This document shows positions 1 to 64,000 of a DNA stretch of 64,000 bases, one piece after another (positions within the stretch are counted from its first letter, which is position 1; each line of letters begins with the position of its first letter). A model generated the notes under the pieces. It searched no databases. It was not told where the DNA came from and worked only from the letters and a program-made list of their open reading frames with translations. The stretch comes from Myxococcota bacterium (lineage in GTDB: Bacteria; Myxococcota_A; Polyangia; JAAYKL01): contig JASJCT010000035.1 of the NCBI GenBank assembly GCA_030065855.1, positions 1-64,000 on the forward strand. Direction: 5' to 3'. The translations under genes were made by a program, and so were the position numbers.

Positions 1-50
1 CGCGCAGGCGGGAATCCACGTGAAGGGGAGCCTGGATTCCCGCCTGCGCG
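1..50. repeat. Perfect 18-bp inverted repeat (REP-like hairpin)
   Basis: Bases 1-18 and 33-50 are exact reverse complements (arm CGCGCAGGCGGGAATCCA) around a 14-base loop. GC-rich palindromes of this kind are common intergenic repeats in proteobacteria. Only this copy is present, and the window edge may cut it. Confidence 0.75.
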
Positions 51-140
51 GGAATGACCGTTTTCTTCAATGATTTCAATGTACACATGTCGAGTTCCGA
101 GCTGTTTTGGACATCAATGGCTGTCCATGGAGGATTCGAG

Positions 141-1232
141 GTGAATCAATTGATAGACCATGTAAAAACAAAAATCGAACATTCTGAAATCCTGGGGTTC
201 GTCCTATTTGCTGTTTGCTTACTCGTGTTTATTACCCCGTGTATTGCCGACGAAGTAGAATCGAGAGAGCCGTTTGCAAACAGGCAACTCACAAAGAGCG
301 CTCAGATGCGATACATACCGCCGGAATGGGGTCGAGTCTTTGGCTCTTTGCCTTCGGATCCTAAGCCCGCGAGGCTGACCAAGGACAGTCATTATTGGGT
401 TTCGGACGAGCAGCGTCACGACCTGTTTCAAGAGGCGATAAAATACAAGGGCGGAATTTATATCGGACTTGGAACCGACCAGAACTATCTGATGGCGGCA
501 TGGTCTCGTCCAGAGATCCTCGTGCTCTTCGACTTTGACCAAATGGTTGTCGACCTGCACTACGCGTTTCGGGCCATCTTCTTGAGTTCCAGTACTCTGC
601 AAGTGTTCATCGAGCGTTGGTCTGCGAAACAACAAGTCGAGACGGAAAGGCTTATCCGGGCAGCATACCAGAACAGGGGGCCTGAGTTCTCGAAGGACGT
701 GTTACGGGCGTTCAAAAAAGGGAGAAAGCCAATCCACGCCCGCTTGAAGCGTGTAAAAAAGCTCTACCAGCAGCTTTCGGTAACGACATATTTAACCGAT
801 GAAAAACAATATCGTTTTCTCGTCTCACTTTTTGAAACAGGCCGTGTGTTTCCGGTTCGCGGTGACCTAACCGCCAAAACAACGATGAAAGCCATCGCCT
901 CCGCTGTTCGAAAAATCGGTCTTACCGTTCAAGTCCTCTACCTTTCCAATGCCGAGCAGTACTTCAAGTACACAAACGACTTTAAAGAAAATATGCTCGC
1001 ACTACCGTTTGATAACCGGTCGGTTGTCATCCGCACGGCTGCGACCGGGGATAGCAAAACGCCCGACAGAATGTACGAGTACATCTTTCAGACAGGTGAA
1101 AATTTTCATTCCTGGCTTGAACATCCGCGAACGAGATCCGTTTGGAGGATAACTGGCGCGGCCAGTAGGGATCGACGCACGGGGGTATCAGTAGTCACCC
1201 ACATTCCTGAAAATGTATCGATAGATAATTGA
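141..1232 (+). CDS. Secreted or membrane-anchored protein, LIC_10091-like, function unknown
   Basis: A protein of about 363 aa when started at the GTG at 141, which has GGAGG at 129-133 seven bases upstream. Upstream ATGs at 54, 87 and 117 are open but lack such a site. The N-terminus has a charged segment followed by a hydrophobic stretch (GFVLFAVCLLVFITPCIA) that looks like a signal peptide. The body contains a GGIYIGLGTDQNY motif and a FDFDQMVVDLHYAFRAIF segment, which I associate, from memory and with modest confidence, with the LIC_10091 family known from Leptospira and myxobacteria. No catalytic function can be assigned. It stands alone, converging on the hsp20 operon with only 7 bases between the stops. 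Confidence 0.6.
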   Translation: MNQLIDHVKTKIEHSEILGFVLFAVCLLVFITPCIADEVESREPFANRQLTKSAQMRYIPPEWGRVFGSLPSDPKPARLTKDSHYWVSDEQRHDLFQEAIKYKGGIYIGLGTDQNYLMAAWSRPEILVLFDFDQMVVDLHYAFRAIFLSSSTLQVFIERWSAKQQVETERLIRAAYQNRGPEFSKDVLRAFKKGRKPIHARLKRVKKLYQQLSVTTYLTDEKQYRFLVSLFETGRVFPVRGDLTAKTTMKAIASAVRKIGLTVQVLYLSNAEQYFKYTNDFKENMLALPFDNRSVVIRTAATGDSKTPDRMYEYIFQTGENFHSWLEHPRTRSVWRITGAASRDRRTGVSVVTHIPENVSIDN

Positions 1233-1239
1233 ATTTAAT

Positions 1240-1695
1240 TCAGCCGTCGCTGTTCACTGGAACGATGACCTTCTTTGTTTTTTCACGCTTGGGAACGCGA
1301 ATCGTCAGCACGCCATTTTTGACAGAAGCCGAAATATCGCCTCCGCTGATATGGAACGGAAGCTGGAAGGTCTGATACCAGTCTGCGAGCGCGAATTCAC
1401 TAATCAGCGATCGATAAGATTCGTCTTCTGCCTGAATCCCAATGTGTGCGGTGAGTAGGCCGTTGTCGTCAAGATAAACGACTGTGCTCTTGGGATCCGC
1501 TCCCGGCACATCCATTCGAATCAGTATCTCGCGGTCGCTCTCCAGTATATCCGAACGCGGCCCCTGTAAGGGTCGGTTCGCAAGGCTCTCCACAGATGGC
1601 ATACCGGCACTGACCGGTGCTGTTTCTCCCGAAAGCCGTTCGGCCGCTCGCCTGAGCGTTTGCTTCACTTTTTCTATTGCGTTGTCGAAGCTCAT
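1240..1695 (-). CDS. Small heat-shock protein, Hsp20 family (third gene of operon)
   Basis: A 151-aa ATP-independent holdase chaperone. The alpha-crystallin domain runs from about residue 48 (RSDILESDREILIRMDVPGADP) to the end, with the family signature GVLTIRVPK near the C-terminus. The usual I-x-I tail motif is only approximated (KKVIVPVNSDG). The N-terminal 45 residues are unlike those of its two neighbours. The SD sequence GGAG lies 9 bases before the ATG. It is the last gene of a leftward three-gene hsp20 operon, 20 bases after the previous stop. The three copies are divergent enough that hetero-oligomers or different clients are plausible (inference). Confidence 0.88.
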   Translation of the reverse strand: MSFDNAIEKVKQTLRRAAERLSGETAPVSAGMPSVESLANRPLQGPRSDILESDREILIRMDVPGADPKSTVVYLDDNGLLTAHIGIQAEDESYRSLISEFALADWYQTFQLPFHISGGDISASVKNGVLTIRVPKREKTKKVIVPVNSDG

Positions 1696-1715
1696 TGTTC
1701 TTTGCTCCTGCAGGC

Positions 1716-2099
1716 CTAGATCGCACGCACCTGGATCTTCTTGGGCCTCACCTTTTCCGACTTTTCGAGACGAATCTTGAGCACCCCTTTCTTGAGCTCG
1801 GCCTTGACACCGTTTGCATCGATCGAAGGTGGGACTCGGAACGACCGCTCGAAGAACAGAGGACTGAGGCTCGCCTGCTCGGTCGCAGGGACGGACTGCC
1901 GCCCCTGGATTGTGAGTTGCGGCGTATCCAGACGTACATCGAGTGCTGACGGCTCCACGCCGGGCATGTCGGCCACGAGCAGAATCTCGTTATCGTTCTC
2001 GAAGATATCTACGCGCGGTTCGATTTGTACATGTGTGTCTGCCTGGGTGATCTGCTGGGCCTTTGGCTCTTGTTTTTTCAAACTTGTTCCTTTAGACAT
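1716..2099 (-). CDS. Small heat-shock protein, Hsp20 family (second gene of operon)
   Basis: A 127-aa protein that is almost entirely alpha-crystallin domain: VDIFENDNEILLVADMPGV near residue 30, then LDTPQLTIQGRQ and GVLKIRLEKSEKVRPKKIQVRAI at the C-terminus. The short Lys/Gln-rich N-terminus is unlike the longer arms that drive oligomerisation in most Hsp20s. AAGGAA precedes the ATG. It sits 19 bases after the first hsp20 stop and 20 bases before the third gene, so co-transcription from the sigma-54-type promoter at 2663-2678 is likely. Confidence 0.9.
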   Translation of the reverse strand: MSKGTSLKKQEPKAQQITQADTHVQIEPRVDIFENDNEILLVADMPGVEPSALDVRLDTPQLTIQGRQSVPATEQASLSPLFFERSFRVPPSIDANGVKAELKKGVLKIRLEKSEKVRPKKIQVRAI

Positions 2100-2118
2100 T
2101 GGTAATTTCCTTTCTCTT

Positions 2119-2592
2119 TCACTTGGCGCTGATCTGGATTTGCCTGGGCTGCGCTTCGGGCACCTTAGGCATGGTCAGCTCGAGGACCCCGTTCTTGAGC
2201 ACAGCGGTCGTCTTCTCGGCGTCCACTTTGCAGGGCAGGGTAAACGCTCGCGAGAACGTAAACGCGCCTCGCTCCTTGCGGTGAACGGCATAGCCCTCGG
2301 GGGCCTCATCCTTCCGCTCTCCTCGAATGGTGAGCGAGCCCTCTTCCAGGCTGATCTGCAGGTCCTTTTCCTCCACGCCCGGGACCTCGGCCTTGACCAT
2401 GAGGGCCGAACCGGTGTCGAGCAGGTTTACCCGCGGCCCGGTCAGAGCTGTGGATAAACGCCTGGGTTCTACTGCTCGGTCTAGACCTCCGAACATGCGA
2501 TCCATTTCCCTCCTCAGCTCATCCAGAGCAGAGAAGGTCCGGGTGATCTCTCCAAAATTCCCAAAACCAAAATCGTTCCATCGAGTGAGCAT
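2119..2592 (-). CDS. Small heat-shock protein, Hsp20/IbpA-like (first gene of operon)
   Basis: A 157-aa Hsp20 with the classic N-terminus [13 protein letters not shown], a [16 protein letters not shown] helix, and an alpha-crystallin domain from about residue 50 ([21 protein letters not shown]) to [23 protein letters not shown], where the terminal I-Q-I matches the I-x-I motif. It binds unfolding proteins and holds them for DnaK/ClpB refolding (family knowledge). AAGGAGGAG lies 5 bases before the ATG. The gene is first in the operon and is preceded by a strong -24/-12 element and by the 32-bp element shared divergently with catalase. Confidence 0.93.
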
Positions 2593-2662
2593 CTCTTCTC
2601 CTCCTTAGGTATGAGGCGCGGCATCTTGCGCCTCGTGAAATTGACCTATGCCGCCTCGGGAC

Positions 2663-2678
2663 TACAATTAGCGTGCCA
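2663..2678 (-). promoter_or_regulatory. Sigma-54 (-24/-12) promoter of the hsp20 operon
   Basis: On the minus strand the bases read TGGCACGCTAATTGTA. The -24 block TGGCACG is perfect, the spacing GG-N10-GT is right, and the -12 block is TTGTA instead of TTGCA. Predicted transcription start is near 2652, giving a leader of about 60 bases. The near edge of the 32-bp element at 2746 is 68 bases upstream of the GG. Confidence 0.8.
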
Positions 2679-2745
2679 AATGTCTTCTCGAACGATTTTA
2701 TCGGGATGTCCAATGGGCTGGCTCAAAATCCGAAAGTCGATGCCC

Positions 2746-2777
2746 GGGTCACTTCGACACAGGTCCCGGATTGCCAC
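2746..2777. promoter_or_regulatory. 32-bp tandem-palindrome element, site A (hsp20 / catalase)
   Basis: Half-sites in order: GGGTC, 5 bases, GACAC, AG, GTCCC, 5 bases, GCCAC. It lies between the divergent hsp20 and catalase promoters, 68 and 70 bases from their -24 elements. The last 22 bases are identical to those of site B near SOD/kaiC. Size, dyad symmetry and position fit an enhancer (UAS) for an NtrC-type activator (inference). Confidence 0.8.
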
Positions 2778-2846
2778 GCGCCCAAGTAGCTGTTCCGGCG
2801 CCGGCATCTCACCTCACACTGCCATCGTCTTCTCTCTCTTTAGACT

Positions 2847-2862
2847 CGGTACAGATGTTGCT
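2847..2862 (+). promoter_or_regulatory. Sigma-54-like promoter of catalase
   Basis: CGGTACAGATGTTGCT. GG and GC are separated by exactly 10 bases, and the -12 block TTGCT is consensus. The -24 block is weaker (CGGTAC). Predicted start near 2873, about 60 bases before the catalase ATG. It is 70 bases downstream of site A. Confidence 0.65.
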
Positions 2863-2931
2863 TCGATGCTTCGCTTGCGTGGTTCAAGAGAAGACCGAAA
2901 TTTCTACAAACAAAAGAAAGGAAGAAATGTG

Positions 2932-4389
2932 ATGACAAAAAAACTTACGAACAGTGTCGGCGCACCTGTCGCAGACAACCAGAACGTGATGACCGCCGGC
3001 CCGCGGGGACCCATGCTCCTCCAGGACGTCTGGTTCCTGGAAAAGTTGGCTCATTTCGATCGCGAGGTGATCCCGGAGCGACGCATGCATGCCAAGGGCT
3101 CCGGGGCCTACGGAACTTTCAAGGTTACCCACGACATTACAAATTACACCAAGGCCAAAATATTCTCCCGGGTCGGTAAGAAGACCGACCTCTTCGTTCG
3201 CTTTTCCACGGTGGCCGGTGAGCGCGGCGCGGCCGATGCCGAGCGCGACATCCGCGGCTTCGCGATCAAGTTCTACACCGAGGCTGGCAACTGGGATTTC
3301 GTGGGCAACAACACGCCGGTGTTCTTCCTTAAGGATCCACTCAAGTTCCCGGACCTCAACCACGCCGTAAAGCGGGATCCCAAGACCAATCTCAGGAGTG
3401 CCGGGAACAACTGGGACTTTTGGACCTCGCTACCCGAGGCACTGCACCAGGTGACCATCACCATGAGCGATCGCGGCATCCCGTCCACCTATCGCCACAT
3501 GAACGGTTACGGCAGCCACACCTTCAGTCTGATCAATGGGCGAAGTGAGCGGTTCTGGGTCAAGTTCCATCTGAAGACCCAGCAGGGAATCAAGAACCTC
3601 ACCGACCACGAGGCGGAGGCGATCATCGGCAAGGACCGGGAGAGCCACCAGCGGGATTTGTTCGACAGCATCGAGAAGGGCGATTTTCCCAAATGGAATA
3701 TGCAGATCCAGGTCGTTCCCGAGAAGGCGGCCAATGACTTTCCGTTCAACCCCTTCGATCTGACAAAGGTCTGGCCGCACAAGAACTACCCGCTCATCGA
3801 CGTCGGGGTGCTCGAGCTCAACCGGAATCCCGAAAACTACTTCGCCGAGGTCGAGCAGGCGGCTTTTAACCCGGCCAACATCGTGCCTGGCATCGGTTTT
3901 TCCCCGGATAAGATGCTGCAAGGCAGGCTCTTTTCCTACGGCGATGCCCAGCGATATCGTTTGGGTGTCAATCACCATCTCATCCCGGTAAACCGCGCGC
4001 GCTGTCCGGTCACCGGGTTCCATCGGGACGGTGCCATGCGGGTAGACGACAACTACGGCGGGACCCTCGGGTACGAGCCCAACAGCTACGGCAAATGGCA
4101 GGAACAACCCGACTTTCGAGAGCCTCCCCTCGCCCTCGACAGCGCGGCCGATCATTTCAGTCATCGCGAAGACGACGATGACTACTACTCTCAGCCCCGC
4201 GCGCTATTCCAGATGATGAGCGCTGAGCAGAAGAAGGTCCTGTTCGAGAACACCGCCAGGGCCATGGGCGAGGCGCCTAAGGCGGTCAAGATGCGCCACG
4301 TCAGCAACTGCATGAAGGCCGATCCAGCTTACGGCGAGGGTGTCGCGGCCGCCCTTGGCATACCCGCACGCGAAGTGCCGAAAGGATGA
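2932..4389 (+). CDS. katA: Monofunctional haem catalase (clade 3 type)
   Basis: Decomposes hydrogen peroxide to water and oxygen. The protein has 485 aa when started at the ATG at 2932, which has AAGGAAG 7 bases upstream and gives the usual small-subunit catalase N-terminus ([18 protein letters not shown]). The frame is open upstream to 2611, but that part is non-homologous and covers the promoter. Catalytic His53 lies in [14 protein letters not shown], distal Asn126 in [12 protein letters not shown] and the proximal haem ligand Tyr336 in [15 protein letters not shown]. There is no signal peptide, so the enzyme is cytoplasmic. It is divergent from the hsp20 operon and convergent with the SOD gene. 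A sigma-54-like promoter at 2847 and the shared element at 2746 suggest enhancer-dependent control, not OxyR control. Confidence 0.95.
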
Positions 4390-4415
4390 CCCTGCCACCG
4401 ATTCCCGCTAACTTT

Positions 4416-5156
4416 TCAGGCCTTCCTCTTCCCAAGAGCGATTGCCAAGTTTTGGGCAGCAAAGTTCCAGTCGGCTAGATGATCGAAGAACACCTCGATG
4501 TACTTCTGGCGCAGGTTCTTGTACGTGGGGTAGTAGGCGTGTTCCCAAACATCGCAGGTTAGAAGCGCTGTGGCGCCGTGCTTCATCGGCAGATCAGCGT
4601 TCGAGGTCTTGGTAATCGAAAGCTTTCCGTCCTTCACGACAAGCCAGCCCCAACCCGAGCCGAACTGGGACACCGAAGCGCTGACGAACGCTTCTTTAAA
4701 CTTGGCAAAGGATCCAAAGTCGCGATCGATAGCCATTGCCAGCTCTCCGCCGGGCGCGCCGCCCCCACCCGGTTTCATGCAGCGCCAGTAGAAGGTATGG
4801 TTCCAGATCTGCGCGGCGTTGTTGAAAACCGGTCCCTCGGGTGCGGCCATGATGATCTGCTCGAGGGGCTTGTCCCTTTCAACCTTTCCCTCTGCTATTA
4901 AATTATTCAAGTTGACAACGTAGGCGTTGTGATGCTTGCCGTGATGCAGCTCGATATTTTCTCTGGAGAGGTGGGGCTCCAGGGCCGACGCATCGTATGG
5001 CAGGGGTGGAAGCGTGACTGACATTTCCTTTTTCTCCTTTCCCTTGGGCTGCGAAGGCGCAGGATCCGGACCGGTTCCTTTGCAGGCCGTAAACCCAGTT
5101 GCCAGCCCGGTTGCGCCTACGCTGGTAACAATGAGAAAGGCTCTTCGGTCCATCAT
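4416..5156 (-). CDS. sodB: Superoxide dismutase (Fe/Mn family), exported lipoprotein form with an internal start
   Basis: Dismutates superoxide to hydrogen peroxide, which catalase next door would remove. The full 246-aa form begins MMDRRAFLIV, a twin-arginine-like signal, followed by a hydrophobic stretch and Cys25 (FTAC, an imperfect lipobox), then a Pro/Lys-rich linker. From Met45 the sequence is a complete canonical cytosolic SOD (MSVTLPPLPYDASALEPHLS). Metal ligands are visible in ELHHGKHHNAYV, WNHTFYW and DVWEHAYY. FNNAAQIWNHTFYW with its Gln is typical of Fe enzymes. A good SD sits before Met45, so two products from one gene are plausible. The gene is convergent with catalase and divergent from kaiC. 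Confidence 0.93.
   Translation of the reverse strand: MMDRRAFLIVTSVGATGLATGFTACKGTGPDPAPSQPKGKEKKEMSVTLPPLPYDASALEPHLSRENIELHHGKHHNAYVVNLNNLIAEGKVERDKPLEQIIMAAPEGPVFNNAAQIWNHTFYWRCMKPGGGGAPGGELAMAIDRDFGSFAKFKEAFVSASVSQFGSGWGWLVVKDGKLSITKTSNADLPMKHGATALLTCDVWEHAYYPTYKNLRQKYIEVFFDHLADWNFAAQNLAIALGKRKA
5022..5037 (-). promoter_or_regulatory. Internal ribosome binding site and ATG inside the SOD gene
   Basis: On the minus strand GGAG (5037-5034) is followed after 9 bases by ATG (5024-5022), in frame with the SOD. Translation from here gives a 202-aa SOD without the signal sequence. The linker codons for Lys-Gly-Lys-Glu-Lys-Lys-Glu happen to encode this site, so it could also be chance from a Lys/Glu-rich stretch. 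Confidence 0.5.
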
Positions 5157-5209
5157 CTGCTCCTTTTTTTCGCAAGATGGTTTTCTTTATTTTGCCGCTG
5201 ACTCGAGAA

Positions 5210-5225
5210 TACAATTAACGTGCCA
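5210..5225 (-). promoter_or_regulatory. Sigma-54 promoter of the SOD gene
   Basis: Minus strand reads TGGCACGTTAATTGTA, differing from the hsp20 operon promoter at a single base. Predicted start near 5199, leader about 43 bases. The GG is 82 bases from the 32-bp element at 5307-5338. Confidence 0.8.
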
Positions 5226-5306
5226 TTTCTACTTTCTCAAGCAGTAAATAGAGGGAGAGCTAAAATGACCGCGACGACCTCGTGGCAAAGGCTTTCTCAG
5301 AAGCCC

Positions 5307-5338
5307 GTGTCTGAAAGACACAGGTCCCGGATTGCCAC
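5307..5338. promoter_or_regulatory. 32-bp tandem-palindrome element, site B (SOD / kaiC)
   Basis: Half-sites in order: GTGTC, 5 bases, GACAC, AG, GTCCC, 5 bases, GCCAC. The first palindrome is perfect. It lies in the divergent region between SOD and kaiC, 82 bases upstream of the SOD -24 element. I found no convincing -24/-12 element facing kaiC at the spacings used elsewhere. Confidence 0.8.
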
Positions 5339-5456
5339 ACCCCATTGCAGCCGTATCGCCACGGTCAGCGGCTCGCACAGAGCGCGCCAGCCGCCAAGGC
5401 GCTTTGTGTTTGCCACTGTACTTTTCAAGCGATATTGAAACTTCTTGACAGAACGC

Positions 5457-5471
5457 TTTTTTTTTTTTTTT
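5457..5471 (+). repeat. 15-base poly-T tract in the kaiC leader
   Basis: An uninterrupted run of 15 T lies 45 bases before the kaiC ATG. No GC-rich hairpin directly precedes it, so it is not a typical intrinsic terminator. Long homopolymers are prone to slippage and could make kaiC transcription phase-variable (inference). Confidence 0.6.
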
Positions 5472-5515
5472 ACAACATATAAAACGGAATCTGATTTCAA
5501 CTCAGGAGTTCTGTC

Positions 5516-7291
5516 ATGGGGAAATTAAAGCCGAATCCCAAGCAATCCACCAAGCGCACATCTGCAGAATCTGGTTTCCATCTGCCTAAGAGCGCGACCG
5601 GTATCAAGGGACTGGATACAATTCTAGAGGGAGGTCTTCCCAAGGAGCGAATCACGCTGGTTATCGGAGGCCCGGGGTGCGGCAAGAGCATCTTCGCTTT
5701 CGAATCATTGTCCAATGCCGCTTCACGTGGTGAACCGACCATTTACGTTACGTTCGAGGAGACAGCCGAGGCGGTCAGGCAGAACGCGCTCACCTTGGGC
5801 ATCGATCTGGCACCGCTCGAGAAATCCGGAAAACTGTTCATCTTGGCGGCCCAAATAGACTCAGAAACCGCGGTCAACGGCGAGTTCGACACCAAGGGCC
5901 TCACGGCAATCCTCGAGGCAAAGGTCGAGAAGATGGGGGCGCGGTTAATCGCGCTGGACGCACTGGATGTGCTACTCCGCTTCTACGACGATCCGGCCCG
6001 GGAGCGTAACGAGCTCCATAGGCTGAACGACTGGGTACGCCGAAAAGAGTTGACCGCGATCTTCACCGTAAAGGACTCGCAGGACCCAACAACTGTTAGG
6101 CGATACGAGTTTCTCGACTACCTGACCGATGTCGTGATCTGCCTCGACCAGCGAATCGAGTGCCAGATAGCCACGCGCCGGCTTCGCATTGTCAAGTACC
6201 GCGGATCGGCCTGCGGTCGCAACGAGTACCCCTATATCATCGGACCGGGCGGAATCGCCGTAGCCCCCATTTCATCGATGGGGCTCAGGCACAAGCCTCT
6301 GGGCGAAAGAATGTCGTCGGGCCATCCGCGGCTCGATAACATGCTTGGCGGAGGATTTCGCCGGTATTCGGCCGTGCTCGTCGCCGGCACATCGGGAACC
6401 GGCAAAACAACGCTGGCCGCCACGTTTGTGGCCGCAGCGTGCGCACGCGGTGAAAAGGTACTCTACATCGGCTTTGAGGAGTCCGAGGAGTCGATGATCG
6501 AGTCCCTGCTCAGCTCGGGAATCGACCTGAGACCAGCCATGAGAAAGGAAACGCTTCGCTTCCTGACCGGCATGCCCGAGTCCATGGGCGCCGAGGAGCA
6601 CCTGTTGCGTGCGCTCCGTGTGATTGAAGAGCACCGCGCCGAGCACGTGATCGTGGACGCTATCTCTTCGTGTCGGCGCATGGGTTCCAAGCAGGCTGCA
6701 TTCGATTACTCGGTGCTATTGATGAACGCTTGCAAGGAGCGCGGCAGCACCCTTTTCTTTCTCAACCAGACCGAGGGATTTCAGGGAGAAAGCGAGATTT
6801 CCGGCGCCGACCTCTCCTCCCTCATCGATACGGTCATCTTCCTCCGATACATTCAGGTTGGCGGCGAGGTGAACCGAATTGCGCTGGTGATGAAGGCCAG
6901 GGGGTCACGTCACTCCAATCAGTGTCGAGAGTTTCTCATCACCGACAAAGGCATCGATCTCTTGGACGTCTACATCGGTGAAGGCGGCGTGCTCACCGGC
7001 ACGGCGCGCAGGGAACAGGAGGCCAAAGAGGCGATCGAGCGGCGTAAAAAAGAGGCCGAAATCAAGGCCAAAGAAAAAGAGATCGAGAAGATACAGAGAG
7101 CCATAGCGGCAGAAAGATCTCGCTTGCAGGCCGAGATGGGCACCGTCACGCTTGAACTGGAAAGTCTAGAGCTTGAGAAGCAGATCTCGGACACGAAACG
7201 CGAACAGCGCGCCGCCTGGCGCGGCGAGGACTCAGATAGCAGTCGTCTTGAGAAAGCACCGAAGAGGACAGGAAACAGGAGAAGCAGATGA
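5516..7291 (+). CDS. kaiC: KaiC-family dual RecA-type ATPase with C-terminal coiled coil
   Basis: A 591-aa protein with two KaiC domains. CI has Walker A GGPGCGKS at 51-58 and the adjacent catalytic Glu pair at 81-82. CII has Walker A GTSGTGKT at 291-298 and an Glu pair at 321-322. In CII the segment LSSLIDT aligns by eye with the cyanobacterial ISTITDT, so Ser434/Ser435 would occupy the autophosphorylation positions. After residue 495 comes a charged coiled coil of about 95 residues (EAKEAIERRKKEAEIKAKEKE) not found in the clock KaiC. AGGAG precedes the ATG at 5516. The 4-base overlap with kaiB shows translational coupling. In non-cyanobacteria such proteins are linked to stress or timing without proof of a true clock. 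Confidence 0.93.
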   Translation: MGKLKPNPKQSTKRTSAESGFHLPKSATGIKGLDTILEGGLPKERITLVIGGPGCGKSIFAFESLSNAASRGEPTIYVTFEETAEAVRQNALTLGIDLAPLEKSGKLFILAAQIDSETAVNGEFDTKGLTAILEAKVEKMGARLIALDALDVLLRFYDDPARERNELHRLNDWVRRKELTAIFTVKDSQDPTTVRRYEFLDYLTDVVICLDQRIECQIATRRLRIVKYRGSACGRNEYPYIIGPGGIAVAPISSMGLRHKPLGERMSSGHPRLDNMLGGGFRRYSAVLVAGTSGTGKTTLAATFVAAACARGEKVLYIGFEESEESMIESLLSSGIDLRPAMRKETLRFLTGMPESMGAEEHLLRALRVIEEHRAEHVIVDAISSCRRMGSKQAAFDYSVLLMNACKERGSTLFFLNQTEGFQGESEISGADLSSLIDTVIFLRYIQVGGEVNRIALVMKARGSRHSNQCREFLITDKGIDLLDVYIGEGGVLTGTARREQEAKEAIERRKKEAEIKAKEKEIEKIQRAIAAERSRLQAEMGTVTLELESLELEKQISDTKREQRAAWRGEDSDSSRLEKAPKRTGNRRSR

Positions 7292-7626
7292 CGGCCTTTA
7301 CAAAGGGTATGTGCGAGCAGAAAGACGCGAAGCGAAAGACGATGCCATCCGGGTCTCACACAAAATTTACCCTGCGTCTTTTTGTCTCGGACGAAACGGT
7401 TGCCGCACTGGAGGCCCAGCTCGCTATTGAGCAGATCAAAGAAGAAAGAAGCGATGCTGATTTCGACTTGAAGATTGTTGATGTTACAAAAGATCCTGAA
7501 AAAGCACTCACCGATATGGTGTTGGTCACTCCTACGTTGATAATAGATGCGCCCCCTCCCGCGCGCAGGATGATCGGGACCCTGCGGGACGCGGCTAAAA
7601 CGCTCGCCGTGCTGAAGGCGAGCTGA
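7288..7626 (+). CDS. kaiB: KaiB-like thioredoxin-fold protein
   Basis: A 112-aa protein. After a 26-residue Lys-rich extension, the KaiB domain begins at KFTLRLFVSDETVAALEA and contains FDLKIVDVTKDPEKALTDMVLVTPTLI, with the family pattern beta strand, helix, strand and then the V-x-T-P-T-L motif preceding the fold-switching half. KaiB binds the CI ring of KaiC after a switch from its ground-state fold to a thioredoxin-like fold (family knowledge). The start ATG overlaps the kaiC stop (ATGA) and the stop overlaps the next ATG (TGATG), so kaiC, kaiB and the kinase form a tightly coupled operon. Confidence 0.9.
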   Translation: MTAFTKGMCEQKDAKRKTMPSGSHTKFTLRLFVSDETVAALEAQLAIEQIKEERSDADFDLKIVDVTKDPEKALTDMVLVTPTLIIDAPPPARRMIGTLRDAAKTLAVLKAS

Positions 7627-8795
7627 TGGGCGCGCGGAGAATAGATGCAAGAATCGCAGCGAAAAGCGACCCGCCCAAGGTCAAGCGCGGTCGCGCGTCC
7701 AAAAAAGAGCTTCGCCGGCGTTTCAATGCACTCATGGAAGAGGTCCAGTCGAACCGCCTTCATTTCCGCAATGTAGTGGAGAACAATGTCGACGGAATGG
7801 TCGTCGTCGATGCGGATGGCGTGATAATGTATATGAACCCCGCAGCGGAGCTGCTGTTCGGCAGGGACAGGGATGAGCTTATCGGGCGGAGCTTCGGTGT
7901 TCCAAACGGGGGCGCTTTGTCAGAAGAGGTCAATTTCACCAAGCCGGACGGCACAGTCGGTACGGGCGAGCTGCGGGCGACGGCCACGCAATGGGAAGGG
8001 CAACGAGCGTTTCTCATCTCCCTTAGGGATATAACAGAGAGAAAGCAAGGTGAGCTCGCGCTCAAAGAGTGGAGCGAGCGACTCGAAGAACGGGTTCAAA
8101 AACGCACGGAGCAGCTCGAGGCGGTCAACCGGGAGCTCGAGGCTTTCAACTACACCGTGTCCCACGATCTCCGCGCACCACTCGCGCGGATCAACGGATA
8201 CACCACATTGCTGAAGGACGAGCTCGGGGATAGTTGCAATGAAGAGTGTGTAAATTACATCGACCGCATCAGAGCGGCCGTGGGAAACATGGTGGAGTTA
8301 ACCGACGGATTGCTTCGGCTCTCCCGGCTCACCGGGCGCAAGATGGAGATCCAAAAGGTCGCCTTGAGTGACGCGGCAAGACACATCGTCGAGGATCTCA
8401 GAAATCGATATCCAGAGCGAGAGGTAGCAGTATCCATCGCACCCAATCTGCAAGCTCGAGCTGATCTGATATTGCTAAGGGCTGCTTTGGAGAATTTGAT
8501 CGAAAATGCCTGGAAGTTCACCGGGAGATGCGAACGTGCCGAAATCGAAGTCGGCTCGACCGAGACGGACGGAGAAACAGTATTTTTTGTGCGCGACAAC
8601 GGCGCCGGGTTCGACATGACGCGAGCAAACGAGCTATTCGGCGCTTTCCAGAGGCTCCACGAACAGTCCGATTTTCCAGGTACCGGGGTAGGTCTCACAA
8701 CAGTCCAGCGCATCATCCACTGCCACGGCGGCCGCGTCTGGGCCGAGGGTGAGGTCGACAAGGGCGCGACATTCTTTTTTACACTCCCCAAATAA
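7626..8795 (+). CDS. PAS-domain sensor histidine kinase of the kaiCB operon
   Basis: A 389-aa protein without transmembrane segments, hence a soluble kinase. Order: a PAS domain at about 45-140 (VVENNVDGMVVVDADGVIMYMN to RDITERKQ), a coiled coil, a HisKA dimerisation domain with phospho-acceptor His180 in TVSHDLRAPLARI, and an HATPase_c domain with N box LENLIENAWKF, G1 DNGAGFD and G2 GTGVGLTT. It overlaps the kaiB stop by one base. A KaiC-KaiB-kinase operon recalls the Kai output pathway, where SasA, a kinase with a KaiB-like sensor, reads KaiC. Here the sensor is PAS, so the connection to KaiC is inferred only from the operon. No cognate regulator is adjacent. Confidence 0.9.
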   Translation: MGARRIDARIAAKSDPPKVKRGRASKKELRRRFNALMEEVQSNRLHFRNVVENNVDGMVVVDADGVIMYMNPAAELLFGRDRDELIGRSFGVPNGGALSEEVNFTKPDGTVGTGELRATATQWEGQRAFLISLRDITERKQGELALKEWSERLEERVQKRTEQLEAVNRELEAFNYTVSHDLRAPLARINGYTTLLKDELGDSCNEECVNYIDRIRAAVGNMVELTDGLLRLSRLTGRKMEIQKVALSDAARHIVEDLRNRYPEREVAVSIAPNLQARADLILLRAALENLIENAWKFTGRCERAEIEVGSTETDGETVFFVRDNGAGFDMTRANELFGAFQRLHEQSDFPGTGVGLTTVQRIIHCHGGRVWAEGEVDKGATFFFTLPK

Positions 8796-8814
8796 TAAGC
8801 CCGGCAATCGAGCC

Positions 8815-9447
8815 TCATTGATCAATGTCAAATCTGAAGAGTCCATCCAGCATGCCGCCGATGACGATACCTTTGTGGTCTTGTGGGTCGTTCACGCCAA
8901 AGAGCGGCGCGGCATAGGGATGGATGCCGAGCTGGAAGTTGAAGGTTTCGTCCGGTCGTTTGAAATCGAGCCCCAGGTATCCTCCCACCATCGGTCCCAG
9001 TGCAAAAAAAGATGGACCACGGGCATCCCCGGAACGATCCGAATTGTAGTCCGGCCCGTAATGAAGAGATATGCCAAGTGAGGGACCGGCAACGATGTCT
9101 ATTTTTTCGTTGCTTTGCCCGCGGAACAGCAACGTTACCTGTGGCTCCAGTTGAAGCATCTGAAAGGCGATCCCAAACAGGATCGGTCGCACCACTGGTA
9201 GGTTGATTTCGAGGCTGATGTTTTCTTTAAGCCCGATCTCTGTGAACACTGATATATCCATGGCCGGCCCACCCTTGGCTCCAGGAGGGGTTGCCACACA
9301 CATACGAACATTGTCGTAGCGTCCACCCGCCCGTACTTTTATTCCGAAGATCAACGTGTTCGATGTTTGCTCCTGTTGAGCGGTTGCGCTGCTCATTCCT
9401 GATAGAACGATCAACCATAGGGCTACTCCCCACAATCCAGTCCTCAT
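8815..9447 (-). CDS. Putative outer-membrane beta-barrel protein
   Basis: A 210-aa protein with a clear Sec signal (WGVALWLIVLSGMSSATAQ, probable cleavage after TAQ). The mature part is rich in alternating hydrophobic strands separated by Gly/Asp turns (DISVFTEIGL, ISLEINLPVV, FALGPMVGGYLGLDF, FNFQLGIHPYAAPLFGV) and ends GGMLDGLFRFDIDQ, consistent with a small outer-membrane barrel. I do not recognise the family. It follows the glycosyltransferase gene by 64 bases on the same strand and is probably the last gene of the phasin operon. Confidence 0.55.
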   Translation of the reverse strand: MRTGLWGVALWLIVLSGMSSATAQQEQTSNTLIFGIKVRAGGRYDNVRMCVATPPGAKGGPAMDISVFTEIGLKENISLEINLPVVRPILFGIAFQMLQLEPQVTLLFRGQSNEKIDIVAGPSLGISLHYGPDYNSDRSGDARGPSFFALGPMVGGYLGLDFKRPDETFNFQLGIHPYAAPLFGVNDPQDHKGIVIGGMLDGLFRFDIDQ

Positions 9448-9511
9448 TTTTCCTTTTCTCCTTTTTCGTTTATTTTTAGTTTTAGCGTCGCCAAATGTAT
9501 AGCCTAAAATC

Positions 9512-11728
9512 TCAAGTCTCGCGATCGACGCCGATGAGTTGGTGCAGAGTGAGAAAGGAAATCAGACAGGCCAGCGTTGCCTCGGTGCCCTGATTCTGGT
9601 TTAAACCGCCGCCGGTCAGGGCGTCGTGACAACCTCCGCTGGTGAAGTCGTAGAGCGCTTCATTCCGCCTGTTCGCACCCAAGAACCACTCAGAAGCCGC
9701 GCGCATGTGTTTGAGCAGCATACGATCGTGACTCAGGTGATAAAGGGCGCCGAGGGCTTCAATGAAGGACATGGCGACAACCGGAAGCTCCTCGTCGTCT
9801 GGGTTGTCGCCGAGCTTTGGAAAAATCTTGCCGCCTTCAGTCAGGGCCATGAGTTGCGTTGCAATATTTTTGGACGCTGCTTCGAGCTGCTCGGATCCCA
9901 GGGATCGGGCGGCCACGGCCAGTGCTTGAGGCGCCACACCGATATCCGAGCCGTTCCAATCATCGAGCCATTGTTCGTTCATGAATTTTTCCATGAACAG
10001 AAATGCACGTCTCTGGAGGTACCTTCGGACAGTCGATGCCCCGTCGAATCGAAGAAGGTAGTCCGCCGCTCCCAGGATTGCATATGCTGACCCTCTGAAG
10101 TCGTGGATTTCCAGTCTCGGAACCAGCTCGTTGAAGACATCGCTCGCGTATTCCCTCGTAAACGGCGGCCCGTGGCTCACTGCATACCCACAGGCCCAGA
10201 TGGCCTTTCCTATATCCGCCTCCGATGCCGCTGCCACGGGCTTGCGTGAATAGTCGAGCCGCCCCACAATCTCGTCGCCGTTTCCGATCATGTGCTGCAA
10301 CAATGAGAGATAACGCTCGCAAAGGCGAGAAGCCCTATCGGTGTCGAGAGCGTCGAAGTATTTTACTGTGGCCACAAGCGCCTCGGCCGCGTCCTGCATC
10401 CAGTATCCGTAGGTGAAGTCCGGCAGCTTCCGGCGCGCGTGATGGGCGATTCCCGTATCGTCACTGAGTCTGAGGACATGGTCCAGTTTCGGAACGGGAA
10501 GATCCGTTACCGCGAGCGGCTTTCGCCTCGCAGCGGCAAGGCTCACGTTTGTCGGGCCGTAACTTCTCGCCTCATTGAAAAGGTCGCGATAGGAACGGGC
10601 CACCGAGGGCCAAATCATGTTTCGGCAATAGGCATAGGCCCGCTTTCGCATGGCAGCGAGGCCTACTTCATCGTCGAGCAGGCTGTTGATCTCTGCGGCC
10701 AATTTGTCCGAGTCCCCGGGCGAAAACAGCTTCCCCCGGCCCTCGGCCAGGAGCTCCTCGGCGTGCCAATAGGGAGTCGATATCACGGCCTTGCCGGCGC
10801 CCATGGCGTAGGACAAGACACCGCTCGTAATCTGATCCAAGTTGTGATACGGCGTGACGAATATGTCTGAGGCACCGATGTACTCGAGCAGATCCTCGAT
10901 ATCCACGAACTTGGGCAGAAACAGCACGTGCTCTTCCATCTCGAGCTCCCGCACGCGACGCTGCAGTCCTAGCCTGTATGACTCCCCCTCCTCCCGCACC
11001 ACATTCGGGTGGGTCGTACCGAGCACTACATAAATGACTTTGGGATGTTTCGCTACCACCGCAGGCAACGCCTCGATGACGTTCTCGATGCCTTTGTTAG
11101 GGCTCAAGAGCCCGAAGGTCAGCATCACTTTTCTACCCTCTACACCGAACTTATCTTTGTAATAGCTCGGATCGATGAACGGTACGTCGTGAATTCCGTG
11201 GGGAATATGGGTGATTTTTTCTTTAGGCACTTTGTAGACATCTTCCAGAAAACCAAATGCCTTTTTACTCATTACGACGAGCTTGCGCGCGTGGGCCGCG
11301 ATCTCGATGAACACCTCCCTTGCCGCCGGTTTGGGCTCCTTGAGCACGGTGTGACAGGTGACCACGATCGGACGGCGCAATTCCCCGAGTAGGGTGAGCA
11401 CATTGGCTCCGGCCTCGCCACCGAAGATACCGAATTCGTGCTGGAGGCTGACCACGTCGGCCTGGCTGAAGTTAAGAAAGTCGGCGGCGCGCGAGTAGTC
11501 ACCCGGAAAATCCTGCCTCACCTCGAACTTAACCCGATCCGGGTAGTCGTACCCCTCGGAGGTGTCGTTCATCGCGCACACCGAGACCGACTGCTCTTCT
11601 CCGGGAAGTTTGGCAACGGCTTCGGCCAAATCATAAGTAAACGTGGCGATGCCGCATTTTCGGGGAAGATAATTGCCCACAAATGCGATTCCATGGTTTG
11701 CTCGAGGCGTATCGTCGGCGTCAACCAT
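9512..11728 (-). CDS. GT4-family glycosyltransferase fused to an alpha/alpha-barrel-like domain
   Basis: A 738-aa cytosolic protein. Residues about 10-390 form a GT-B glycosyltransferase of family 4: the N-terminal acceptor domain has a GIAFVGNYLPRKCGIATFT opening and DVVSLQHEFGIFGGEAG, and the nucleotide-sugar domain has FGLLSPNKGIENVIEA and the E-x7-E-like region with GVLSYAMGAGKAVISTPYWHAEELL. Residues about 420-738 are alpha-helical with repeated Trp/Asp motifs (YGYWMQDAAEALVATVKYF, DDWNGSDIGVAPQALAVAARSLG), like glycosidase-type (alpha/alpha)6 domains. A mannosyl or glucosyl transfer is a guess. It begins 35 bases after a phasin stop, so synthesis with granule protein and under the same sigma-54 promoter is likely. 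Confidence 0.82.
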   Translation of the reverse strand: MVDADDTPRANHGIAFVGNYLPRKCGIATFTYDLAEAVAKLPGEEQSVSVCAMNDTSEGYDYPDRVKFEVRQDFPGDYSRAADFLNFSQADVVSLQHEFGIFGGEAGANVLTLLGELRRPIVVTCHTVLKEPKPAAREVFIEIAAHARKLVVMSKKAFGFLEDVYKVPKEKITHIPHGIHDVPFIDPSYYKDKFGVEGRKVMLTFGLLSPNKGIENVIEALPAVVAKHPKVIYVVLGTTHPNVVREEGESYRLGLQRRVRELEMEEHVLFLPKFVDIEDLLEYIGASDIFVTPYHNLDQITSGVLSYAMGAGKAVISTPYWHAEELLAEGRGKLFSPGDSDKLAAEINSLLDDEVGLAAMRKRAYAYCRNMIWPSVARSYRDLFNEARSYGPTNVSLAAARRKPLAVTDLPVPKLDHVLRLSDDTGIAHHARRKLPDFTYGYWMQDAAEALVATVKYFDALDTDRASRLCERYLSLLQHMIGNGDEIVGRLDYSRKPVAAASEADIGKAIWACGYAVSHGPPFTREYASDVFNELVPRLEIHDFRGSAYAILGAADYLLRFDGASTVRRYLQRRAFLFMEKFMNEQWLDDWNGSDIGVAPQALAVAARSLGSEQLEAASKNIATQLMALTEGGKIFPKLGDNPDDEELPVVAMSFIEALGALYHLSHDRMLLKHMRAASEWFLGANRRNEALYDFTSGGCHDALTGGGLNQNQGTEATLACLISFLTLHQLIGVDRET

Positions 11729-11763
11729 TTTCTTTTCCTTGTCTGCTGATGAATGTACTTGAC

Positions 11764-12066
11764 CTATTTCCTGGATTTCGGCTGCTCCGTCCGGCTTGGG
11801 GGACTGAACGTTTTCGACATCATCTCCAGCCCGTTTTCGAGTGATTCCACGTACATTCGGCGCGCTTGGTCAGCGGTCTTTTGCCATTCGTGGTAGGCGT
11901 TTTGCGTTTCTTTCTGGAGTTGGCCCGCGGCTGTCATTGCGAAATCCACGGCTTTGTTCGTCTGCTCCTGCACGAGCTCCAGGTTTCTAACGCTGGTTTC
12001 GATAGAAAACCGAGCCATATCCAGGGCGCTTTTCGTCCATTTTTCCAGATCAATGTGTCCGATCAT
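11764..12066 (-). CDS. Phasin-like granule-associated protein
   Basis: A 100-aa all-helical protein (ALDMARFSIETSVRNLELVQEQTNKAVDFAMTAAGQLQKETQNAYHEWQ) matching the phasin pattern of an amphipathic helix with F, A and E/Q-T repeats that coats polyhydroxyalkanoate granules. The C-terminal Ser/Pro/Lys tail is disordered. AAAGGAG lies 8 bases before the ATG. It resembles the second phasin at 24136-24414 in the pha operon. It is the first gene of a leftward operon with the glycosyltransferase and is preceded by a near-perfect -24/-12 promoter and by element site at 12214. Confidence 0.75.
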   Translation of the reverse strand: MIGHIDLEKWTKSALDMARFSIETSVRNLELVQEQTNKAVDFAMTAAGQLQKETQNAYHEWQKTADQARRMYVESLENGLEMMSKTFSPPSRTEQPKSRK

Positions 12067-12119
12067 GTTGAGATCTCCTTTTCTAGATTCCTGCTTGTTC
12101 GACGCAGGAGAATGGCATC

Positions 12120-12135
12120 TACAACAATCGTGCCA
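12120..12135 (-). promoter_or_regulatory. Sigma-54 promoter of the phasin-glycosyltransferase operon
   Basis: Minus strand reads TGGCACGATTGTTGTA, again with a perfect TGGCACG block and TTGTA at -12. Predicted start near 12109, leader about 43 bases. The GG lies 79 bases from the 32-bp element at 12214. Confidence 0.8.
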
Positions 12136-12213
12136 ATCAGGAACAGCGAATCACGAAGCGCTATAACCAGACGCGTCTTGGTCGGTAGGAGGAAAATCAG
12201 AGGCGGACGCGGC

Positions 12214-12245
12214 GTGTCGAATCGCCACGCGTGGCAATGGGCCTC
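12214..12245. promoter_or_regulatory. 32-bp tandem-palindrome element (phasin operon)
   Basis: Half-sites in order: GTGTC, 5 bases, GCCAC, GC, GTGGC, 5 bases, GCCTC. It is upstream of the phasin promoter and 62 bases from the stop of the NtrC-type regulator gene. The central GCCAC-GC-GTGGC is itself a perfect 12-bp palindrome. Confidence 0.8.
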
Positions 12246-12306
12246 TCAGATATTTTATTAGGAATGCTGACTTAAAAAAATAGGGGAGACAGCAAGAGAT
12301 ATTCCC

Positions 12307-13674
12307 TCACTCCGACTTCCGCCCCTCCAATCGCGCCAACTTGCGGTACAGGCTCTTGCGGTCCACTCCCAGTATGCGCGCGGCCTGGGCCTTGTTTCCG
12401 CCCACAAGGCCCAACACTTGTTGGATGTACCGGCGCTCGAGCTCTGTCAGGGTAACGAGCTCGTTGGGATTGTCGTCACTGACGATCGCATGCGCAGCCT
12501 TGTAGTCGCGGATCCTCTCGGGGAGGTCGTCCACCGTCAGCTTGTCTGTGCCGGTAAGAGCCATGGCCCTCTCGATGCTGTTCTTCAGCTCGCGCACATT
12601 CCCTGGCCACGAGTATCCGAGCAGCTTCTCGGCCGCGGTCGTGCTCAATCCGCTCACGTCCCGTTGCATCTGAGATGCGAACTGATCGATAAAATGATCG
12701 GCGAGCAGCAGGATATCCCGGCCCCGCTGTCTTAAGGGCGGCATATCGATGTGCACAACGTTGAGCCGGTAGAAAAGATCTTCTCGGAATCCCTTGTCTT
12801 CCACCACTTGAGCCAAATCCCGATTCGTCGCAGAGATGACCCGTACATCGAAAGGCGTTTCAGTATTTCCCCCCACCGGCCTGACCGTGCGTTCTTCGAG
12901 GGTGCGCAGAATCTTTGCCTGCAAACCGAGGGGCATATCGCCGATTTCGTCGAGAAATAAAGTGCCTTTGTTTGCCTTGCCGAATAGGCCTATTCGAGTG
13001 GATTTCGCATCAGTAAACGCACCTTTCACATGTCCGAAAAGCTCGCTCTCGAGCAGGTTTTCCGGCAGGGCCGAGCAGTTGACGGCCACGAAAGGGCCGC
13101 CTTGTCTCTTGCTTCGTTTGTGCAGAGCGCGGGCCACGAGCTCCTTGCCGGTGCCGCTCTCACCGGTGATTAGCACGGTGACCTCGGTCTCAGCGGCCTT
13201 GGAAACGAGGGAGAAGACTTTATTCATCGGAGCGCTTTCGCCTTGGAACTCCTCGAACCCTTGGGACGCCTCCACGGTTCGACGCAAAAGCGTGACCTCC
13301 TTGTGCAGATGCCTGTGGTGAATCGCGCGATTCAAGGTGATGTGGAGTAGCTCGATATCGATCGGCTTGGTGATGAAATCGTAGGCACCGGCCCGCATGG
13401 CGGCGATCGCCGTCTCCAGGCTGCCGTAGGAAGTGATCACGATCACGGGCGTGTCTGGGCGGTTTTGATGGATCATCTCGGTTAGCTCTATTCCGTTCAT
13501 CTCGGGCATATTGAGGTCGGTCACAACAGCATCGAACTCCTCGTTCGACACAGCTTCAAGGGCCGCCGCCGCGTCGTACCGTAAACAAACCTGAAATCTT
13601 CGTTTTTCGAGTTGCGTGCCTGTCAGCTCGCAGAGTTCCTTGTCGTCATCCACGATGAGTACTTTTTTGGTCAT
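12307..13674 (-). CDS. NtrC-family sigma-54-dependent response regulator
   Basis: A 455-aa protein when started at the ATG at 13674 (MTKKVLIVDDD); a TTG at 13692 would add six residues. Receiver domain 1-115 with phospho-acceptor Asp53 (VVTDLNMPEMNG) and Lys103. AAA+ domain about 143-370 with Walker A GESGTGKE (171-178) and Walker B GTLFLDEIGDM. The sigma-54-contacting loop reads GAFTDA (218-223) in place of GAFTGA and keeps the essential Thr. A Fis-type helix-turn-helix at the C-terminus (NKAQAARILGVDRKSLYRKL) would bind a palindromic enhancer. It follows a kinase gene on the same strand and is the only sigma-54 activator in the window, so it is the best candidate to bind the 32-bp elements (inference). 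Confidence 0.94.
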   Translation of the reverse strand: MTKKVLIVDDDKELCELTGTQLEKRRFQVCLRYDAAAALEAVSNEEFDAVVTDLNMPEMNGIELTEMIHQNRPDTPVIVITSYGSLETAIAAMRAGAYDFITKPIDIELLHITLNRAIHHRHLHKEVTLLRRTVEASQGFEEFQGESAPMNKVFSLVSKAAETEVTVLITGESGTGKELVARALHKRSKRQGGPFVAVNCSALPENLLESELFGHVKGAFTDAKSTRIGLFGKANKGTLFLDEIGDMPLGLQAKILRTLEERTVRPVGGNTETPFDVRVISATNRDLAQVVEDKGFREDLFYRLNVVHIDMPPLRQRGRDILLLADHFIDQFASQMQRDVSGLSTTAAEKLLGYSWPGNVRELKNSIERAMALTGTDKLTVDDLPERIRDYKAAHAIVSDDNPNELVTLTELERRYIQQVLGLVGGNKAQAARILGVDRKSLYRKLARLEGRKSE

Positions 13675-13714
13675 TGATGCACATGCTCCCAAGCAAATGT
13701 TGATATCTTAATCC

Positions 13715-13750
13715 ATGCAAAATCAATGCAAACAATGCAAAATCAATGCA
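13715..13750. repeat. Two direct copies of a 16-bp sequence with 20-bp period before the regulator gene
   Basis: ATGCAAAATCAATGCA occurs at 13715-13730 and 13735-13750, in phase on the helix (20-bp period). It lies 41-76 bases upstream of the regulator's ATG. It may be an operator or a UP-like site for this gene. It does not fit the GG-N10-GC rule of sigma-54 promoters. Confidence 0.6.
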
Positions 13751-13866
13751 GAACTTTACCTTTTTCGGCGCAATATTCAACAGGTAGCGTATTTGATCAC
13801 AGGTAAAGAGCGCAGTTTGAACAACTGGTAAGTTAGATGGCAGTTTCCTGGGTTGCGTTGCCTATT

Positions 13867-14976
13867 TCAGGTCGGTAAGGGGGGGCTTCGACATGGTTCT
13901 GGCTCTCTTGCCATTGGAAGATAGACGAGGAACGTCGCGCCACGCCCCTCTTCTGATGCGACCTCGACGTAACCGCCGTGGTCGGTGACTACTGAATAGA
14001 CGATGGCAAGCCCCAGTCCACTACCCGTCGATTTTGTCGTGAAATAGGGCTCGAACACCTGGGGCAGGATGTTTTGGGGGATCCCGGGTCCCGTATCTCT
14101 AAACGATATCTTGACATACTTTCCAGGATGAAGGGGAAGGTCGCTCTCTTCGTCTACACGAGTGCTTTCACCTTCGATAAAGAGCGCGCCTCCCGTGTCG
14201 GACATCGCCTGTGCCGCGTTCAGCACCAAGTTGTTGACCACTCGCCCGAACTGCGTGTTACTGAGCTCCACTTTTTCGAGATTGTTTGAAAACGAAAGCT
14301 CAAGTTGCAATCCACGACCGCGCAGGGCAAACTTTGCGTTCTCCTCAACCAACTTGGCTATATCTGTCTTTTCTTTGACCAGTGCGCCATGTCTTGAAAA
14401 CGTAAACAACTGTTCGGCCAGCTCGCCGGCTTTGGAGATGCCATGGGATGCTGCCTTGAGGTGATCGGCGTTCTTGGGGGAGATGCCTGGGTCTTTGGCC
14501 GCGAGTTCAACAGCCCCGATGATGGACATCAGGTAGTTTTTAAAGTCATGGGCTATCCCGCCCGCAAGAGCGCGCATGGCGTCGAATTGAGCTGCTCTAC
14601 TCCGATGCTCGTGTTCGATTCCGCGCATGCGATCGCGCTCTAGCCTCAATGACTGCGCGATACCCCTGTAATTGACGACCCCATAAAATACCTCATCCCG
14701 AAACACGGGAAGGAATCGATGGGAGCCTTGTTCCATAAGTGCGAGCACATCTTCCAAGGTTTGCGAATCCACAACCCGCGGCCTGTCGGAAAGGCAGTCC
14801 ACGACCAGTAGATGGGGATTTTTTATCATGTCCTCTACTGTGAGTATGCCGATATAATCTTCATTGTTTTTGACTACAAGGAAACCGTCTTGGAGGAGTC
14901 TGCACTCTATAGAGACGACACTGTCATGTGGTGCGATTGTCCCGTAAGTGGTCAACGCGACCTTTCCCGCTGTCAT
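13867..14976 (-). CDS. CBS-domain sensor histidine kinase
   Basis: A 369-aa soluble protein. Residues 1-115 are a pair of CBS motifs (DGFLVVKNNEDYIGILTVEDMI and HRFLPVFRDEVFYGVVNYRGI), which in other proteins bind adenine nucleotides and so could sense energy charge. The HisKA domain has His143 in LAGGIAHDFKNYL, an NtrB-like H-box. The HATPase_c domain has N box NNLVLNAAQAM, G1 DTGPGIP and G2 GSGLGLAI. It overlaps the upstream small gene by 4 bases and precedes the NtrC-type regulator by 192 bases on the same strand. The NtrB-like H-box and the proximity make it the probable partner of that regulator. Confidence 0.9.
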   Translation of the reverse strand: MTAGKVALTTYGTIAPHDSVVSIECRLLQDGFLVVKNNEDYIGILTVEDMIKNPHLLVVDCLSDRPRVVDSQTLEDVLALMEQGSHRFLPVFRDEVFYGVVNYRGIAQSLRLERDRMRGIEHEHRSRAAQFDAMRALAGGIAHDFKNYLMSIIGAVELAAKDPGISPKNADHLKAASHGISKAGELAEQLFTFSRHGALVKEKTDIAKLVEENAKFALRGRGLQLELSFSNNLEKVELSNTQFGRVVNNLVLNAAQAMSDTGGALFIEGESTRVDEESDLPLHPGKYVKISFRDTGPGIPQNILPQVFEPYFTTKSTGSGLGLAIVYSVVTDHGGYVEVASEEGRGATFLVYLPMAREPEPCRSPPLPT

Positions 14977-15329
14977 GGCTGTCGCTCGATTTCCACACCA
15001 TTGATATTTATAATGATGTCAAAATTGACATTAATCGCTTCACCTGGCGAGATGTAGGGGAAGACGTGTTCCCTGAGGAGCTCGATAACTTGCTCGGTCG
15101 GCATGCGGGCGAGTATCCGCTTGTTGATCACCACAGCCTCGGCAACTTCGTCGGGATTCGTGTTTTCGAACATTTCGAACTCATCCGGAGCAATGAAACG
15201 AAAGCACTCCATTACGCCGGTCTTGCCCTGGGGATATTTTTTTCCAAGAACGAGGATGTCCTTTACTGGCGGCAGCTTTACCGCATGGAATTCCATGTTT
15301 ACTCGGAATTTCGATTTGGGCGGTGCCAT
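14973..15329 (-). CDS. Conserved-looking small protein of unknown function upstream of the CBS kinase
   Basis: A 118-aa soluble protein (MAPPKSKFRVNMEFHAVKLP start, DVNFDIIININ-like acidic/hydrophobic C-terminus: INVNFDIIININGVEIERQ). No signal peptide, membrane segment or Cys motif. I do not recognise the family. Its stop overlaps the kinase start by 4 bases, so it is translated with the kinase and may be a sensor accessory. Its upstream region is occupied by a MITE-like element 31 bases away. Confidence 0.65.
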   Translation of the reverse strand: MAPPKSKFRVNMEFHAVKLPPVKDILVLGKKYPQGKTGVMECFRFIAPDEFEMFENTNPDEVAEAVVINKRILARMPTEQVIELLREHVFPYISPGEAINVNFDIIININGVEIERQP

Positions 15330-15360
15330 TTTCCTATCTCCTCGAAAATCATACTATTTT

Positions 15361-15521
15361 AGGCCTCGTAACAGAATAACCTGTACATTCTAGCCATTGG
15401 TCCATCCTGCCTGGCTGTGTTGTTCGTCAGTTGAATACGTCTGAGTATTCGCCCTCCTCACGCCTTGCCAGGCAGGCGTCTCGACGTCCATAATGGCACA
15501 GCTTAATCTGTTACGAGGCCT
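15361..15521. mobile_element. MITE-like element with terminal and internal inverted repeats
   Basis: The 161-bp unit begins AGGCCTCGTAACAGA and ends TCTGTTACGAGGCCT, exact inverted repeats. Inside are a second inverted pair, CCTGCCTGGC (15406-15415) with GCCAGGCAGG (15467-15476), and a central hairpin GAATAC (15433-15438) with GTATTC (15445-15450). It encodes nothing of note, so it is a non-autonomous element or a structured intergenic repeat. No clear target duplication was seen. It separates the divergent small gene/kinase operon from pyk. Confidence 0.7.
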
Positions 15522-15577
15522 TATTGATAATGCATCATACATGAAAATGAGGTCGTGGCGGCAAAAATCGACAACCA

Positions 15578-15593
15578 GGGTACATTTCTTGCA
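15578..15593 (+). promoter_or_regulatory. Possible sigma-54-like promoter of pyk
   Basis: GGGTACATTTCTTGCA has GG-N10-GC spacing and a consensus TTGCA at -12, and resembles the catalase promoter (CGGTAC at -24). It is 102 bases before the pyk ATG. No 32-bp element lies upstream; the MITE-like element ends 57 bases away, where such an element might have stood. Confidence 0.45.
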
Positions 15594-15695
15594 TCCTCCC
15601 CTGTGGACAGAGCGGCATCGAAGATACTTCCATGAACGAGCCTTGGAGGATACTTGTCTGAGAAACTCAAGTAGCAGAGAAGGAGAGAAGAGGCC

Positions 15696-17111
15696 ATGGC
15701 CAAGACAGCGGCACTTCAGAGAGTTAAAATAGTGGCCACCCTTGGGCCGGCCAGCAGCGACCGCTATGTTATCCGTCGGATGATTGAGGCAGGCATGGAC
15801 GTGGTTCGACTCAACTTCTCCCACAGCAACCGTGAAGAACGCCGTCGCCTGTTCAAGTTGGTAAGAGAAGAGGCGAGAGATGCCAATTCTATTGTGGCGG
15901 TGCTCGCCGATCTCGGCGGTCCAAAGATACGCACGGGCAGGATTGACGGAGGCGCGGTAAAGCTCCGAGCAGGTCAGAAAATCACGATCACCGCAGAGGA
16001 TGTGGTCGGTGATGCCAATCGCATCTCAACCTCCCACAAAGCGCTCTACTGCGATGTGAGATCAGGAGACCGGATCCTGATCGACGACGGGATGATCGAA
16101 CTTACGGTACACAAAGTGGAACATAAACTCGTGTATTGCACTGTATCTCTCGGCGGCGTGCTCAGGGATAAAAAGGGCATGAACATCCCTGGATCGCCCT
16201 TATCGGTACCTGCGCTGACTGAGAAGGACAGACAGGATATCGCGTTCGCGCGGGATCTCGGCGTGGACTATTTCGCTTTGTCGTTTGTGCGCACCGCAGG
16301 CGATTTGTTGGAAGCCAAGAAACTGGCTGGTGAAATCCCCGTGATCGCCAAAATAGAAAAGCCGCAGGCCGTGGCCAATCTAGATCAAATCATCTCGGCA
16401 TCAGACGGCCTGATGGTGGCCCGGGGGGACCTGGGCGTAGAAGCAGGCGCCGAGAAAGTGCCGCTCCTTCAAAAGAGAATTATACGCGACGCCGCTGCTC
16501 ATGGGCGGCCGGTGATCGTTGCGACTCAGATGCTGGAGTCGATGATACAGCATCCCAAGCCAACGCGGGCTGAAGTATCGGACGTGGCCAATGCGGTCCT
16601 GGACGGCGCAGACGCGGTCATGCTTTCCGGAGAAAGTGCTGTCGGTAGGTTTCCGGTCGAAGCGGTGGCAGAGATGGCGACCGTACTAAAAGAAGTAGAG
16701 GGAAGCGAGATCTTCAGGCACATGCCCGAGCCGGTCAAGTTGAAGGGACAGAGCTTCTCCAATGCTGTCGCTCGCGCTGCGGTCACCGCTTCGGTCGACC
16801 TAGATCTCAAGGCCATCGCTGTCTATACCGAAAGTGGTCGATCTGCGTCGTTGGTGGCCGCCTGTCGCCCTCGATCTTCCATTGTCGCCTTTTCCCGCCA
16901 CGATTCAGTACTCCGACGGCTTGCCTTGAGATGGGGAGTTGTCCCGCTTCACGGTGAATGGGCTGAGGACGGAAAGGCCGCTTTAGAACAGGCGAAGCAT
17001 CTGCTTTTGGAACGCGGTCTAGCGCGAGAGGGAGACAGTATTGCCGTGACTTACGGCGAAAAGGTATCAGCTGGATTCACAGATACACTTAAGCTCGACA
17101 AGATCGAATAG
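15696..17111 (+). CDS. pyk: Pyruvate kinase
   Basis: Transfers phosphate from phosphoenolpyruvate to ADP, the last glycolytic step. 471 aa, normal for bacterial enzymes. Visible motifs: KIVATLGPASSDR at the N-terminus, MDVVRLNFSHSN, the B domain at about 70-165, the active-site IAKIEKPQAVANLDQII with catalytic Lys, DGLMVARGDLGVE, and GRPVIVATQMLESM. The C-terminal regulatory domain is complete (SIAVTYGEKVSAGFTDTLKLDKIE). GGAG precedes the ATG at 15696. It converges with the GNAT gene, and its terminator overlaps that gene's 3' end. A housekeeping gene within a stress locus suggests a second, condition-specific isozyme (inference). Confidence 0.95.
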   Translation: MAKTAALQRVKIVATLGPASSDRYVIRRMIEAGMDVVRLNFSHSNREERRRLFKLVREEARDANSIVAVLADLGGPKIRTGRIDGGAVKLRAGQKITITAEDVVGDANRISTSHKALYCDVRSGDRILIDDGMIELTVHKVEHKLVYCTVSLGGVLRDKKGMNIPGSPLSVPALTEKDRQDIAFARDLGVDYFALSFVRTAGDLLEAKKLAGEIPVIAKIEKPQAVANLDQIISASDGLMVARGDLGVEAGAEKVPLLQKRIIRDAAAHGRPVIVATQMLESMIQHPKPTRAEVSDVANAVLDGADAVMLSGESAVGRFPVEAVAEMATVLKEVEGSEIFRHMPEPVKLKGQSFSNAVARAAVTASVDLDLKAIAVYTESGRSASLVAACRPRSSIVAFSRHDSVLRRLALRWGVVPLHGEWAEDGKAALEQAKHLLLERGLAREGDSIAVTYGEKVSAGFTDTLKLDKIE

Positions 17112-17126
17112 CAATGGGGAGAGAGC

Positions 17127-17879
17127 TCACTCCACGCCGACCGAAATCGGCCTCTTTTTTTCCGCCAGGTGTTTGAGCAATCGGCGTCCCAAACCTATGG
17201 AAACGGTTTTGCGCGCTGCATGGGAAAGAAGTCTTCCCATGTCGCTCTTTCGCAGAGCGTTGACGCGGGCTTTTTTTAGAGCGGCCTGAGGAATTTCAAA
17301 CTCAACTTCCATTACGCCGTTGATTGGCTGCGCAAACCAGAAATCAGAACTTACCTCACTTAAGACGCTCTTCATCCGGTCGTTATCCGCGAGGATCTCA
17401 CAGCGAAAACGCTTTATCCCCCTTTCCAGGGCTGCTCCGGACAGGCGATGAAGGAGCAGCGTGCCCAGCCCTTTGCCCTGAAAGTCGTCCACAACGGCGA
17501 TCGCCGGCTCGGCCACTTCCGGCTCTCCCTTGACGCGAATGAACCGCGCAACGCCCAGACCGTCCTCGTTTCCATCTTCTCTCTTCATTACCGCACCAAT
17601 GGCGACATGGTCGATGCCGTCGATCTCGGTCAACCGGCGAAGCTCCTCATCAGAAAGGCGCAGCTTGGATGCAAAAAATCTGAAGTAGCGAGATTCAGGG
17701 GAGAGGCGTTCGAACCCCCGGCGCAACAGATCCTTATCCGAGGGGCAAACCGTTCTCAACGAGACGGACGTCCCGTCGTCGAGAAAAACTTCCTCAAGGT
17801 AAGAGCCTGTAAACCAGAGTTCTGAACTTGCCACGTTGGTCCTTTCAATTTCAGCCGATTCAGTTCGAAATATTCCCAT
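17127..17879 (-). CDS. GNAT-family N-acetyltransferase
   Basis: A 250-aa protein with an acetyl-CoA-binding GNAT core at about 40-175: VSLRTVCPSDKDLLRRGFERLSPESRYFRFF, HVAIGAVMK, then AIAVVDDFQGKGLGTLLLHRLSGAALERGI, where Q-G-K-G-L-G is the acetyl-CoA pyrophosphate loop. The opening resembles the C-terminal GNAT of the ADP-forming ligase at 41960-44632 (LSPESRYFRFF against RPEDRRLRFFSR). The C-terminal 60 residues are basic. The ATG at 17879 lies only about 4 bases after the predicted sigma-54 start. A GTG at 17834 with AAAGGA 5 bases upstream is an alternative start. Substrate unknown; protein lysine acetylation is possible. Confidence 0.82.
   Translation of the reverse strand: MGIFRTESAEIERTNVASSELWFTGSYLEEVFLDDGTSVSLRTVCPSDKDLLRRGFERLSPESRYFRFFASKLRLSDEELRRLTEIDGIDHVAIGAVMKREDGNEDGLGVARFIRVKGEPEVAEPAIAVVDDFQGKGLGTLLLHRLSGAALERGIKRFRCEILADNDRMKSVLSEVSSDFWFAQPINGVMEVEFEIPQAALKKARVNALRKSDMGRLLSHAARKTVSIGLGRRLLKHLAEKKRPISVGVE
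17136..17161 (+). terminator. Rho-independent terminator of pyk inside the convergent GNAT gene
   Basis: GCCGA (17136-17140) and TCGGC (17147-17151) form a 5-bp stem with a 6-base loop, followed by CTC and seven T. It begins 24 bases after the pyk stop and lies in the last codons of the convergent GNAT gene, where it encodes part of the Lys/Arg-rich tail. Confidence 0.7.
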
Positions 17880-17893
17880 CTCAACATATATTT

Positions 17894-17909
17894 TGCAAAT
17901 ATTGAGCCA
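17894..17909 (-). promoter_or_regulatory. Sigma-54-like promoter of the GNAT gene
   Basis: Minus strand reads TGGCTCAATATTTGCA: TGGC at -24, TTGCA at -12, GG-N10-GC. Predicted start near 17883, so the ATG at 17879 would be almost leaderless. The GG is 72 bases from the 32-bp element at 17981. Confidence 0.7.
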
Positions 17910-17980
17910 TTTTCAAGCAGGCACTAACTTTTCGTCCAAGATTCAGGCATTAAAATATGATGGCAATCTCAGCCTGCCCT

Positions 17981-18012
17981 GTGGCAAATCGACACAGGTG
18001 GCAGATAGCCAC
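17981..18012. promoter_or_regulatory. 32-bp tandem-palindrome element, site C (GNAT)
   Basis: Half-sites in order: GTGGC, 5 bases, GACAC, AG, GTGGC, 5 bases, GCCAC. The second palindrome is perfect. It stands between the GNAT promoter and the ompA-like remnant, the same neighbourhood as site D at 27251. Confidence 0.8.
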
Positions 18013-18041
18013 ACTACAATATCCCACTTGGATCGCTTATC

Positions 18042-18367
18042 CTATGAGTTGCGAGGCATTTCGTTGATTATCAGTACTTCGATACGGCGATTCTTCTCAC
18101 GGCCTTCTTTGGTACTGTTAGAAGCCACCGGCGCGATTTCTCCCATGCCCTTGGATTGGACGCGTTTAAGGTCAATCTTTCCAAGTTTCCCTTGGAGTCC
18201 GTGTGCCCCGCCACGAGAACCGCTTCCAGGTATTGGATGACTGTAGCGATCTCGCCGTCCATGTTGGTATGCACATCCAGACTCGAGAACTTGAGCACAT
18301 TTAGGCCCAAGCAGCTCAATTCAGCGTCGCGACGTTTCATTCCTTGTTGGACTGTTGTCGAGGTCAT
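18042..18367 (-). pseudogene. Decayed OmpA-like C-terminal domain (paralogue of 27375-28901)
   Basis: In one frame the remnant reads VIQYLEAVLVAGHTDSKG, matching FPKATVLVTGHTDSKG of the intact gene. About 24 codons are then missing and the frame shifts. The continuing frame reads KIDLKRVQSKGMGEIAPVA then EGREKNRRIEVLIINE and stops at 18044-18042, nearly identical to the intact C-terminus. The N-terminal three quarters of the gene, including the lipoprotein signal, are absent. The block downstream of its stop carries element site C, as the intact gene carries site D. Confidence 0.85.
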
Positions 18368-18403
18368 GATATGAGAAAAAAAAGATTATTCAAGGAGCGA
18401 AAA

Positions 18404-19765
18404 ATGAGGTGTTTGATCATAGGAGGCGACGCGGCCGGGATGACAGCAGCGAGCCAGATTAGGCGACGGCACTCGGATTGGGAGGTCGTAGTCCTGGAAA
18501 AGGGATTGGTGACTTCTTATGCGGCGTGCGGGATACCGTATTTCATCGCCGGTGATGTGTCGAAGATCGACGACCTTGTTATCGTTACACCCGAGGAGTT
18601 CAGAGAAAAACGCGGCATCGATGTAAAAATCGGTTGGGAGGCCACCGGCCTGGATCCGGCCAAGCGAAGCGTCATTGCCCGGGATGGAAACAGCGAGCAC
18701 ACACTGACATATGATCGGCTTCTACTCGCCACCGGCGCGGAGCCGATCGTACCGGCATGGCCCGGGATCGACCTGGAGGGCGTGGTCTCCATTAGAAATC
18801 TTAAGGATGCCGAGCGCGTCATGACCCTGGTGCAAAAAAGTGCGAAACGAGCGGTCATTGTCGGAGCGGGATACGTCGGCTTGGAGATGGCCGAGGCGTT
18901 CAGTCGTCGGGGTCTGGAAGTTACGGTTGTCGAAAAACAAGATGGGGTGATGGGTGGCATTGAGCAGCGGATTACCGAGCTCGTCGAAAATGAGCTTAGT
19001 GAACATGATGCGAGCCTCAAGCTGTCGACAACTGTTCAGGGATTCGAAGGCACCGGCGACCTCCTGAAGTCCGTAGTCACTGACAAAGGCCGAATCGACG
19101 CGGACATTGCCATTGTATCGCTCGGCGTACAACCGAATTCAGAGTTAGCTCGCAATGCCGGAATAGATATCGGCGAGACCGGCGCGATCCGGGTAGACGA
19201 TCACCAGCGAACCAGCGCGGATGATGTTTATGCCGCCGGAGACTGTGCCGAGTCGTGGCATCGAGTGCTTGCGCGCCCGGTATATGTTCCACTGGCGCTT
19301 GGCGCCAATCGCCAGGGCCGCATTGCCGGCGTCAATATGGCCGACGGCGATGAGCGATTTTCGGGCATCGTAGGCAGCGCGATCACGCGTGTCTTTGGCC
19401 TGGCCGTAGGTCGAACCGGCATCGATGAACGAACCGCCGAAAGAGCCGGCATTCCGATTCGAGCTATTGAAGCGACTGCGCCCAGCCGTGCCCACTACAT
19501 GCCCGACCACGGCGAGGTCTGGGTAAAGCTCCTCTTCCGGACGGACAATGAATGCGTCGTTGGCGCAATGCTTGCCGGGCGCGACACCTGCCTGGGCAAA
19601 CGATGCGACATCGTGGCCACGGCGATCACTGCCGGGATGACCGTTTCGGACATGGCGGCTCTGGATCTTTCCTATGCGCCACCCTTTTCGCCGGTCTGGG
19701 ACCCGGTACTTCAAGCGGCCGGCAAAGCGCACTTTGCCCTGGCTGATGACAAGTCCGGCAACTAA
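18404..19765 (+). CDS. CoA-disulfide reductase / NADH oxidase-like flavoprotein
   Basis: A 453-aa FAD- and NAD(P)H-dependent oxidoreductase from the ATG at 18404 (AAGGAG 6 bases upstream; the open frame extends to 18344 without homology). FAD-binding LIIGGDAAGMTAASQIRR at the N-terminus, a single redox Cys42 in SYAACGIPYFIAGDV as in CoA-disulfide reductases and Nox enzymes, the NAD(P) motif VIVGAGYVGLEMAEAF at about 160, and the second FAD motif VYAAGDCAES. LGANRQGRIAG corresponds to the A-N-K-Q-G-R signature of this group. It lacks a fused rhodanese domain. It would keep CoA or another low-molecular thiol reduced, or use oxygen. 25 bases before an M48 peptidase gene, probably one operon. Confidence 0.88.
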   Translation: MRCLIIGGDAAGMTAASQIRRRHSDWEVVVLEKGLVTSYAACGIPYFIAGDVSKIDDLVIVTPEEFREKRGIDVKIGWEATGLDPAKRSVIARDGNSEHTLTYDRLLLATGAEPIVPAWPGIDLEGVVSIRNLKDAERVMTLVQKSAKRAVIVGAGYVGLEMAEAFSRRGLEVTVVEKQDGVMGGIEQRITELVENELSEHDASLKLSTTVQGFEGTGDLLKSVVTDKGRIDADIAIVSLGVQPNSELARNAGIDIGETGAIRVDDHQRTSADDVYAAGDCAESWHRVLARPVYVPLALGANRQGRIAGVNMADGDERFSGIVGSAITRVFGLAVGRTGIDERTAERAGIPIRAIEATAPSRAHYMPDHGEVWVKLLFRTDNECVVGAMLAGRDTCLGKRCDIVATAITAGMTVSDMAALDLSYAPPFSPVWDPVLQAAGKAHFALADDKSGN

Positions 19766-19790
19766 TAAAGCGATAGAAAGGAAAAGGAAA

Positions 19791-21137
19791 ATGGACAACA
19801 AGTGGGACGCATATCGTTACGGCGGTGACGCTACAGATGTGAACTCCTTGTTCGAGCTCTATCGGATTAACGATTATCTCGATGCCTTCGACGAAAACCG
19901 TAGGCGCCACGATCGCGGTATTCGAGAGCAGCTGCTTCAACACGGCATCCGCCTAAACGAGCGACTGTCACCGCGGATCTACAATCTGTTTCGAGAGGTG
20001 AGTGAGAACCTCGAATTTCAAAGTGAGGCCGAGGTATTTTGCATGCCTGACCAAAATATCAACGCGTTTGCTGTGTTGGATCTCCGGGAAGAACAAACCC
20101 ACTCGCTTATCGGCGTAACAGCCGGCGCCCTCGAGCGTCTGGAGGACGGGGAGCTCAAGTCGATCCTTGGCCACGAGCTGGGTCATTTCTTATTCGGACA
20201 CAATCGGCTCAACGCCCTTTTGTCAATGGATCCCAGCAATCGCTCCATGACCGTGCTACCGCCGTTCGGAGAGAGCCTGTTTTTGCGCTGGCGCAAAAAG
20301 GCCGAGATCAGCTGCGACCGCATCGGGCTTGTTGCCTGTCGCGATTTCTACGCCTCCGCCCGATCCTTGCTCAAGGCGACATTCGGGCTCAGCGAGAAGA
20401 ACCTCAACCTGGATATCGACGCGCTCGTCTCACAGATCGACGAAATCAAAAGCAGCCCGGAGTTGATCGAGTCGGTGTTCGCTTCCCATCCCATCCTGCC
20501 CATTCGACTCAAGGCACTCGAGCTGTTCGCCCGATCCAAGCTGGCCAAAGGCTGCGGTTGTCCCATTCCAGGCGACCCTGTGGACAACACCCAAATCGAA
20601 AAAGAAGTGGACGAGCTCATCAACCTCACCCAACGACATCCGGTCAAGCCCCTCTCCGTAGCGATGATGCGTGCTATCGCCCTCGGCGGCGCGCTGGTAA
20701 TGGGCGCAGACATGAACATCTCCGACGATGAGGTCAAGCTTCTGGTCCAGATTCTGCATGGCCTCTTCACGGACGAACCTGAAAAAGTCATCGTTACGGA
20801 CCGACAAAAGATATTGGATGAGCTGCCCCAGGTCTGCGAAGCCATCAAAAAGGAGGGGAGCGATCAGGACAAGATGTTCGTGCTCTCCCGCCTGGCGGAG
20901 ATCGCCTATGCCGACGGCGCCCTGATGGACGCCGAGGGCAAGATTATTCTTCAAGTGGCCGAAATGTTGGCTTTTCCATCGGATCGCGCGTACGGGATCA
21001 TCGTCGGGGCGGCTCAGGCAGGGGCCTTCCGGACCGACGTGATGCTCACTCGCATCGCCACCGAGCTCAGAAGATCGTTCGCCGGGGGCTGGACTAGCAC
21101 GGAAGCGGTCCCCCCTGGTCGCAACATTACCAAGTAG
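19791..21137 (+). CDS. M48-family metallopeptidase with C-terminal TerB-like domain
   Basis: A 448-aa soluble protein started at the ATG at 19791 (AAAAGGAAA upstream). The zinc-binding motif HELGH is at 128-132, and Glu172 in the KKAEISCDRIGL segment is the likely third ligand. Upstream, MPDQNINAFAVLD is the typical M48 strand. Unlike HtpX there are no transmembrane segments. From about residue 265 a helical region with MGADMNISDDEVKLLVQIL and LAEIAYADGALMDAEGKIIL shows the acidic repeats of TerB/tellurite-resistance-like domains. The combination is known in uncharacterised bacterial stress proteins. It lies in the same direction as the flavoprotein gene. Substrate unknown. Confidence 0.83.
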   Translation: MDNKWDAYRYGGDATDVNSLFELYRINDYLDAFDENRRRHDRGIREQLLQHGIRLNERLSPRIYNLFREVSENLEFQSEAEVFCMPDQNINAFAVLDLREEQTHSLIGVTAGALERLEDGELKSILGHELGHFLFGHNRLNALLSMDPSNRSMTVLPPFGESLFLRWRKKAEISCDRIGLVACRDFYASARSLLKATFGLSEKNLNLDIDALVSQIDEIKSSPELIESVFASHPILPIRLKALELFARSKLAKGCGCPIPGDPVDNTQIEKEVDELINLTQRHPVKPLSVAMMRAIALGGALVMGADMNISDDEVKLLVQILHGLFTDEPEKVIVTDRQKILDELPQVCEAIKKEGSDQDKMFVLSRLAEIAYADGALMDAEGKIILQVAEMLAFPSDRAYGIIVGAAQAGAFRTDVMLTRIATELRRSFAGGWTSTEAVPPGRNITK

Positions 21138-21152
21138 GTTGCAGCTTAAATA

Positions 21153-21338
21153 AAGGACAACCAGACCCACGAGGGCGTACCCGCATTTATCCACTGCGGT
21201 CCATTCGCAAACATTGCCCATGGTTCCAACTGGGTGCTGGCCAAGCGTATGGGCCAGGCCCACGCAGACTACTGTGTCACCGAAGCTGGGTTCGGTTTTG
21301 ATCTCGGCGGGGAAAATTTATTCGATATCACCTGCCGA
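21153..21338 (+). pseudogene. fhs: Fragment of formate-tetrahydrofolate ligase gene
   Basis: The translated frame reads [20 protein letters not shown], then [15 protein letters not shown], then [22 protein letters not shown], which matches the central part of formate-tetrahydrofolate ligase ([10 protein letters not shown] and the VTEAGFGADLGAEKFFDI region). About 62 codons remain out of about 550. There is no start before it (a stop at 21147) and the homology ends near CR at 21338. It is a relic of an insertion or deletion event. The rest of the 21138-21432 gap shows nothing else recognisable. Confidence 0.85.
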
Positions 21339-21432
21339 GCCGGTAGTTATGCACCTGAGCACGGAAAATTTGTCGGGGTTTCTGGAGTGCCACGGCAGGC
21401 GCATAACCGCTGCTAGCGAACGAGGGTTCACA

Positions 21433-22422
21433 TCACTGATCGAAAAAATCTCCAGAGTCTTTTACTCGTTTCGATTTCTTGAATGTGGCCACGTGAATCA
21501 TGGCATCTCCCCGGTTGACCAGGGGTATCTTGCTCAGGCCGATGATAACGCCCGGTTCCTTTGTTCGAACGTCGTGCGGGTCGTGGCCAAAGGGATTGCT
21601 GATGGTTGCAAGCAGCGCACCAGCCTCCACGTGTTCGCCGATTTTCTTGGAGAGCCTAAATGAGCCGCTGTGGGGCGCTCGAACCCAGTAGCTGCTCTGC
21701 GCGATCTGTATAGCTGGTGCTGATTTTGGTCTTTGGGTCCTCGATCTGGGCAACATGCCGATCTCCCGCATGACCGATAGGCATCCGCTGAGGCCCACCT
21801 CAATGATTTCCTCTTCGAACCGCAACGCCTGCCCCCCTTCGTACAGGAGTGTCACCACTTTTTTCTTGCGGGCGGATTCTCTCAACGAGCCGTCTCTTAT
21901 CCGGGAGTGGATGACAACCGGCGCGCCGAAGCACTCGGCAAGCGCTTTTGTTTGCGGATCATCCAAGCTGGCCCTGATTTGCGGCAGATTGTACCGGTGG
22001 ATGGCCCCGGTGTGCAGATCAATGCCATGGGTGCACTTGTTGACTATCTCTCTGGTAAAAATACTGGCTAATCGCGATCCCAGCGAACCCTGTTGATGGC
22101 CGGGAAAACACCGATTTAGATCCCGTCGGTCGGGCAAATACCTGGATCTGTTATTAAAACCGAACACATTGACAATCGGGACGACGATCAGCGTCCCTTT
22201 TAATCGGTTCAAGATAGGCCGCTTCAAGAGGCGCTTGATGATGGCCAACCCATTGATCTCATCGCCGTGAATGGCAGCGCTGATAAAGAGCACTGGCCCT
22301 TCCTTTTTCCCGCAAATGACTTCGATGGGAATAGTCAGCTGGGTATAGTCGTACAATGAGGCCACTTCGAGCTGGAACCGTTTCCTCTCCCCGACCTGGA
22401 TGATCTCCTTGCCGATTTTCAA
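21433..22422 (-). CDS. Succinylglutamate desuccinylase/aspartoacylase-family zinc hydrolase
   Basis: A 329-aa M14-like metalloprotein. Zinc ligands His52 and Glu55 in SAAIHGDEINGL and His137 in HGIDLHTGA; the substrate-binding Arg region is YLPDRRDLNRCFPG. The C-terminal domain from about 235 is a beta-barrel of the AstE/AspA type. The start is a TTG at 22422 that overlaps the stop of the upstream zinc-protease pseudogene (TTTGA), so translational coupling is expected. In other proteobacteria this gene accompanies rimK and an ATP-dependent zinc protease (DUF785/RimB). Here rimK is missing and the protease is broken, so the module may be degenerating. Confidence 0.85.
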   Translation of the reverse strand: MKIGKEIIQVGERKRFQLEVASLYDYTQLTIPIEVICGKKEGPVLFISAAIHGDEINGLAIIKRLLKRPILNRLKGTLIVVPIVNVFGFNNRSRYLPDRRDLNRCFPGHQQGSLGSRLASIFTREIVNKCTHGIDLHTGAIHRYNLPQIRASLDDPQTKALAECFGAPVVIHSRIRDGSLRESARKKKVVTLLYEGGQALRFEEEIIEVGLSGCLSVMREIGMLPRSRTQRPKSAPAIQIAQSSYWVRAPHSGSFRLSKKIGEHVEAGALLATISNPFGHDPHDVRTKEPGVIIGLSKIPLVNRGDAMIHVATFKKSKRVKDSGDFFDQ

Positions 22423-22877
22423 ACCAACATTTTTCGGTTCAACTCTTTTTCCCCGTAATAGGATTTTCCAGCATCCACCAAGAACCGCGTCTTGATACCC
22501 GTCCTTCCGAGCAACATACGAAACCCCATCTCATCCCTGTTGGAGAGGGTCAGCTCGATCGGCCACCGCTCGCCCAAAAGCGCCACTTCGGTTTCGATGA
22601 CTGGGCGGCGTTCAAGCTGTCCGTTGGAGCTCCTTACATTACGAAATTCAATGACCTCGGCGCGGCATTCAGTTGTGTTCCGAGCGTATTTTGTTCAGGA
22701 GAAACTTTGAACGTGACGACCTCGATGTTGCCTTCTTAAAAAGAATTCCACACCAAAAGCGTGTATCGACGATGACCGGGCTCCAGTATCCACTTTCGCC
22801 TTTATACGCTCAATTCCCAGCCCGGGCAACGAGACCCACTCTCTCCAGCCGATGATTTTCAATTCCTTTGATTTCAT
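22419..22877 (-). pseudogene. ATP-dependent zinc protease (DUF785/RimB-like), frameshifted
   Basis: The first frame gives [20 protein letters not shown] then [20 protein letters not shown], a clear retropepsin-like DUF785 start with the D-T-G-A motif. The frame then slips near 22735, and a second shift occurs near 22680. The remaining frame reads ECRAEVIEFRNVRSSNGQLE, then RRPVIETEVALLGERWPIEL, then TLSNRDEMGFRMLLGRTGIK, ending at the TGA at 22421. All parts of the family are present, so the gene was lost recently, or two sequencing errors are involved. It lies 8 bases downstream of the lipase gene. Confidence 0.88.
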
Positions 22878-22885
22878 TGCCTTCT

Positions 22886-24049
22886 CTAGTCGCGGCTGTT
22901 GCTCACTGTATCGACCGATCTCTCGGATTTCGACGACTCTACAATTGCGCCGCCAATCTTTTCCCAGACGTTAGCAAATCGCTCCTCATCAAAACCAGAT
23001 CCAGAAGGCAGCCAATCGCTTCTCGATTTTCCACCAGCGCCGGTGAATTGACCCACAATATCCAAATGGTCCGCGATGACCACATCCAGTAGCTCTCCTG
23101 AAACTTGACTCATTGTCGGAACAATGCCGTCATTGGTTTCTGAGGTAAACTCAAACGGTAACTCAGAGGCAATCTCGTCTGCAATCTTTTCTGCCATGCT
23201 GGGATAGGGATATTGTCTGTGCTCCCTAGCCGTGAGCTTATAGAGTAACGTATAAAGAAACGTCATCGCAGCCAACTCAACTGACTTGAAAGTCCGCCAT
23301 TGGAGTGGTTGAGGAGGTGCAGTTGCCGCGATCACACACCGATATGAAACATTAGGCCTATGGTTTACCGCTGCATTGAAAATGTGCATTCCTTCAGGTG
23401 TGAGTTGAATAATTGCTCCCTGGTCCCTTGCTATCTCCTTTAGAAACTCCCATATCGGATCATTGGGATCGAGGGTCAGCCTTCGCAACACGCGGTCGGA
23501 AAGCTCATCGAGAAAGGTCTTATCCATTCCCAGGAAGTCATCTGCTTTGGCAACGGCACTTACCAATCTCGACGCTAGGAAGAGGGTCCTTCGACCTCGT
23601 TCGGTGGTGGCCATCAGGGTGAGCAACTGGAGGATGTTACGTCCCTGGAGTGAAGTGAAGAAGCCGGCAAGAGGTGTGCCGTAATGGGGGGTCGTAACGG
23701 TCGTAACAGACCTTGTCTTCAAGCCTATTTTCTCCTCGACTCTGCTTTCTCGCAGTCGCACACCGGGTGTCACCAAGAGCCTAACGTTGAGCCCTCCCGT
23801 GGAATGCCCGACAAAGTGAACCTCCTCTGCTTCGAGGCCGCCACTGTCAATGACCTCCTGTATCAATCGGTCGGCTTGGTTCTTGATCGAACCGGTCGGT
23901 TGCGTGCGGCATTCGATGATTCTCGCGTCGAACCCCCGCGATTTGAAGGCAGACGCGAGCTTTGGCGACACTCCGTGAAAATAATTCAGCGAACCCAGGC
24001 GAACAAAGCCGAAAAAACCCGGCACTAGGTATACATACACACCGGACAT
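22886..24049 (-). CDS. Alpha/beta-hydrolase (lipase/esterase-like) linked to the pha operon
   Basis: A 387-aa protein without a signal peptide. The N-terminus [15 protein letters not shown] carries the oxyanion-hole strand, and the nucleophile elbow is [14 protein letters not shown] with Ser83. A later [15 protein letters not shown] is typical of triacylglycerol lipases, and [14 protein letters not shown] probably contains the acid residue Asp, with the catalytic His in [10 protein letters not shown]. It follows the phasin gene by 86 bases on the same strand. An intracellular PHA or acyl-ester hydrolase is plausible from context, but the sequence is closer to general lipases than to known PhaZ families. 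Confidence 0.78.
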
Positions 24050-24135
24050 GACCTTTATAAAATCATAGAATTAAAAAAAAGTCGCCCCAGATTCAAAATC
24101 CCTGTTGCGAGAGATGAAACCTCTGATATTGCGTG

Positions 24136-24414
24136 CTATCTCGACTTTTCCGAGGCCCTGGACACCTGCTGTTCCAGATTGTCGAGGCCATCTTCGACGG
24201 CCTTCATGTAGGCTTCGCGTGCCTTCTTTACGCTGGTCATCCACGTATCGAAAGACTTACGCGTCTCGACCTGAACTGTATTCATGCTGTCGATAGCAAA
24301 AGAGATAGTCTTTTCCGCCTGTGCTTGAAATGTGTCCATCGCCTGTACGCCCGTGTCAAAGGAAACTCGGGCCATACTCAACATGTTTTGGATGAGTTGC
24401 TGTTGATCAAACAT
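24136..24414 (-). CDS. Phasin-like protein of the pha operon
   Basis: A 92-aa helical protein (FDQQQLIQNMLSMARVSFDTGVQAMDTFQ... MTSVKKAREAYMKAVEDGLDNLEQQ) with the phasin pattern of F, T and Q-rich amphipathic helix. It parallels the 100-aa phasin at 11764-12066 (MARFSIETSVRNLE against MARVSFDTGVQAMD; YVESLENGLE against YMKAVEDGLD). It would coat polyhydroxyalkanoate granules and control their number and size. It lies 28 bases after the hydratase gene. Confidence 0.78.
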   Translation of the reverse strand: MFDQQQLIQNMLSMARVSFDTGVQAMDTFQAQAEKTISFAIDSMNTVQVETRKSFDTWMTSVKKAREAYMKAVEDGLDNLEQQVSRASEKSR

Positions 24415-24442
24415 CTTTTTCTCCTTTTTTTTAGGGTACTGA

Positions 24443-24862
24443 TCAATCCTCTTTCATCACCAGTGCAATGCCGCTGAGTACTTCTTCACCTTGTTGGTTG
24501 TGTACGACAGTGGAAAGCTCTAGGCGCTTTTTTTCGTCTATCTTTTTCACAATCTCGCATTCCGCCGTCAGCGTGTCGCCGAAATGCACGGGTTTGAGAA
24601 ACTTGAGGTCCTGCTTGAGGTAGATCGTTCCGGGACCGGGTAGTTTGGTTCCGAGCACCGTAGAAATCAAACCGGCCGACAGCATGCCATGCGCGATTCG
24701 GGTCTTGAACGGGCTCTTCTGCGCCATTTCTTGATTTATATGCACAGTATTGAAATCACCCGTAATACCGGCGTAGCTGTATACATCGTGCTCGGTGATG
24801 GTCTTGCTGAAACGGGCACGGTCGCCAATGCACAGCTCATCGTATCTTATATCTTTCGTCAT
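24443..24862 (-). CDS. phaJ: MaoC-like (R)-specific enoyl-CoA hydratase
   Basis: A 139-aa hot-dog-fold protein. The hydratase-2 motif YAGITGDFNTVHINQEMAQKS contains the catalytic Asp and His, followed by RIAHGMLSAGLISTVLGTKLPG. It hydrates trans-2-enoyl-CoA to (R)-3-hydroxyacyl-CoA, feeding the PHA synthase from fatty-acid oxidation. 9 bases downstream of phaC. Confidence 0.9.
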   Translation of the reverse strand: MTKDIRYDELCIGDRARFSKTITEHDVYSYAGITGDFNTVHINQEMAQKSPFKTRIAHGMLSAGLISTVLGTKLPGPGTIYLKQDLKFLKPVHFGDTLTAECEIVKKIDEKKRLELSTVVHNQQGEEVLSGIALVMKED

Positions 24863-24871
24863 TTTATTTAC

Positions 24872-26071
24872 CTATCGTTTGGTTTTCTTGGAGCTTGTTC
24901 GTGGTTTCGAAGGTTTTGAGGCTCTGCTTTGCGGTTTCTTTTTCATTGCTGTTGCAGCCTTTGGATTTAGTGCCGATCGCTTCATTGGTCTGTCGTCGAG
25001 ACACCGTTTAGACAGCCAGCTCGCGATAGCCGGTGCATATTCGGTCTGGGACCGGCTGCTTGTAAACAGTCCGATATGACCTGTCGGAAACGAAAGCACG
25101 GTTTTGTCCTTGCTGCTCACGAGGTCAGTAAAAGGCCTGCTACACGCAGGGGGAACAAGATTGTCCTTTTCACCGAATACATTTAGCACCGGTTGTTTAA
25201 TGCTCTTCAGATCCACCTTTCGCCCTCCCAGCTCGAATTCGCCTTTAACCAATTGGTTCTTTTGGTACATGCTTTTGATGAACTTCCTGTAAGCCTCTCC
25301 GGCCTGATCGGGCGAATCGAAGATCCATTTTTCCATGCGGATAAAATTGGCGGTAAACTCTTTGTCGCTCATTCGTTCTATGAAATCGACATACTTCTGA
25401 AACATCAATCGAAGCGGATTGAGCAGCAAAAATCCGCTGTTCATGAAATCTCCAGGCACATTGCCAAATGCCTGCACCATTCGATCCGGATCGAGGTAGC
25501 GGGACCACACATTGAGCAGGCCCGTGTCTGTATCGAAGTCGATGGGGGTTACCATGAGCGCAAGATTTTTTACCTTCTCGGGATAGAGGGCTGTGTAGAT
25601 ACTGCTGAAAGTGCCTCCCTGGCATATGCCGTAGACGGTGATCGCGTTCTGACCCGATCGTTGACGCACCATGTCAACCGCAAGGTTCATGTATCCGTCG
25701 ATATAATCCTCCATGGTGAGATATCTGTCCCCATGCGTGGGGTGGCCCCAATCCACGACATAGACATCCAACCCAGCCTCGAGAAACTTGCGCACCATGC
25801 TTCTGTTCGGTTGTAAATCAATCATGTAAAAGCGGTTGACCAAGGCGTAGAAAATGACCACCGGGATAGGCAGGGGCTTCTCGACCACCGGCTGATAGCG
25901 GTAGAGCTTCCAGCGGTCGATTGCCAGCACCTCTTCTTTGAGCGTTGTCCCGCTCGAAGTATCGATAGGTTCGGTGAGAGTTTTCATCCCAGCCAGCAGC
26001 TGTTCGTGGCGCTTGGAGAATCGTTCGGCGAACAAGGCCGAGAGTCTATCTAGATTATCTGTGTAGCTCAT
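24872..26071 (-). CDS. phaC: Class III polyhydroxyalkanoate synthase, catalytic subunit
   Basis: A 399-aa protein of the length typical for class III PhaC (about 355-400). Polymerises (R)-3-hydroxyacyl-CoA into PHA. The nucleophile Cys150 lies in the lipase-box-like VYGICQGGTF (G-x-C-x-G-G), with Asp303 in NVFGEKDNLVPP and His332 in PTGHIGLF completing the triad. The last 35 residues are Lys/Ser/Pro-rich and probably disordered. It lies 7 bases downstream of phaE, with which it forms the active complex. Promoter and element lie upstream of phaE. Confidence 0.95.
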   Translation of the reverse strand: MSYTDNLDRLSALFAERFSKRHEQLLAGMKTLTEPIDTSSGTTLKEEVLAIDRWKLYRYQPVVEKPLPIPVVIFYALVNRFYMIDLQPNRSMVRKFLEAGLDVYVVDWGHPTHGDRYLTMEDYIDGYMNLAVDMVRQRSGQNAITVYGICQGGTFSSIYTALYPEKVKNLALMVTPIDFDTDTGLLNVWSRYLDPDRMVQAFGNVPGDFMNSGFLLLNPLRLMFQKYVDFIERMSDKEFTANFIRMEKWIFDSPDQAGEAYRKFIKSMYQKNQLVKGEFELGGRKVDLKSIKQPVLNVFGEKDNLVPPACSRPFTDLVSSKDKTVLSFPTGHIGLFTSSRSQTEYAPAIASWLSKRCLDDRPMKRSALNPKAATAMKKKPQSRASKPSKPRTSSKKTKR

Positions 26072-26078
26072 TTTTACC

Positions 26079-27041
26079 TCAATACGGCTGTTTCAGAGTC
26101 GCCTGGTTTCTTTCCAGCTCAAAGACACGTTTCTTGAGCCGGTATATCTCTTGGTGTATCTCGTCTGCCTGAGACTGTGTAACCACCGGTGTGGGGTCGA
26201 GCATCTCTTCTATGAGGTCGTTTTTTGCCTTGTGAAAGTCCAAGCTGGTGTTGACCATGGCTTTGAGAGATTGACCGAAAAGTGGCGAGGAAAAGAACTC
26301 CTGATAGTGCCTTTCGCCGATGTCCAAAAACAGCATGTACAAACGGTCAACGGTTTGATCATCGACCTCCTCGTCGAGCAAGTCTCGCGATTCCCTTGCG
26401 ACTTCATCGAGGGCGGCCATGGTGGTTTGAAACAGCTTGCTGTAGAAATCCGAAGCTGCGGCTTGATACTTGAGAGCCGCGTCGATGTTTCTTTCGACGA
26501 TTTCTATAGATTCGCGGGCAGGCCCGATGGTCGGCATGTTTACAAAACGTCCCAGGGTTTTCTCGTAGCTTGCGAGCCATGCCAGATAAGTATCCTTCAC
26601 CGTTTTTGTGGGCGCGCCTTCTGCCTCAAGGTCGTCGTTGGCCTGTTTGGAAAAATCAGATGTAAAGTGAAACCAGTTTTGAAACATGGTTGTCCATGCC
26701 CGCAACCAAGCAGAACTAGCGGTTGTTCTGGCAGTGCCCAGTGCTCCTGGTCTTGATGCGTTAACTCGACCCATGTTCTCCCAGAGCTTGAGCATTGACC
26801 CATAAGCGTTAATGCTGTTTAGAAAGTCAGGCATCAAATTGACGGGCCACGCCGGCTCTGCTTCGGTCCAAGCCTTAACGCCCGCTGTTGGATCAATCTG
26901 AGATGCTCCTGCAATGCTCTGAGACATTGCCTTGGACGCGTTGAGCATCGTTTCAAACCACTGTTCTTGAAGACTGGAAAAAACGCCGAAGATCGAACCC
27001 GTGTTCGTGTTATCGGTATTTTCTTTTGTGTATTCTGTCAT
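26079..27041 (-). CDS. phaE: Class III PHA synthase subunit PhaE
   Basis: A 320-aa, mostly helical protein with the PhaE region WMDSMNAYGSML-like (MPDFLNSINAYGSMLKLWEN) and WLASYEKTLGRFVNMPTIGPARE, followed by DQTVDRLYMLFLDIGERHYQEFFSS and a C-terminal leucine-rich coiled coil (IHQEIYRLKKRVFELERNQA). It activates PhaC and has no catalytic site. It is the first gene of the leftward pha operon and is preceded by a -24/-12 element (27139-27154) and the 32-bp element at 27251. Confidence 0.9.
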   Translation of the reverse strand: MTEYTKENTDNTNTGSIFGVFSSLQEQWFETMLNASKAMSQSIAGASQIDPTAGVKAWTEAEPAWPVNLMPDFLNSINAYGSMLKLWENMGRVNASRPGALGTARTTASSAWLRAWTTMFQNWFHFTSDFSKQANDDLEAEGAPTKTVKDTYLAWLASYEKTLGRFVNMPTIGPARESIEIVERNIDAALKYQAAASDFYSKLFQTTMAALDEVARESRDLLDEEVDDQTVDRLYMLFLDIGERHYQEFFSSPLFGQSLKAMVNTSLDFHKAKNDLIEEMLDPTPVVTQSQADEIHQEIYRLKKRVFELERNQATLKQPY

Positions 27042-27138
27042 GTTGCGAACCTTGCTCCTTTACCCGAGCACCTCTACAGAAAGCACATCAAGCATCTTTA
27101 CCTGCAGTGCTTCTCTGTTCTGTTGGGCGCACGAGGCA

Positions 27139-27154
27139 TGCAAAGGATATGCCA
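27139..27154 (-). promoter_or_regulatory. Sigma-54-like promoter of the pha operon
   Basis: Minus strand reads TGGCATATCCTTTGCA with TGGCA at -24, TTTGCA at -12 and GG-N10-GC. Predicted start near 27127, leader about 86 bases before phaE. The GG lies 97 bases from the element at 27251. Confidence 0.75.
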
Positions 27155-27250
27155 ATTTGCGTGGAGCAGGGTCTCTCTTTATAAGCCAGCTGTCGGCGAT
27201 CGCCTTTGTTTTGTCGTTAAAAAATCTGATGGCGAGGTCGAGACTGTCCT

Positions 27251-27282
27251 GCGGCGGATCGTCACATGTGGCAGATGGTCAC
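27251..27282. promoter_or_regulatory. 32-bp tandem-palindrome element, site D (pha operon)
   Basis: Half-sites in order: GCGGC, 5 bases, GTCAC, AT, GTGGC, 5 bases, GTCAC. It sits between the phaE promoter and the 3' end of the ompA-like gene. Its right flank (ATCCCA and CACTTGGATTGCG) is also recognisable beside site C. Confidence 0.75.
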
Positions 27283-27374
27283 ATACTTCTATCCCATTTT
27301 ACAACAGCGTTTGAGGATTCACTTGGATTGCGACTGGGTCGATCGGGGGTTCGGTTCATCGACCTGCTGTTTGC

Positions 27375-28901
27375 CTATTCGTTGATGATAAGCACTTCGA
27401 TGCGGCGATTCTTTTCACGGCCGTCTTTAGAGTCGTTGGAAGCCACCGGCGCGTTTTCTCCCATGCCCTTGGATTGCACGCGCTTAGGGTTAATCTTTCC
27501 AACCGTGGTCAGGAACTCGGCCACGCTCTCAGCGCGCCCGATGGAAAGTTTAAGGTTCCTGTCCTCGCTGCCCTTTGAATCCGTGTGACCCGTCACGAGC
27601 ACGGTTGCTTTGGGGAAGATGTTGATGGCAGTAACGATTTTGTCGAGGATGCCAAAGTTTTTTGATCCGATATCCACGCTCCGTCTGGGAAAGTCGAAAC
27701 CATGGGCATCGATGACGATGTTGTCACCCTTGCGAGAGACATAGGCTTCACTGGCGACAAATAGCGCCTGAACGTCGTCGAATCGCTTCTCAGCGGCGGC
27801 TGATTGCTGCCTGGCTGCCTCGGCAGCGGCCAATTTTGATGCGGCTTCCGCCTGCAACTTAGCGATCTCGGATTTGCTGGCCTTCTGCATGCCTTCGAGC
27901 TGTTGCCTGAGCTCTTCGAGCTGTGCTTTATGCGTTGCCATCAGGTTGGCCATCTCCTTGCTCATCTTCTTTTGTCGGGCTGCGGACATTTTTCGCATAT
28001 CTTCGATAGCCGTGAGCAATCCCTCGATGGCGCTCCGGATCGACTTGACCGCCGCTGCGTCGGATTCATCAAACGGCAAATCCTGCTGAAGCGGTGCGTT
28101 GATGACTTCGAGTTGCGCCTGGTGCCAGAGCACGATATCCTCAAACTCGTAGTCATCCTCATCGAACATCTTTGCCAGTGCGGTAATATCCATGGCCCGA
28201 CCGGCAAACCAGATCGCCAACCGAGCGCGTTCGTTGGCTTTTTCAGTATTGGTGCGGTCCGCTTCGAGAACTGAGCTCACGAGTGCCAGCTCGGCCTTTG
28301 CCTTATCGAGAGTTTTGGGCGCGTAGTCATCAGCGTCCATGTCCTCAGCTTTTTTAACAGCCGCCTCGGCCGCTGCTTTGGTGCCTTCCTTGAGCGCTTT
28401 GACCTCAAGATCCGCATAAGCGGCAATCAATTCCGGGTGACGTTTCCTGGCCTCGCTCAGTTTCCTGTCCTCGATGAGACGCGTCGCAGATTTCAGTGAC
28501 GCGTCGGCCTTTTTGAAGGCCGACGCATATAGCGAATCAGCGCCCTCGGCCTTGGCGCGTTCCCGGGTCTCCAGCACCTCAGAGAACTCGTCATTGACCA
28601 CGGTCATCGTTTCGACCATCTGGTCATACACGGAGAGCCCCTCCTTGGCCGCTCGATTGGCCTCGTCTTTTTTCGCGTCTTTTGCGAGGCTTACCGCCTT
28701 TTCCAGCAGCTCATTTGCTTTGGCGTGCGCTTCGGGCGCAAGCAGCTCAGATCCCTTGCCCCTGGCGTCCGCGAGGTTCAAGCTGAGCTGGTTGACAACA
28801 TCGTACTGACGCAGGATATCTTGCCGAGTGAGCCCTCCTGTGGCACACCCCGCCGCTAGAATGGATGCGAGAACGACAACTTTCGATTTGACAGACATCA
28901 T
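27375..28901 (-). CDS. OmpA-like peptidoglycan-associated lipoprotein with DUF4398-type helical region
   Basis: 508 aa from the ATG at 28901 (AAGGAG 9 bases upstream). The lipobox LAAGC gives a lipoprotein anchored at Cys. The middle part is a long, Ala/Lys/Glu-rich helical region with DUF4398-like repeats (AHAKANELLEKAVSLAKDAKKDEA), then a coiled coil (LAAAEAARQQSAAAEKRFDDVQ). The C-terminal OmpA domain starts around residue 385 and has the peptidoglycan-binding motif TGHTDSKGSEDRNLKLSIGRAESV and the Arg-containing DGREKNRRIEVLI. It would tether the outer membrane to peptidoglycan. A decayed paralogue lies at 18042-18367. A sigma-54-like promoter lies about 146 bases upstream. Confidence 0.88.
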   Translation of the reverse strand: MMSVKSKVVVLASILAAGCATGGLTRQDILRQYDVVNQLSLNLADARGKGSELLAPEAHAKANELLEKAVSLAKDAKKDEANRAAKEGLSVYDQMVETMTVVNDEFSEVLETRERAKAEGADSLYASAFKKADASLKSATRLIEDRKLSEARKRHPELIAAYADLEVKALKEGTKAAAEAAVKKAEDMDADDYAPKTLDKAKAELALVSSVLEADRTNTEKANERARLAIWFAGRAMDITALAKMFDEDDYEFEDIVLWHQAQLEVINAPLQQDLPFDESDAAAVKSIRSAIEGLLTAIEDMRKMSAARQKKMSKEMANLMATHKAQLEELRQQLEGMQKASKSEIAKLQAEAASKLAAAEAARQQSAAAEKRFDDVQALFVASEAYVSRKGDNIVIDAHGFDFPRRSVDIGSKNFGILDKIVTAINIFPKATVLVTGHTDSKGSEDRNLKLSIGRAESVAEFLTTVGKINPKRVQSKGMGENAPVASNDSKDGREKNRRIEVLIINE

Positions 28902-29046
28902 TAACTTTTTCTCCTTGTTGTGGGACATCAAAGCCCAGTTTCATATTGGTAATGCGACAATCGCATGAGCAACCACTTATCTAGAAGAAGACCTGCGCGG
29001 TTAGGTCATGTCATCTAGTAACGAGGGTTCGCGGCTCGGTCAAATT

Positions 29047-29062
29047 TGCATATTCCATGCCA
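29047..29062 (-). promoter_or_regulatory. Sigma-54-like promoter of the OmpA-like gene
   Basis: Minus strand reads TGGCATGGAATATGCA: TGGCA at -24, ATGCA at -12, GG-N10-GC. Predicted start near 29035, leader about 134 bases. No full 32-bp element was found upstream, only a poor GTGTG-N5-GCCGT at 29117. The rest of 28902-29307 shows no gene or clear signal. Confidence 0.6.
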
Positions 29063-29307
29063 TTCATGCATTGCAACAAACAGCCAAATGTCAAATCCCC
29101 GCTTAAATACTCAATAGTGTGACGCTGCCGTACTTCTTGGATAAGGTATCCCGTTCAAACCAAAAAATATTGCACAAAACAGAATAATGGGACAAATGGA
29201 GAAACTGTCGGCCGTACTGACCAGGGACCATTTGAAAGTTATTCTTGCGCGAACCCGAATCGTCGACCTGTAAAGACCGACCTGTAAGGGCCTAGAGAGG
29301 TTAATCG

Positions 29308-30072
29308 ATGAATCTTTTGCTCTTCATTCTAGCGATCTTCATTTCCTTCGTGGTGGTGCGTATTGGTGCGGTCGCATTCAATCTAACGGGTATGTCTTGG
29401 TCGCAAGCCAAGTTCCAATCCCTATCGTGCTTCTCCGGCACCGGCTACACCACGCGCGAAGCAGAAATGATTGTCAGTCATAGGATAAGAAGGCGGATCG
29501 CGAGCACCTTGATGATCTTAGGGAACGCGGGTTTGGTAACGCTCATCGCAACCTTTGCCAACTCGATAAGCACTAGAGGGATTACCGGCATGTTTGAGAT
29601 TCCCTTCTTACATGTCTTCTTGCCGACGGCCCTTGTCCCCTTGGTAAATCTGGTTATTATTGCCGTTATCCTGATTATACTCGTTAAGCTTTTCGGAGGC
29701 GAAAAGTTGCGTCGCCGGATGACCGCCTACGCGAGAAAGGTACTGATCAAGAAACAGATCGTTCAGGAAGTGCCTTTTGAGGAGCTTTTGATCTCAGGTA
29801 GCGATTATGGTGTCACGCGACTTCAGGTCGGTGTGGGGTGCCGGATCATCGGCAAGACCTTACTCGACGCCAAGCTCAGACAGCAGGATATCACAGTCCT
29901 CGCCATAGAGCGCCGAAACAAAGTAATCCCCAATCCTGGGCCGAACGAATCGGTGCAGGAAACTGATCAGTTGCTTTGTTTCGGCAAGCTTGAAAACATA
30001 AGGGCCCTAGCGGCCGATGTTACGGGGTTGGCATCGGCTGGCGACGAAGAACGTCAATGGAACCAGGAATAG
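29308..30072 (+). CDS. Membrane protein with TrkA C-terminal (RCK_C) domain
   Basis: A 254-aa protein. Three hydrophobic segments at about 3-25, 68-90 and 103-130 flank a pore-like sequence SLSCFSGTGYTTREAEMIVSH that resembles the K+-channel/TrkH selectivity region (G-T-G-Y/F-T-T). Residues about 160-245 are a TrkA_C domain (LQVGVGCRIIGKTLLDAKLRQQDITVLAIERRNKVIPNPGPNE) that binds a ligand in K+ transport and channel proteins. It may gate K+ or another cation. It starts with a standard ATG after a leader containing a duplicated GACCTGTAA. No partner gene is adjacent. Confidence 0.75.
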   Translation: MNLLLFILAIFISFVVVRIGAVAFNLTGMSWSQAKFQSLSCFSGTGYTTREAEMIVSHRIRRRIASTLMILGNAGLVTLIATFANSISTRGITGMFEIPFLHVFLPTALVPLVNLVIIAVILIILVKLFGGEKLRRRMTAYARKVLIKKQIVQEVPFEELLISGSDYGVTRLQVGVGCRIIGKTLLDAKLRQQDITVLAIERRNKVIPNPGPNESVQETDQLLCFGKLENIRALAADVTGLASAGDEERQWNQE

Positions 30073-30196
30073 GGAACGAAAAAATGCGGGGTCAACAACC
30101 TCGTCTTTTTCATCCCACGGCAGATTGATCCGCCACAGTCATGAAAGGTATGCGACTGCTATGTCAGCTGTATTGTGTTTTGTACGGTGTTGTCCT

Positions 30197-30228
30197 GTGT
30201 CGATCAGACACATGTGGCGAATAGACAC
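30197..30228. promoter_or_regulatory. 32-bp tandem-palindrome element, site E (no adjacent promoter)
   Basis: Half-sites in order: GTGTC, 5 bases, GACAC, AT, GTGGC, 5 bases, GACAC. It is the best match of all. It lies in a 315-base gap between two convergent genes, where no promoter should be needed. No -24/-12 element occurs within about 150 bases on either side. The nearest is the V-ATPase promoter, 654 bases to the right. Confidence 0.75.
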
Positions 30229-30387
30229 GTCGGCAACTCCTGCTCAGGAAAAATTCGATTAAAAAGGAATGTTCTTTAGGGTCCTTGTCTATTAAAGGCT
30301 GGGATCACGACAGTTTTCTTATTTCAGGGATGACTCTCATTGGGGAGCCAGTGACGGATATATAGAAGTGGTGGGTACTAGGACGGT

Positions 30388-30720
30388 TCATTGTTCCAGG
30401 CTCTTGATGTCTTTCATAAGGAAATAGGTCAAGATGACTCTGATGACGACGACGGCTCCCAATTGGCCAAGAGATTCCCAAGTAGGCATCACAGCGGATT
30501 TAACCACGTCGGCTCCCACCAGAAAACCCAATCCGAGAGAAAGAGAATGGCCGAGTCTAAGACGGCTTTTTGTTAGACCAGTGAAATCGTCTTTGTTTTT
30601 GTAGAGAGTTATCATGAATATCCAGATCGCCTGAATACTCCCAATAACAATCACGAAGGCCGCGGCAACTTCCGCAAAATAAGCTGCGTACTCGGCTACT
30701 ATCTTAACGATGTCATCCAT
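30388..30720 (-). CDS. DUF1622 membrane protein
   Basis: 110 aa from the ATG at 30720 (MDDIVKIVAEYAAYFAEVAAAFVIVIGS), ignoring a 10-residue open extension. Three transmembrane helices: about 15-38, 60-82 and 85-103. The segment TKSRLRLGHSLSLGLGFLVGADVVKSAV is the hallmark of DUF1622. Function unknown; the family often occurs near stress and ion-transport genes. Divergent from the V-ATPase operon. Confidence 0.8.
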   Translation of the reverse strand: MDDIVKIVAEYAAYFAEVAAAFVIVIGSIQAIWIFMITLYKNKDDFTGLTKSRLRLGHSLSLGLGFLVGADVVKSAVMPTWESLGQLGAVVVIRVILTYFLMKDIKSLEQ

Positions 30721-30768
30721 TGATGTGCTGCTCCGCCTATGCCACCTCAAGGGAGGCCATTAACTAAA

Positions 30769-30792
30769 CCGAGCGAAGCTCGGATTTTTTTT
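30769..30792 (+). terminator. Intrinsic terminator on the plus strand between DUF1622 and the V-ATPase operon
   Basis: CCGAGC, loop GAA, GCTCGG, then A and eight T (30785-30792). This is a strong terminator for rightward transcription, yet the nearest rightward gene ends at 30072. It therefore suggests an unannotated rightward transcript across 30.2-30.8 kb, antisense to DUF1622. Confidence 0.8.
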
Positions 30793-30882
30793 CTATCCCA
30801 GAAGGACAAGCTCGTCAAAGGCATTACTGCGTTGGAGCTAGTACGACTCAGTCAAATTATAATTTTAGAATAGAATCCGATA

Positions 30883-30898
30883 TGGCACTGCGATTGCA
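30883..30898 (+). promoter_or_regulatory. Sigma-54 promoter of the V-ATPase operon
   Basis: TGGCACTGCGATTGCA matches the sigma-54 consensus TGGCAC-N5-TTGCA exactly. Predicted start near 30909, about 100 bases before the first small gene. No 32-bp element lies within 68-101 bases upstream, where the terminator sits. The closest is site E, 654 bases away. Confidence 0.85.
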
Positions 30899-31009
30899 TA
30901 TATCCAAGAAATCGACGGTAGCCTCGAAACTCGGATTATTTGGAGCTTGACACACGATGACGGCTAACTTTCGAAGCAATGCAAGCGAGCAAGAAAGAGG
31001 AAAACGTTT

Positions 31010-31300
31010 ATGAGAGCTAATCTAGAAGAAGACGGGAAGATTATCGCCAGGAATATAGAAGTTACCGTTACAAGCGGTAAACCTAATCCACAGACCAGGA
31101 AAGTCCCGGCCGACGACTGTCGGTTTAAGATCTCCTCCTCAGTTCACGTGAATATAATCGCCCGACATCGCTTGATTTTTAATAACAATACCGTGCGCAC
31201 ATTGAACATTGATGAAATCTCTGGAGACCATACGACAGGGACGGTGACTCGCCAGATCATCGAAGGAACCCTCGGTTCTTCAAAAATGGTTAAAAAATAG
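31010..31300 (+). CDS. Small protein of unknown function at the head of the V-ATPase operon
   Basis: A 96-aa soluble protein (MRANLEEDGKIIARNIEVTV; DDCRFKISSSVHVNIIARHRLIFNN). Beta-rich pattern, one Cys, no membrane segment. I do not recognise the family. AAGAGGAAAA precedes the ATG. It lies 22 bases before the V-ATPase B gene and shares its promoter, so it may be an assembly or regulatory factor. Confidence 0.6.
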   Translation: MRANLEEDGKIIARNIEVTVTSGKPNPQTRKVPADDCRFKISSSVHVNIIARHRLIFNNNTVRTLNIDEISGDHTTGTVTRQIIEGTLGSSKMVKK

Positions 31301-31322
31301 CAAGAGGAAAGGTAGCCTCCGT

Positions 31323-32663
31323 ATGGTTCAGGAGTTGATTCGTCACACACGGGTGCAGGACATCATCGGGGACGCGATTCGCGTCAAGGCAGAAGGGGCG
31401 GCGTTCGGGGATCTCGCGGTAGTGGAAAACGCCGACGGTGAGGTTTCCCTAGCCAAGGTGGTCGAGCTCAATCGGGACTTGGTGAGCCTCCAGGTGTTTG
31501 CCGGCGGTAAGGGACTCTCCACCGCAGCCAACGTGCGGTTCCTGGGACATCAGCCGGATGTCGTCTATTCCGATAAAATATTGGGCCGGATCTTGAGAGG
31601 CTCGGGAGAGCCTTTGGACGATGGTCCGGATCTCACGGGTGAGCCGCGAATAGCAGTGGGGGGACCCACGGTGAATCCGATGATGCGGATTGTGCCAAAG
31701 AAGATGATTCAGACCAATGTGCCGATGATTGACATCTTCAACAGTTTGGTGGAGAGCCAGAAAATACCCATCTTCTCTGTGGCCGGTGAGCCCTACAATG
31801 AGCTTTTGGCCCGCATCGGCTTTCAGGCAGACGCCGATGTCGTGGTGTTCGGCGGGCTCGGTCTCATCTTCGACGACTTCCATTTTTTCCGAACCGCCTT
31901 CGAGGAGCACGGAGTGTTTCACCGAACCGTCATGTTCGTAAACCAGGCTTCGGATCCCATCGTGGAGCGGCTCCTGATTCCGGACATGGCCTTGGCCGTG
32001 GCTGAGACGTTCGCGGTGGAGGAGAACAAGCGCGTGCTGGTACTGCTCACCGATATGACCGCCTTTGCCGACGCTCTCAAGGAGAGCAGCATCTCCCTGG
32101 AACGGGTGCCGGCCACACGGGGATATACCGGCGATCTCTACACCCAGCTCGCCCAACGGTACGAAAAAGCGTGCGATTTCAAAGGAGCCGGTTCCGTGAC
32201 GATTCTCACGGTGACAACCATGCCCGGCGATGACGTAACCCATCCTGTGCCGGACAATACCGGATACATCACCGAGGGGCAGTTCTACCTGCATGCCGGC
32301 ATGATCGATCCATTCGGCTCTCTTTCAAGGCTCAAACAGCACGTCATCGGCAAGGTGACCCGGGAGGATCACGCCCAGATTATGAACACGATGATCCGGC
32401 TCTACTCCAGCGCAATAGAGGCGGAGAAGAAGCAGGCCATGGCGTTCGAGCTCTCGCCTTTCGACCAGAAGCTGCTTCGATTCGGCGAGCTGTTCAAGGA
32501 GCGATTCATGGATATTCGAGTCTCCCTCGCCCTCGTAGAAGCATTGGATCTCTGCTGGGAGACCCTGGCCGACTGCTTCGGGGCGGACGAGCTGCTGATG
32601 AAACAGTCCCTGGTGGATAAGTACTTTCCCCAAAAGGACCCAGAATTATCAGGAGCCGAGTGA
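31323..32663 (+). CDS. ntpB: V-type ATP synthase subunit B
   Basis: A 446-aa non-catalytic nucleotide-binding subunit of the A3B3 head. Beta-barrel at 1-75, then LGRILRGSGEPLDDGP, and GEPYNELLARIGFQADADVVVFGGLGL, where a P-loop would be in catalytic subunits; the B subunit lacks GxxGxGKT as usual. The conserved MTAFADALKESSISLERVPATRGYTGDLYTQLAQRYEKA follows. It forms the head with subunit A, whose gene is last in this operon. In spirochaete-type operons A directly precedes B. Confidence 0.93.
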   Translation: MVQELIRHTRVQDIIGDAIRVKAEGAAFGDLAVVENADGEVSLAKVVELNRDLVSLQVFAGGKGLSTAANVRFLGHQPDVVYSDKILGRILRGSGEPLDDGPDLTGEPRIAVGGPTVNPMMRIVPKKMIQTNVPMIDIFNSLVESQKIPIFSVAGEPYNELLARIGFQADADVVVFGGLGLIFDDFHFFRTAFEEHGVFHRTVMFVNQASDPIVERLLIPDMALAVAETFAVEENKRVLVLLTDMTAFADALKESSISLERVPATRGYTGDLYTQLAQRYEKACDFKGAGSVTILTVTTMPGDDVTHPVPDNTGYITEGQFYLHAGMIDPFGSLSRLKQHVIGKVTREDHAQIMNTMIRLYSSAIEAEKKQAMAFELSPFDQKLLRFGELFKERFMDIRVSLALVEALDLCWETLADCFGADELLMKQSLVDKYFPQKDPELSGAE

Positions 32664-32664
32664 G

Positions 32665-33291
32665 ATGGCCAAGGTCGCCCTCAGCAAGACCGCGCTTCAA
32701 AAAGAAAGGGACAGCCTTCAACTCTATAGGCGGGTACTACCCTCCCTCGACCTCAAGCGGCTGCAGCTGATGGGAGAGCTGGCCCGTGCCAAATCTCAGG
32801 CGGTTGAGGCTAGGGAGAGGGTTCAACGGGTCTCCGATCTTGTCGCCGAAACCCTGCCGATGCTTGCGAACCGGGAGATGAACCTGTCCAATCTCGTCAC
32901 AGTGGAATCCGTGAATGTCACGAACGAAAACGCGGCTGGGGTGGAGTTGCCCAAGCTCGAATCAGTGGATGTGTCAGTGGCGCCATACTCCCTTATGTGC
33001 ACACCACCGTGGGTGGATGCGGTGATTGACCAACTGAAGCGGATGCTCCATCTCAATGCGGCAGTTCGGATCTTTGACGCCCGCGTGACCGTGCTCAACC
33101 GTGCGGTTCGAAAGGTGACCCAGCGGATCAATCTGTTTGAAAAAATTCTCATACCAAGAGCCATAGAGAATATCAAACGCATTAAGATCTTTCTCTCTGA
33201 CATGGAGCGATCCTCCATTGTACGATCCAAGCTGGCCAAGGCCAAGCGGATCCGGGAGACCGAGGTGCTTCGGCAGGAGGAGGCGTCATGA
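32665..33291 (+). CDS. ntpD: V-type ATP synthase subunit D
   Basis: A 208-aa central-stalk subunit, a long antiparallel coiled coil that rotates inside the head. The family start is LSKTALQKERDSLQLYRRVLPSLDLKRLQL and the end contains RRAVRKVTQRINLFEKILIPRAIENIKRIKIFLSDMERSSIVRSKLAKAK-like helices. It begins 1 base after the B stop and overlaps subunit I by 4 bases. Confidence 0.92.
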   Translation: MAKVALSKTALQKERDSLQLYRRVLPSLDLKRLQLMGELARAKSQAVEARERVQRVSDLVAETLPMLANREMNLSNLVTVESVNVTNENAAGVELPKLESVDVSVAPYSLMCTPPWVDAVIDQLKRMLHLNAAVRIFDARVTVLNRAVRKVTQRINLFEKILIPRAIENIKRIKIFLSDMERSSIVRSKLAKAKRIRETEVLRQEEAS

Positions 33292-35123
33292 GCATTGTTC
33301 CCCTGTCCAAGGTTACCTTCCTCGGCCACCGGGATGACAAGACCGAGATACTTTTGGATCTTCAGTCCTTGGGTTGCCTGCACGTCATTCCGCTTACCGC
33401 CAACCAATGGGCCAAGAACAAGGGAGGACCGACCTCGAACGCCCGGGAGGCCCTCAAGTATCTGCTCAGCTGCGCGCGGAAACGGCATCAGGTGAGCGAT
33501 CCATCCAGGTTTGACGCCGCTTACGTGGAGAGACGGGCCTTGGAGATTCGCGATGAGGTGCACAGCCTTGAGCACGAGCAGGATTTCCTCGAGGCGCGCA
33601 TCAAGGGACTTCGCCCCTGGGGTGATTTCAAGCTACCTCCGAGGGAAGCGTTGGGCGGGTACCGCCTCTGGTTCTATCAGGTGCCGCTCCACGATGTTAA
33701 ACACCTTCAAAAAACCGAGCTAATGTTCGAGGTGGTCACCCGGGACAACCGATTCGCCTATGTGGTGGTGGTGTCAATGGAAGAGCCCCAGGGCATGCCG
33801 GTAGTGCGGACCCGTACCGGCAAAGTCTCCCTTCACGACCTTGTGCAACGGCTTGAGGAGGTGGCGCTCGCTCTCGAGGATTTACAAGCAGAGCGCGCCG
33901 GCCTGACCCGATGGTGCCGCCTCTATGCCTCGTTGCTGTTTCGTTTAGAAGATGGGGAGCAACGTCTCCGTGTCTCCGAAGACACCCTCGATGTGGATCC
34001 CCTGTTTGCCCTGCAGGCGTGGGCCCCTACCGAAAAGGCGGATACCCTCAAAGATTACGCCGACAAGAAGGGGCTCGTTTTCGAGATGATGGCGCCTGCA
34101 CCTGAGGACGCGCCACCGACCCTGCTTCACAACAAACCCTTGGTTGCCAGTGGTCAGGATCTGGTCTCATTTTATATGATGCCCAATTATCGGCTCTGGG
34201 ATCCGTCGTCGATGGTCTTCTTTTCGTTCTCTATTTTTTTTGCCATGATCCTATCGGACGCGGGATACGCTTTGGTGATGCTGGCGGGATTACTCCTCCT
34301 TTGGCGAAAGCTGGGTCGAAGCGATGTGGGACGTCGCATGCGGATTCTATTCGCCCTCCTCACCGTCACCTCGGCTGTGTGGGGAATGTTGGTGGGCAGC
34401 TATTTCGGGTACGGTCCCAAGGAGGGCTCGCTCCTGACCGACCTCCATGTGCTGAGTGTCAACAACTTCGACGTCATGATGAAGCTTTCGATCTTCATCG
34501 GCGTGGGCCACCTGATTCTGGCCAACCTCGCGGACGCGAAACGGCGAGGTCTATCCAAGGACACATTGGTCCCTGTGGGATGGATAACCATCTTTCTCGG
34601 AGCCGTCTCCCTTTGGCTCTCTCAGGACAGGGCTGTAGGCGAGCTGATAGTCAGATCGCTTGGAGGAGACACCTTTTCTGTTCACGAAAAGATGTCGAAT
34701 ACGGGCAGTGGGATGATGATCGCCGGCGCCTTAGCGGTATTGTGTTTCACTCCAGCGTCAGGGCCTGTCCACAAGCAGATCTTTGCAGGGGTGATCTCCC
34801 TCACGAAGATCACGAGCGCTTTCGGAGATGCGTTGAGTTACCTCCGGTTGTTCGCCCTTGGTCTCGCCAGTGCCTCCCTTGCCGTGGCGTTCAACGATCT
34901 GGCGGATCAGGTCAGGGCCGCTTCAGGACCGAGCTTCGGCCTTCTACTCGGCATGATTGTGTTTTTTATCGGACACTCCCTCAACTTCGTGCTCGGGATA
35001 GTTAGCGGATTCATTCATGGACTCCGTCTGAATTTCATTGAGTTCTTCAACTGGAGTATCCCCGAAGAGGGGCGACCGTTCAAAGCCTTTTCCAGAAAGG
35101 AGGCAACATCTTGCACGCGCTGA
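33288..35123 (+). CDS. ntpI: V-type ATP synthase subunit I (a subunit)
   Basis: A 611-aa protein. Residues about 1-300 are the cytoplasmic peripheral part with coiled coils. From about 305 there are seven or so transmembrane helices, including ITSAFGDALSYLRLFALGLASASLAVAFNDLA, where the first Arg (YLRLF) is the essential ion-channel arginine, and HSLNFVLGIVSGFIHGLRLNFIEFF. It forms the ion half-channels against the K ring. It overlaps subunit D by 4 bases and subunit K by 13 bases. Confidence 0.93.
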   Translation: MSIVPLSKVTFLGHRDDKTEILLDLQSLGCLHVIPLTANQWAKNKGGPTSNAREALKYLLSCARKRHQVSDPSRFDAAYVERRALEIRDEVHSLEHEQDFLEARIKGLRPWGDFKLPPREALGGYRLWFYQVPLHDVKHLQKTELMFEVVTRDNRFAYVVVVSMEEPQGMPVVRTRTGKVSLHDLVQRLEEVALALEDLQAERAGLTRWCRLYASLLFRLEDGEQRLRVSEDTLDVDPLFALQAWAPTEKADTLKDYADKKGLVFEMMAPAPEDAPPTLLHNKPLVASGQDLVSFYMMPNYRLWDPSSMVFFSFSIFFAMILSDAGYALVMLAGLLLLWRKLGRSDVGRRMRILFALLTVTSAVWGMLVGSYFGYGPKEGSLLTDLHVLSVNNFDVMMKLSIFIGVGHLILANLADAKRRGLSKDTLVPVGWITIFLGAVSLWLSQDRAVGELIVRSLGGDTFSVHEKMSNTGSGMMIAGALAVLCFTPASGPVHKQIFAGVISLTKITSAFGDALSYLRLFALGLASASLAVAFNDLADQVRAASGPSFGLLLGMIVFFIGHSLNFVLGIVSGFIHGLRLNFIEFFNWSIPEEGRPFKAFSRKEATSCTR

Positions 35124-35563
35124 TTATTACGCTTGGCTGGATTGGCATTTTTGCACCGACAGCGTTCGGCGCCATCGGCAGTATCCTGGGGTGTGCCCGA
35201 GGGGGACACGCCGCCTGCGGCGCCATGCTCGAGACCGAGAGCGGCCATGGCCGTTATGTCGGCGTCTCGGCCCTGCCGTCTTCCCAAACCATTTACGGCA
35301 TTGTGGTAATGCTGACCCTCAACCGCGACGTTTCTACTGCGAACGCGCCGGGCATCTTCGCCATCGGCACCCTAGTCGGGATCACCATGATGCTCAGTGC
35401 CATGGCACAGGGGGCATTGTGCGCATCGGCGATCAACGTCACCAAGAGCAAGCCCGAGGTGTTCGGTCTCTCTATCGCCCCGGCAGCGGTGGTGGAAGGA
35501 TTCGCCGTGTTCGCGTTCGTGTTCGCCTTGGTTCTGGCCGGCGGACTGCCCACGGGAGGCTAG
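35111..35563 (+). CDS. ntpK: V-type ATP synthase subunit K (rotor ring), duplicated hairpin
   Basis: A 150-aa proteolipid of four transmembrane helices, that is two fused hairpins. Only the fourth helix carries the ion-binding Glu129 (SIAPAAVVEGFAVFAF). Gln59 in ALPSSQTIYGIV and Gln100 in LSAMAQGAL match positions that bind sodium in the Enterococcus hirae NtpK ring, so a Na+-coupled enzyme is plausible (inference from family knowledge). AAGGAGG lies before the start. Overlaps subunit I. Confidence 0.92.
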   Translation: MHALIITLGWIGIFAPTAFGAIGSILGCARGGHAACGAMLETESGHGRYVGVSALPSSQTIYGIVVMLTLNRDVSTANAPGIFAIGTLVGITMMLSAMAQGALCASAINVTKSKPEVFGLSIAPAAVVEGFAVFAFVFALVLAGGLPTGG

Positions 35564-35566
35564 ATT

Positions 35567-36223
35567 ATGAGTGATGCACATTCCGTGGCATCAGGGGTAC
35601 AGGGACTGATTACGCGGCTACGGAACGAAGGCGTGGCAGCCGGTGAGAAGCGGGCCGAGGAGATCATCAAAGACGCCGAAGCCCAAGCCCTGGAGATTGT
35701 CGCCAGCGCACAAAAGGAGGCTGAGACGCTGCTGCAAAACAGCCGCGCCCAGCTCGAACAGGAGCTTGCCGCTGGCAAGGCCGCGTTCAAAGTGGCTATC
35801 CGGGATACGAGACTCGAGCTCGACGAGGAGCTCAAAGCCGTGTTTGCCGCCAATGTCCGTCGCCTCATTGCTGTCGAGCTCAAAGACAAGGCCTTTTTGA
35901 GAAACCTCATTCTAGCAGTGGCGGGTCGCACTCGAGAGGCCATCCCCGATACCAGCGCCCTCGACATTCTCCTCGGCAAGGAAAGTCTCGATAACAGCAC
36001 CGACATCGGCAAGGAATCCCTTAGGGAGTTCGTCCTCGGAGTCTCCGGCTCCATGCTCAGGGAGGGGGTTTCCCTGCGTCCGGCCGGAACAACCGGGGCC
36101 GGCATTCGAATTCAGCTCAAGGGAGAGGATGTGGAAATCGATTTGACCCAAAACACCCTATCGGATCTCATCCTGAAGCACCTGCTGCCTAGATACCGAA
36201 AGATCGTGGAAGGGGTTGATTAG
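35567..36223 (+). CDS. ntpE: V-type ATP synthase subunit E
   Basis: A 218-aa peripheral-stalk subunit. N-terminal two thirds is an Ala/Glu-rich coiled coil (EGVAAGEKRAEEIIKDAEAQALEIVASAQKEAET), and the C-terminal globular domain binds the top of the head. It lies 3 bases after subunit K. In spirochaete-type operons E is the first gene; here it is fifth. Confidence 0.88.
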   Translation: MSDAHSVASGVQGLITRLRNEGVAAGEKRAEEIIKDAEAQALEIVASAQKEAETLLQNSRAQLEQELAAGKAAFKVAIRDTRLELDEELKAVFAANVRRLIAVELKDKAFLRNLILAVAGRTREAIPDTSALDILLGKESLDNSTDIGKESLREFVLGVSGSMLREGVSLRPAGTTGAGIRIQLKGEDVEIDLTQNTLSDLILKHLLPRYRKIVEGVD

Positions 36224-36224
36224 G

Positions 36225-36911
36225 ATGGCAAACCATCAATACTACATGCTGCTGTCGAGCCTGCCGGCGCTCCAGCGATTTGACCTGGCGGAGCGGTTGC
36301 CCATCAGCCGGGAGCGCCTCACCAGCCGAATGACCATGCTGCATCCAGAGGATGCCGAGCTCCTCAAACGGGCCACCAATTTCTTTGCTTGGTTTCGGCA
36401 ATCCGCAACCCTTGCCGATGACGCCATGACCGTGGGTTATCAGGGTCTAGCCGAGCTCGTAGAAGCGCGGGGGCTAATGAAATTGTTCGGGCTGCCCATC
36501 AACCTCCGCACCATCATTGCGGCCCTCAGAAGGAGACTTCTCGGTCGGGAAGCCCCGCGGGCAGGGGAAAATTGGGGGGCTGGACCACTTGTGCCCCATA
36601 TCGTTCGGCACTATGAGGCGGCAGACTTCGGACTCCAAGCAGTCTACCCCTGGATTACCGAGGTCAGGCACCATATCGAAGCCGGTGCTGCTCGGGATCT
36701 TGAAAAACTCATGTGTAGCCTTATCTGGAAACACTTCGACCGCCCCTATGACAGGGGTCCCTTTGGCATCGAGGCGCTCACCGCTTACCTCTTCAAATGG
36801 AGCGTTCTCGACCAGTGGCTCTCCCAGGACCGAGCTGGAGCCCTAAATCGATTTGATCAATTGGTAGCTGAGGTTACCGGTCAATGGGAGGCGCATTTCA
36901 ATGGTATCTGA
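36225..36911 (+). CDS. DUF2764 family V-ATPase-associated protein
   Basis: 228 aa from the ATG at 36225 (MANHQYYMLLSSLPALQRFD; AAGGGG 9 bases upstream). A TTG at 36216 gives an alternative 231-aa form. The start YYML-SSLP and the internal helical pattern match DUF2764, which is encoded between E and A in V-ATPase operons of spirochaetes, Chlamydiae and Bacteroidetes. These operons lack recognisable C, F and G genes, as this one does. A role as a substitute for the C subunit (rotor cap) has been supposed. It overlaps subunit A by 11 bases. Confidence 0.85.
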   Translation: MANHQYYMLLSSLPALQRFDLAERLPISRERLTSRMTMLHPEDAELLKRATNFFAWFRQSATLADDAMTVGYQGLAELVEARGLMKLFGLPINLRTIIAALRRRLLGREAPRAGENWGAGPLVPHIVRHYEAADFGLQAVYPWITEVRHHIEAGAARDLEKLMCSLIWKHFDRPYDRGPFGIEALTAYLFKWSVLDQWLSQDRAGALNRFDQLVAEVTGQWEAHFNGI

Positions 36912-38721
36912 CCAGCAACGAGTGACCGAGAATCACCCCGACAACAACAGCAATGTCCGCGTAACCGCGGTGCGAGAGAGCCTCGTGACGATTGAGGCCC
37001 AGAACACACCTATTCTTAAAAACGAGGTGGGCTTCGTCTGCGTGGGTAAGGAGCGACTAATGGCCGAAGTGCTGCGCATTCAAGGCCGCAGCGCGGACAT
37101 GCAGGTATTCGAGGATACCCGAGGAGTAAAAGTCGGGGATCGAGTGGACATGACCGGCCGGTTGCTCTCGGTGGCGCTCGGGCCCGGGCTGCTCGGTCAG
37201 GTGTTTGACGGCCTGCAGAATCCGCTGGCCACGTTGGCTGAGAAGTACGGATTCTTCCTGCCTCGCGGGGTAGATCTGCCGCCCCTCGACCAGCGCCGCA
37301 AGTGGGCGTTCACTCCCGCCGTGACCGTCGGGGATTGGATTCACGCCGGCGAGGCCATCGGCACCGTGCCAGAGGGACATTTATCCCATAAGATCATGGT
37401 TCCGTTCAATACCAAGGGGGAATTAGAGGTAACCTGGATTCAACAGGGCAGCTTCACCGTAGACTCTCCCATTGCGCGGATACGCGACAGAGACGGCGAG
37501 GAAAGGACCCTTGCGATGGTCCAGGAGTGGCCAGTGAGACGACCCATTCCGGAAAAGATGTTCAAGCTTCGGCTCGCCAAACGCAGGTATCCAAGCGTCC
37601 CCCTTTCCACCACTACGAGAATTATCGACACGTTTTTCCCAATCGCCAAGGGGGGCACCGGCTGTATTCCCGGTCCCTTCGGCGCCGGCAAGACCGTGTT
37701 ACAAAGCCTTGTCGCCAGGTACGCCGCCGTGGACATCGTCATTATCGTGGCTTGCGGTGAACGGGCCGGTGAGGTAGTGGAGACTATCAAGGAGTACCCG
37801 GAAACAAAGGATCCCCGCACCGGCGGATCCCTCATGGATCGGACCATCATCATCTGTAATACTTCGTCCATGCCGGTGGCCTCCCGGGAGGCGTCCATCT
37901 ATACCGGGGTTACCTTGGGTGAGTACTATCGTCAGATGGGATATGACGTCCTGCTCATCGCCGACTCCACCTCGAGGTGGGCCCAGGCCATGCGGGAAAC
38001 AAGCGGCCGCATGGAGGAGATCCCCGGCGAAGAGGCATTCCCGGCCTATTTGGACTCCACTATCAAGAGCGTCTACGAAAGGGCCGGTGTGCTGGAATGC
38101 CCGGACAGCACCGAGGGGAGCCTGACCATGATCGGCACGGTCTCCCCAGCCGGCGGCAACTTCGAAGAACCGGTGACCCAGGCGACCCTTGCCACGGTAA
38201 AGACCTTTCTGGGGCTCTCCTACGATCGGGCCTACAAACGGTTCTACCCAGCCATCGATCCCCTCATGTCCTGGTCCCGGTATCTAGATCAGTGCAAGAT
38301 GTGGTACGATGAAAACCTCGGTCCAGAGTGGGTGGACGACGTTAAAGCAATGATCGACCTACTCACCGAAGGCGAGACCGTCTACCAGATGATGCAGGTC
38401 ACCGGTGAAGAGGGAATCTCCATGGAGGATTATCTCGTTTGGCAGAAAGCGACCCTCCTCGATATGGTCTATCTACAGCAGGACGCCTTCGACGACGTGG
38501 ACGCCTCTATGTCCAGGGAGCGCCAGAAAGCAAGCTTTTTCCTGCTAAAGAAGCTCATCCAGCAGAATTACAAATTCAGGGACAAAGCTGAAGCCCACGA
38601 TTTCTTCACCCGCCTCACCGGCCTGTACAAAAACCTCAACTACAGCGCCGAGGAGTCCCCGCTATACAAACGGTATATCGGTGACATTGAAGCCTTGACC
38701 GAGGCGTTTGTCTCTGCTTAA
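36901..38721 (+). CDS. ntpA: V-type ATP synthase subunit A (catalytic)
   Basis: A 606-aa catalytic subunit. Beta-barrel at about 20-90, the A-type insertion at about 115-215, Walker A GPFGAGKT at 258-265, Walker B VLLIADSTSRWAQAMRE, and the GEEAFPAYL segment. Converts ATP energy to rotation or the reverse. It is the last gene of the operon, an unusual position, and converges with the glutaredoxin-like gene with 10 bases between the stops. Confidence 0.95.
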   Translation: MVSDQQRVTENHPDNNSNVRVTAVRESLVTIEAQNTPILKNEVGFVCVGKERLMAEVLRIQGRSADMQVFEDTRGVKVGDRVDMTGRLLSVALGPGLLGQVFDGLQNPLATLAEKYGFFLPRGVDLPPLDQRRKWAFTPAVTVGDWIHAGEAIGTVPEGHLSHKIMVPFNTKGELEVTWIQQGSFTVDSPIARIRDRDGEERTLAMVQEWPVRRPIPEKMFKLRLAKRRYPSVPLSTTTRIIDTFFPIAKGGTGCIPGPFGAGKTVLQSLVARYAAVDIVIIVACGERAGEVVETIKEYPETKDPRTGGSLMDRTIIICNTSSMPVASREASIYTGVTLGEYYRQMGYDVLLIADSTSRWAQAMRETSGRMEEIPGEEAFPAYLDSTIKSVYERAGVLECPDSTEGSLTMIGTVSPAGGNFEEPVTQATLATVKTFLGLSYDRAYKRFYPAIDPLMSWSRYLDQCKMWYDENLGPEWVDDVKAMIDLLTEGETVYQMMQVTGEEGISMEDYLVWQKATLLDMVYLQQDAFDDVDASMSRERQKASFFLLKKLIQQNYKFRDKAEAHDFFTRLTGLYKNLNYSAEESPLYKRYIGDIEALTEAFVSA

Positions 38722-38731
38722 AACTCCACAC

Positions 38732-39376
38732 CTACTTGCCGACGGCCTTGATAACAGCTTTGGCGAATGCCATCTCAGGTTGGCCGCCCACGATACTGTG
38801 CTTTTCGTTGATGATCGTGTTCGGTACGCCCTGTACGTTGTACTTCACCGCAAGGTGTGGGAACTCGGAGATCTCCACCATATCTCCCCTGATATGTTCA
38901 GAGGCCATGGCGAACCGATGGGCAGTGCGCACCGCTTTGGGGCAATAAGGACATGTGGGAGAAATCATTGCCTGCATGTGCACCGGTTTGTCCACCTTGG
39001 CCAGCTCTTTCAGGACATCCTTGGAGAGTCCTGGATCGCCTCGGCTCACGTCGAGGATGCCCTCGACTAGGGTCGTGAACTCGTATCCAGCCGGGATGCC
39101 GTAGAAGCGAATGCCGTAATCCTTCTCGCCGATAACGGCGATGGCCGGGATCTTGTCTATCCCGAGCTTCTTCGCCACATCGGCGTCCTTTACGAAATCA
39201 CGCACTTCCAAGGCGATCTTTCCCGAAAGCTCGGCGAGCTCCTCCACCATCTGCCGCGTGACCGAACAGTATTCGCACTCGGTCTCCTGGGTGAACATGA
39301 CGAGCTTCACCTCCGTTTGCAGCTCCTCGAAGTTCTTCTTCAGCGTCGCTTTGTCTTTTTCCTTCAGCAATCCCAT
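38732..39376 (-). CDS. Protein disulfide oxidoreductase with two thioredoxin folds (glutaredoxin-like)
   Basis: A 214-aa protein of two thioredoxin/glutaredoxin domains. The N-terminal active site is CEYC (34-37) and the C-terminal one is CPYC (142-145). Cis-Pro loops occur at KIPAIA and GVPNTI. This organisation is that of PDO proteins best known from thermophiles, and of AhpF N-terminal domains. The adjacent thioredoxin reductase (16 bases upstream on the same strand) is the likely electron donor. Cytoplasmic. Confidence 0.9.
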   Translation of the reverse strand: MGLLKEKDKATLKKNFEELQTEVKLVMFTQETECEYCSVTRQMVEELAELSGKIALEVRDFVKDADVAKKLGIDKIPAIAVIGEKDYGIRFYGIPAGYEFTTLVEGILDVSRGDPGLSKDVLKELAKVDKPVHMQAMISPTCPYCPKAVRTAHRFAMASEHIRGDMVEISEFPHLAVKYNVQGVPNTIINEKHSIVGGQPEMAFAKAVIKAVGK

Positions 39377-39392
39377 AATGTTTCCTCCTTTT

Positions 39393-40382
39393 TTAGATCA
39401 GTTGTTTTTCGGAGAGGTAGTCGTACGCTGCGAGCGCGGCTTTGGCTCCCTCTCCGGCTGATATGATGATCTGTTTTTTTGGCACAGTGGTGACATCACC
39501 GGCTCCAAACAATCCCGGCACGCTGGTTCTACAGTGGCAGTCTACGATGAGCTCTCCAGCCTTGTTGAGCTCGGCTAGATCACGCACGGAATCCGAATTC
39601 GGCAACAGCCCGATTTCCACGAAGACACCGTCTGCGGCGAGGCTCTTCGCCTCTCCCGACGACCGCTCTTTCAAGCGCACGGCGCTCACGCGTTCAGTGC
39701 CTTCGATTTGGGTGACTTGATGATTGTCTAGGAACTCGACGTGCTCGTGCTTGGCGATTGCGCTCTTCATCACCTCGTCTGCTTGCCACCCTACGGCATA
39801 GTTGACCATTGTTACCGATGCACCGACTTTGAGCAGATCGATGGCGGCTGTGAAGGCCGAGTTTCCTCCTCCGGCGACAATCACTCTTTTGTCTTTGAAA
39901 AAGGGTGCATCACATGTAGCGCAGTAGGCAACGCCCTTGCCTACAAGCTCTTTTTCACCCGGAACGCCCAGTGGGCGATCCCGTTTGCCCGTGGCCACAA
40001 TCAGACTGTTACACGAAAATACAGCGCCGCTTTCTAGCTGGATGTCGAACGCGCCCTTTTTCTCGACCACCTCCACGACCTTCTCGCCTTCGCCGATAGG
40101 TACATCGAACTGCTTCACCTGCTCCACAAATTTGTCTGTTAGCTCGCGTCCGCTGATCGACTGGAAACCCAAGTAGTTCTCGATCTCCGAGGTAGACGCA
40201 ACTTGGCCGCCGAAGTCCTTGGTTAGCAAGGCTAGCCGAAGCATTTTCCGCGCTGCGTATATCGACGCGCTCATGGCCGCTGGGCCGCCCCCTAGGACGA
40301 TTAGGTCATAGATGACATTTAGATCTGGCTTGTTCTCGCTGCCCAAGGCAGCCAAGTCGAATGAAAAACCGGGAAAGTCCAT
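39393..40382 (-). CDS. trxB: Thioredoxin reductase-like FAD/NAD(P)H disulfide oxidoreductase
   Basis: 329 aa. A 20-residue N-terminal extension precedes the FAD motif LIVLGGGPAAMSASIYAARK. The redox centre CATC is at 154-157 (VAYCATCDAP), the NAD(P) motif is VIVAGGGNSAFTAAIDLLKVG and the second FAD motif is GLFGAGDVTTVPKKQ. G-G-N-S-A is the usual NADPH-type pattern. It presumably reduces the PDO gene product encoded 16 bases downstream. Confidence 0.92.
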   Translation of the reverse strand: MDFPGFSFDLAALGSENKPDLNVIYDLIVLGGGPAAMSASIYAARKMLRLALLTKDFGGQVASTSEIENYLGFQSISGRELTDKFVEQVKQFDVPIGEGEKVVEVVEKKGAFDIQLESGAVFSCNSLIVATGKRDRPLGVPGEKELVGKGVAYCATCDAPFFKDKRVIVAGGGNSAFTAAIDLLKVGASVTMVNYAVGWQADEVMKSAIAKHEHVEFLDNHQVTQIEGTERVSAVRLKERSSGEAKSLAADGVFVEIGLLPNSDSVRDLAELNKAGELIVDCHCRTSVPGLFGAGDVTTVPKKQIIISAGEGAKAALAAYDYLSEKQLI

Positions 40383-40459
40383 AGCGCTCTCCTTCTGGGT
40401 AACTACAGCAAGCGTTCGCTCGCAGTATCAATAGCATTTCGCATCGCCGTCGACCTGTA

Positions 40460-40813
40460 TCAAAACGTCATCACTTCGAATCCCTCTTCGAGATAACGTG
40501 CAATGCTCGGATGACCGCTCATCTCGCCGATTAGTTTCAGACCTTGTTTTATGGCGCTCTCCTTGGAACCCATCTTCCCAGAACAGGCATCGCATACAGC
40601 ATCGATCAATCCGGCGGCCACAGCTTTTTTGTACAACTTGGCAAACGGCAATGATTCGTCTTCGTGCAGATCTTTGACCAGCCGGGTAGCGCTCCCCTCC
40701 ATTACGATGCGGGCGTCGTAGTCGTTCTCTATCATGTCGAATGCATTGAGCAGGACATGCGCAAAGCACATCGGCTCACCATTGAATGCGAACAAAACAA
40801 TCTTTTTCATCAT
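40460..40813 (-). CDS. Small cytoplasmic DsrE-like protein
   Basis: A 117-aa protein (IVLFAFNGEPMCFAHVLLNAFDMIENDYDARIVMEG) of the DsrE/F-like alpha/beta type: a strand, then M-C-F-A-H helix, then KDLHEDESLPFAKLYKKAVAAGLIDAVCDACSGKMG, where Cys residues may be redox active or carry sulfur. Function unknown. It overlaps the CorC-like gene by 4 bases and precedes trxB by 77 bases. Confidence 0.65.
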   Translation of the reverse strand: MMKKIVLFAFNGEPMCFAHVLLNAFDMIENDYDARIVMEGSATRLVKDLHEDESLPFAKLYKKAVAAGLIDAVCDACSGKMGSKESAIKQGLKLIGEMSGHPSIARYLEEGFEVMTF

Positions 40814-41895
40814 TCATCTCCTTTTGAAAAACCACCCTTTTTCGAGTCTGAATCACTCTCTGTCTCGATGGCTTCGATCACACCCTTGCCCTTTTCTTTG
40901 GCCAAGGCTTGAGTGTCGATAACGTCGTCTTTTTCATCTACTATCTCTTTTCCAACCAAGGCTTCGATGACATCCTCCATTGTCACCAGGCCCGCGACAC
41001 CGCCGTATTCGTCCGCCACTGCGTATAGATGCTCTCGCCTGCTCAGGAAACGATTGAGCAGGGTCAGAGCACTCACAGTGGGAGAGACAAAACGGATGGG
41101 TTTGGCCAAGGTCTTGACCGGAGATTTCATTTCCTCGCTCTTGGCGCCGCAGATTTCATAGCGCAGCACATAACCGATCAAGCGATCGGCGTTGCCTTCA
41201 TAGACCGGAACACGTGTGTTGCGCCAGTTTTCCGCGTCCTTTCGGATGTCCGAAATAAGTCTGTCTCCATCTGCCGAGAGAATCACCGTGCGCGGCGTCA
41301 TGATGTCTTCAGCCAAGATCTCCTCAAGTCGGATGACGTTGCGGATCATCTCCGCTTCTGTATGGCTGATCTCTCCGCCGTGGGCACTCAGCTTGGCCGC
41401 GGCGATGATCTCGTCTTCGCTGATGAGCTGCGCTTTGCTCCCCTTAAGCGTAATCAAACCTGTCATGAAACGCACAGCCCACACGAGCGGCCAGAGCAGC
41501 GCCAGCATTCCGCGCAAGGGCCATACAGAGAGAGGCCACAGGCTCCGCCAGTAAACCGCTCCAACGGTTTTGGGCAAAATCTCACTGAAGAGCAGTATCA
41601 TCAGGGTGAAGACCAGCGAAAAGATCCACAGTGAGCTCGCTCCCCAAACCTGCCCGGCCGCCCACCCGGCAAGGGCCGCACCGGCTGTGTTGGCGAGGGT
41701 GTTCATGATCAAAATGGCTGAGAGGGGTCGGTCGATGTCGGCCTTGAAACTCCGCATGACCTTCGCAGGCCCACTGCCCTCGGCGGCGCGGGCCTCCAGT
41801 GTGACCACGCGGGTCGAATAGAGTATGGACTCCAGAATCGAGCAAAGCGCCGAGACAAAAACCGAAATACAAACAGCTATAACCAAAGTCGTCAT
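40810..41895 (-). CDS. CNNM/CorC-family membrane protein (DUF21 and CBS pair)
   Basis: 361 aa from the ATG at 41895 (GGAGG 4 bases upstream; a 42-residue open extension is ignored). Residues 1-140 are a DUF21 transmembrane domain (four helices, with ILPKTVGAVYW conserved). A CBS pair follows: DIMTPRTVILSADGDRLISDI and PVKTLAKPIRFVSPTVSALTLLNRF to GVAGLVTMEDVIEALVGKEIVDE. The C-terminal CorC_HlyC domain is absent; a Ser/Asp tail replaces it. Mg2+ or Co2+ export is the usual assumption. Confidence 0.88.
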   Translation of the reverse strand: MTTLVIAVCISVFVSALCSILESILYSTRVVTLEARAAEGSGPAKVMRSFKADIDRPLSAILIMNTLANTAGAALAGWAAGQVWGASSLWIFSLVFTLMILLFSEILPKTVGAVYWRSLWPLSVWPLRGMLALLWPLVWAVRFMTGLITLKGSKAQLISEDEIIAAAKLSAHGGEISHTEAEMIRNVIRLEEILAEDIMTPRTVILSADGDRLISDIRKDAENWRNTRVPVYEGNADRLIGYVLRYEICGAKSEEMKSPVKTLAKPIRFVSPTVSALTLLNRFLSRREHLYAVADEYGGVAGLVTMEDVIEALVGKEIVDEKDDVIDTQALAKEKGKGVIEAIETESDSDSKKGGFSKGDE

Positions 41896-41959
41896 GCTTC
41901 CTCCGACCCAGGAGTCTTGGTTTTCATTTATTCGACTCCCTCGAGGTCCAGCATCGCAT

Positions 41960-44632
41960 CTACAATACGAGCCTGAGCTCGTAGGTTTCGCCGATGGTTC
42001 CGCGAACGCGCTTGAACCCAAGCTTTTGGGCCAGGGAGAGCATGCGCTCGTTTTCTGCGATCACGTTGCCGACCAGCTCCTTGATGCCGCGGTCGCGACA
42101 GTAGCGGATCATCTTCTCGGCCAGGATGCGGCCCAGGCCGCGTCTTTGTATGTCGGAGCGCACGGTCAGCGCGAACTCGGCGTGGGTATTGTCTGGATCC
42201 GCTATGATCCTGACCACGCCCAGGGTCTCCGGCTGTCCGTTCTCTGCAAGCGCTGTCGCGATAAAAGCCATCTCCCGGTCGTAGTCTATCTGGGTGAGCC
42301 GGGCCATCTCGGAGTGGGTGAGGTCGCGCACGCGAGAAAAGAACCTGAGCCGCCGGTCCTCTGGACGCAGCTTGGCCACGAGCTCATGATGGGCTGGCTC
42401 GTCTTCGGGTCGGATCGGACGAAGCTGGATTCGCCTTCCGTTGAAATCTGTATACTCTTCAAGCTCTCTTGGGTAGGGGCGGATTGCGAATCGTTTAGGT
42501 CCTTTTTCAGCTGTACGTGCCGCGCGAATTCGCGCGTCCACCGCGATCACTCCGCTTTCATCCGCGAGAAGAGGATTGATGTCCAGCTCTGCAATCTCAG
42601 GAATATCGGCGATCAATTGGGATATTTTTATCAGCACACGGTAAATATCGTCGTGCCTGACGGACGGGCGATTGCGATATCCGGCGAGCAGTTTGGATAC
42701 CCGTGTGCGACTGACCAGCTCTCTGGCCAGGTTCATGTTCAGCGGCGGCAATGCCACAGCGCGATCTCCAATGACCTCGACGGCTGTTCCTCCCTGACCG
42801 AAGAGGATTACCGGACCGAATACCAGGTCGGTTGCAGCGCCCACGATGAGCTCGTGTGAGTCCGGTCTGCGCACCATCTGCTGCACGGCAAAGCCTTGGA
42901 TTCGCGCCTCCGACTTCAGCTGTTTGATCCGTTTGCTCATCCCCATAACCGCGGCGCGCACTTCTTCCGGGTTGGTAAGATCCAACGCCACACCTCCGAC
43001 ATCTGATTTGTGCGAAATATCCGGAGACAGGATCTTCACTGCAATGGGGAAACCGAGCTTCTCGGCTGCTTGGACCGCCTCGTCCGTATCTATTGCTATT
43101 TCAGTGGAGACTACCGGAATGCCATAGGCGGTAAGCACGGCCTTTGCCTCTGGCTCGGTGAGCAGATCCCTGCCTTGCTCAAGAACACCTTCCACGATTC
43201 GCTTGGCTTTGTCTGTCTCCGGTGCGTCTTCCAAGGGAGAGGAGATCGGCGTCTCCATGAGTATCTCCTGATTCCGCTTGTAGTCCACAATCTGCATGAA
43301 CGCCCGGACGCCGTCTTCCGGCGTATCGTAAGTGGGGATGTTATTGTCGGAAAAGAGCTTCCTCGCTCTTGCCACTCCGTCCACGCCCAACCAACAGGTG
43401 AGAATATTGCGTTTTGTTTCCCTAATCACAGGAACCAGGGCCTCAGCGATCTTCTCGCTCGGCACGACGGCCGAAGGCGCGTGAATGAAAAGGATCGATT
43501 CGCATGTCGGTTCATTGAGGAGTATCTTCATCGCTTCGACATAGCGCTCCACCGGCGCGTCACCGATGATGTCCACTGGATTGCCACGGGACCATGTGGG
43601 TGGCAACAGCGCGTCTAGTCGCTCGATCGTCCCCGGAGAGAGCTCGGCGAGCTGTCCGCCGGTTCTGGCCAAGGTATCGGTGGCCATGACCCCTGGGCCT
43701 CCACCGTTCGTGAGGATGGTGAGGCAGTCGTGCTCAAAAGGACGGGACCTGGCCAGGGTCTCCACCGCGTCGAAAAGATCCTCAATCTCAGATACCCGGA
43801 GCAGGCCCGCCCGTCGTATCGCCGCGTCGTATACATCGTCCGATCCAGCCAAGGCTCCTGTATGGGAAGCTGTCGCCTTGGCGCCTGCCTCGGATCGCCC
43901 GGCCTTGACCACTACCACGGGCTTATTGCGCGCCGCTGATCGGGCCGCGGACATGAATTTCCGCGCGTGTCGAATCGATTCGACATAAAGAAGAATCGCG
44001 CGGGTGTTGGGATCACTCCCCAAGTAGTCCAGCGTATCGCCGAAGTCCACATCCGCACTGTTGCCAAGCGAGATAAAGTGGGAGAATCCGATTGACTTGG
44101 ATTTTGCCCAGTCCAAAATTGCGGTGACCAGCGCTCCGGATTGGGTCACCAAGGCCAGCTTTCCAGGAAGGGTCGTGGTGTGGGCAAAGCTCGCGTTGAG
44201 ACCCAGTCCCGGGATGATGAGGCCAACGCAATTAGGGCCGAGGATGCGCATGAGGTGTGGCTTTGCCGCGTCGATCATCTGCTGCTGCAAACTCGATCCT
44301 CCACCCTCGGGCGCCTCTCTCATGCCTGCGGTGAGTACGACCGCGGCCTTGGTTCCTTTCTCGCCCAGTTCCCGAATCAGGTCGGGCACAATCTCGGGGG
44401 GCGTGGCGATCAGCGCCAGATCTGGCGTCTTGGGCAAGCCTGCCACATCCCTGTAGGTCATCACTCCGGCCACGGCATCGTACTTGGGATGGACCGGCAT
44501 AATGGGGCCTTCGAAGCCCGCGCCGAGCAGATTGCGCATCAGCACGGCGCCGATACTGGTCGGTTGGTTTGACGCTCCGATCACAGCCACGGATCGCGGG
44601 CGAAACAGATGTCTCAAATTGCGGATGCTCAT
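41960..44632 (-). CDS. ADP-forming acyl-CoA ligase fused to GNAT acetyltransferase (Pat/PatZ type)
   Basis: 890 aa from the ATG at 44632 (GGAGGGG upstream). Domains: CoA-binding (LFRPRSVAVIGASNQPTSIG) to about 130, a succinyl-CoA-ligase-like flavodoxin pair to about 460, an ATP-grasp domain at about 485-700 (LTEPEAKAVLTAYGIPVVST, and the Lys/Glu motif of ATP-grasp), and a GNAT domain at about 735-890 (DRRLRFFSRVRDLTHSEMARLTQIDYDREMAFIA; RSDIQRRGLGRILAEKMI). Such proteins acetylate acetyl-CoA synthetase and other lysines, or form acetate and ATP from acetyl-CoA. The phospho-acceptor His (NCVGLIIPGLG region) is not clearly visible, so protein acetylation is favoured, weakly. Confidence 0.9.
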   Translation of the reverse strand: MSIRNLRHLFRPRSVAVIGASNQPTSIGAVLMRNLLGAGFEGPIMPVHPKYDAVAGVMTYRDVAGLPKTPDLALIATPPEIVPDLIRELGEKGTKAAVVLTAGMREAPEGGGSSLQQQMIDAAKPHLMRILGPNCVGLIIPGLGLNASFAHTTTLPGKLALVTQSGALVTAILDWAKSKSIGFSHFISLGNSADVDFGDTLDYLGSDPNTRAILLYVESIRHARKFMSAARSAARNKPVVVVKAGRSEAGAKATASHTGALAGSDDVYDAAIRRAGLLRVSEIEDLFDAVETLARSRPFEHDCLTILTNGGGPGVMATDTLARTGGQLAELSPGTIERLDALLPPTWSRGNPVDIIGDAPVERYVEAMKILLNEPTCESILFIHAPSAVVPSEKIAEALVPVIRETKRNILTCWLGVDGVARARKLFSDNNIPTYDTPEDGVRAFMQIVDYKRNQEILMETPISSPLEDAPETDKAKRIVEGVLEQGRDLLTEPEAKAVLTAYGIPVVSTEIAIDTDEAVQAAEKLGFPIAVKILSPDISHKSDVGGVALDLTNPEEVRAAVMGMSKRIKQLKSEARIQGFAVQQMVRRPDSHELIVGAATDLVFGPVILFGQGGTAVEVIGDRAVALPPLNMNLARELVSRTRVSKLLAGYRNRPSVRHDDIYRVLIKISQLIADIPEIAELDINPLLADESGVIAVDARIRAARTAEKGPKRFAIRPYPRELEEYTDFNGRRIQLRPIRPEDEPAHHELVAKLRPEDRRLRFFSRVRDLTHSEMARLTQIDYDREMAFIATALAENGQPETLGVVRIIADPDNTHAEFALTVRSDIQRRGLGRILAEKMIRYCRDRGIKELVGNVIAENERMLSLAQKLGFKRVRGTIGETYELRLVL

Positions 44633-44683
44633 CGTTCCCCTCCTTTGTCTTAAAGACACTTCATGAGCAATGATACGCTCACT

Positions 44684-47434
44684 TTATTTCTGCCGCGAGC
44701 GCTTTAAAAAAGCGCGGCTTATCTGTTTTTCCGTTTCCACTACGACTAAAAATAGAGCTGCCAGCAGGCCGATACGGCCCCACGCATTCGATGGCATGGG
44801 CACTGTGTGGAACATTGCATTCATTGCGGGCAAGTAGGTGAAGGCGAGCTGTAACAAAGACATGCCGCAGGCTCCAATCCAGATCCACGGATTAGTGAAT
44901 ACGCCGATAGAGAAAAGCGAACGGTCAAGGGATCGACAGCTCAAAAGATATAAAATATCAGCGACGACGATGAAGCCTGCGGTGGCGGTCTGTGCTTGTT
45001 CCATGGCCGCGCCGCGCCCGAGCTCCCATTGGAAGACTGCAAATGCTTCCACACAAATAAGCGCCGCGACGAATACAATGCGAAAGGCGAGCGCTCCCGG
45101 GAGCAACGGGCCTTTTGGATCTCGAGGAGGCCTTTGCATAATCCCTTTTTCCCTGGGCTCGAAAGCAAGCATGGTGCCGAGGGCGACTACCGTGGTCATG
45201 TTGATCCACAGGGCCTGTGCCGGGAGAATAGGGAGCCCGGTGCCGAGCACGATCGCCGCGAGCAACACGAGGCCCTGACCGATGTTCGTAGGCAGGGTCC
45301 AGACGATGAACTTAATTAGATTGTCAAAGATGCTCCGGCCCTCGGCCACGGCTGCTTCAATGGTGGCGAAGTTGTCGTCGGTGAGCACCATGGCCGCCGC
45401 GTCCCGGGCCACCTCTGTGCCTCCGAGTGCCATAGCCACGCCAATATCTGCTCTGCGCAGGGCCGGCGCGTCATTGACCCCATCGCCGGTCATGGCTACC
45501 ACGTGCCCTTTGGATTGCAGTGCCTCGACGAGCCTGAGCTTGCTCTCCGGGGTGACCCGGGCAAATAGGTTTGAATTTCCGGCGACCTCGGCGAGATTCT
45601 GGGTCTCCATCTGCTCCAGCTCAGCACCGGTATGGACCCTGGAGATCGACTCGCTGCAGGGGCCGGGCTTTTCCACGATTCCGACCTCGGATGCAATGGC
45701 CAGGGCGGTTGTCGCGTGATCCCCGGTGATCATCTTGACTTGAATGCCGGCGCGCTTGCAGCTTGCCACAGCCTGCGCTGCCTCTTCCCGCGGTGGATCG
45801 ATCATTGCCTGCAATCCGAGAAAGGTGCACCCTTCCTCGATATCGGAGTGCGCGATCGATCCGGATTTTTCGGACAGATCTTTTTTGGCGAACGCCAGCA
45901 CGCGCAACCCCTCGCAGGCGAGCCTCTCTGCACCTGATAAAAGATTCTGACGATGCAAGGGAAGACTTTCTCCCCCCGGCCCAAGCGCATCACCGCATCT
46001 GGCAATAACGCTCTCTACCGCGCCTTTGAGATACGCTGTGTCGCGACCGTCAACTTCTGCTTTGTGAAGAGTGGCCATGTACTGATAGTCGGATTCGAAT
46101 GGAATGGCATCGATGCGCGGCAGCTCTGTTTTAAGCGCGCGGAGGTCCAAGCCGCCCTTTGTCGCCGAGACGAGTAGCGCGCCTTCGGTTGGGTCCCCCT
46201 CGATCTTCCAGTGGGATCCATCTGAGCTTAGAATTGCATCGTTGCACAGGGCGCCGCATCTAATCGTCTCGCTCAGTGCCTCATTGTCGCCGGCCGGGTG
46301 GTCTTCTTCCAGGGATCTGATTTCGCCTCTGGGTTCATATCCCTGGCCGCGGACCTCGTATGCCATACCGGCCGTCGCGATGTGCCGCACCGTCATCTGG
46401 TTGTGGGTCAATGTTCCGGTCTTGTCCGTACAGATGACCGTTGTGCTGCCCAGGGTCTCAACTGCCGGGAGTCGCCTGATGATCGCCCGGCGCCTTGCCA
46501 TGCGCGCAACGCCGATGGCCAGCATGATCGTTACCGCCGCAGGTAGACCCTCTGGAATGGCGCCCACAGCCAGAGCCACTGCAGCCAGGAAGGTCTGGAG
46601 CAGCGGCTGATCCCGCAGCAAGCCGATGCCGAAGGTCAGGGCGGCCAGGACCAGGATAACCACGAGCAGCACGTTGCTGAATCGCTCAATCCTGCGGGTC
46701 AGAGGGGTCTTCAGGTCAGGAGATGCGGAGATCAGCGAAGCAATGCGCCCGATCTCACTGTCATCGCCGATGGCCGTGACCACGCCTTTTCCGGTGCCGT
46801 ACGTAACCAGCGCGGACGAATAGGCCATGTTCTTGCGGTCGGCAAGAACCGTATCAGCCGGCAGCACCGCGGCATCCTTTTGCACCGGTACGGATTCCCC
46901 GGTCAGGGCTGATTCGTCAACGCGCAGGTTTCGCGTATGGAAAAGCCTGAGGTCAGCCGGCACTTTGTCCCCGGATTGGAGCAGTACGATGTCCCCTGGC
47001 ACGAGATCCTCGGCCGGAATGTCGCTCTGCTCCCCCTGGCGAATAATGGTCGCCGTGCGCGTGAGCACGCGCGAGAGCGCGTCGATGGCAGTAAGCGCCT
47101 TGGACTCCTGCACAAAACCCACGATAGCGTTTACCAACACCACACCGAGAATCACGCCTGCGTCGACCCATTCACTGAGGACCGCCGTCACAATGCCTGC
47201 CGCGAGAAGGATGTAGACCAACGGCGCATGGAACTGTAGAAGGAATCGGATAATCGGCCCTCGACCTTTCTTGGGAGTGAGCCTGTTGGGTCCGAATTCG
47301 AGCCTGCGCCCTGTGACCTCCGCCGCGTCAAGCCCCTCTGCCGGATCGGTATCGAGAAGCGTCGCCACTTCCTCAAAGGGCACTTGGTGGGCTGCCACGA
47401 AACGCTTTTCCTGCACAATCGACCCCTGTATCAT
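44684..47434 (-). CDS. P-type cation ATPase (P2A, SERCA/PMR1-like)
   Basis: 916 aa. Actuator domain with DESALTGESVPV, phosphorylation Asp337 in CTDKTGTLTHNQ, nucleotide-binding KGAVESVI and GDGVNDAPALRRADIGVAM hinge, and about ten transmembrane helices. Transmembrane segment 4 carries GAIPEGLPAAVTIML, the cation-binding P-E-G-L of Ca2+ and related pumps. The N-terminal cation_ATPase_N domain is present. Ca2+, Mn2+ or Na+ export; specificity cannot be read. It overlaps the tamB stop by 4 bases and lies 51 bases before the ligase gene. Confidence 0.93.
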   Translation of the reverse strand: MIQGSIVQEKRFVAAHQVPFEEVATLLDTDPAEGLDAAEVTGRRLEFGPNRLTPKKGRGPIIRFLLQFHAPLVYILLAAGIVTAVLSEWVDAGVILGVVLVNAIVGFVQESKALTAIDALSRVLTRTATIIRQGEQSDIPAEDLVPGDIVLLQSGDKVPADLRLFHTRNLRVDESALTGESVPVQKDAAVLPADTVLADRKNMAYSSALVTYGTGKGVVTAIGDDSEIGRIASLISASPDLKTPLTRRIERFSNVLLVVILVLAALTFGIGLLRDQPLLQTFLAAVALAVGAIPEGLPAAVTIMLAIGVARMARRRAIIRRLPAVETLGSTTVICTDKTGTLTHNQMTVRHIATAGMAYEVRGQGYEPRGEIRSLEEDHPAGDNEALSETIRCGALCNDAILSSDGSHWKIEGDPTEGALLVSATKGGLDLRALKTELPRIDAIPFESDYQYMATLHKAEVDGRDTAYLKGAVESVIARCGDALGPGGESLPLHRQNLLSGAERLACEGLRVLAFAKKDLSEKSGSIAHSDIEEGCTFLGLQAMIDPPREEAAQAVASCKRAGIQVKMITGDHATTALAIASEVGIVEKPGPCSESISRVHTGAELEQMETQNLAEVAGNSNLFARVTPESKLRLVEALQSKGHVVAMTGDGVNDAPALRRADIGVAMALGGTEVARDAAAMVLTDDNFATIEAAVAEGRSIFDNLIKFIVWTLPTNIGQGLVLLAAIVLGTGLPILPAQALWINMTTVVALGTMLAFEPREKGIMQRPPRDPKGPLLPGALAFRIVFVAALICVEAFAVFQWELGRGAAMEQAQTATAGFIVVADILYLLSCRSLDRSLFSIGVFTNPWIWIGACGMSLLQLAFTYLPAMNAMFHTVPMPSNAWGRIGLLAALFLVVVETEKQISRAFLKRSRQK

Positions 47435-50400
47435 TGTTCTGTATCCTCTTCAGAAACCCCGTCAGCATCGCGGTCTCGACTGGGTGCGTCGAATCGCTTG
47501 CGCCAATAGATGCCGACTTCTCCTTTTTGCGCGTCGCCGTAGGCGCTCTCGACAGACCAGCTCGGGCTCAACCGGTATTCCACGCGCGCGCCGGTGGTGT
47601 TTTCGTCCGGCGGCGCGTTGTGGTGATATTCGGTCTCCACGTAGAGTCGTTTTCCCAGTCGCTTTCCCACGACGACAATCGGCTCTTCCACGGACCGGCC
47701 GAGTTTTACGTCTACCTTATCCAGCCCCAAGCGCGAATAGAGCTGCCGTTCCAAAGTCGGATTTTGAAACGCCAGGAGCAAGGACGCGGCTTTTGTCTGA
47801 ACATCCTCGTCTCCCTGCTCTGCAGTGTCTGATTTTCCAGTGACGAGGAGAGAGACGATCTCATACTGGCTCATGGCCGGATCCGACGTGAGCATGAGCT
47901 CCGGTCGGCTCGCCCTACCGCGCACAGTCACGGTTACCTGGGCCTCGGGCGTCATTGCGCCGGCGACGATATGGACAAACGGATCGAGCTCTCCCGAAAC
48001 AGGCAGTGTGATCTCTCCGGATTCGATTTCAAAGGTGTTGCCGAGAAATTGAAACCGGCCTGGAAATGCGCGAATTTTGCCTTTGATGTCGTTTGTTCCT
48101 GCTGCAGAAACCACGAGCAGCTTACCGGCCCAGCGCATCTCTACCCCGCGACCTCGTATCTCGGTCGGGTCGGTCATGTCCACGGTGAGATGCAATTGGT
48201 GCGCTGTCTCGGGCAACAAGGCCTTACCGCGCTGTTTCTTTTGTTTCGCTTGTACATCCCGCGGATCGACGAATACCAAGCTGTCGGATGCCTGTATGCC
48301 CCTTGGCACGCGCGATCCTGTGGTCTGGAGCAACCTGAGGTTCGTATCTCGAAACGCGACCGCAACATCTGTTCTCTCGGGGGCATGTTCAAACCGCACC
48401 TGCATGTTCGAATCAATCAACCCTTCTGGAATGCCGGGCTTCACAAAGGGAAAGCGATCGAGGTCGATCTCTCCCTGGCCTTGCACACGCCCATCTCCGA
48501 GATAGATCGCCTCCAGGGCCCCTGTTCCCTGTCCCTTGCCGCTCGAGAACGTAAGCTCGCTAATCCGTGCGCGCACGCCGTCCAATGCCACGGTAACTCC
48601 CACCTGTTGCAACCGCTGGTTGAGCTCGGCAATGGTCACTGCTCCCTGTTCGAGCGCGATCCAGCCCTGTATCGACGGACGGGCGATGGTGCCGTCCGCG
48701 ATGACCTGTCCTTTGACAGTTCCTTCAGCTTTATAAAACGCGGTGGGCAGGAGCCGGGAAAAGGGCGCGATATCCAGGCCGGGAATATCGATACGCGCGC
48801 TCAGCGGTGTTTTAGCTACGTTAAACCCCTCTGCTAAAACGTCGCCCCTGGTCAGCCCTGCCCGACCCTGAGCCAGCAGCAAGGGATTGGTTTTGGGTCC
48901 GACCGATATATGGACGGATTGGTCTTCGTGGCTCGCCCTGAGCGCGCCCCTTACTGGCAAGTGGACAAATCCCCGTTGTCGCAGCTCTCCATCCAAGGTC
49001 CCGTTTAGTAGGAACCTTTCAACAGACCCCGATCCTTTGATGCTCCCGTTGATCCGGAAATCGAGCCCGGCCGGTAGATCTATAAACGGCGCAGCCAGGG
49101 CACCATCGATACCTGCCACGAGGATCGCTATTTCGTGCACTCCTTTCGGTCGCCAGTGCGCGGTAAATCTTTCCAGGTCCATCGGTAGGGGAAAAGACCC
49201 CTTGAGGTCTACATAACGTCCGGCCCTCTGGGTTATCTGGGCGTGCAGATCAGCTGATCCGCCCCGCGACTGGAAACCGATCGCGCCTACGCCGATGTCT
49301 CGATCTCCCCAGCCGAGCTTTTTCAACGCAGCGTAGACGTCCAATTCAGGAGACGCCGGCGCCCCCCTCAGCTGCACCTGAATATCTGCCTGGCCCTTCA
49401 GATGGAGCACCGGCACTGCCGTGTTTGGCATTGCAGCAGACAGGGCATCTGCCAGCGCTTTGAAATCAAGGCCGGCGATGTCCATGTCGATTTCGTGAGG
49501 CTGGCCGGCCATCCAGGTTATCCCTTTAGTGACATCGATGTGAATCGGAAGTGATCCGCGAGCGTTTATACCGCTCGCAACGCCGCCTTTGATGTCGAGC
49601 TGAACGCCAGCCAATTGCTTGGCAAAGGAGACATCCGCCGTTGCTGTGTCGATGGCGATGCCGCGCCAGGCCAGCTCCCTCGCCCTGATGGATGATGAGA
49701 TGCTGGGGCCATGAGGCGAGCCGTTTATGTGGACGTTCGCATCTGTCAACCCGGATATCTCAGCCTCTGGAAACCAGGCAGATATCGCATCGAGCCTCAG
49801 GTCTTTTGCTTCCAGGGATAATCGGAGCGGTCGATTGTTGTTGAGATGTGCCCGGCCGTTCTCCAGGTCCAGACGCACGCCCACCCTGACCTTGGCGTTC
49901 ATAAAGCGGGCCGGGCCATCCGCAGCTGTCAGCTCTGCATCCAAGACGTCGCCGCTATAATCCGCCTTGAACGCCGCGGTGCCGAGATGCACGTCTTTAT
50001 ATTTTAGACGGTCGAGTTCGGTCCTTACGGTGCCGGTAAGGGCGCTGCGCGATCCAGCCAGGCGGACCTGGGTATGGACCGTACCTTCGAGCCCGAGCCA
50101 GGGAAAGATCGCGGTTACATGGCCCAGATCCAGCTGATCGGCTGTGAGATGAAGATCGCTCTGTCCCTCTTTGACAACGCGTGCCGTTGCCCGCAAAAAA
50201 CCGCCGGCCACGCGTATCGACAGCTGGTCCACATGGAACCCGCGCTCATCCGCTTGTATCGTTACCGGTCCAAGGAGGCGGGCAACCAGGGTGCGACGAC
50301 GCGCGACGAGCTGTTCAATATCCAGTCGAAACGGTTGCCCAGGACTGAACGCAAGGCGCGTTTTCAAGCGATGTCCCTGGCCGAGCCGGGCGCTGCCGGT

Positions 50401-51987
50401 CATCTCTATGCGTTCTGAGGTTCCCTGAAAGCCGACCGCAATGCCGGTGATCTTTTGTCCGGAGAGATGCACGCCTCTACCACGAACGGTTCCTGAAAAG
50501 GGCCGGGATGCTGCCAATGGCGCTGCTTTGAAATCGAGGCGTACGGAACGGGCAGTGGACCACGGGCTCTTCAGACGGGACGCGAGAATCTTTCCTGCGC
50601 ACCGAAGATCTCCTTCAGCGCTGCGCTCGCACTGGCCAGCCCCATTGAGGCGGCCTTTGAGAAGCGGCAACGGGGCAACCTCGGCCAAGGCCGTGCTCGG
50701 CCTTGAAAGATCGTCGCTCGCGACGTGCCATGAGAAATCTCTGGGCACCCAGTCCTCAAAGGCGGCCTTGGTTTGCAGAGACAGGCCGGCCGCATCGAGA
50801 GAGACGCGCGCCTGGCCCGCGCCTGCTTCGAAATGGACCGTCAGCCCTCCGTCGACGCTGCCCACCGGCCAGATCACACATTTGTCGCATTGAAAGGAGC
50901 CGTCGATAGTTGCCGTCGCAAAGGCGCTTCCCTTTGCTCGTACCTCGCCTCGACCGGTGATCGCACCGGGCAGCGTTTGTGCGCCAACGCTGGGATCCAG
51001 GTTGGAAAGCTGGATGGCTGCGTTGAGGTCGATCCCCTGGGTAACGCTGCCTTGAATCATCGCAGTGAGATCGCTTTTGTCTTTAAGCGAGATCGACGCG
51101 GTTGCGCGAAAGTCCTCGAGATCGCCCGTGAGCGAGATATCGATGTGAGGGTCGACAGGCAGCTCGATGTTGTGGGCGCGCGTGATAAATGCTCGATCCA
51201 AGCGGGCATTGATACGCGCTTTTCCCTGAACCTGGGATAGGTCGACCGTCACGTCGTGTGCGAAAATATCACCGCGATTGGAACGCAGCGCCAGCTTTTC
51301 CAAACGCACGGTCGGCTCCTGCCAGGTTGCATTCAACGCCAGTGCAGTGACATCGAGGTCCAGCTCCGGCAATCGTCCGGATACATGCCTGGCCCTCAGC
51401 TCGGCGCGTCGACCTTTTGCCGTCAGTTTGCCGACAACCCTCGCATTGCTCACTAAATCCTTGGTGCTATCGGCGCCTGAGGCGATGAGCGAGAAACCGT
51501 CAATGCTGAATGCCACATCTATCTGAAGGGGTAGATCCGGACCCAGCCCGGGCCCTGGCGCGTCACTTGCTGCAGCCTCCGGTACGATATCCGCATAGGG
51601 ATTTTTCTCGGCATTGTCGGCAAGGCAGACCTCCACACCTCTCAATGAAAGCGCTTGAACATCGAGTTTTCCCGAGAGCAGAGCGAGTGGATCCCAGCGC
51701 AGCGAAATCCGATCGATGCCCACCAAGCGCTTGCCGGTCCCATCCTTGAGAGATGCACCGCCGAGCTCAAACCGATCGCCGAGGCTTCCCCGGATCGACG
51801 CGACGTTCACGCTGCCTGCGATGGTGTCGTTGTACCAGATAAGCGCGCGATCCAGCACCAGCCGGGTGCCTGTTTCTGTAAACAAGACCGCCACAAGCGC
51901 CGCGATTGGCACCAGAAAGAGAGCGACAGTGCAACCCCAGACCAGTCCCAGGCGCTTTCTCAACTTCTTTGAACGCCGCCCGCTCAA
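47431..51987 (-). CDS. tamB: Translocation and assembly module protein TamB (DUF490)
   Basis: About 1,518 aa. The best start is the TTG at 51987, which overlaps the tamA stop and has GGGGGAA upstream; longer readings run into tamA. A single N-terminal transmembrane helix (VWGCTVALFLVPIAALVAVLF) anchors it in the inner membrane. The body is repetitive beta-strand, as in TamB/AsmA lipid-transfer bridges, and the C-terminal DUF490 region has KIRAFPGRFQFLGNTFEIESGEI and KLGRSVEEPIVVVGKRLGKRLYVE, ending in a barrel-like part. It spans the periplasm with TamA to assemble outer-membrane proteins or transport phospholipids. Very large gene, no frameshift. Confidence 0.9.
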   Translation of the reverse strand: MSGRRSKKLRKRLGLVWGCTVALFLVPIAALVAVLFTETGTRLVLDRALIWYNDTIAGSVNVASIRGSLGDRFELGGASLKDGTGKRLVGIDRISLRWDPLALLSGKLDVQALSLRGVEVCLADNAEKNPYADIVPEAAASDAPGPGLGPDLPLQIDVAFSIDGFSLIASGADSTKDLVSNARVVGKLTAKGRRAELRARHVSGRLPELDLDVTALALNATWQEPTVRLEKLALRSNRGDIFAHDVTVDLSQVQGKARINARLDRAFITRAHNIELPVDPHIDISLTGDLEDFRATASISLKDKSDLTAMIQGSVTQGIDLNAAIQLSNLDPSVGAQTLPGAITGRGEVRAKGSAFATATIDGSFQCDKCVIWPVGSVDGGLTVHFEAGAGQARVSLDAAGLSLQTKAAFEDWVPRDFSWHVASDDLSRPSTALAEVAPLPLLKGRLNGAGQCERSAEGDLRCAGKILASRLKSPWSTARSVRLDFKAAPLAASRPFSGTVRGRGVHLSGQKITGIAVGFQGTSERIEMTGSARLGQGHRLKTRLAFSPGQPFRLDIEQLVARRRTLVARLLGPVTIQADERGFHVDQLSIRVAGGFLRATARVVKEGQSDLHLTADQLDLGHVTAIFPWLGLEGTVHTQVRLAGSRSALTGTVRTELDRLKYKDVHLGTAAFKADYSGDVLDAELTAADGPARFMNAKVRVGVRLDLENGRAHLNNNRPLRLSLEAKDLRLDAISAWFPEAEISGLTDANVHINGSPHGPSISSSIRARELAWRGIAIDTATADVSFAKQLAGVQLDIKGGVASGINARGSLPIHIDVTKGITWMAGQPHEIDMDIAGLDFKALADALSAAMPNTAVPVLHLKGQADIQVQLRGAPASPELDVYAALKKLGWGDRDIGVGAIGFQSRGGSADLHAQITQRAGRYVDLKGSFPLPMDLERFTAHWRPKGVHEIAILVAGIDGALAAPFIDLPAGLDFRINGSIKGSGSVERFLLNGTLDGELRQRGFVHLPVRGALRASHEDQSVHISVGPKTNPLLLAQGRAGLTRGDVLAEGFNVAKTPLSARIDIPGLDIAPFSRLLPTAFYKAEGTVKGQVIADGTIARPSIQGWIALEQGAVTIAELNQRLQQVGVTVALDGVRARISELTFSSGKGQGTGALEAIYLGDGRVQGQGEIDLDRFPFVKPGIPEGLIDSNMQVRFEHAPERTDVAVAFRDTNLRLLQTTGSRVPRGIQASDSLVFVDPRDVQAKQKKQRGKALLPETAHQLHLTVDMTDPTEIRGRGVEMRWAGKLLVVSAAGTNDIKGKIRAFPGRFQFLGNTFEIESGEITLPVSGELDPFVHIVAGAMTPEAQVTVTVRGRASRPELMLTSDPAMSQYEIVSLLVTGKSDTAEQGDEDVQTKAASLLLAFQNPTLERQLYSRLGLDKVDVKLGRSVEEPIVVVGKRLGKRLYVETEYHHNAPPDENTTGARVEYRLSPSWSVESAYGDAQKGEVGIYWRKRFDAPSRDRDADGVSEEDTEQ

Positions 51988-53939
51988 AATGCTTCCCCCA
52001 GTCCGATGTGGAACGCCCACCTGGCCTCTCCTCTGGACAGCGGTGTCTCGTTCAAGCGCGCGCCAACGTCCAGGCGAAACTTGCCGATCGGGCTGGCATA
52101 GCGCAGCCCGCCTCCGGCCGAGTAGTTCCACTCATCGGGTTGATACGATATCTCGTCCGGTTGAACATCTCCTGCATCGCCGAATGCCACGGCGTAGAGG
52201 TCGCCGAACGTCCGCACCCGCAGCTCGATATTGCCCAGGAACACCGTTTTTCCTCCGATCGGAATGCGGCGGCAATCCTCCGCCTCGCCCTCGTCCGGCG
52301 GACAGATTTCCGTTTTCGGCGCCAAACGCTTTAATCCCCAACCTCTCACTGAATCTGCGCCTCCCAGGTAATATTTCATGTCGAATGGGACCGCCGGCCG
52401 ATCTCCATAGGGCAGGATATAACCGGTCTCGATCCGAGCCGCTACCTGCACGCGCGTGCTGATTTGCCAGTACGCCCTGAGCTCGGGAGAGATCTTTTGA
52501 TAGTCGTAGTGTCCGCCAAAAGGACCCCCTGCAACGGCGTATCTCGCGCCCAATACGATGCCGTTTCTCGGCTCGAACAGCCTATCCGTAAAATAGGCCT
52601 TTGTTTCCAACGCCACATAGCTCAGAAAGTAAGGATCTCGAAAATCCAGCCCAAGCAGGCTGCGGTTCGTATCCAGTGTCTCGGATAGGTTGAAAAAATC
52701 GACGAATCGAAAATTATGGCTTACTTCGACCTGCAGGACCTGGGCAAAGAAACGGGATACGCCCAGCCGTGTGCTCGGCGAGTAGAACTGGTAGCCCTCG
52801 TCGATCCCCAGCTCAAAAGCGGGCGCTGCGGTCCAGACCAACTTCTTTTCCAAAAGCCCCTTCTTGGTCAGGCGTGGTTCCACTTTAAGCACGGGGCCGT
52901 GCTCTTTTACAGTGAACGGCGTGGGCAGCTCTGCATAGCCAATCCGAAGACGAACATCGAGGCGAGTGAGCTCGCCAAACAGGTTCCGGTGGGAGTATTG
53001 GCCGGTGATGCGTTCTTCCCACCGGGCCGGCTCGAACCCCAGGCCCACACCGACCTTGATCGACTGCAGCTTCGACTCGGTGACGACAACAGTGATGGGC
53101 ATTCGCCCTTGGGCGTCTATCTCGCGTCCAGGCACAACTTCGACAGCGCTGAACACATCCATGGCGTAGACGACCTGCTCAATGCTTTCGAGCAGCTGGG
53201 GCGAGAACGGCTCACCAGAGATGCCGTCCACTTCTCGCAATACCAACCGTTCCGGCACCCGGCGCAGACCGAGAAACCGCACCTCCCCGATCCAGGCGAA
53301 TTTTCCCGGCCTGATCTCTACGGTGACCTCTGCTGTTTTGGCGTCGCGATCCACGGTTGCCTTCACCGCTGCGGTTGCCAGGGCAAATCCGCGTTCCTTC
53401 AATATGCGCTCGATGCTCGCTTCAGTGCTTTCCATCATCGGCACTTCAAGCGGATCGCCGATGCTCAGTCGAGATGCCGTCTCGACGGTCTCCGCGGTAG
53501 GGCAGCTCGGCATGGGGCATTGGGGCGGACCGTCCGGCCAGACATACCTGATACGGGTCACCCTGACAGGCTCGCCTTCGTGTACGGAGATGACCAGATC
53601 CACTTTGTTCGAGCGCACCCTTTTGGGCGCCGCTCTGATCTCGACCACTTCCGCGTCGTAGTATCCATGTGAGTGATAGAGCGCGACGATGCGCTGGGCG
53701 TCCAGAGGCACGAGGGCCTCATTGAAGTAAAAGGTCTCAGTGAACGGAAGCCACGATGTCTCGCCTGCGAATGTGTATTCGAGCAGCTCGTCTTTTTCAA
53801 AGCGCGTCACTCCCTTGAGCTCGATGTCATCAATCTCGTACCGAGCCCCGGTTATCTCCTGCCGTTCCCGAGTGGTCGCGCAGCAAGCGATGAAAGCACA
53901 AAACAAAAGCGCTCCCCTTTGAGAAATAGAGTGGGTCAT
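51984..53939 (-). CDS. tamA: Omp85-family outer-membrane protein TamA
   Basis: 651 aa from the ATG at 53939; the frame is open upstream to 54299 but would cover the promoter. The N-terminus is ISQRGALLFCAFIACCATTR, so Cys19 or Cys20 could be lipidated (weak lipobox). POTRA domains follow (YEIDDIELKGVTRFEKDELL; GYYDAEVVEIRAAPKR; FAWIGEVRFLGLRRVPERLV), then the barrel from about residue 290, with DMKYYLGGADSVRGWGLKRLAP, the V-R-G-W/F motif of Omp85, and the GEVSHQP-like end GEARWAFHIGLGEAF. It heads a leftward gene train of eight genes. Confidence 0.92.
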   Translation of the reverse strand: MTHSISQRGALLFCAFIACCATTRERQEITGARYEIDDIELKGVTRFEKDELLEYTFAGETSWLPFTETFYFNEALVPLDAQRIVALYHSHGYYDAEVVEIRAAPKRVRSNKVDLVISVHEGEPVRVTRIRYVWPDGPPQCPMPSCPTAETVETASRLSIGDPLEVPMMESTEASIERILKERGFALATAAVKATVDRDAKTAEVTVEIRPGKFAWIGEVRFLGLRRVPERLVLREVDGISGEPFSPQLLESIEQVVYAMDVFSAVEVVPGREIDAQGRMPITVVVTESKLQSIKVGVGLGFEPARWEERITGQYSHRNLFGELTRLDVRLRIGYAELPTPFTVKEHGPVLKVEPRLTKKGLLEKKLVWTAAPAFELGIDEGYQFYSPSTRLGVSRFFAQVLQVEVSHNFRFVDFFNLSETLDTNRSLLGLDFRDPYFLSYVALETKAYFTDRLFEPRNGIVLGARYAVAGGPFGGHYDYQKISPELRAYWQISTRVQVAARIETGYILPYGDRPAVPFDMKYYLGGADSVRGWGLKRLAPKTEICPPDEGEAEDCRRIPIGGKTVFLGNIELRVRTFGDLYAVAFGDAGDVQPDEISYQPDEWNYSAGGGLRYASPIGKFRLDVGARLNETPLSRGEARWAFHIGLGEAF

Positions 53940-53967
53940 GTCCAAATATCTTCGCGAAGCCTGATAG

Positions 53968-53983
53968 AGCAAGGAGCATGCCA
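53968..53983 (-). promoter_or_regulatory. Sigma-54 promoter of tamA
   Basis: Minus strand reads TGGCATGCTCCTTGCT: TGGCA at -24, consensus TTGCT at -12, GG-N10-GC. Predicted start near 53956, leader about 17 bases. The GG lies 101 bases from the element at 54084. Confidence 0.75.
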
Positions 53984-54083
53984 TAAAGATTCGCTCGATA
54001 ACATTCAACTCCCTGCGTCCGGAGCGCAGTCGGTTGGCGATAGCAATGAATCCCGCACTCGCGTAGATACTATTCACTGGTGT

Positions 54084-54115
54084 GTGGCCATTAGACACAT
54101 GTGCCATTTGGCCAC
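54084..54115. promoter_or_regulatory. 32-bp tandem-palindrome element, site F (tamAB / SLC12-like)
   Basis: Half-sites in order: GTGGC, 5 bases, GACAC, AT, GTGCC, 5 bases, GCCAC. It lies midway between two divergent -24/-12 promoters, 101 bases from each GG. Confidence 0.8.
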
Positions 54116-54120
54116 TGTTC

Positions 54121-54144
54121 TTGGTATAGGTCTTGGTATAGGTC
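54121..54144 (+). repeat. Tandem duplication of a 12-bp sequence
   Basis: TTGGTATAGGTC is present twice in a row, between element site F and the promoter of the SLC12-like gene. Twelve bases is close to one helical turn, so copy number would alter enhancer spacing. Confidence 0.7.
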
Positions 54145-54215
54145 AGAGGAATGTCTCTTATCATTGAATATGTCCGCGAATAACTGATCTCTTTCGGCAA
54201 TAGCTGATTCTTTTC

Positions 54216-54231
54216 TGGCCAACAGATTGCA
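54216..54231 (+). promoter_or_regulatory. Sigma-54-like promoter of the SLC12-like gene
   Basis: TGGCCAACAGATTGCA has TGGC at -24, TTGCA at -12 and GG-N10-GC. Predicted start near 54242, about 69 bases before the ATG at 54311. The GG is 101 bases from site F. Confidence 0.7.
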
Positions 54232-54310
54232 TAAAGCTGATACATTGCGATGCTGGAATTGACAACACAACACAAGAAGAAACCCTCGACCGATTGCATC
54301 TAGGTGACAG

Positions 54311-56533
54311 ATGGCAAAAACCGATACCTATGGATCCCAATCGCCCAAGGACGCCAAGTTCGGTGCATTCAAGGGGGTATTCACGCCCTCTATTCTGACC
54401 ATCCTCGGCGTGATCATGTACCTGCGCTTCGGCTGGGTAGTGGGTCACGGCGGGTTGATCGGCGCAGTGGCGGTCGTGATCCTGGCCCATATCATCTCTT
54501 ACACCACGGGACTGAGCGTCAGCTCCATCGCCACGAACCGGACTATCAAGACCGGTGGCGATTACTACATGATCTCCCGCAGCCTGGGCCTGCCTATCGG
54601 CGGGGCCATCGGCCTGGCCCTGTTCTTTGCCCTGGCCCTGTCCACGAGCCTCTACATCATCGGTTTCACAGAGTCGTTTCTTGAGTCTTTCCACTTGGAA
54701 AATAACCTGCTGAACCGACGCATCGTAGGATCGATCACCTGTGTGGTCATCACTGTGATTACCTTTATCAGCACATCTCTGGCACTGCGCCTCCAGTACT
54801 TTGTGCTCGCCGCCATCGGCCTATCCCTGGTTTCCCTGTTTTTCAGTGAATCCCCATCACTACCAACCGGAAGTGTCAAGCTGTGGTTCTCACAGGGATC
54901 TGAATCGTTCGAAACGGTTTTTGCTGTGTTCTTTCCGGCAGTAACCGGATTTACGGCCGGCGTGGCCATGTCCGGAGACCTCAGGGACCCGCGCAAGTCG
55001 ATTCCCCGCGGCACCATGATCGCCATCACCGTGGGCTTGATCGCCTACCTGGCGATACCCATCTTTTTATCTCTCAAAGTGGATCCTGAAACCCTCAAGA
55101 CCGACCAGATGGTCTGGATGCAAGTTGCCAGGATCCCCCAACTCGTCATCGCCGGTGTATTCGCGGCCACGATATCCTCGGCCCTAGGCAGCATCCTGGG
55201 AGCGCCCCGCTACCTGCAGGCCCTGGCCATGGACGGCGTGGTGCCCAAGTTCCTGGGCAAGGGCTACGGTGTTCTCAATGAACCTCGCGTCGGAACCATC
55301 GCCACGTTTTTGGTGGCAGAAGCCGGTATCCTGGTCGGCGAGCTGGATCTGATCGCGCGGATCATCACCATGTTCTTCCTGACCAGCTACGGCTTCATCT
55401 GCCTGGCCTGCGGCGTTCAGACCTGGTCTGGGATCGCCAGCTTTCGGCCGGACTTCAAGACGCCTGCCTGGGTGAGCTTTCTAGGCGCGATCGTCTGCCT
55501 CGGGATCATGTTCAAGCTGGATACCGTGGCCATGGTGGGAGCAACTGCGACCATGCTTTTGGTCTACGCCGTGCTCCAGCGCCGCCGCTTCAAGGTTTCT
55601 CCAAAGGACACCTGGGGCGGGTTCTGGTCCGCGGTCGTGCAAAAAGGGCTGCTCCATCTGCACAAGAGATCGGCTGATTCCAAGAACTGGCGCCCGAACG
55701 CGATCGTTTTCGCCGGCGAGCCCAGCGAGAGACAACACTTGATCCACATGGCGCGATGGATCGTTCAGAATCGGGGGTTGGCCACCTATTTCTACTTTAT
55801 AGAGGGAGATATCCTGTTGGAATCCCGGCGCGCGTCCCGTATCGAGCCCTCGGCCCGAGAAGCTGTGGGCCAGATTTTTCCAGAGATGCTGACACAAGTC
55901 GCGGTGGCGAGCGACGTGTATGAAGGCATTGTCAACGCGTCCCAATCTTACGGCCTGTCCGGTATGAAACCCAACACCGTGATCATGGGCTGGGGCGAGG
56001 GGAGCGAGCGGCCGGCTGAGTTTACAAGGCTGGTGCGGTCCCTGCTGGCCCTGGACCACAACCTGATCTTTGTAGAGCATGATGAACATCGCTCCTTTGG
56101 TGACCACAAGACAATCGACATCTGGTGGGGGGGCCTGGACCGCAACGGCGAGCTCATGCTCCTTCTGGCCTATTTGATTACCTCCTCTGCGACCTGGTCT
56201 CACGCGCGGGTCAGGATCAATGTGGTTGTCGACACCGAAGACGCACGGCAAAGAGCTGAGGCGAGCTTGCTGAGAATCATCAAGGACTCCCGCGTTCGCG
56301 CGGATCCCAATATTATCCAAAAGCGTACAAGTGAGCAGACCGTACCCGATTACATGGCACAACTGTCCAAAGACGCGGATCTGGTCATCATGGGGCTCAG
56401 GGAACCCCTGGCCGATGAAACCGACAGCTTCGTGGCGCATGTCACGCGGTTCATCGACCGCCTGGGAACCGTGCTTTTGGTCAGATCATCGAGTCGATTC
56501 GAGGGGGCGAGCCTACTCTTTGATGACGAGTGA
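54311..56533 (+). CDS. SLC12-like (cation-chloride cotransporter / APC superfamily) transporter
   Basis: A 740-aa protein. About 12 transmembrane helices in residues 24-420 with the APC/SLC12 pattern: FGAFKGVFTPSILTILGVIMYLRFGWVVGHGGLIG (the FxPxLxxIxGVIxYLRLxWVxGxxG region of NKCC/KCC proteins), IKTGGDYYMISRSLG and GFTAGVAMSGDLRDPRKSIPRG. The soluble C-terminal part (about 440-740) resembles the SLC12 C-terminal domain and universal-stress-protein-like folds (VFAGEPSERQHLIHMARWI; DLVIMGLREPLADETDSFVAHVTRFIDRLGTVLLVRSS). It may move K+, Na+ and Cl- or amino acids. Standard ATG, divergent from tamA. Confidence 0.85.
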   Translation: MAKTDTYGSQSPKDAKFGAFKGVFTPSILTILGVIMYLRFGWVVGHGGLIGAVAVVILAHIISYTTGLSVSSIATNRTIKTGGDYYMISRSLGLPIGGAIGLALFFALALSTSLYIIGFTESFLESFHLENNLLNRRIVGSITCVVITVITFISTSLALRLQYFVLAAIGLSLVSLFFSESPSLPTGSVKLWFSQGSESFETVFAVFFPAVTGFTAGVAMSGDLRDPRKSIPRGTMIAITVGLIAYLAIPIFLSLKVDPETLKTDQMVWMQVARIPQLVIAGVFAATISSALGSILGAPRYLQALAMDGVVPKFLGKGYGVLNEPRVGTIATFLVAEAGILVGELDLIARIITMFFLTSYGFICLACGVQTWSGIASFRPDFKTPAWVSFLGAIVCLGIMFKLDTVAMVGATATMLLVYAVLQRRRFKVSPKDTWGGFWSAVVQKGLLHLHKRSADSKNWRPNAIVFAGEPSERQHLIHMARWIVQNRGLATYFYFIEGDILLESRRASRIEPSAREAVGQIFPEMLTQVAVASDVYEGIVNASQSYGLSGMKPNTVIMGWGEGSERPAEFTRLVRSLLALDHNLIFVEHDEHRSFGDHKTIDIWWGGLDRNGELMLLLAYLITSSATWSHARVRINVVVDTEDARQRAEASLLRIIKDSRVRADPNIIQKRTSEQTVPDYMAQLSKDADLVIMGLREPLADETDSFVAHVTRFIDRLGTVLLVRSSSRFEGASLLFDDE

Positions 56534-56551
56534 TTTTTTTTGAACATCCTC

Positions 56552-58102
56552 TCATCTGCGGAAAACCAAGTACATCGTGCTCCCGTCCCGATAGATGAGA
56601 AGGAGGATGTTGCTTTTGGACTTCCTGTACAGTTCTGTGAAGGCTGGAACCGATTGTATCGGCATCTTGTTGAGTTCGATTAGAACGTCACCCGGTTTGA
56701 GGCCGGCAGAATGGGCTGGGCTGCCGGGTTCAACGGCAGTGATCACCACGCCGGTTTGAAGCCGCTCTGGGATCTCGTACTTGTCCCGGTTGGCAGGATT
56801 GAGAGCGCCGATGGTCAATCCACCGAGGGCGCCTTCGTCTGGCGCTACTTTGGCTATGCCGCCAAGGTCAGCAGGGAGCTCCCCCAGGGTGACCTCGATG
56901 GTTTTTACCACTTTATCGCGTTTGAATTCGATGCGCGCTTTGCTGCCGGTGCCGAGCACGGCGATGAGATTGCGCAGTTTGGCGGAAGAGTCCATTTTCT
57001 CGCCGTTGATGCTGAGCACCACGTCACCTCGTTTGAATCCGGCTTTATCAGCCGGGCCGTCCGCGACCACATCCGCGATGAGCACGCCTCTTGAATTGGG
57101 CAGGCCGAGCGCGTCGGCCAGCTCCTTGGTAACATCCTGAATCGAGACGCCCAGCCAGCCGCGAACAACGCGGCCGTGCTTGATCAGACTGTCCATGACG
57201 GGTTTTGCCATATTGGCCGGGATGGCAAAGCCGATACCCTGGTACCCACCGCTCCGACTCAGAATGGCGGTATTGATGCCAACGAGCTCGCCCCTCAGGT
57301 TGACCAAGGCGCCGCCCGAGTTGCCTGGATTGATAGCAGCGTCGGTTTGTATGAAGTCTTCGTAGTCTACGATGCCGACGTCGGCCCGTCCCTTGGCAGA
57401 GACGATGCCAAACGTCACTGTATGTGAGAGACCAAACGGGTTGCCCACGGCAAGCACCATTTCACCGAGTCGGAGCTTGGAAGAATCGCCAAACGGCAGT
57501 GGCTGTATATCTTTCAAATCGCCTTTCAATTTGAGCACGGCCACATCGCTTTTGGGATCCGAGCCCACGATCTCGGCTTCGTACTCCTGCTCTCCTTCAG
57601 CCAGGCCGACCGTTATCTTTTCAGCCTTTTCCACGACATGGTTGTTGGTGAGCACAATACCGTCTTTACTTACGATGACTCCAGAACCCAAACTCTTCTC
57701 TCTGCGTTCTTTTGGCATGCGTCGATGCATCTGCGGACCGAAAAAGTGGCGGAAGAAAGGATCGTTGAAGAAAGGAGAGGTCACTGCGCCGCCTTGGGTG
57801 CGAATCACCTTTACTGATGAGATATTGACGACACTCTTTACTGCCCGCTCGGCAACATCCGCAAAGACGTCCGGCTTATCGAACGGTGTCGCTATTGGGC
57901 CTAACGCTTTCTTGTCATTGGGATTTACCGTCTGTTGATCGGTCACCGAGGGAGACTTCTTCTCCTGCTCCTCAGTCGCCGCTTTTTCACTCTTCTGACC
58001 GCGTTGCTTAGGCCCTTGGCAGGACGCAATGGTTGCAACGAGGGTTACTAGCAAAATGGCGATTATGCCGGTGTTATGTCGTTTGTACGGTATTGTGATC
58101 AT
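56552..58102 (-). CDS. degP: DegP/HtrA-family serine protease, lipoprotein
   Basis: 516 aa. Signal and lipobox TIASC put Cys28 at the mature N-terminus. An acidic/charged linker leads to the trypsin domain with His155 (TNNHVV), Asp186 (KSDVAVLKL) and Ser262 (NPGNSGGAL). Two PDZ domains follow: RGVLIADVVADGPADKAGFKRGDVVLSINGEKM and GVVITAVEPGSPAHSAGLKPGDVLIELNKMPI. It degrades or holds misfolded periplasmic proteins. Lipid anchoring is unusual for DegP and more like DegS-type localisation. It converges with the SLC12-like gene; no -24/-12 element was seen upstream. Confidence 0.95.
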   Translation of the reverse strand: MITIPYKRHNTGIIAILLVTLVATIASCQGPKQRGQKSEKAATEEQEKKSPSVTDQQTVNPNDKKALGPIATPFDKPDVFADVAERAVKSVVNISSVKVIRTQGGAVTSPFFNDPFFRHFFGPQMHRRMPKERREKSLGSGVIVSKDGIVLTNNHVVEKAEKITVGLAEGEQEYEAEIVGSDPKSDVAVLKLKGDLKDIQPLPFGDSSKLRLGEMVLAVGNPFGLSHTVTFGIVSAKGRADVGIVDYEDFIQTDAAINPGNSGGALVNLRGELVGINTAILSRSGGYQGIGFAIPANMAKPVMDSLIKHGRVVRGWLGVSIQDVTKELADALGLPNSRGVLIADVVADGPADKAGFKRGDVVLSINGEKMDSSAKLRNLIAVLGTGSKARIEFKRDKVVKTIEVTLGELPADLGGIAKVAPDEGALGGLTIGALNPANRDKYEIPERLQTGVVITAVEPGSPAHSAGLKPGDVLIELNKMPIQSVPAFTELYRKSKSNILLLIYRDGSTMYLVFRR

Positions 58103-58475
58103 GTCTCACCTCCTATCGATCACGGATAAAATCTATAGCTTCAGTATTAGATAGAGCCAACCACCACCGCGATACACCCGCAGGAGCAAATCGTCCCCTG
58201 ATCCGACTCGACCAGCGGCGAAAGCATGGGCTAATAACTCGATTGCTCTCCTTTCTCTTCATGGCTGCCTCCTTGTGGTTGACAACAATCAAAACGCTGC
58301 CTTATTCCGTTTGCTGGAAGTAAAGTGTTCATGAGTGGCGTGTGGTCAAGGAGTGGGGTGCATTCGTTTGGCACAGGGTGCGTGCACTTATGCTGTTGTA
58401 CTTTCCAGTAACTAGAATTATTTGAATTCCCGGTCGACTAAACATACTATAGGGGCCGCTTCAAAGGAGATGATC
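58103..58475. other. Intergenic region between degP and the OLD-type gene
   Basis: About 370 bases without an open frame worth reporting. It contains a perfect TTGACA at 58280-58285 without a good -10, and GTGC-rich inverted stretches near 58360-58395. The region lacks a full 32-bp element and a valid -24/-12 element. Promoters for degP and the OLD-type gene should lie here but are not identified. Confidence 0.5.
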
Positions 58476-60179
58476 TTGATTCGCAAAGTTACGGTAAGAC
58501 ATTTTAAAATGTTCAAACAAGAGGAATTCAAGCTTTCCGAGCATGTCCTTTTAGCCGGACCGAACAACAGCGGTAAGACAACACTCCTCCAAGCAATTGC
58601 AACTTGGCATCTTGCCATTAACAAATGGATAGAGAACCGGACAGGAAAAACCGGGCAGACTCGCACTGGCGTTCCAATCCCCAAAAAGGATTTTACGGCA
58701 ATTCCACTCAGGGATGTCAGGTTGCTATGGACTGATTTATCGGTTGCGCTGGGCAAGGACGAGGCCCCTGAAGGTAAAGCGGGCTATCCTCGATTTCTCG
58801 AGGTTAGAGTTGAATGGGAGGACAAGGAAGGAATCGTCGATATCCCCGTGTCCTTCAGAAGCCAAGGGAGTGAAATTGTATATGTAAGACTAGAAACCGA
58901 ATCCACGGACGACCTCTTGAACCGCATCAGAAATATTAACGTGGTGCACGTGCCACCTTTTTCCGGCATAGGTGTTGATGAAACCAGATATGATCGACCA
59001 TATCAAAATCTCCTGGTGGGCCAGGGGAAAGCCGGCGATATCTTAAGAAACCTTCTCCTTGAAATCTATACAAGCAGTACTGAATCGTGGGACGAACTTT
59101 GTAGTGATATCAAGACCATCTTTGGCTGTCGACTGCTTTCGCCGGAATACGAGGGGCGGCCATTTATTGTATGTGATTATTTGCCTGGCATTCCAGATGG
59201 ACGAGGGCAAGGTGGACTGACCAAGCTTGACATCGCATCTGCTGGAAGCGGATTTCATCAAGTTCTTATGCTGCTCTCCTTTTTTTACGCAAGACCGGCT
59301 TCTATCTATCTTCTCGATGAACCGGACGCACATTTACACGTGATACTGCAGAAGCAAGTACACGATCGACTGAGAGACGCCGCCCGTAATCGACACTGTC
59401 AGCTTATTATTTCGACACACTCAGAGATACTAATAGACCGATCAGACATTGGCTCAATTATTTCTTTTTTTGAGCGTCCACACCACTTGTCAGAGGAAGC
59501 CGAACAAGCTCGAATTCGTGAGGCACTTAAGCGCATCACCGCCACCGAGGCACTACTCGCGGACCATTCTCCATTCATACTCTACGTGGAATCACAGAGC
59601 GATTTTGACATACTCAAAGCACTGTCCGAAGCACTTAAGCATCCCATTCGTGATTGGTTTTCCAACAAACCATTTTACTACGCAATGCGAGGGAGGAAAC
59701 CTAGAACAGCGAGGGAGCACTTCTTCGCTTTGGGAGCAATCCGCAGTGACATCAAGGGCTATCTGATTCTGGACAGCGATAACAGAGAGACTCAGGAACA
59801 CGAGGTGAAAGCTGACAGGCTTGTTGTCAAGGAATGGAAACGCTACGAGATTGAAAATTATCTAGTACATTTTGAAGCGCTGGTAAGATTTGTCGAGAAC
59901 CGATTTCCCCTATCCGTGCGTCCAGTGAGAGAGTATCTTGAGAATCAACTTCCCCCGGCATTCATAGATAACCCCCTTGAACAACATGACTATATTGACA
60001 CTGTTCCGGCAAGTAAAACGCTATTGCCGGGATTCATGAAAGCGAGCGGGCTCAACATTCAAAAAAATGAATACTTTCTCATTGCACAACAAATGAAGCC
60101 CGACGAGATACCTGACGAAATAACCCGTACACTCGATGATTTGTACGGGTTTCTCAAACTCGGTGCTGATGATGAATAG
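58476..60179 (+). CDS. OLD-family ATPase/TOPRIM nuclease-like protein
   Basis: 567 aa from a TTG at 58476 with AAAGGAG 6 bases upstream; an ATG at 58470 is too close to the SD. N-terminal ABC-type ATPase with Walker A GPNNSGKTT, an Asp-rich Walker B ASIYLLDEPDAHLH and the signature SAGSGFHQVL. The C-terminal half has a TOPRIM-like ILYVESQSDFDILKALSEA and LILDSDNR (E and D-x-D), as in OLD nucleases. OLD proteins defend against phage, alone or with a UvrD-like partner (Gabija, Septu and retron partners). None is adjacent here. Codon usage looks more AT-rich than that of its neighbours, suggesting acquisition. Confidence 0.8.
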   Translation: MIRKVTVRHFKMFKQEEFKLSEHVLLAGPNNSGKTTLLQAIATWHLAINKWIENRTGKTGQTRTGVPIPKKDFTAIPLRDVRLLWTDLSVALGKDEAPEGKAGYPRFLEVRVEWEDKEGIVDIPVSFRSQGSEIVYVRLETESTDDLLNRIRNINVVHVPPFSGIGVDETRYDRPYQNLLVGQGKAGDILRNLLLEIYTSSTESWDELCSDIKTIFGCRLLSPEYEGRPFIVCDYLPGIPDGRGQGGLTKLDIASAGSGFHQVLMLLSFFYARPASIYLLDEPDAHLHVILQKQVHDRLRDAARNRHCQLIISTHSEILIDRSDIGSIISFFERPHHLSEEAEQARIREALKRITATEALLADHSPFILYVESQSDFDILKALSEALKHPIRDWFSNKPFYYAMRGRKPRTAREHFFALGAIRSDIKGYLILDSDNRETQEHEVKADRLVVKEWKRYEIENYLVHFEALVRFVENRFPLSVRPVREYLENQLPPAFIDNPLEQHDYIDTVPASKTLLPGFMKASGLNIQKNEYFLIAQQMKPDEIPDEITRTLDDLYGFLKLGADDE

Positions 60180-60184
60180 ACCGA

Positions 60185-60385
60185 TTGCGCTCTCTCGTCC
60201 ATGACAACAAAATCGTCGTGTTCAGCCCAGGTGGGGAAAAGATACGCCTCCCTTGCGGATCAACGGTTCGCAACTTTGCCGCTGGTCTCGGGTATGAATT
60301 GACAGATCAAAGTGCGGCGTTGGTCAACGGCAGACCCTGTTCGCTCGACGCAGTGCTTTAGGAGGGTGACACTGTCGACCTAAAT
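60185..60385 (+). pseudogene. TGS-domain remnant interrupted by a stop
   Basis: From a TTG at 60185 the frame reads LRSLVHDNKIVVFSPGGEKI then RLPCGSTVRNFAAGLGYELT then DQSAALVNGRPCSLDAVL, a clear TGS (ThrRS/GTPase/SpoT) domain pattern. A TAG at 60359-60361 breaks it. The same frame continues EGDTVDLNQ, which is how TGS domains end. The rest of the parent gene is missing, and no SD precedes the TTG. Probably the 3' part of a lost gene. The gap to the DnaJ-like gene (60386-60463) holds an 11-base A tract and no gene. Confidence 0.75.
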
Positions 60386-60463
60386 CAAAAAAAAAAGTCG
60401 CAAGGTCTTGACTCACATCAAACTGTGAACACCCTGGTGTCGCCAAATTTCCGGAGGTGACCC

Positions 60464-61174
60464 ATGGCGAGAAATTTCTACCTCGTTTTGGGAGTCTCGC
60501 GAGATGCAGACCCCTCGCAAATACGCAAGGCCCATCGGCGTCTGGTCAGAATACATCACCCAGATATTGAGACCGGCTCGAACGAACGATTTGCCGAGAT
60601 CCAGGAGGCCTATGAAACCCTGGCCGACGAGGATGCCAAGCGAACGTATGATCAATCCCTGCCCCTGGAACATCGACCACAGCGCTATGCTGCGAATAGG
60701 AGAGTCGATCCGCCGCTCAAAGATCTAAGACCAAAGCGTACACCGATGGCGGAGCCCCTGCGGAGAAGGGAGCCCAAACAAAGGCTGATGCAAGATGTGG
60801 CCCCCGGACTCTTCAGCGACATCGACGAGTTTTTGGATGGATGGCTTCCAGGGGCATTTACAACTGGTCGCACTGCATCCCGGAGAAAGGACCTCTATGT
60901 GGAGATTATCCTTGAACCCGGAGAGGCTGCCCGCGGTGGCCTATTTCCATTGGAGATCCCGATTCGCGAGCGATGCAACAAATGCGGGTCTACAGGATAT
61001 GTCGGCATGTTCCTCTGTGGTGCCTGCCGAGGACAAGGCGTCGTTCAGGGTAAGCGGGAGCTTGAAATATCCATGCCCGCTAATGTCAAAGACGGAATTG
61101 AAGCGCGTCTCTCGTTAGAAGACGTGGGTCTAAAAGGTGTGGATTTGAATGTTTTGGTATCTGTCCGATCCTGA
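60464..61174 (+). CDS. DnaJ-like J-domain protein with one zinc site
   Basis: 236 aa. N-terminal J domain with His32-Pro33-Asp34 (RIHHPDIETG), which stimulates DnaK ATPase. A linker rich in Arg/Pro follows instead of the G/F region. One zinc module remains, CNKCGSTGYVGMFLCGACRGQG (two C-x-x-C), where DnaJ has four; then a short carboxy domain with LEISMPANVKDGIEARLSLEDVG. Length is about two thirds that of DnaJ. GGAGG precedes the ATG. It faces two hsp20 genes, so it may hand clients from Hsp20 to DnaK. Confidence 0.88.
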   Translation: MARNFYLVLGVSRDADPSQIRKAHRRLVRIHHPDIETGSNERFAEIQEAYETLADEDAKRTYDQSLPLEHRPQRYAANRRVDPPLKDLRPKRTPMAEPLRRREPKQRLMQDVAPGLFSDIDEFLDGWLPGAFTTGRTASRRKDLYVEIILEPGEAARGGLFPLEIPIRERCNKCGSTGYVGMFLCGACRGQGVVQGKRELEISMPANVKDGIEARLSLEDVGLKGVDLNVLVSVRS

Positions 61175-61275
61175 GAGAACGCCAACCTAATCAGCCTTTT
61201 AATTTGGTCCGTGGCGTCCACTTTGCATTATAGTGAGAAAGTAATTGGGATGGATTGCATGATTTAGAACATATA

Positions 61276-61320
61276 CCTGTCCGCAGCGCGTCGAGGCGGG
61301 GCGCGCTTTATGCGGACAGG
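61276..61320. terminator. Long hairpin between convergent dnaJ-like and hsp20 genes
   Basis: CCTGTCCGCA (61276-61285) pairs with TGCGGACAGG (61311-61320), and inside GCGCG (61286-61290) pairs with CGCGC (61302-61306). The stem totals 15 bp with a 4-base bulge. It probably ends transcription from one or both sides, though no T-run follows closely. Confidence 0.6.
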
Positions 61321-61337
61321 CGCTGTGGGGAGGGGAT

Positions 61338-61751
61338 CTAGGACGTGGTAATTTCGATCTTGCGGGGTTTGAGGGCCTCCGCCTTGGGTAGCACCAGAGT
61401 TAGCACGCCGTCTTTTAGCGCGGCATTAATTTTGGATGGGTCGATGGCGTCTCCGAGTTTGAAGCTACGGGTATAACCACCGATGCCATATTCAGTGTAG
61501 ATCGATTGCAGCCCTTTTTCCGGATCGTTGACCGAGCCTGTAATGGTGAGCTGCCTGTCCTCCACGTTGATATCGAGGTTGCCTTTCTCTACACCGGGAA
61601 GGTCCGCGAGCAACGTAATGGCATCGTCGGTCTCGTAGATATCGACCGTCGGCGAAAAATATATTCCCTCCTTGGTGGGCTCGCCGCTGTCCTTTTGAAT
61701 CTCTTCTTTTTCTCTCAAACTGATTTCTTTATTTTCTTTGCCGTCTGACAT
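61338..61751 (-). CDS. Small heat-shock protein, Hsp20 family (fourth copy)
   Basis: 137 aa. Alpha-crystallin domain from PTVDIYETDDAITLLADLPGV (about 33) to DGVLTLVLPKAEALKPRKIEITTS, with the C-terminal I-E-I motif. Charged N-terminus with Lys/Glu repeats. It lies 35 bases after the fifth hsp20 copy on the same strand, forming a two-gene operon. Confidence 0.93.
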   Translation of the reverse strand: MSDGKENKEISLREKEEIQKDSGEPTKEGIYFSPTVDIYETDDAITLLADLPGVEKGNLDINVEDRQLTITGSVNDPEKGLQSIYTEYGIGGYTRSFKLGDAIDPSKINAALKDGVLTLVLPKAEALKPRKIEITTS

Positions 61752-61786
61752 GACGCTACCTCCTTCATTTCAACAAACGTCGCCGA

Positions 61787-62221
61787 TTAAGACCTAATCT
61801 CAATCTTGTGCGGTTTTGACTCTTCCGCTTTGGGAAGCATGATCTCCAGAACGCCGTGTTTGTAGCTCGCTTGAACTTTTCCCGAATTGATCTCCTGAGG
61901 TAGATTAACGCTGCGGCTAAACGTCCCGTAGCTGCGTTCCCTTCTGTGGAAGCTCGCCTTGTCGTCTGCCGTCGGGCGCTTCCGCTCGCCCTTGATGGTC
62001 AGCGCGTTGACCGTGGCATTGATCTCCAGATCCGCAGGATCAATTCCCGGCACCTCGGCTTTCACGACAAGACTTTCTCCATCATCGTAAATGTTGAGCG
62101 GAGGAAACACACCGGTCCTTTGCGTGGCGCTCACCTCGCCGAACAGCCGGTCCATTTCCCTGCTCAGACGTGACATTTCGTTCCAGACACTTGGCACTCT
62201 CGAACCCCATCTTACTAGCAT
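61787..62221 (-). CDS. Small heat-shock protein, Hsp20 family (fifth copy)
   Basis: 144 aa. Begins MLVRWGSRVPSVWNEMSRLSREMDRLFGEV, close to the first copy at 2119-2592 (MLTRWNDFG), then alpha-crystallin domain PPLNIYDDGESLVVKAEVPGIDP to HGVLEIMLPKAEESKPHKIEIRS with I-E-I. A possible but weaker -24/-12 element (TGGTGAACACTTTGCG on the minus strand, 62334-62319) lies about 100 bases upstream. No 32-bp element is near. Confidence 0.93.
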   Translation of the reverse strand: MLVRWGSRVPSVWNEMSRLSREMDRLFGEVSATQRTGVFPPLNIYDDGESLVVKAEVPGIDPADLEINATVNALTIKGERKRPTADDKASFHRRERSYGTFSRSVNLPQEINSGKVQASYKHGVLEIMLPKAEESKPHKIEIRS

Positions 62222-62518
62222 GACTTTACCTCCTTTTATATTGGCGAGGCTTAAGCCTTACGCCGGTATTTCATCTTCGATCTGCTTCTGTTTTGGCGCT
62301 TATTACGCTGTCTATGCTCGCAAAGTGTTCACCACCGCGCATCGGTCAAGAGAATTTGAGCAAAAAAAATTCGAATTTCTGATGCTAATTTTTTTCTGCC
62401 GGCCATTTACTTAATCGCATCTGTGACTACTCTTATTGATGTCTATAAGCGGGTATTGTTCACGATTATACTGACCAAACTACCGCAAAGTGATGCGGTT
62501 CTTTAGTCAAATTGAGCG

Positions 62519-62698
62519 ATGCGATATAGGGCAAAGATCGACATCGGAAAACCCGAACAATTCAAGTGGCTTGAGGGAGTCATCGCAGCCGTGTTTATCC
62601 TGAGCGTCCTCGACGGTGTGATGACCCTGATTTGGGTGCTCACAGGGCATGCAGCAGAATCCAACCCAGTTATGGATTACTTGATTTGGCTCCATCTG
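62519..62698 (+). pseudogene. Truncated DUF5658-like membrane protein
   Basis: The first 60 codons (KWLEGVIAAVFILSVLDGVMTLIWVLTGHAAESNPVMDYL) look like the start of a DUF5658 membrane protein with its L-D-x-x-x-T and N-P-x-M features. The frame stays open to 62989, but after residue 62 the sequence is the reverse complement of a Kef-type gene remnant, so the C-terminus is not genuine. A deletion appears to have joined the two. Confidence 0.65.
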
Positions 62699-62749
62699 CC
62701 TCTGTATCTCGGTTATCGGCATCGGAAAGTGCAGCAACGCCACACCTAT

Positions 62750-62968
62750 TTAGGCAAGTTTCTCGATATCTTGGATGTTGGAGACAGTGATGCCTCCCGT
62801 ATGCGGTCCCAAGATGATGCCGGCGGCGATGTAACCCAGGATCACCGGTTGGCGAAGGCGCTGAAACAGCAACCCGCAGCCGAATCAACTACAATGAGCA
62901 GGATGATGTCAGTGGCGATTACCGTTCGTCTGTCCGCCTTCTCCCTTCGATTCAGCAAGTTCAATCAT
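62750..62968 (-). pseudogene. Remnant of a Kef-type (CPA2) cation/proton antiporter gene
   Basis: On the minus strand the frame gives [20 protein letters not shown] then [19 protein letters not shown] and a TAA at 62752-62750, matching the first helices of KefB-like antiporters. An upstream frame starts MIELAESKGEGGQTNGNRH at 62968 and needs a frameshift to join. The remaining 90 percent of the gene is missing. Kef genes accompany hsp20 and ftsH in transmissible stress loci, so the remnant fits that context. Confidence 0.8.
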
Positions 62969-63119
62969 GCCCACTTCCAGATATCTTGACAATCTGTCTT
63001 CGGTTTCTACATCGTTGGTAGTCTTTGCCGAATTAACCTTATCAGCGCCGTTGATTTTTGCTGTGATACATGTTTTCTATCGCATTATTTGTACCCGGTG
63101 AGGAGGCCGATTTAGTCAA

Positions 63120-64000
63120 ATGAACAAAACTACCAAAATCAACATCGGCTACATATTTTTAGCCATAATCGGGGTCATCCTATTGCACGATATGTGGAGC
63201 GGCTACAATGCGGTCACCCCCTTACCCTACAGCGAATTCAAGACTCTCGTCCGTGAAGGCAAGGTTGAGGAAATTGTCATTGGCCAGAACGAGATTCGCG
63301 GCGAGCTAAAGCAACCCGACGCAACGGGCAATAGGCACTTCCACACCACAAGAGTAGATACCGGGTTGGCCGAGGATCTCCACAAATACGGTGTGAAGTT
63401 TTCAGGCAAGGTCGAGAGCCAGTTTTTGGCTACTTTGCTCTCTTGGATTGTTCCAGTGCTGCTCTTTGTCGGTATTTGGCTGTTCATCATTCGACGAGCG
63501 GCCGAACGGATGGGAGGCGGCGGGGGCATGATGTCGATCGGCAAGAGCAAGGCCAAGGTTTATGTCGAGACCGATACCAAAACCACGTTTGACGATGTGG
63601 CCGGTATCGAGGAGGCCAAGGCAGAGCTTGCGGAAACCGTGGCGTTTCTCAAGAATCCAGACCAGTATAGTCGTCTCGGCGCCCGAATGCCCAAGGGGAT
63701 TCTGCTGGTCGGCCCGCCCGGTACCGGAAAAACACTACTGGCTCGCGCCGTGGCCGGAGAGGCAGCGGTACCGTTCTTCTCGATTTCCGGCTCTGATTTT
63801 GTCGAGATGTTCGTCGGAGTGGGCGCGGCCAGAGTACGCGATCTCTTCGAGCAGGCTCGGGGTAAGGCACCGGCCATCATCTTCATCGACGAACTCGATG
63901 CCATGGGTCGGGCGCGCGGCGCGTCACCCTATGCCGGTGGACATGACGAGAAAGAACAGACCCTTAATCAGCTACTGGTGGAAATGGACGGTTTCGACCC
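63120..64000 (+). CDS. ftsH: ATP-dependent zinc metalloprotease FtsH (5' part)
   Basis: The start is the ATG at 63120, with AGGAGG at 63101-63106 (13 bases upstream, longer than usual). The gene runs off the window after 293 codons. Visible: first transmembrane helix [15 protein letters not shown], a periplasmic domain of about 80 residues, second helix [16 protein letters not shown], the linker [27 protein letters not shown], Walker A GPPGTGKT, Walker [13 protein letters not shown] and the pore motif FVG ([15 protein letters not shown]). The HExxH protease site lies beyond the edge. It degrades membrane and regulatory proteins. The D-E-L-D Walker B (usual D-E-I-D) is a small variant. Likely a second, island-type FtsH. 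Confidence 0.93.

Follow-up and report, generated by a model that had tools for sequence, protein, structure and literature searches.

A tandem operator paired with sigma-54 promoters marks a predicted local stress, storage and envelope regulon in a Myxococcota genome

The window, that is, the whole 64,000-nucleotide stretch of DNA analysed here, carries genes for small heat shock proteins, catalase, superoxide dismutase, polyhydroxyalkanoate (PHA) metabolism, outer-membrane assembly and ion transport, together with an NtrC-type response regulator and a histidine kinase. Seven copies of a 32-bp tandem operator are found among these genes. The features are the following, with sigma-54 promoter scores given on a scale whose maximum is 20.3.

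1240..2592, minus strand: three hsp20 genes, proposed target
2663..2679, minus strand: sigma-54 promoter TTGGCACGCTAATTGTA of the hsp20 operon, score 17.3
2746..2777: tandem operator 1, between the hsp20 operon (minus) and katA (plus), 3 mismatches
2846..2862, plus strand: weak sigma-54-like site, katA, score 11.5
2929..4389, plus strand: catalase (katA), probable target
4416..5156, minus strand: Fe/Mn superoxide dismutase (sodB), proposed target
5210..5226, minus strand: sigma-54 promoter of sodB, score 15.3
5307..5338: tandem operator 2, between sodB (minus) and kaiC (plus)
11764..12066, minus strand: phasin-like ORF, 100 aa, proposed target
12120..12136, minus strand: sigma-54 promoter of the phasin-like gene, score 17.3
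12214..12245: tandem operator 3, 61 bp after the regulator gene and upstream of the phasin-like gene
12307..13674, minus strand: NtrC-type response regulator (receiver, AAA+, Fis-type HTH), proposed activator
13867..14976, minus strand: histidine kinase with an N-terminal CBS domain, proposed partner of the regulator
17127..17879, minus strand: GNAT acetyltransferase, Pat-like, proposed target
17894..17910, minus strand: sigma-54 promoter of the GNAT gene, score 14.9
17981..18012: tandem operator 4, upstream of the GNAT gene, exact match
24443..27041, minus strand: phaE, phaC-like and MaoC-like genes, proposed target
27139..27155, minus strand: sigma-54 promoter of the phaE operon, score 17.3
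27251..27282: tandem operator 5, upstream of phaE-phaC-maoC
29047..29063, minus strand: sigma-54 promoter upstream of an ompA-like gene, score 13.1
30197..30228: tandem operator 6, between converging genes, exact match
30882..30898, plus strand: good sigma-54 promoter upstream of the V/A-type ATPase operon, score 15.2
47431..53939, minus strand: tamA and tamB, proposed target
53968..53984, minus strand: sigma-54 promoter of the tamA-tamB operon, score 15.9
54084..54115: tandem operator 7, between tamA (minus) and the SLC12-like gene (plus)
54215..54231, plus strand: weak sigma-54-like site, SLC12-like gene, score 10.9
54311..56533, plus strand: SLC12-like K-Cl cotransporter, possible target

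The operator follows the pattern GTGKC-N5-GMCAC-N2-GTGGC-N5-GMCAC, made up of two 15-bp dyads with a 17-bp period. In the window, this pattern gives 13 matches counting both strands (0.03 expected by chance; 0 of 100 shuffles). The seven elements listed in the initial annotation are thus present, all of them intergenic, and the constant geometry ascribed to them, with half-sites at 0, 10, 17 and 27, is found in every copy. Their common consensus stands as a pattern and a geometry but is matched exactly only by the operators at 17981 and 30197, the other five having 1–3 mismatches. With a matrix derived from the seven operators, the lowest true site scores 31.6 and the next-best window position 2.1; the matrix being trained on the same seven sites, it is the gap that is informative, not the scores. 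An Rfam search gave no match.

The search for sigma-54 promoters used a matrix based on the established consensus TGGCACG-N4-TTGCW, which PMC9765219 gives as well. Six of the seven operators have a minus-strand site scoring 14.9–17.3 out of 20.3 at 91–124 bp, centre to centre, a count reached in 0 of 20,000 random intergenic placements of seven sites. These distances fall in the range of roughly 80–150 bp expected for paired-dyad enhancers of NtrC-family activators. Start codons are plausibly placed downstream of these promoters. By eye, the GNAT gene may use an alternative in-frame GTG start near 17834 with a good ribosome site, and in tamA the in-frame ATG at 53939 is followed by a signal-peptide-like stretch. 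Six copies had been reported to carry promoters facing hsp20, katA, sodB, phasin, GNAT, phaE, tamA and SLC12-like genes. The promoters of hsp20, sodB, the phasin-like gene, GNAT, phaE and tamA are strong, but those of katA and SLC12 are weak, at a score level near background (24 window matches vs. 12 in shuffles); judged from the sequence, these two genes probably belong to the regulon all the same, and genes behind the listed target operons possibly do so too. The “phasin” gene keeps its place as a proposed target with a strong promoter and an operator; the ORF has no family match.

Operator 6 (30197) has no good sigma-54 promoter within 170 bp, and neither a hidden promoter nor a small gene was found there. 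The V/A-type ATPase promoter at 30882 lies 677 bp away. NtrC-class activators can act from such distances, and it is possible that operator 6 acts on this promoter. The V/A-type ATPase operon itself (31010–38721) lies within a bacterial stress cluster and has this good promoter of its own. No recognisable operator accompanies the ompA-like promoter at 29047, and two further sigma-54-like sites without operators lie within coding sequence, at 17176 (minus strand, 15.7) and 51555 (plus strand, 15.1).

The wider distribution was examined by pattern searches of the 7.08-Mb genome. The strict promoter pattern TGGCAY-N5-TTGYA has 21 matches, 5 of them on the source contig, which represents 0.9% of the genome; the control with one extra base in the spacer has 18 genome matches and none on that contig. 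The genome scan proposed in the initial annotation thus shows sigma-54 sites concentrated at this locus. With up to 3 mismatches allowed, the operator is found seven times in the window and otherwise on contigs C72, C51, C26 and C56. The three-mismatch matches on C26 and C56 are background, since the reversed-pattern control gives six matches genome-wide. On C72, one operator lies 68 bp after a regulator gene whose product is 63% identical to the window regulator, and on C51 two operators flank one that is 64% identical; the genome has no closer paralogs of the window regulator than these two. Scattering of the element, named beforehand as grounds for refutation, is therefore not what is seen: it is nearly confined to the source contig and the regulator paralogs. 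The regulon proposed earlier keeps its sigma-54 character but is local to the cluster rather than genome-wide. Contamination is an unlikely source of the contig, as its GC content is 0.55, against 0.53–0.56 for C51 and C72, and the in-genome paralogs (64%) are closer than the sampled homologs.

These paralogs raise the question of which protein occupies the enhancers. The three regulators have 61–64% identity and resemble one another in their recognition helices, and the operator on C72 comes close to the window type, so that the window sites might be bound mainly by the C72 or C51 paralog, or be shared by the whole set. However, seven copies surround the window regulator vs. one or two around each paralog, and the C51 operators differ in sequence from those of the window. 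We consider this reading unlikely and assign the operator to the regulator at 12307–13674, mainly because the pairing of operator and regulator gene recurs where operators occur.

This pairing extends to other genomes. The exact pattern, searched in about 85,000 species, occurs on 14 contigs, of which those of four fen Myxococcales and of the MAG SJ588 fit. In the fen Myxococcales MAGs (G105), a regulator of 55% identity is surrounded by four operators within 15 kb; three of these have promoters at 83–118 bp, and the neighbourhood comprises the regulator's kinase-regulator operon, OmpA-like genes, a ClC channel gene and a receiver gene. In SJ588, a perfect operator follows a 55% identical regulator at a distance of 102 bp and is itself followed by a candidate promoter, in the same order as in the window. 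The placement of operator 3 beside the regulator gene recurs beside homologous regulators. The nine other exact-pattern contigs have no sigma-54 site within 300 bp of the operator and are mostly taken as chance matches; one of them, from Tropicimonas, has a distant regulator-like match. Degenerate tandem operators with the same period also occur in G013 and G004, which belong to the window's family; they precede strong sigma-54 promoters scoring 16.6 and 19.6, and the gene behind is a lone receiver converging on the regulator. Across 19 clade loci, a tandem operator is found at enhancer distance upstream of 5 of 117 promoters and at the mirrored downstream distance of 0 of 117, a small test in which one operator, counted from either side, accounts for two of the five. 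Most clade regulators of other families have no clear tandem operator near their gene, and a search of 379 genomes of the phylum with up to 1 mismatch brought up just three others, roughly as many as the reversed control. When the half-sites were left arbitrary, a search for tandem operators gave too much noise in GC-rich loci. The assignment of the element to the regulator at 12307–13674, already suggested in the initial annotation, is firmer now that the operator has been found beside paralogs and beside homologs in other genomes.

Two associations were observed along the way. Lone receiver genes lie behind a tandem operator and a sigma-54 promoter at three loci (L061 8677–9108, L065 5156–5626, and L020 10577–11128), and such a gene is perhaps the ancestral target of the clade regulators. 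OmpA-family genes adjoin tandem operators in the fen Myxococcales MAGs (L020 9303–10484 and 13389–14144), which suggests a recurring OmpA-operator association.

Tandem palindromes by themselves do not name the binding protein, and both operator 6 and the C72 copy are devoid of a good sigma-54 promoter, the latter having none recognisable with our matrix. A repressor or a sigma-70-type activator could then be the protein that uses the element, with sigma-54 sites nearby by coincidence. We hold this to be very unlikely, as six of the seven operators have a promoter at a regular enhancer distance and the operator recurs beside NtrC-type genes in several genomes.

The copies are not all separate in origin. 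The flanks of the operators at 17981 and 27251 are homologous, the 3' end of an ompA gene having been duplicated there, and the operators at 2746 and 5307 have 22 identical bases in common within the site. Because of these two relationships, there are fewer than seven independent origins; the non-INDEPENDENCE of copies would leave about five, with promoters that have since diverged. Least probable of all is the reading as a dispersed repeat (a REP-like or mobile element) that landed between genes by chance: in spite of these two related pairs, no clear relationship is seen among the remaining flanks, the 7-Mb genome has no further copies of the repeat save those beside the paralogs, and degenerate sites by homologous regulators retain the geometry.

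The regulator at 12307–13674 combines PF00072, PF00158, and PF02954 in one protein. Compared with the PDB, it gives full-length matches to NtrC-family structures as well as a match to ZraR. Its domain order is that of AtoC/ZraR/GlrR-type regulators, but it is not an equivalog of any of these or of NtrC: NCBIfam scores are far under the curated cut-offs for AtoC, the best model (467 bits vs. 714), NtrC (423 vs. 559), ZraR (399 vs. 760), and GlrR (395 vs. 763). In the GAFTGA loop, which contacts sigma-54, the sequence is GAFTDA, a variant present in 31 of the 36 clade members. The Fis-type recognition region is nearly constant across the clade. The genome has one RpoN (E 5e-65).

The kinase gene at 13867–14976, upstream of the regulator gene on the same strand, encodes a single CBS-HisKA-HATPase protein. 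The CBS match covers residues 68–108 and, by eye, follows a CBS-like stretch; a HAMP domain was not detected. The CBS domain takes the place of a membrane sensor, and the kinase is apparently cytosolic; by analogy with the CBS family, it may sense adenylates. Among 318 genomes of the class, no full-length relative of this kinase was found, only kinase-core matches. The predicted structure was set aside (mean pLDDT 43).

Taken together, the element is likely a two-dimer enhancer through which the regulator at 12307–13674 drives a local sigma-54 regulon. From the operators, the promoters, their spacing, the rpoN gene and the clade-wide recurrence of operators beside regulator genes, all read in DNA sequence, we infer that the regulator binds these sites and activates transcription. 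The kinase, paired with the regulator in this model, would phosphorylate it, and the phosphorylated protein would bind the two adjacent dyads and form a hexamer. DNA looping over about 90–125 bp would then allow the sigma-54 polymerase to be opened at the promoters of hsp20, sodB, the phasin-like gene, GNAT, phaE, and tamA, and probably of katA and SLC12. The CBS domain may sense a fall in energy charge as the signal. Such a regulon would join, within a 64-kb cluster, protein protection, oxidant removal, carbon storage and envelope/ion functions. Points against this model include the GAFTDA loop, operator 6 without a nearby promoter, the C72 copy without a recognisable one, the weak katA and SLC12 promoters, and the duplicate copies. 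More tentatively, and with less than even confidence, we envisage a regulator clade with its own operator code beside the gene (two GNGGCA-type 15-bp dyads, 17-bp period), of which one member here, under a soluble, energy-reading CBS kinase, may have gathered a self-contained 64-kb sigma-54 survival island made up of chaperones, oxidant defence, PHA storage and envelope repair.

Catalase, superoxide dismutase and small heat shock proteins are usually under sigma-32, sigma-S, OxyR or ECF control. If the model is right, here they share a dedicated NtrC-type switch with PHA storage and outer-membrane assembly, and the stress cluster carries that switch itself. The model would also give a clade of myxobacterial regulators an operator that can be read; these regulators are uncharacterised and numerous, and most have no known targets.

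In mechanism this would be standard NtrC biology, known already in myxobacteria from stress or oxygen regulons (NmpR, Nla28). In NmpRSTU (PMC11841059), as predicted here, an NtrC-like regulator uses paired 15-bp dyads (5-5-5) that precede sigma-54 promoters; it controls its own locus along with genes of a stress type, and CBS-domain proteins are linked to the system. However, the NmpR site in Myxococcus xanthus is GCGCA-N5-TGCGC, with pairs usually 14–15 nt apart, whereas the dyads here read GTGKC-N5-GMCAC and lie 2 nt apart. NmpR controls oxidase, heme, hemerythrin, USP and pil genes that are dispersed over the genome and relate to oxygen utilisation, and its sensor is a heme-binding phosphorelay (NmpU heme kinase, NmpS hybrid kinase) (PMC11841059). 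The window does not match the NmpR regulon, as operator sequence and spacing differ and the regulator's locus carries a CBS-HisKA-HATPase kinase and no NmpU or NmpS. The Nla28 starvation regulon of M. xanthus (PMC9765219) also has an NtrC-like activator, tandem sites, sigma-54 promoters and some envelope and stress targets; its half-site is CT(C/G)CG(C/G)AG, with variable spacing and more than 100 genes genome-wide. In Burkholderia cenocepacia, the lxa locus (PMC6127331) is a similarly large contiguous cluster with a heat shock protein and the PHB-related phbB, but it has six USPs and suspected Anr/FixLJ-type oxygen control instead of sigma-54. Finally, predicted sigma-54 chaperone regulons of Planctomycetota and Bacteroidota also contain small heat shock proteins but belong to other phyla, and the main text mentions neither catalase nor superoxide (PMC12316311). 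The gene content had been called unusual, with no described counterpart known; no regulon with this content was found in the open-access literature. Neither the operator and its recurrence across the clade nor the sensor and the target set seem to have been described there so far.

Some neighbouring features deserve mention. A KaiC-KaiB-PAS histidine kinase operon (5516–8795) lies beside the stress genes, with the operator at 5307 between kaiC and sodB; no sigma-54 site faces this operon from that operator. Beside the operator at 17981, the segment 18071–18367 is a decayed 3'-end copy of an OmpA-family gene, the original of which is the intact gene at 27375–28931, beside the operator at 27251. 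On another contig (locus L056, 15457–15570), a 38-residue stretch is 95% identical to the window hsp20 at 61338–61751 and looks like a recent partial duplication.

Follow-up and report, generated by a model that had tools for sequence, protein, structure and literature searches.

Several bacterial activators are known to work from a distance: NRI (NtrC) sites remain active after being shifted more than 1 kb, RocR acts over 1.5 kb and from as far as 15 kb downstream, and SoxR acts over at least 1.7 kb (PMC4941409). The RocR enhancer of Bacillus subtilis is an intergenic element between rocG and rocABC which serves, by looping, a sigma-54 promoter 1.5 kb away as well as a second promoter nearby (PMC4941409), and this arrangement is like the one we propose here for site E, a tandem dyad element of a Myxococcota bacterium. 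However, the RocR enhancer lies close to one of its promoters, whereas site E has no promoter nearby; the regulator family and the site sequence differ too, and the function of site E is a prediction. RocR does not belong to the two-component response regulators. The movable NRI sites at glnAp2 of E. coli consist of two dyads with a 5-bp spacer and are bound by a response regulator of the NtrC type (PMC4941409). They differ from site E in site sequence and in target genes. In their natural position these NtrC sites lie near the glnAp2 promoter. Within the Myxococcota, the NtrC-like regulator NmpR of Myxococcus xanthus controls several stress operons through two GCGCA-N5-TGCGC dyads upstream of sigma-54 promoters, most of these dyads being 14-15 bp apart (PMC11841059). 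The family of site E can be likened to it by description, with GTGKC-N5-GMCAC in place of the NmpR half-sites and with dyads that abut at a centre spacing of 17 bp.

In the window, by which we mean the whole analysed stretch of 64,000 nucleotides, we found seven copies of the tandem element (A to F and one before phaE). The six copies other than E each lie 67-100 bp upstream of a -24/-12 site that is followed by a start codon, and most of these start codons carry a Shine-Dalgarno-like sequence. Element A (2745-2778, no strand assigned) is placed between a promoter for HSP20 at 2663(-) and a weaker one at 2847(+) for catalase, which is possibly its second target; the right-hand sigma-54 site on the catalase side (2745-2862) reads CGGTACAGATGTTGCT. 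Element B (5306-5339, minus strand) is 81 bp from promoter 5210(-) of an Fe/Mn superoxide dismutase gene. Element C (12213-12246, minus strand), 61 bp after the stop codon of a regulator gene, is 78 bp from promoter 12120(-), and its target is a 100-aa ORF preceding a glycosyltransferase. Element D (17980-18013, minus strand) is 71 bp from promoter 17894(-) of a GNAT acetyltransferase gene, and the element upstream of phaE-phaC (27250-27283, minus strand) is 96 bp from promoter 27139(-). Element F (54083-54116, no strand assigned) has a promoter on either side, each at a distance of exactly 100 bp: 53968(-), which belongs to Omp85, and the divergent 54216(+), which belongs to an amino-acid permease. 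Taken together, the seven near-uniform elements mark a gene cluster of about 51 kb that is tied to a single NtrC-type regulator family of Myxococcota-like genomes and whose targets are predictable from sequence. We also noted that the 3' end of an OmpA gene and the adjoining element are duplicated (17900-18240 and 27150-27560), with a core of 125 nt at 86% identity (18060-18184 against 27378-27502) beyond which elements D and phaE remain alignable; of the two copies, the one near 18 kb resembles the remains of a gene.

The probable binder of the element is an NtrC-type response regulator encoded at 12307-13692(-), which has a receiver (Response_reg), an AAA+ domain (Sigma54_activat) and a Fis-type HTH (HTH_8), and which reached none of the NCBIfam equivalog cut-offs. 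Its GAFTGA-like loop reads GAFTDA, a working variant in PMC4641369. The 7.08-Mb genome, a draft with 5.4% estimated contamination, encodes sigma-54; pattern searches of it with at most one mismatch returned the element only on the contig of the window and at position 81587 of contig C72, and a copy with three mismatches is present at position 11401 of contig C51. The two paralogues most similar to the regulator (63%) are encoded on contigs C72 and C51, next to these elements. In one relative (G082) four elements cluster around a homologue 55% identical to the regulator, and on contig C84 of another (G040) a 56% homologue is found about 2.4 kb from an element. Three times the element follows the stop codon of a regulator gene, at 3 bp in G082, at about 30 bp on C72 and at 61 bp in the case of element C. 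The element therefore has the marks of a UAS, namely paired dyads upstream of sigma-54 promoters, linkage to a regulator gene and an NtrC-type domain set in that regulator. We take it to be the enhancer of the 12307-13692 regulator family, the binding itself being predicted from sequence. Because, in this genome, the element was found only on this contig and next to these paralogues, and because the G082 homologue lies inside an element cluster, site E is very probably an enhancer for the regulator of the window as well.

Site E itself (30196-30229, no strand assigned) consists of TGTGTCGATCAGACACA directly joined to TGTGGCGAATAGACACG, that is, of two GTGKC-N5-GMCAC dyads in tandem, 17 bp from centre to centre, and in a pattern match it fits the tandem consensus GTGNCNNNNNGNCACNTGTGNCNNNNNGNCAC with zero mismatches on both strands. 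Its tandem PWM score is 42.0 bits; when the window was dinucleotide-shuffled 30 times, the highest score was 20.9. An earlier note on this DNA had called it the best-formed copy, which holds with the matrix built from the window (42.0 against 41.1 for site D) but is reversed once relatives are added to the matrix (35.6 against 38.0). As that note had also stated, site E is located between two gene ends: the gene of a TrkA_C-domain protein (29308-30072, plus strand) stops 124 bp to its left and a DUF1622 gene (30388-30720, minus strand) stops 159 bp to its right. Its further statement that no promoter is near proved correct. On neither side did we find a sigma-54 promoter within 250 bp of site E; by our hand-weighted consensus the best scores there were 11.0 on the right, which is under the median of random stretches, and 13.0 on the left, where the GG is missing. 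Searches for GG-N10-GT variants and for unconstrained best scores gave no local sigma-54 promoter either, and no sigma-54 site was found around site E at the spacing typical of other copies (44-127 bp).

The nearest candidate target is further away. TGGCACTGCGATTGCA, at 30883-30898(+), is the sole zero-mismatch match to TGGCAC-N5-TTGCA in the window and lies 654 bp to the right of site E, 112 bp before the first ORF of a V-ATPase operon (31010-38721, plus strand), which comprises a 96-aa ORF, the gene of subunit B at 31323, further subunit genes and that of subunit A at 36901-38721. The consensus promoter, its separation from site E and its lack of an element at the usual distance, all pointed out before, are borne out by our analysis; no dyad of at least 6 bits occurs between site E and 30883(+). 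A second element-less sigma-54-like site had been missed. It is TGGCATGGAATATGCA at 29047-29062(-), weaker in that ATGCA replaces TTGCA, 1134 bp to the left of site E and facing away from it, 145 bp before the SD-ATG (28901) of an OmpA-type lipoprotein gene. It has no tandem element of its own, only a single weak 7-bit dyad at 29188, a level that is reached about 23 times per shuffled window. Hence two sigma-54 promoters without their own element lie within looping range, one on each side of site E.

The likeliest reading in our view, to which we would give about an even chance, is that site E is a distal and possibly two-sided enhancer that acts by DNA looping. The phosphorylated regulator of 12307-13692 would bind both dyads of site E as two dimers and assemble into an AAA+ ring, and this ring would reach sigma-54 RNA polymerase through looping of the DNA. 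The target would be the closest sigma-54 promoter that lacks its own enhancer, namely the one before the V-ATPase operon, and the OmpA-lipoprotein promoter would perhaps also be served. We infer the binding to site E, the looping and the identity of the promoter served from the arrangement of these sites. A distal enhancer for the V-ATPase operon, and perhaps for the OmpA lipoprotein, seems the simplest account because there is no promoter near site E, because 30883(+) and 29047(-) have no element, because elements are linked to OmpA-family genes in G082 and because of element F; since element F is equally far from two divergent promoters, two-sided use is plausible. That site E, from between convergent gene ends and without a proximal promoter, co-activates both outward promoters is a more tentative possibility. 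Long looping to the V-ATPase promoter, one of the two functions suggested earlier for site E, thus stays the best remaining explanation, partly supported by the element family, the element-less promoter and precedents over 1-15 kb. Against it, all other copies in the window are at most 100 bp from a promoter, and V-ATPase operons of other species have neither the element nor a convincing sigma-54 site in the stretches checked: the element is absent from the named loci and stretches that we scanned, and no convincing sigma-54 site was seen within 1.5 kb upstream of those operons that we checked. Distal sigma-54 enhancers are already known, and site E would add one more case to them without revealing a new mechanism. 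If the reading is true, a natural enhancer without a proximal promoter would join the few cited cases of long-range bacterial activation.

The other function suggested earlier was transcription from site E of an unannotated RNA that would run rightward, antisense to the DUF1622 gene, and end at a terminator. The terminator part stands: an intrinsic-terminator-like hairpin (CCGAGCGAAGCTCGG-ATTTTTTTTC) with an 8-T tail is present at 30769-30783(+), 541 bp to the right of site E, and no rightward ORF precedes it. The RNA, however, we consider highly improbable. Besides the missing sigma-54 site, we found no sigma-70-like site between site E and the hairpin, and Rfam returned no family above threshold over 29.0-31.5 kb, with one sub-threshold chance match outside the interval. 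The hairpin region folds no better than its shuffles (z 0.02), and terminator-like hairpins are just modestly more frequent in the window than by chance (14 against 8.2 expected from mononucleotide shuffles). The hairpin may shield the V-ATPase promoter from upstream transcription. We rejected the idea that it is a repeated genomic terminator, as it occurs once in the genome.

A possible history of the interval may explain why site E lies so far from the promoter. Subunit B of the V-ATPase is 82% identical to that of a Desulfobacca sp. and 78% to that of Methylobacter, compared with about 60% in relatives of the class, which suggests that the operon was acquired by transfer. B subunits with 69-82% identity are scattered over Desulfobacterota, Methylobacter, Planctomycetota, Nitrospirales, Chlamydiae and Roseibium, a distribution that points to wide horizontal transfer. 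The DUF1622 gene, which lies between site E and the V-ATPase promoter, is sporadic in the class: 28 of its 318 genomes have it, and the 13 other genomes of the family all lack it. The G+C content is 44-46% from site E to the 96-aa ORF, compared with 57.5% in subunit B. By arithmetic, site E would stand at the 67-100 bp typical of its sister sites if 554-587 bp around DUF1622 were taken out. On this arithmetic and the circumstances given above, the DUF1622 gene may have been inserted between an enhancer and a promoter that were once close; a search for direct repeats of at least 7 bp marking such an insertion found none. A candidate promoter for DUF1622 at 30729(-) was rejected, as it overlaps the Shine-Dalgarno region and its RNA would begin at the ATG. 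The arrangement between site E and the promoter was not shared by any relative, whether we followed V-ATPase B in 80 loci and the class genomes or DUF1622 and the element in 318 genomes.

Such a history would also fit a site that has lost its function. Site E might be a relic or decoy, still bound by the regulator but driving no promoter and perhaps just titrating the regulator, if the arrival of DUF1622 or of the V-ATPase operon removed or displaced its original target. The signs of acquisition, the sporadic DUF1622 gene missing from family relatives and the lower G+C content would all agree with this, and elements without a visible promoter exist on C72 and in relatives too. Although such a relic is credible, we regard it as rather unlikely, given that one would expect a site out of use to degenerate, whereas site E is among the top two by the window matrix, and given that a near-consensus promoter without an element is found 654 bp away. 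If, instead, site E is a working distal enhancer, it would show how control of an acquired V-ATPase operon passed to a stress regulator although no enhancer lies close by.

The V-ATPase promoter could also be served by any of many other NtrC-type regulators, as the genome has 168 first-look candidates for this type. One of them might act through an unrecognised site in 30784-30883, in which case site E would serve only the OmpA promoter 29047(-) or nothing. An AT-rich palindrome, AAATTATAATTT, precedes the -24 element by about 18 bp, and OmpA-family genes adjoin the element in G082, both of which favour this alternative. No repeated NtrC-type dyad was seen in 30784-30883, though, and the operon belongs to a cluster whose other sigma-54 promoters use the element, so we consider a separate regulator clearly unlikely.

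The relatives show both how regular the spacing is and where it fails. In an incomplete set of elements found by pattern, 20 of the 27 copies examined in relatives have a -24/-12 site at 44-127 bp; outside the window, nine of 29 elements, with C72 and C51 counted in, have no recognisable promoter nearby, and hence some element sites may be idle. Of these nine, five are near-identical members of a single repeated family in G082 and G084 (loci L223, L224, L225, L226 and L221), whose elements (CGAGGCACTYTGCCTCGTGTGACATCTYGCCACG) have conserved flanks and precede a family of similar genes with no recognisable sigma-54 site. Two elements of G082 lie before OmpA-family genes. A cluster of elements on contig C111 of G082 (L216) is found with a Na+/H+ exchanger, a CLC channel with CBS domains, OmpA proteins and receiver proteins, a content hinting at a regulon of ion homeostasis and the envelope. 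Just upstream of the NtrC-type regulator gene of the window, at 13710-13749, two 20-bp tandem repeats (AAWCMATGCAAAATCAATGC) were noted. In another relative (G037, L191:7082-7115) the element beside a 56% homologue of the regulator reads GGGGCGATCTGCCCC twice, and it is possible that this half-site drifted together with its regulator.
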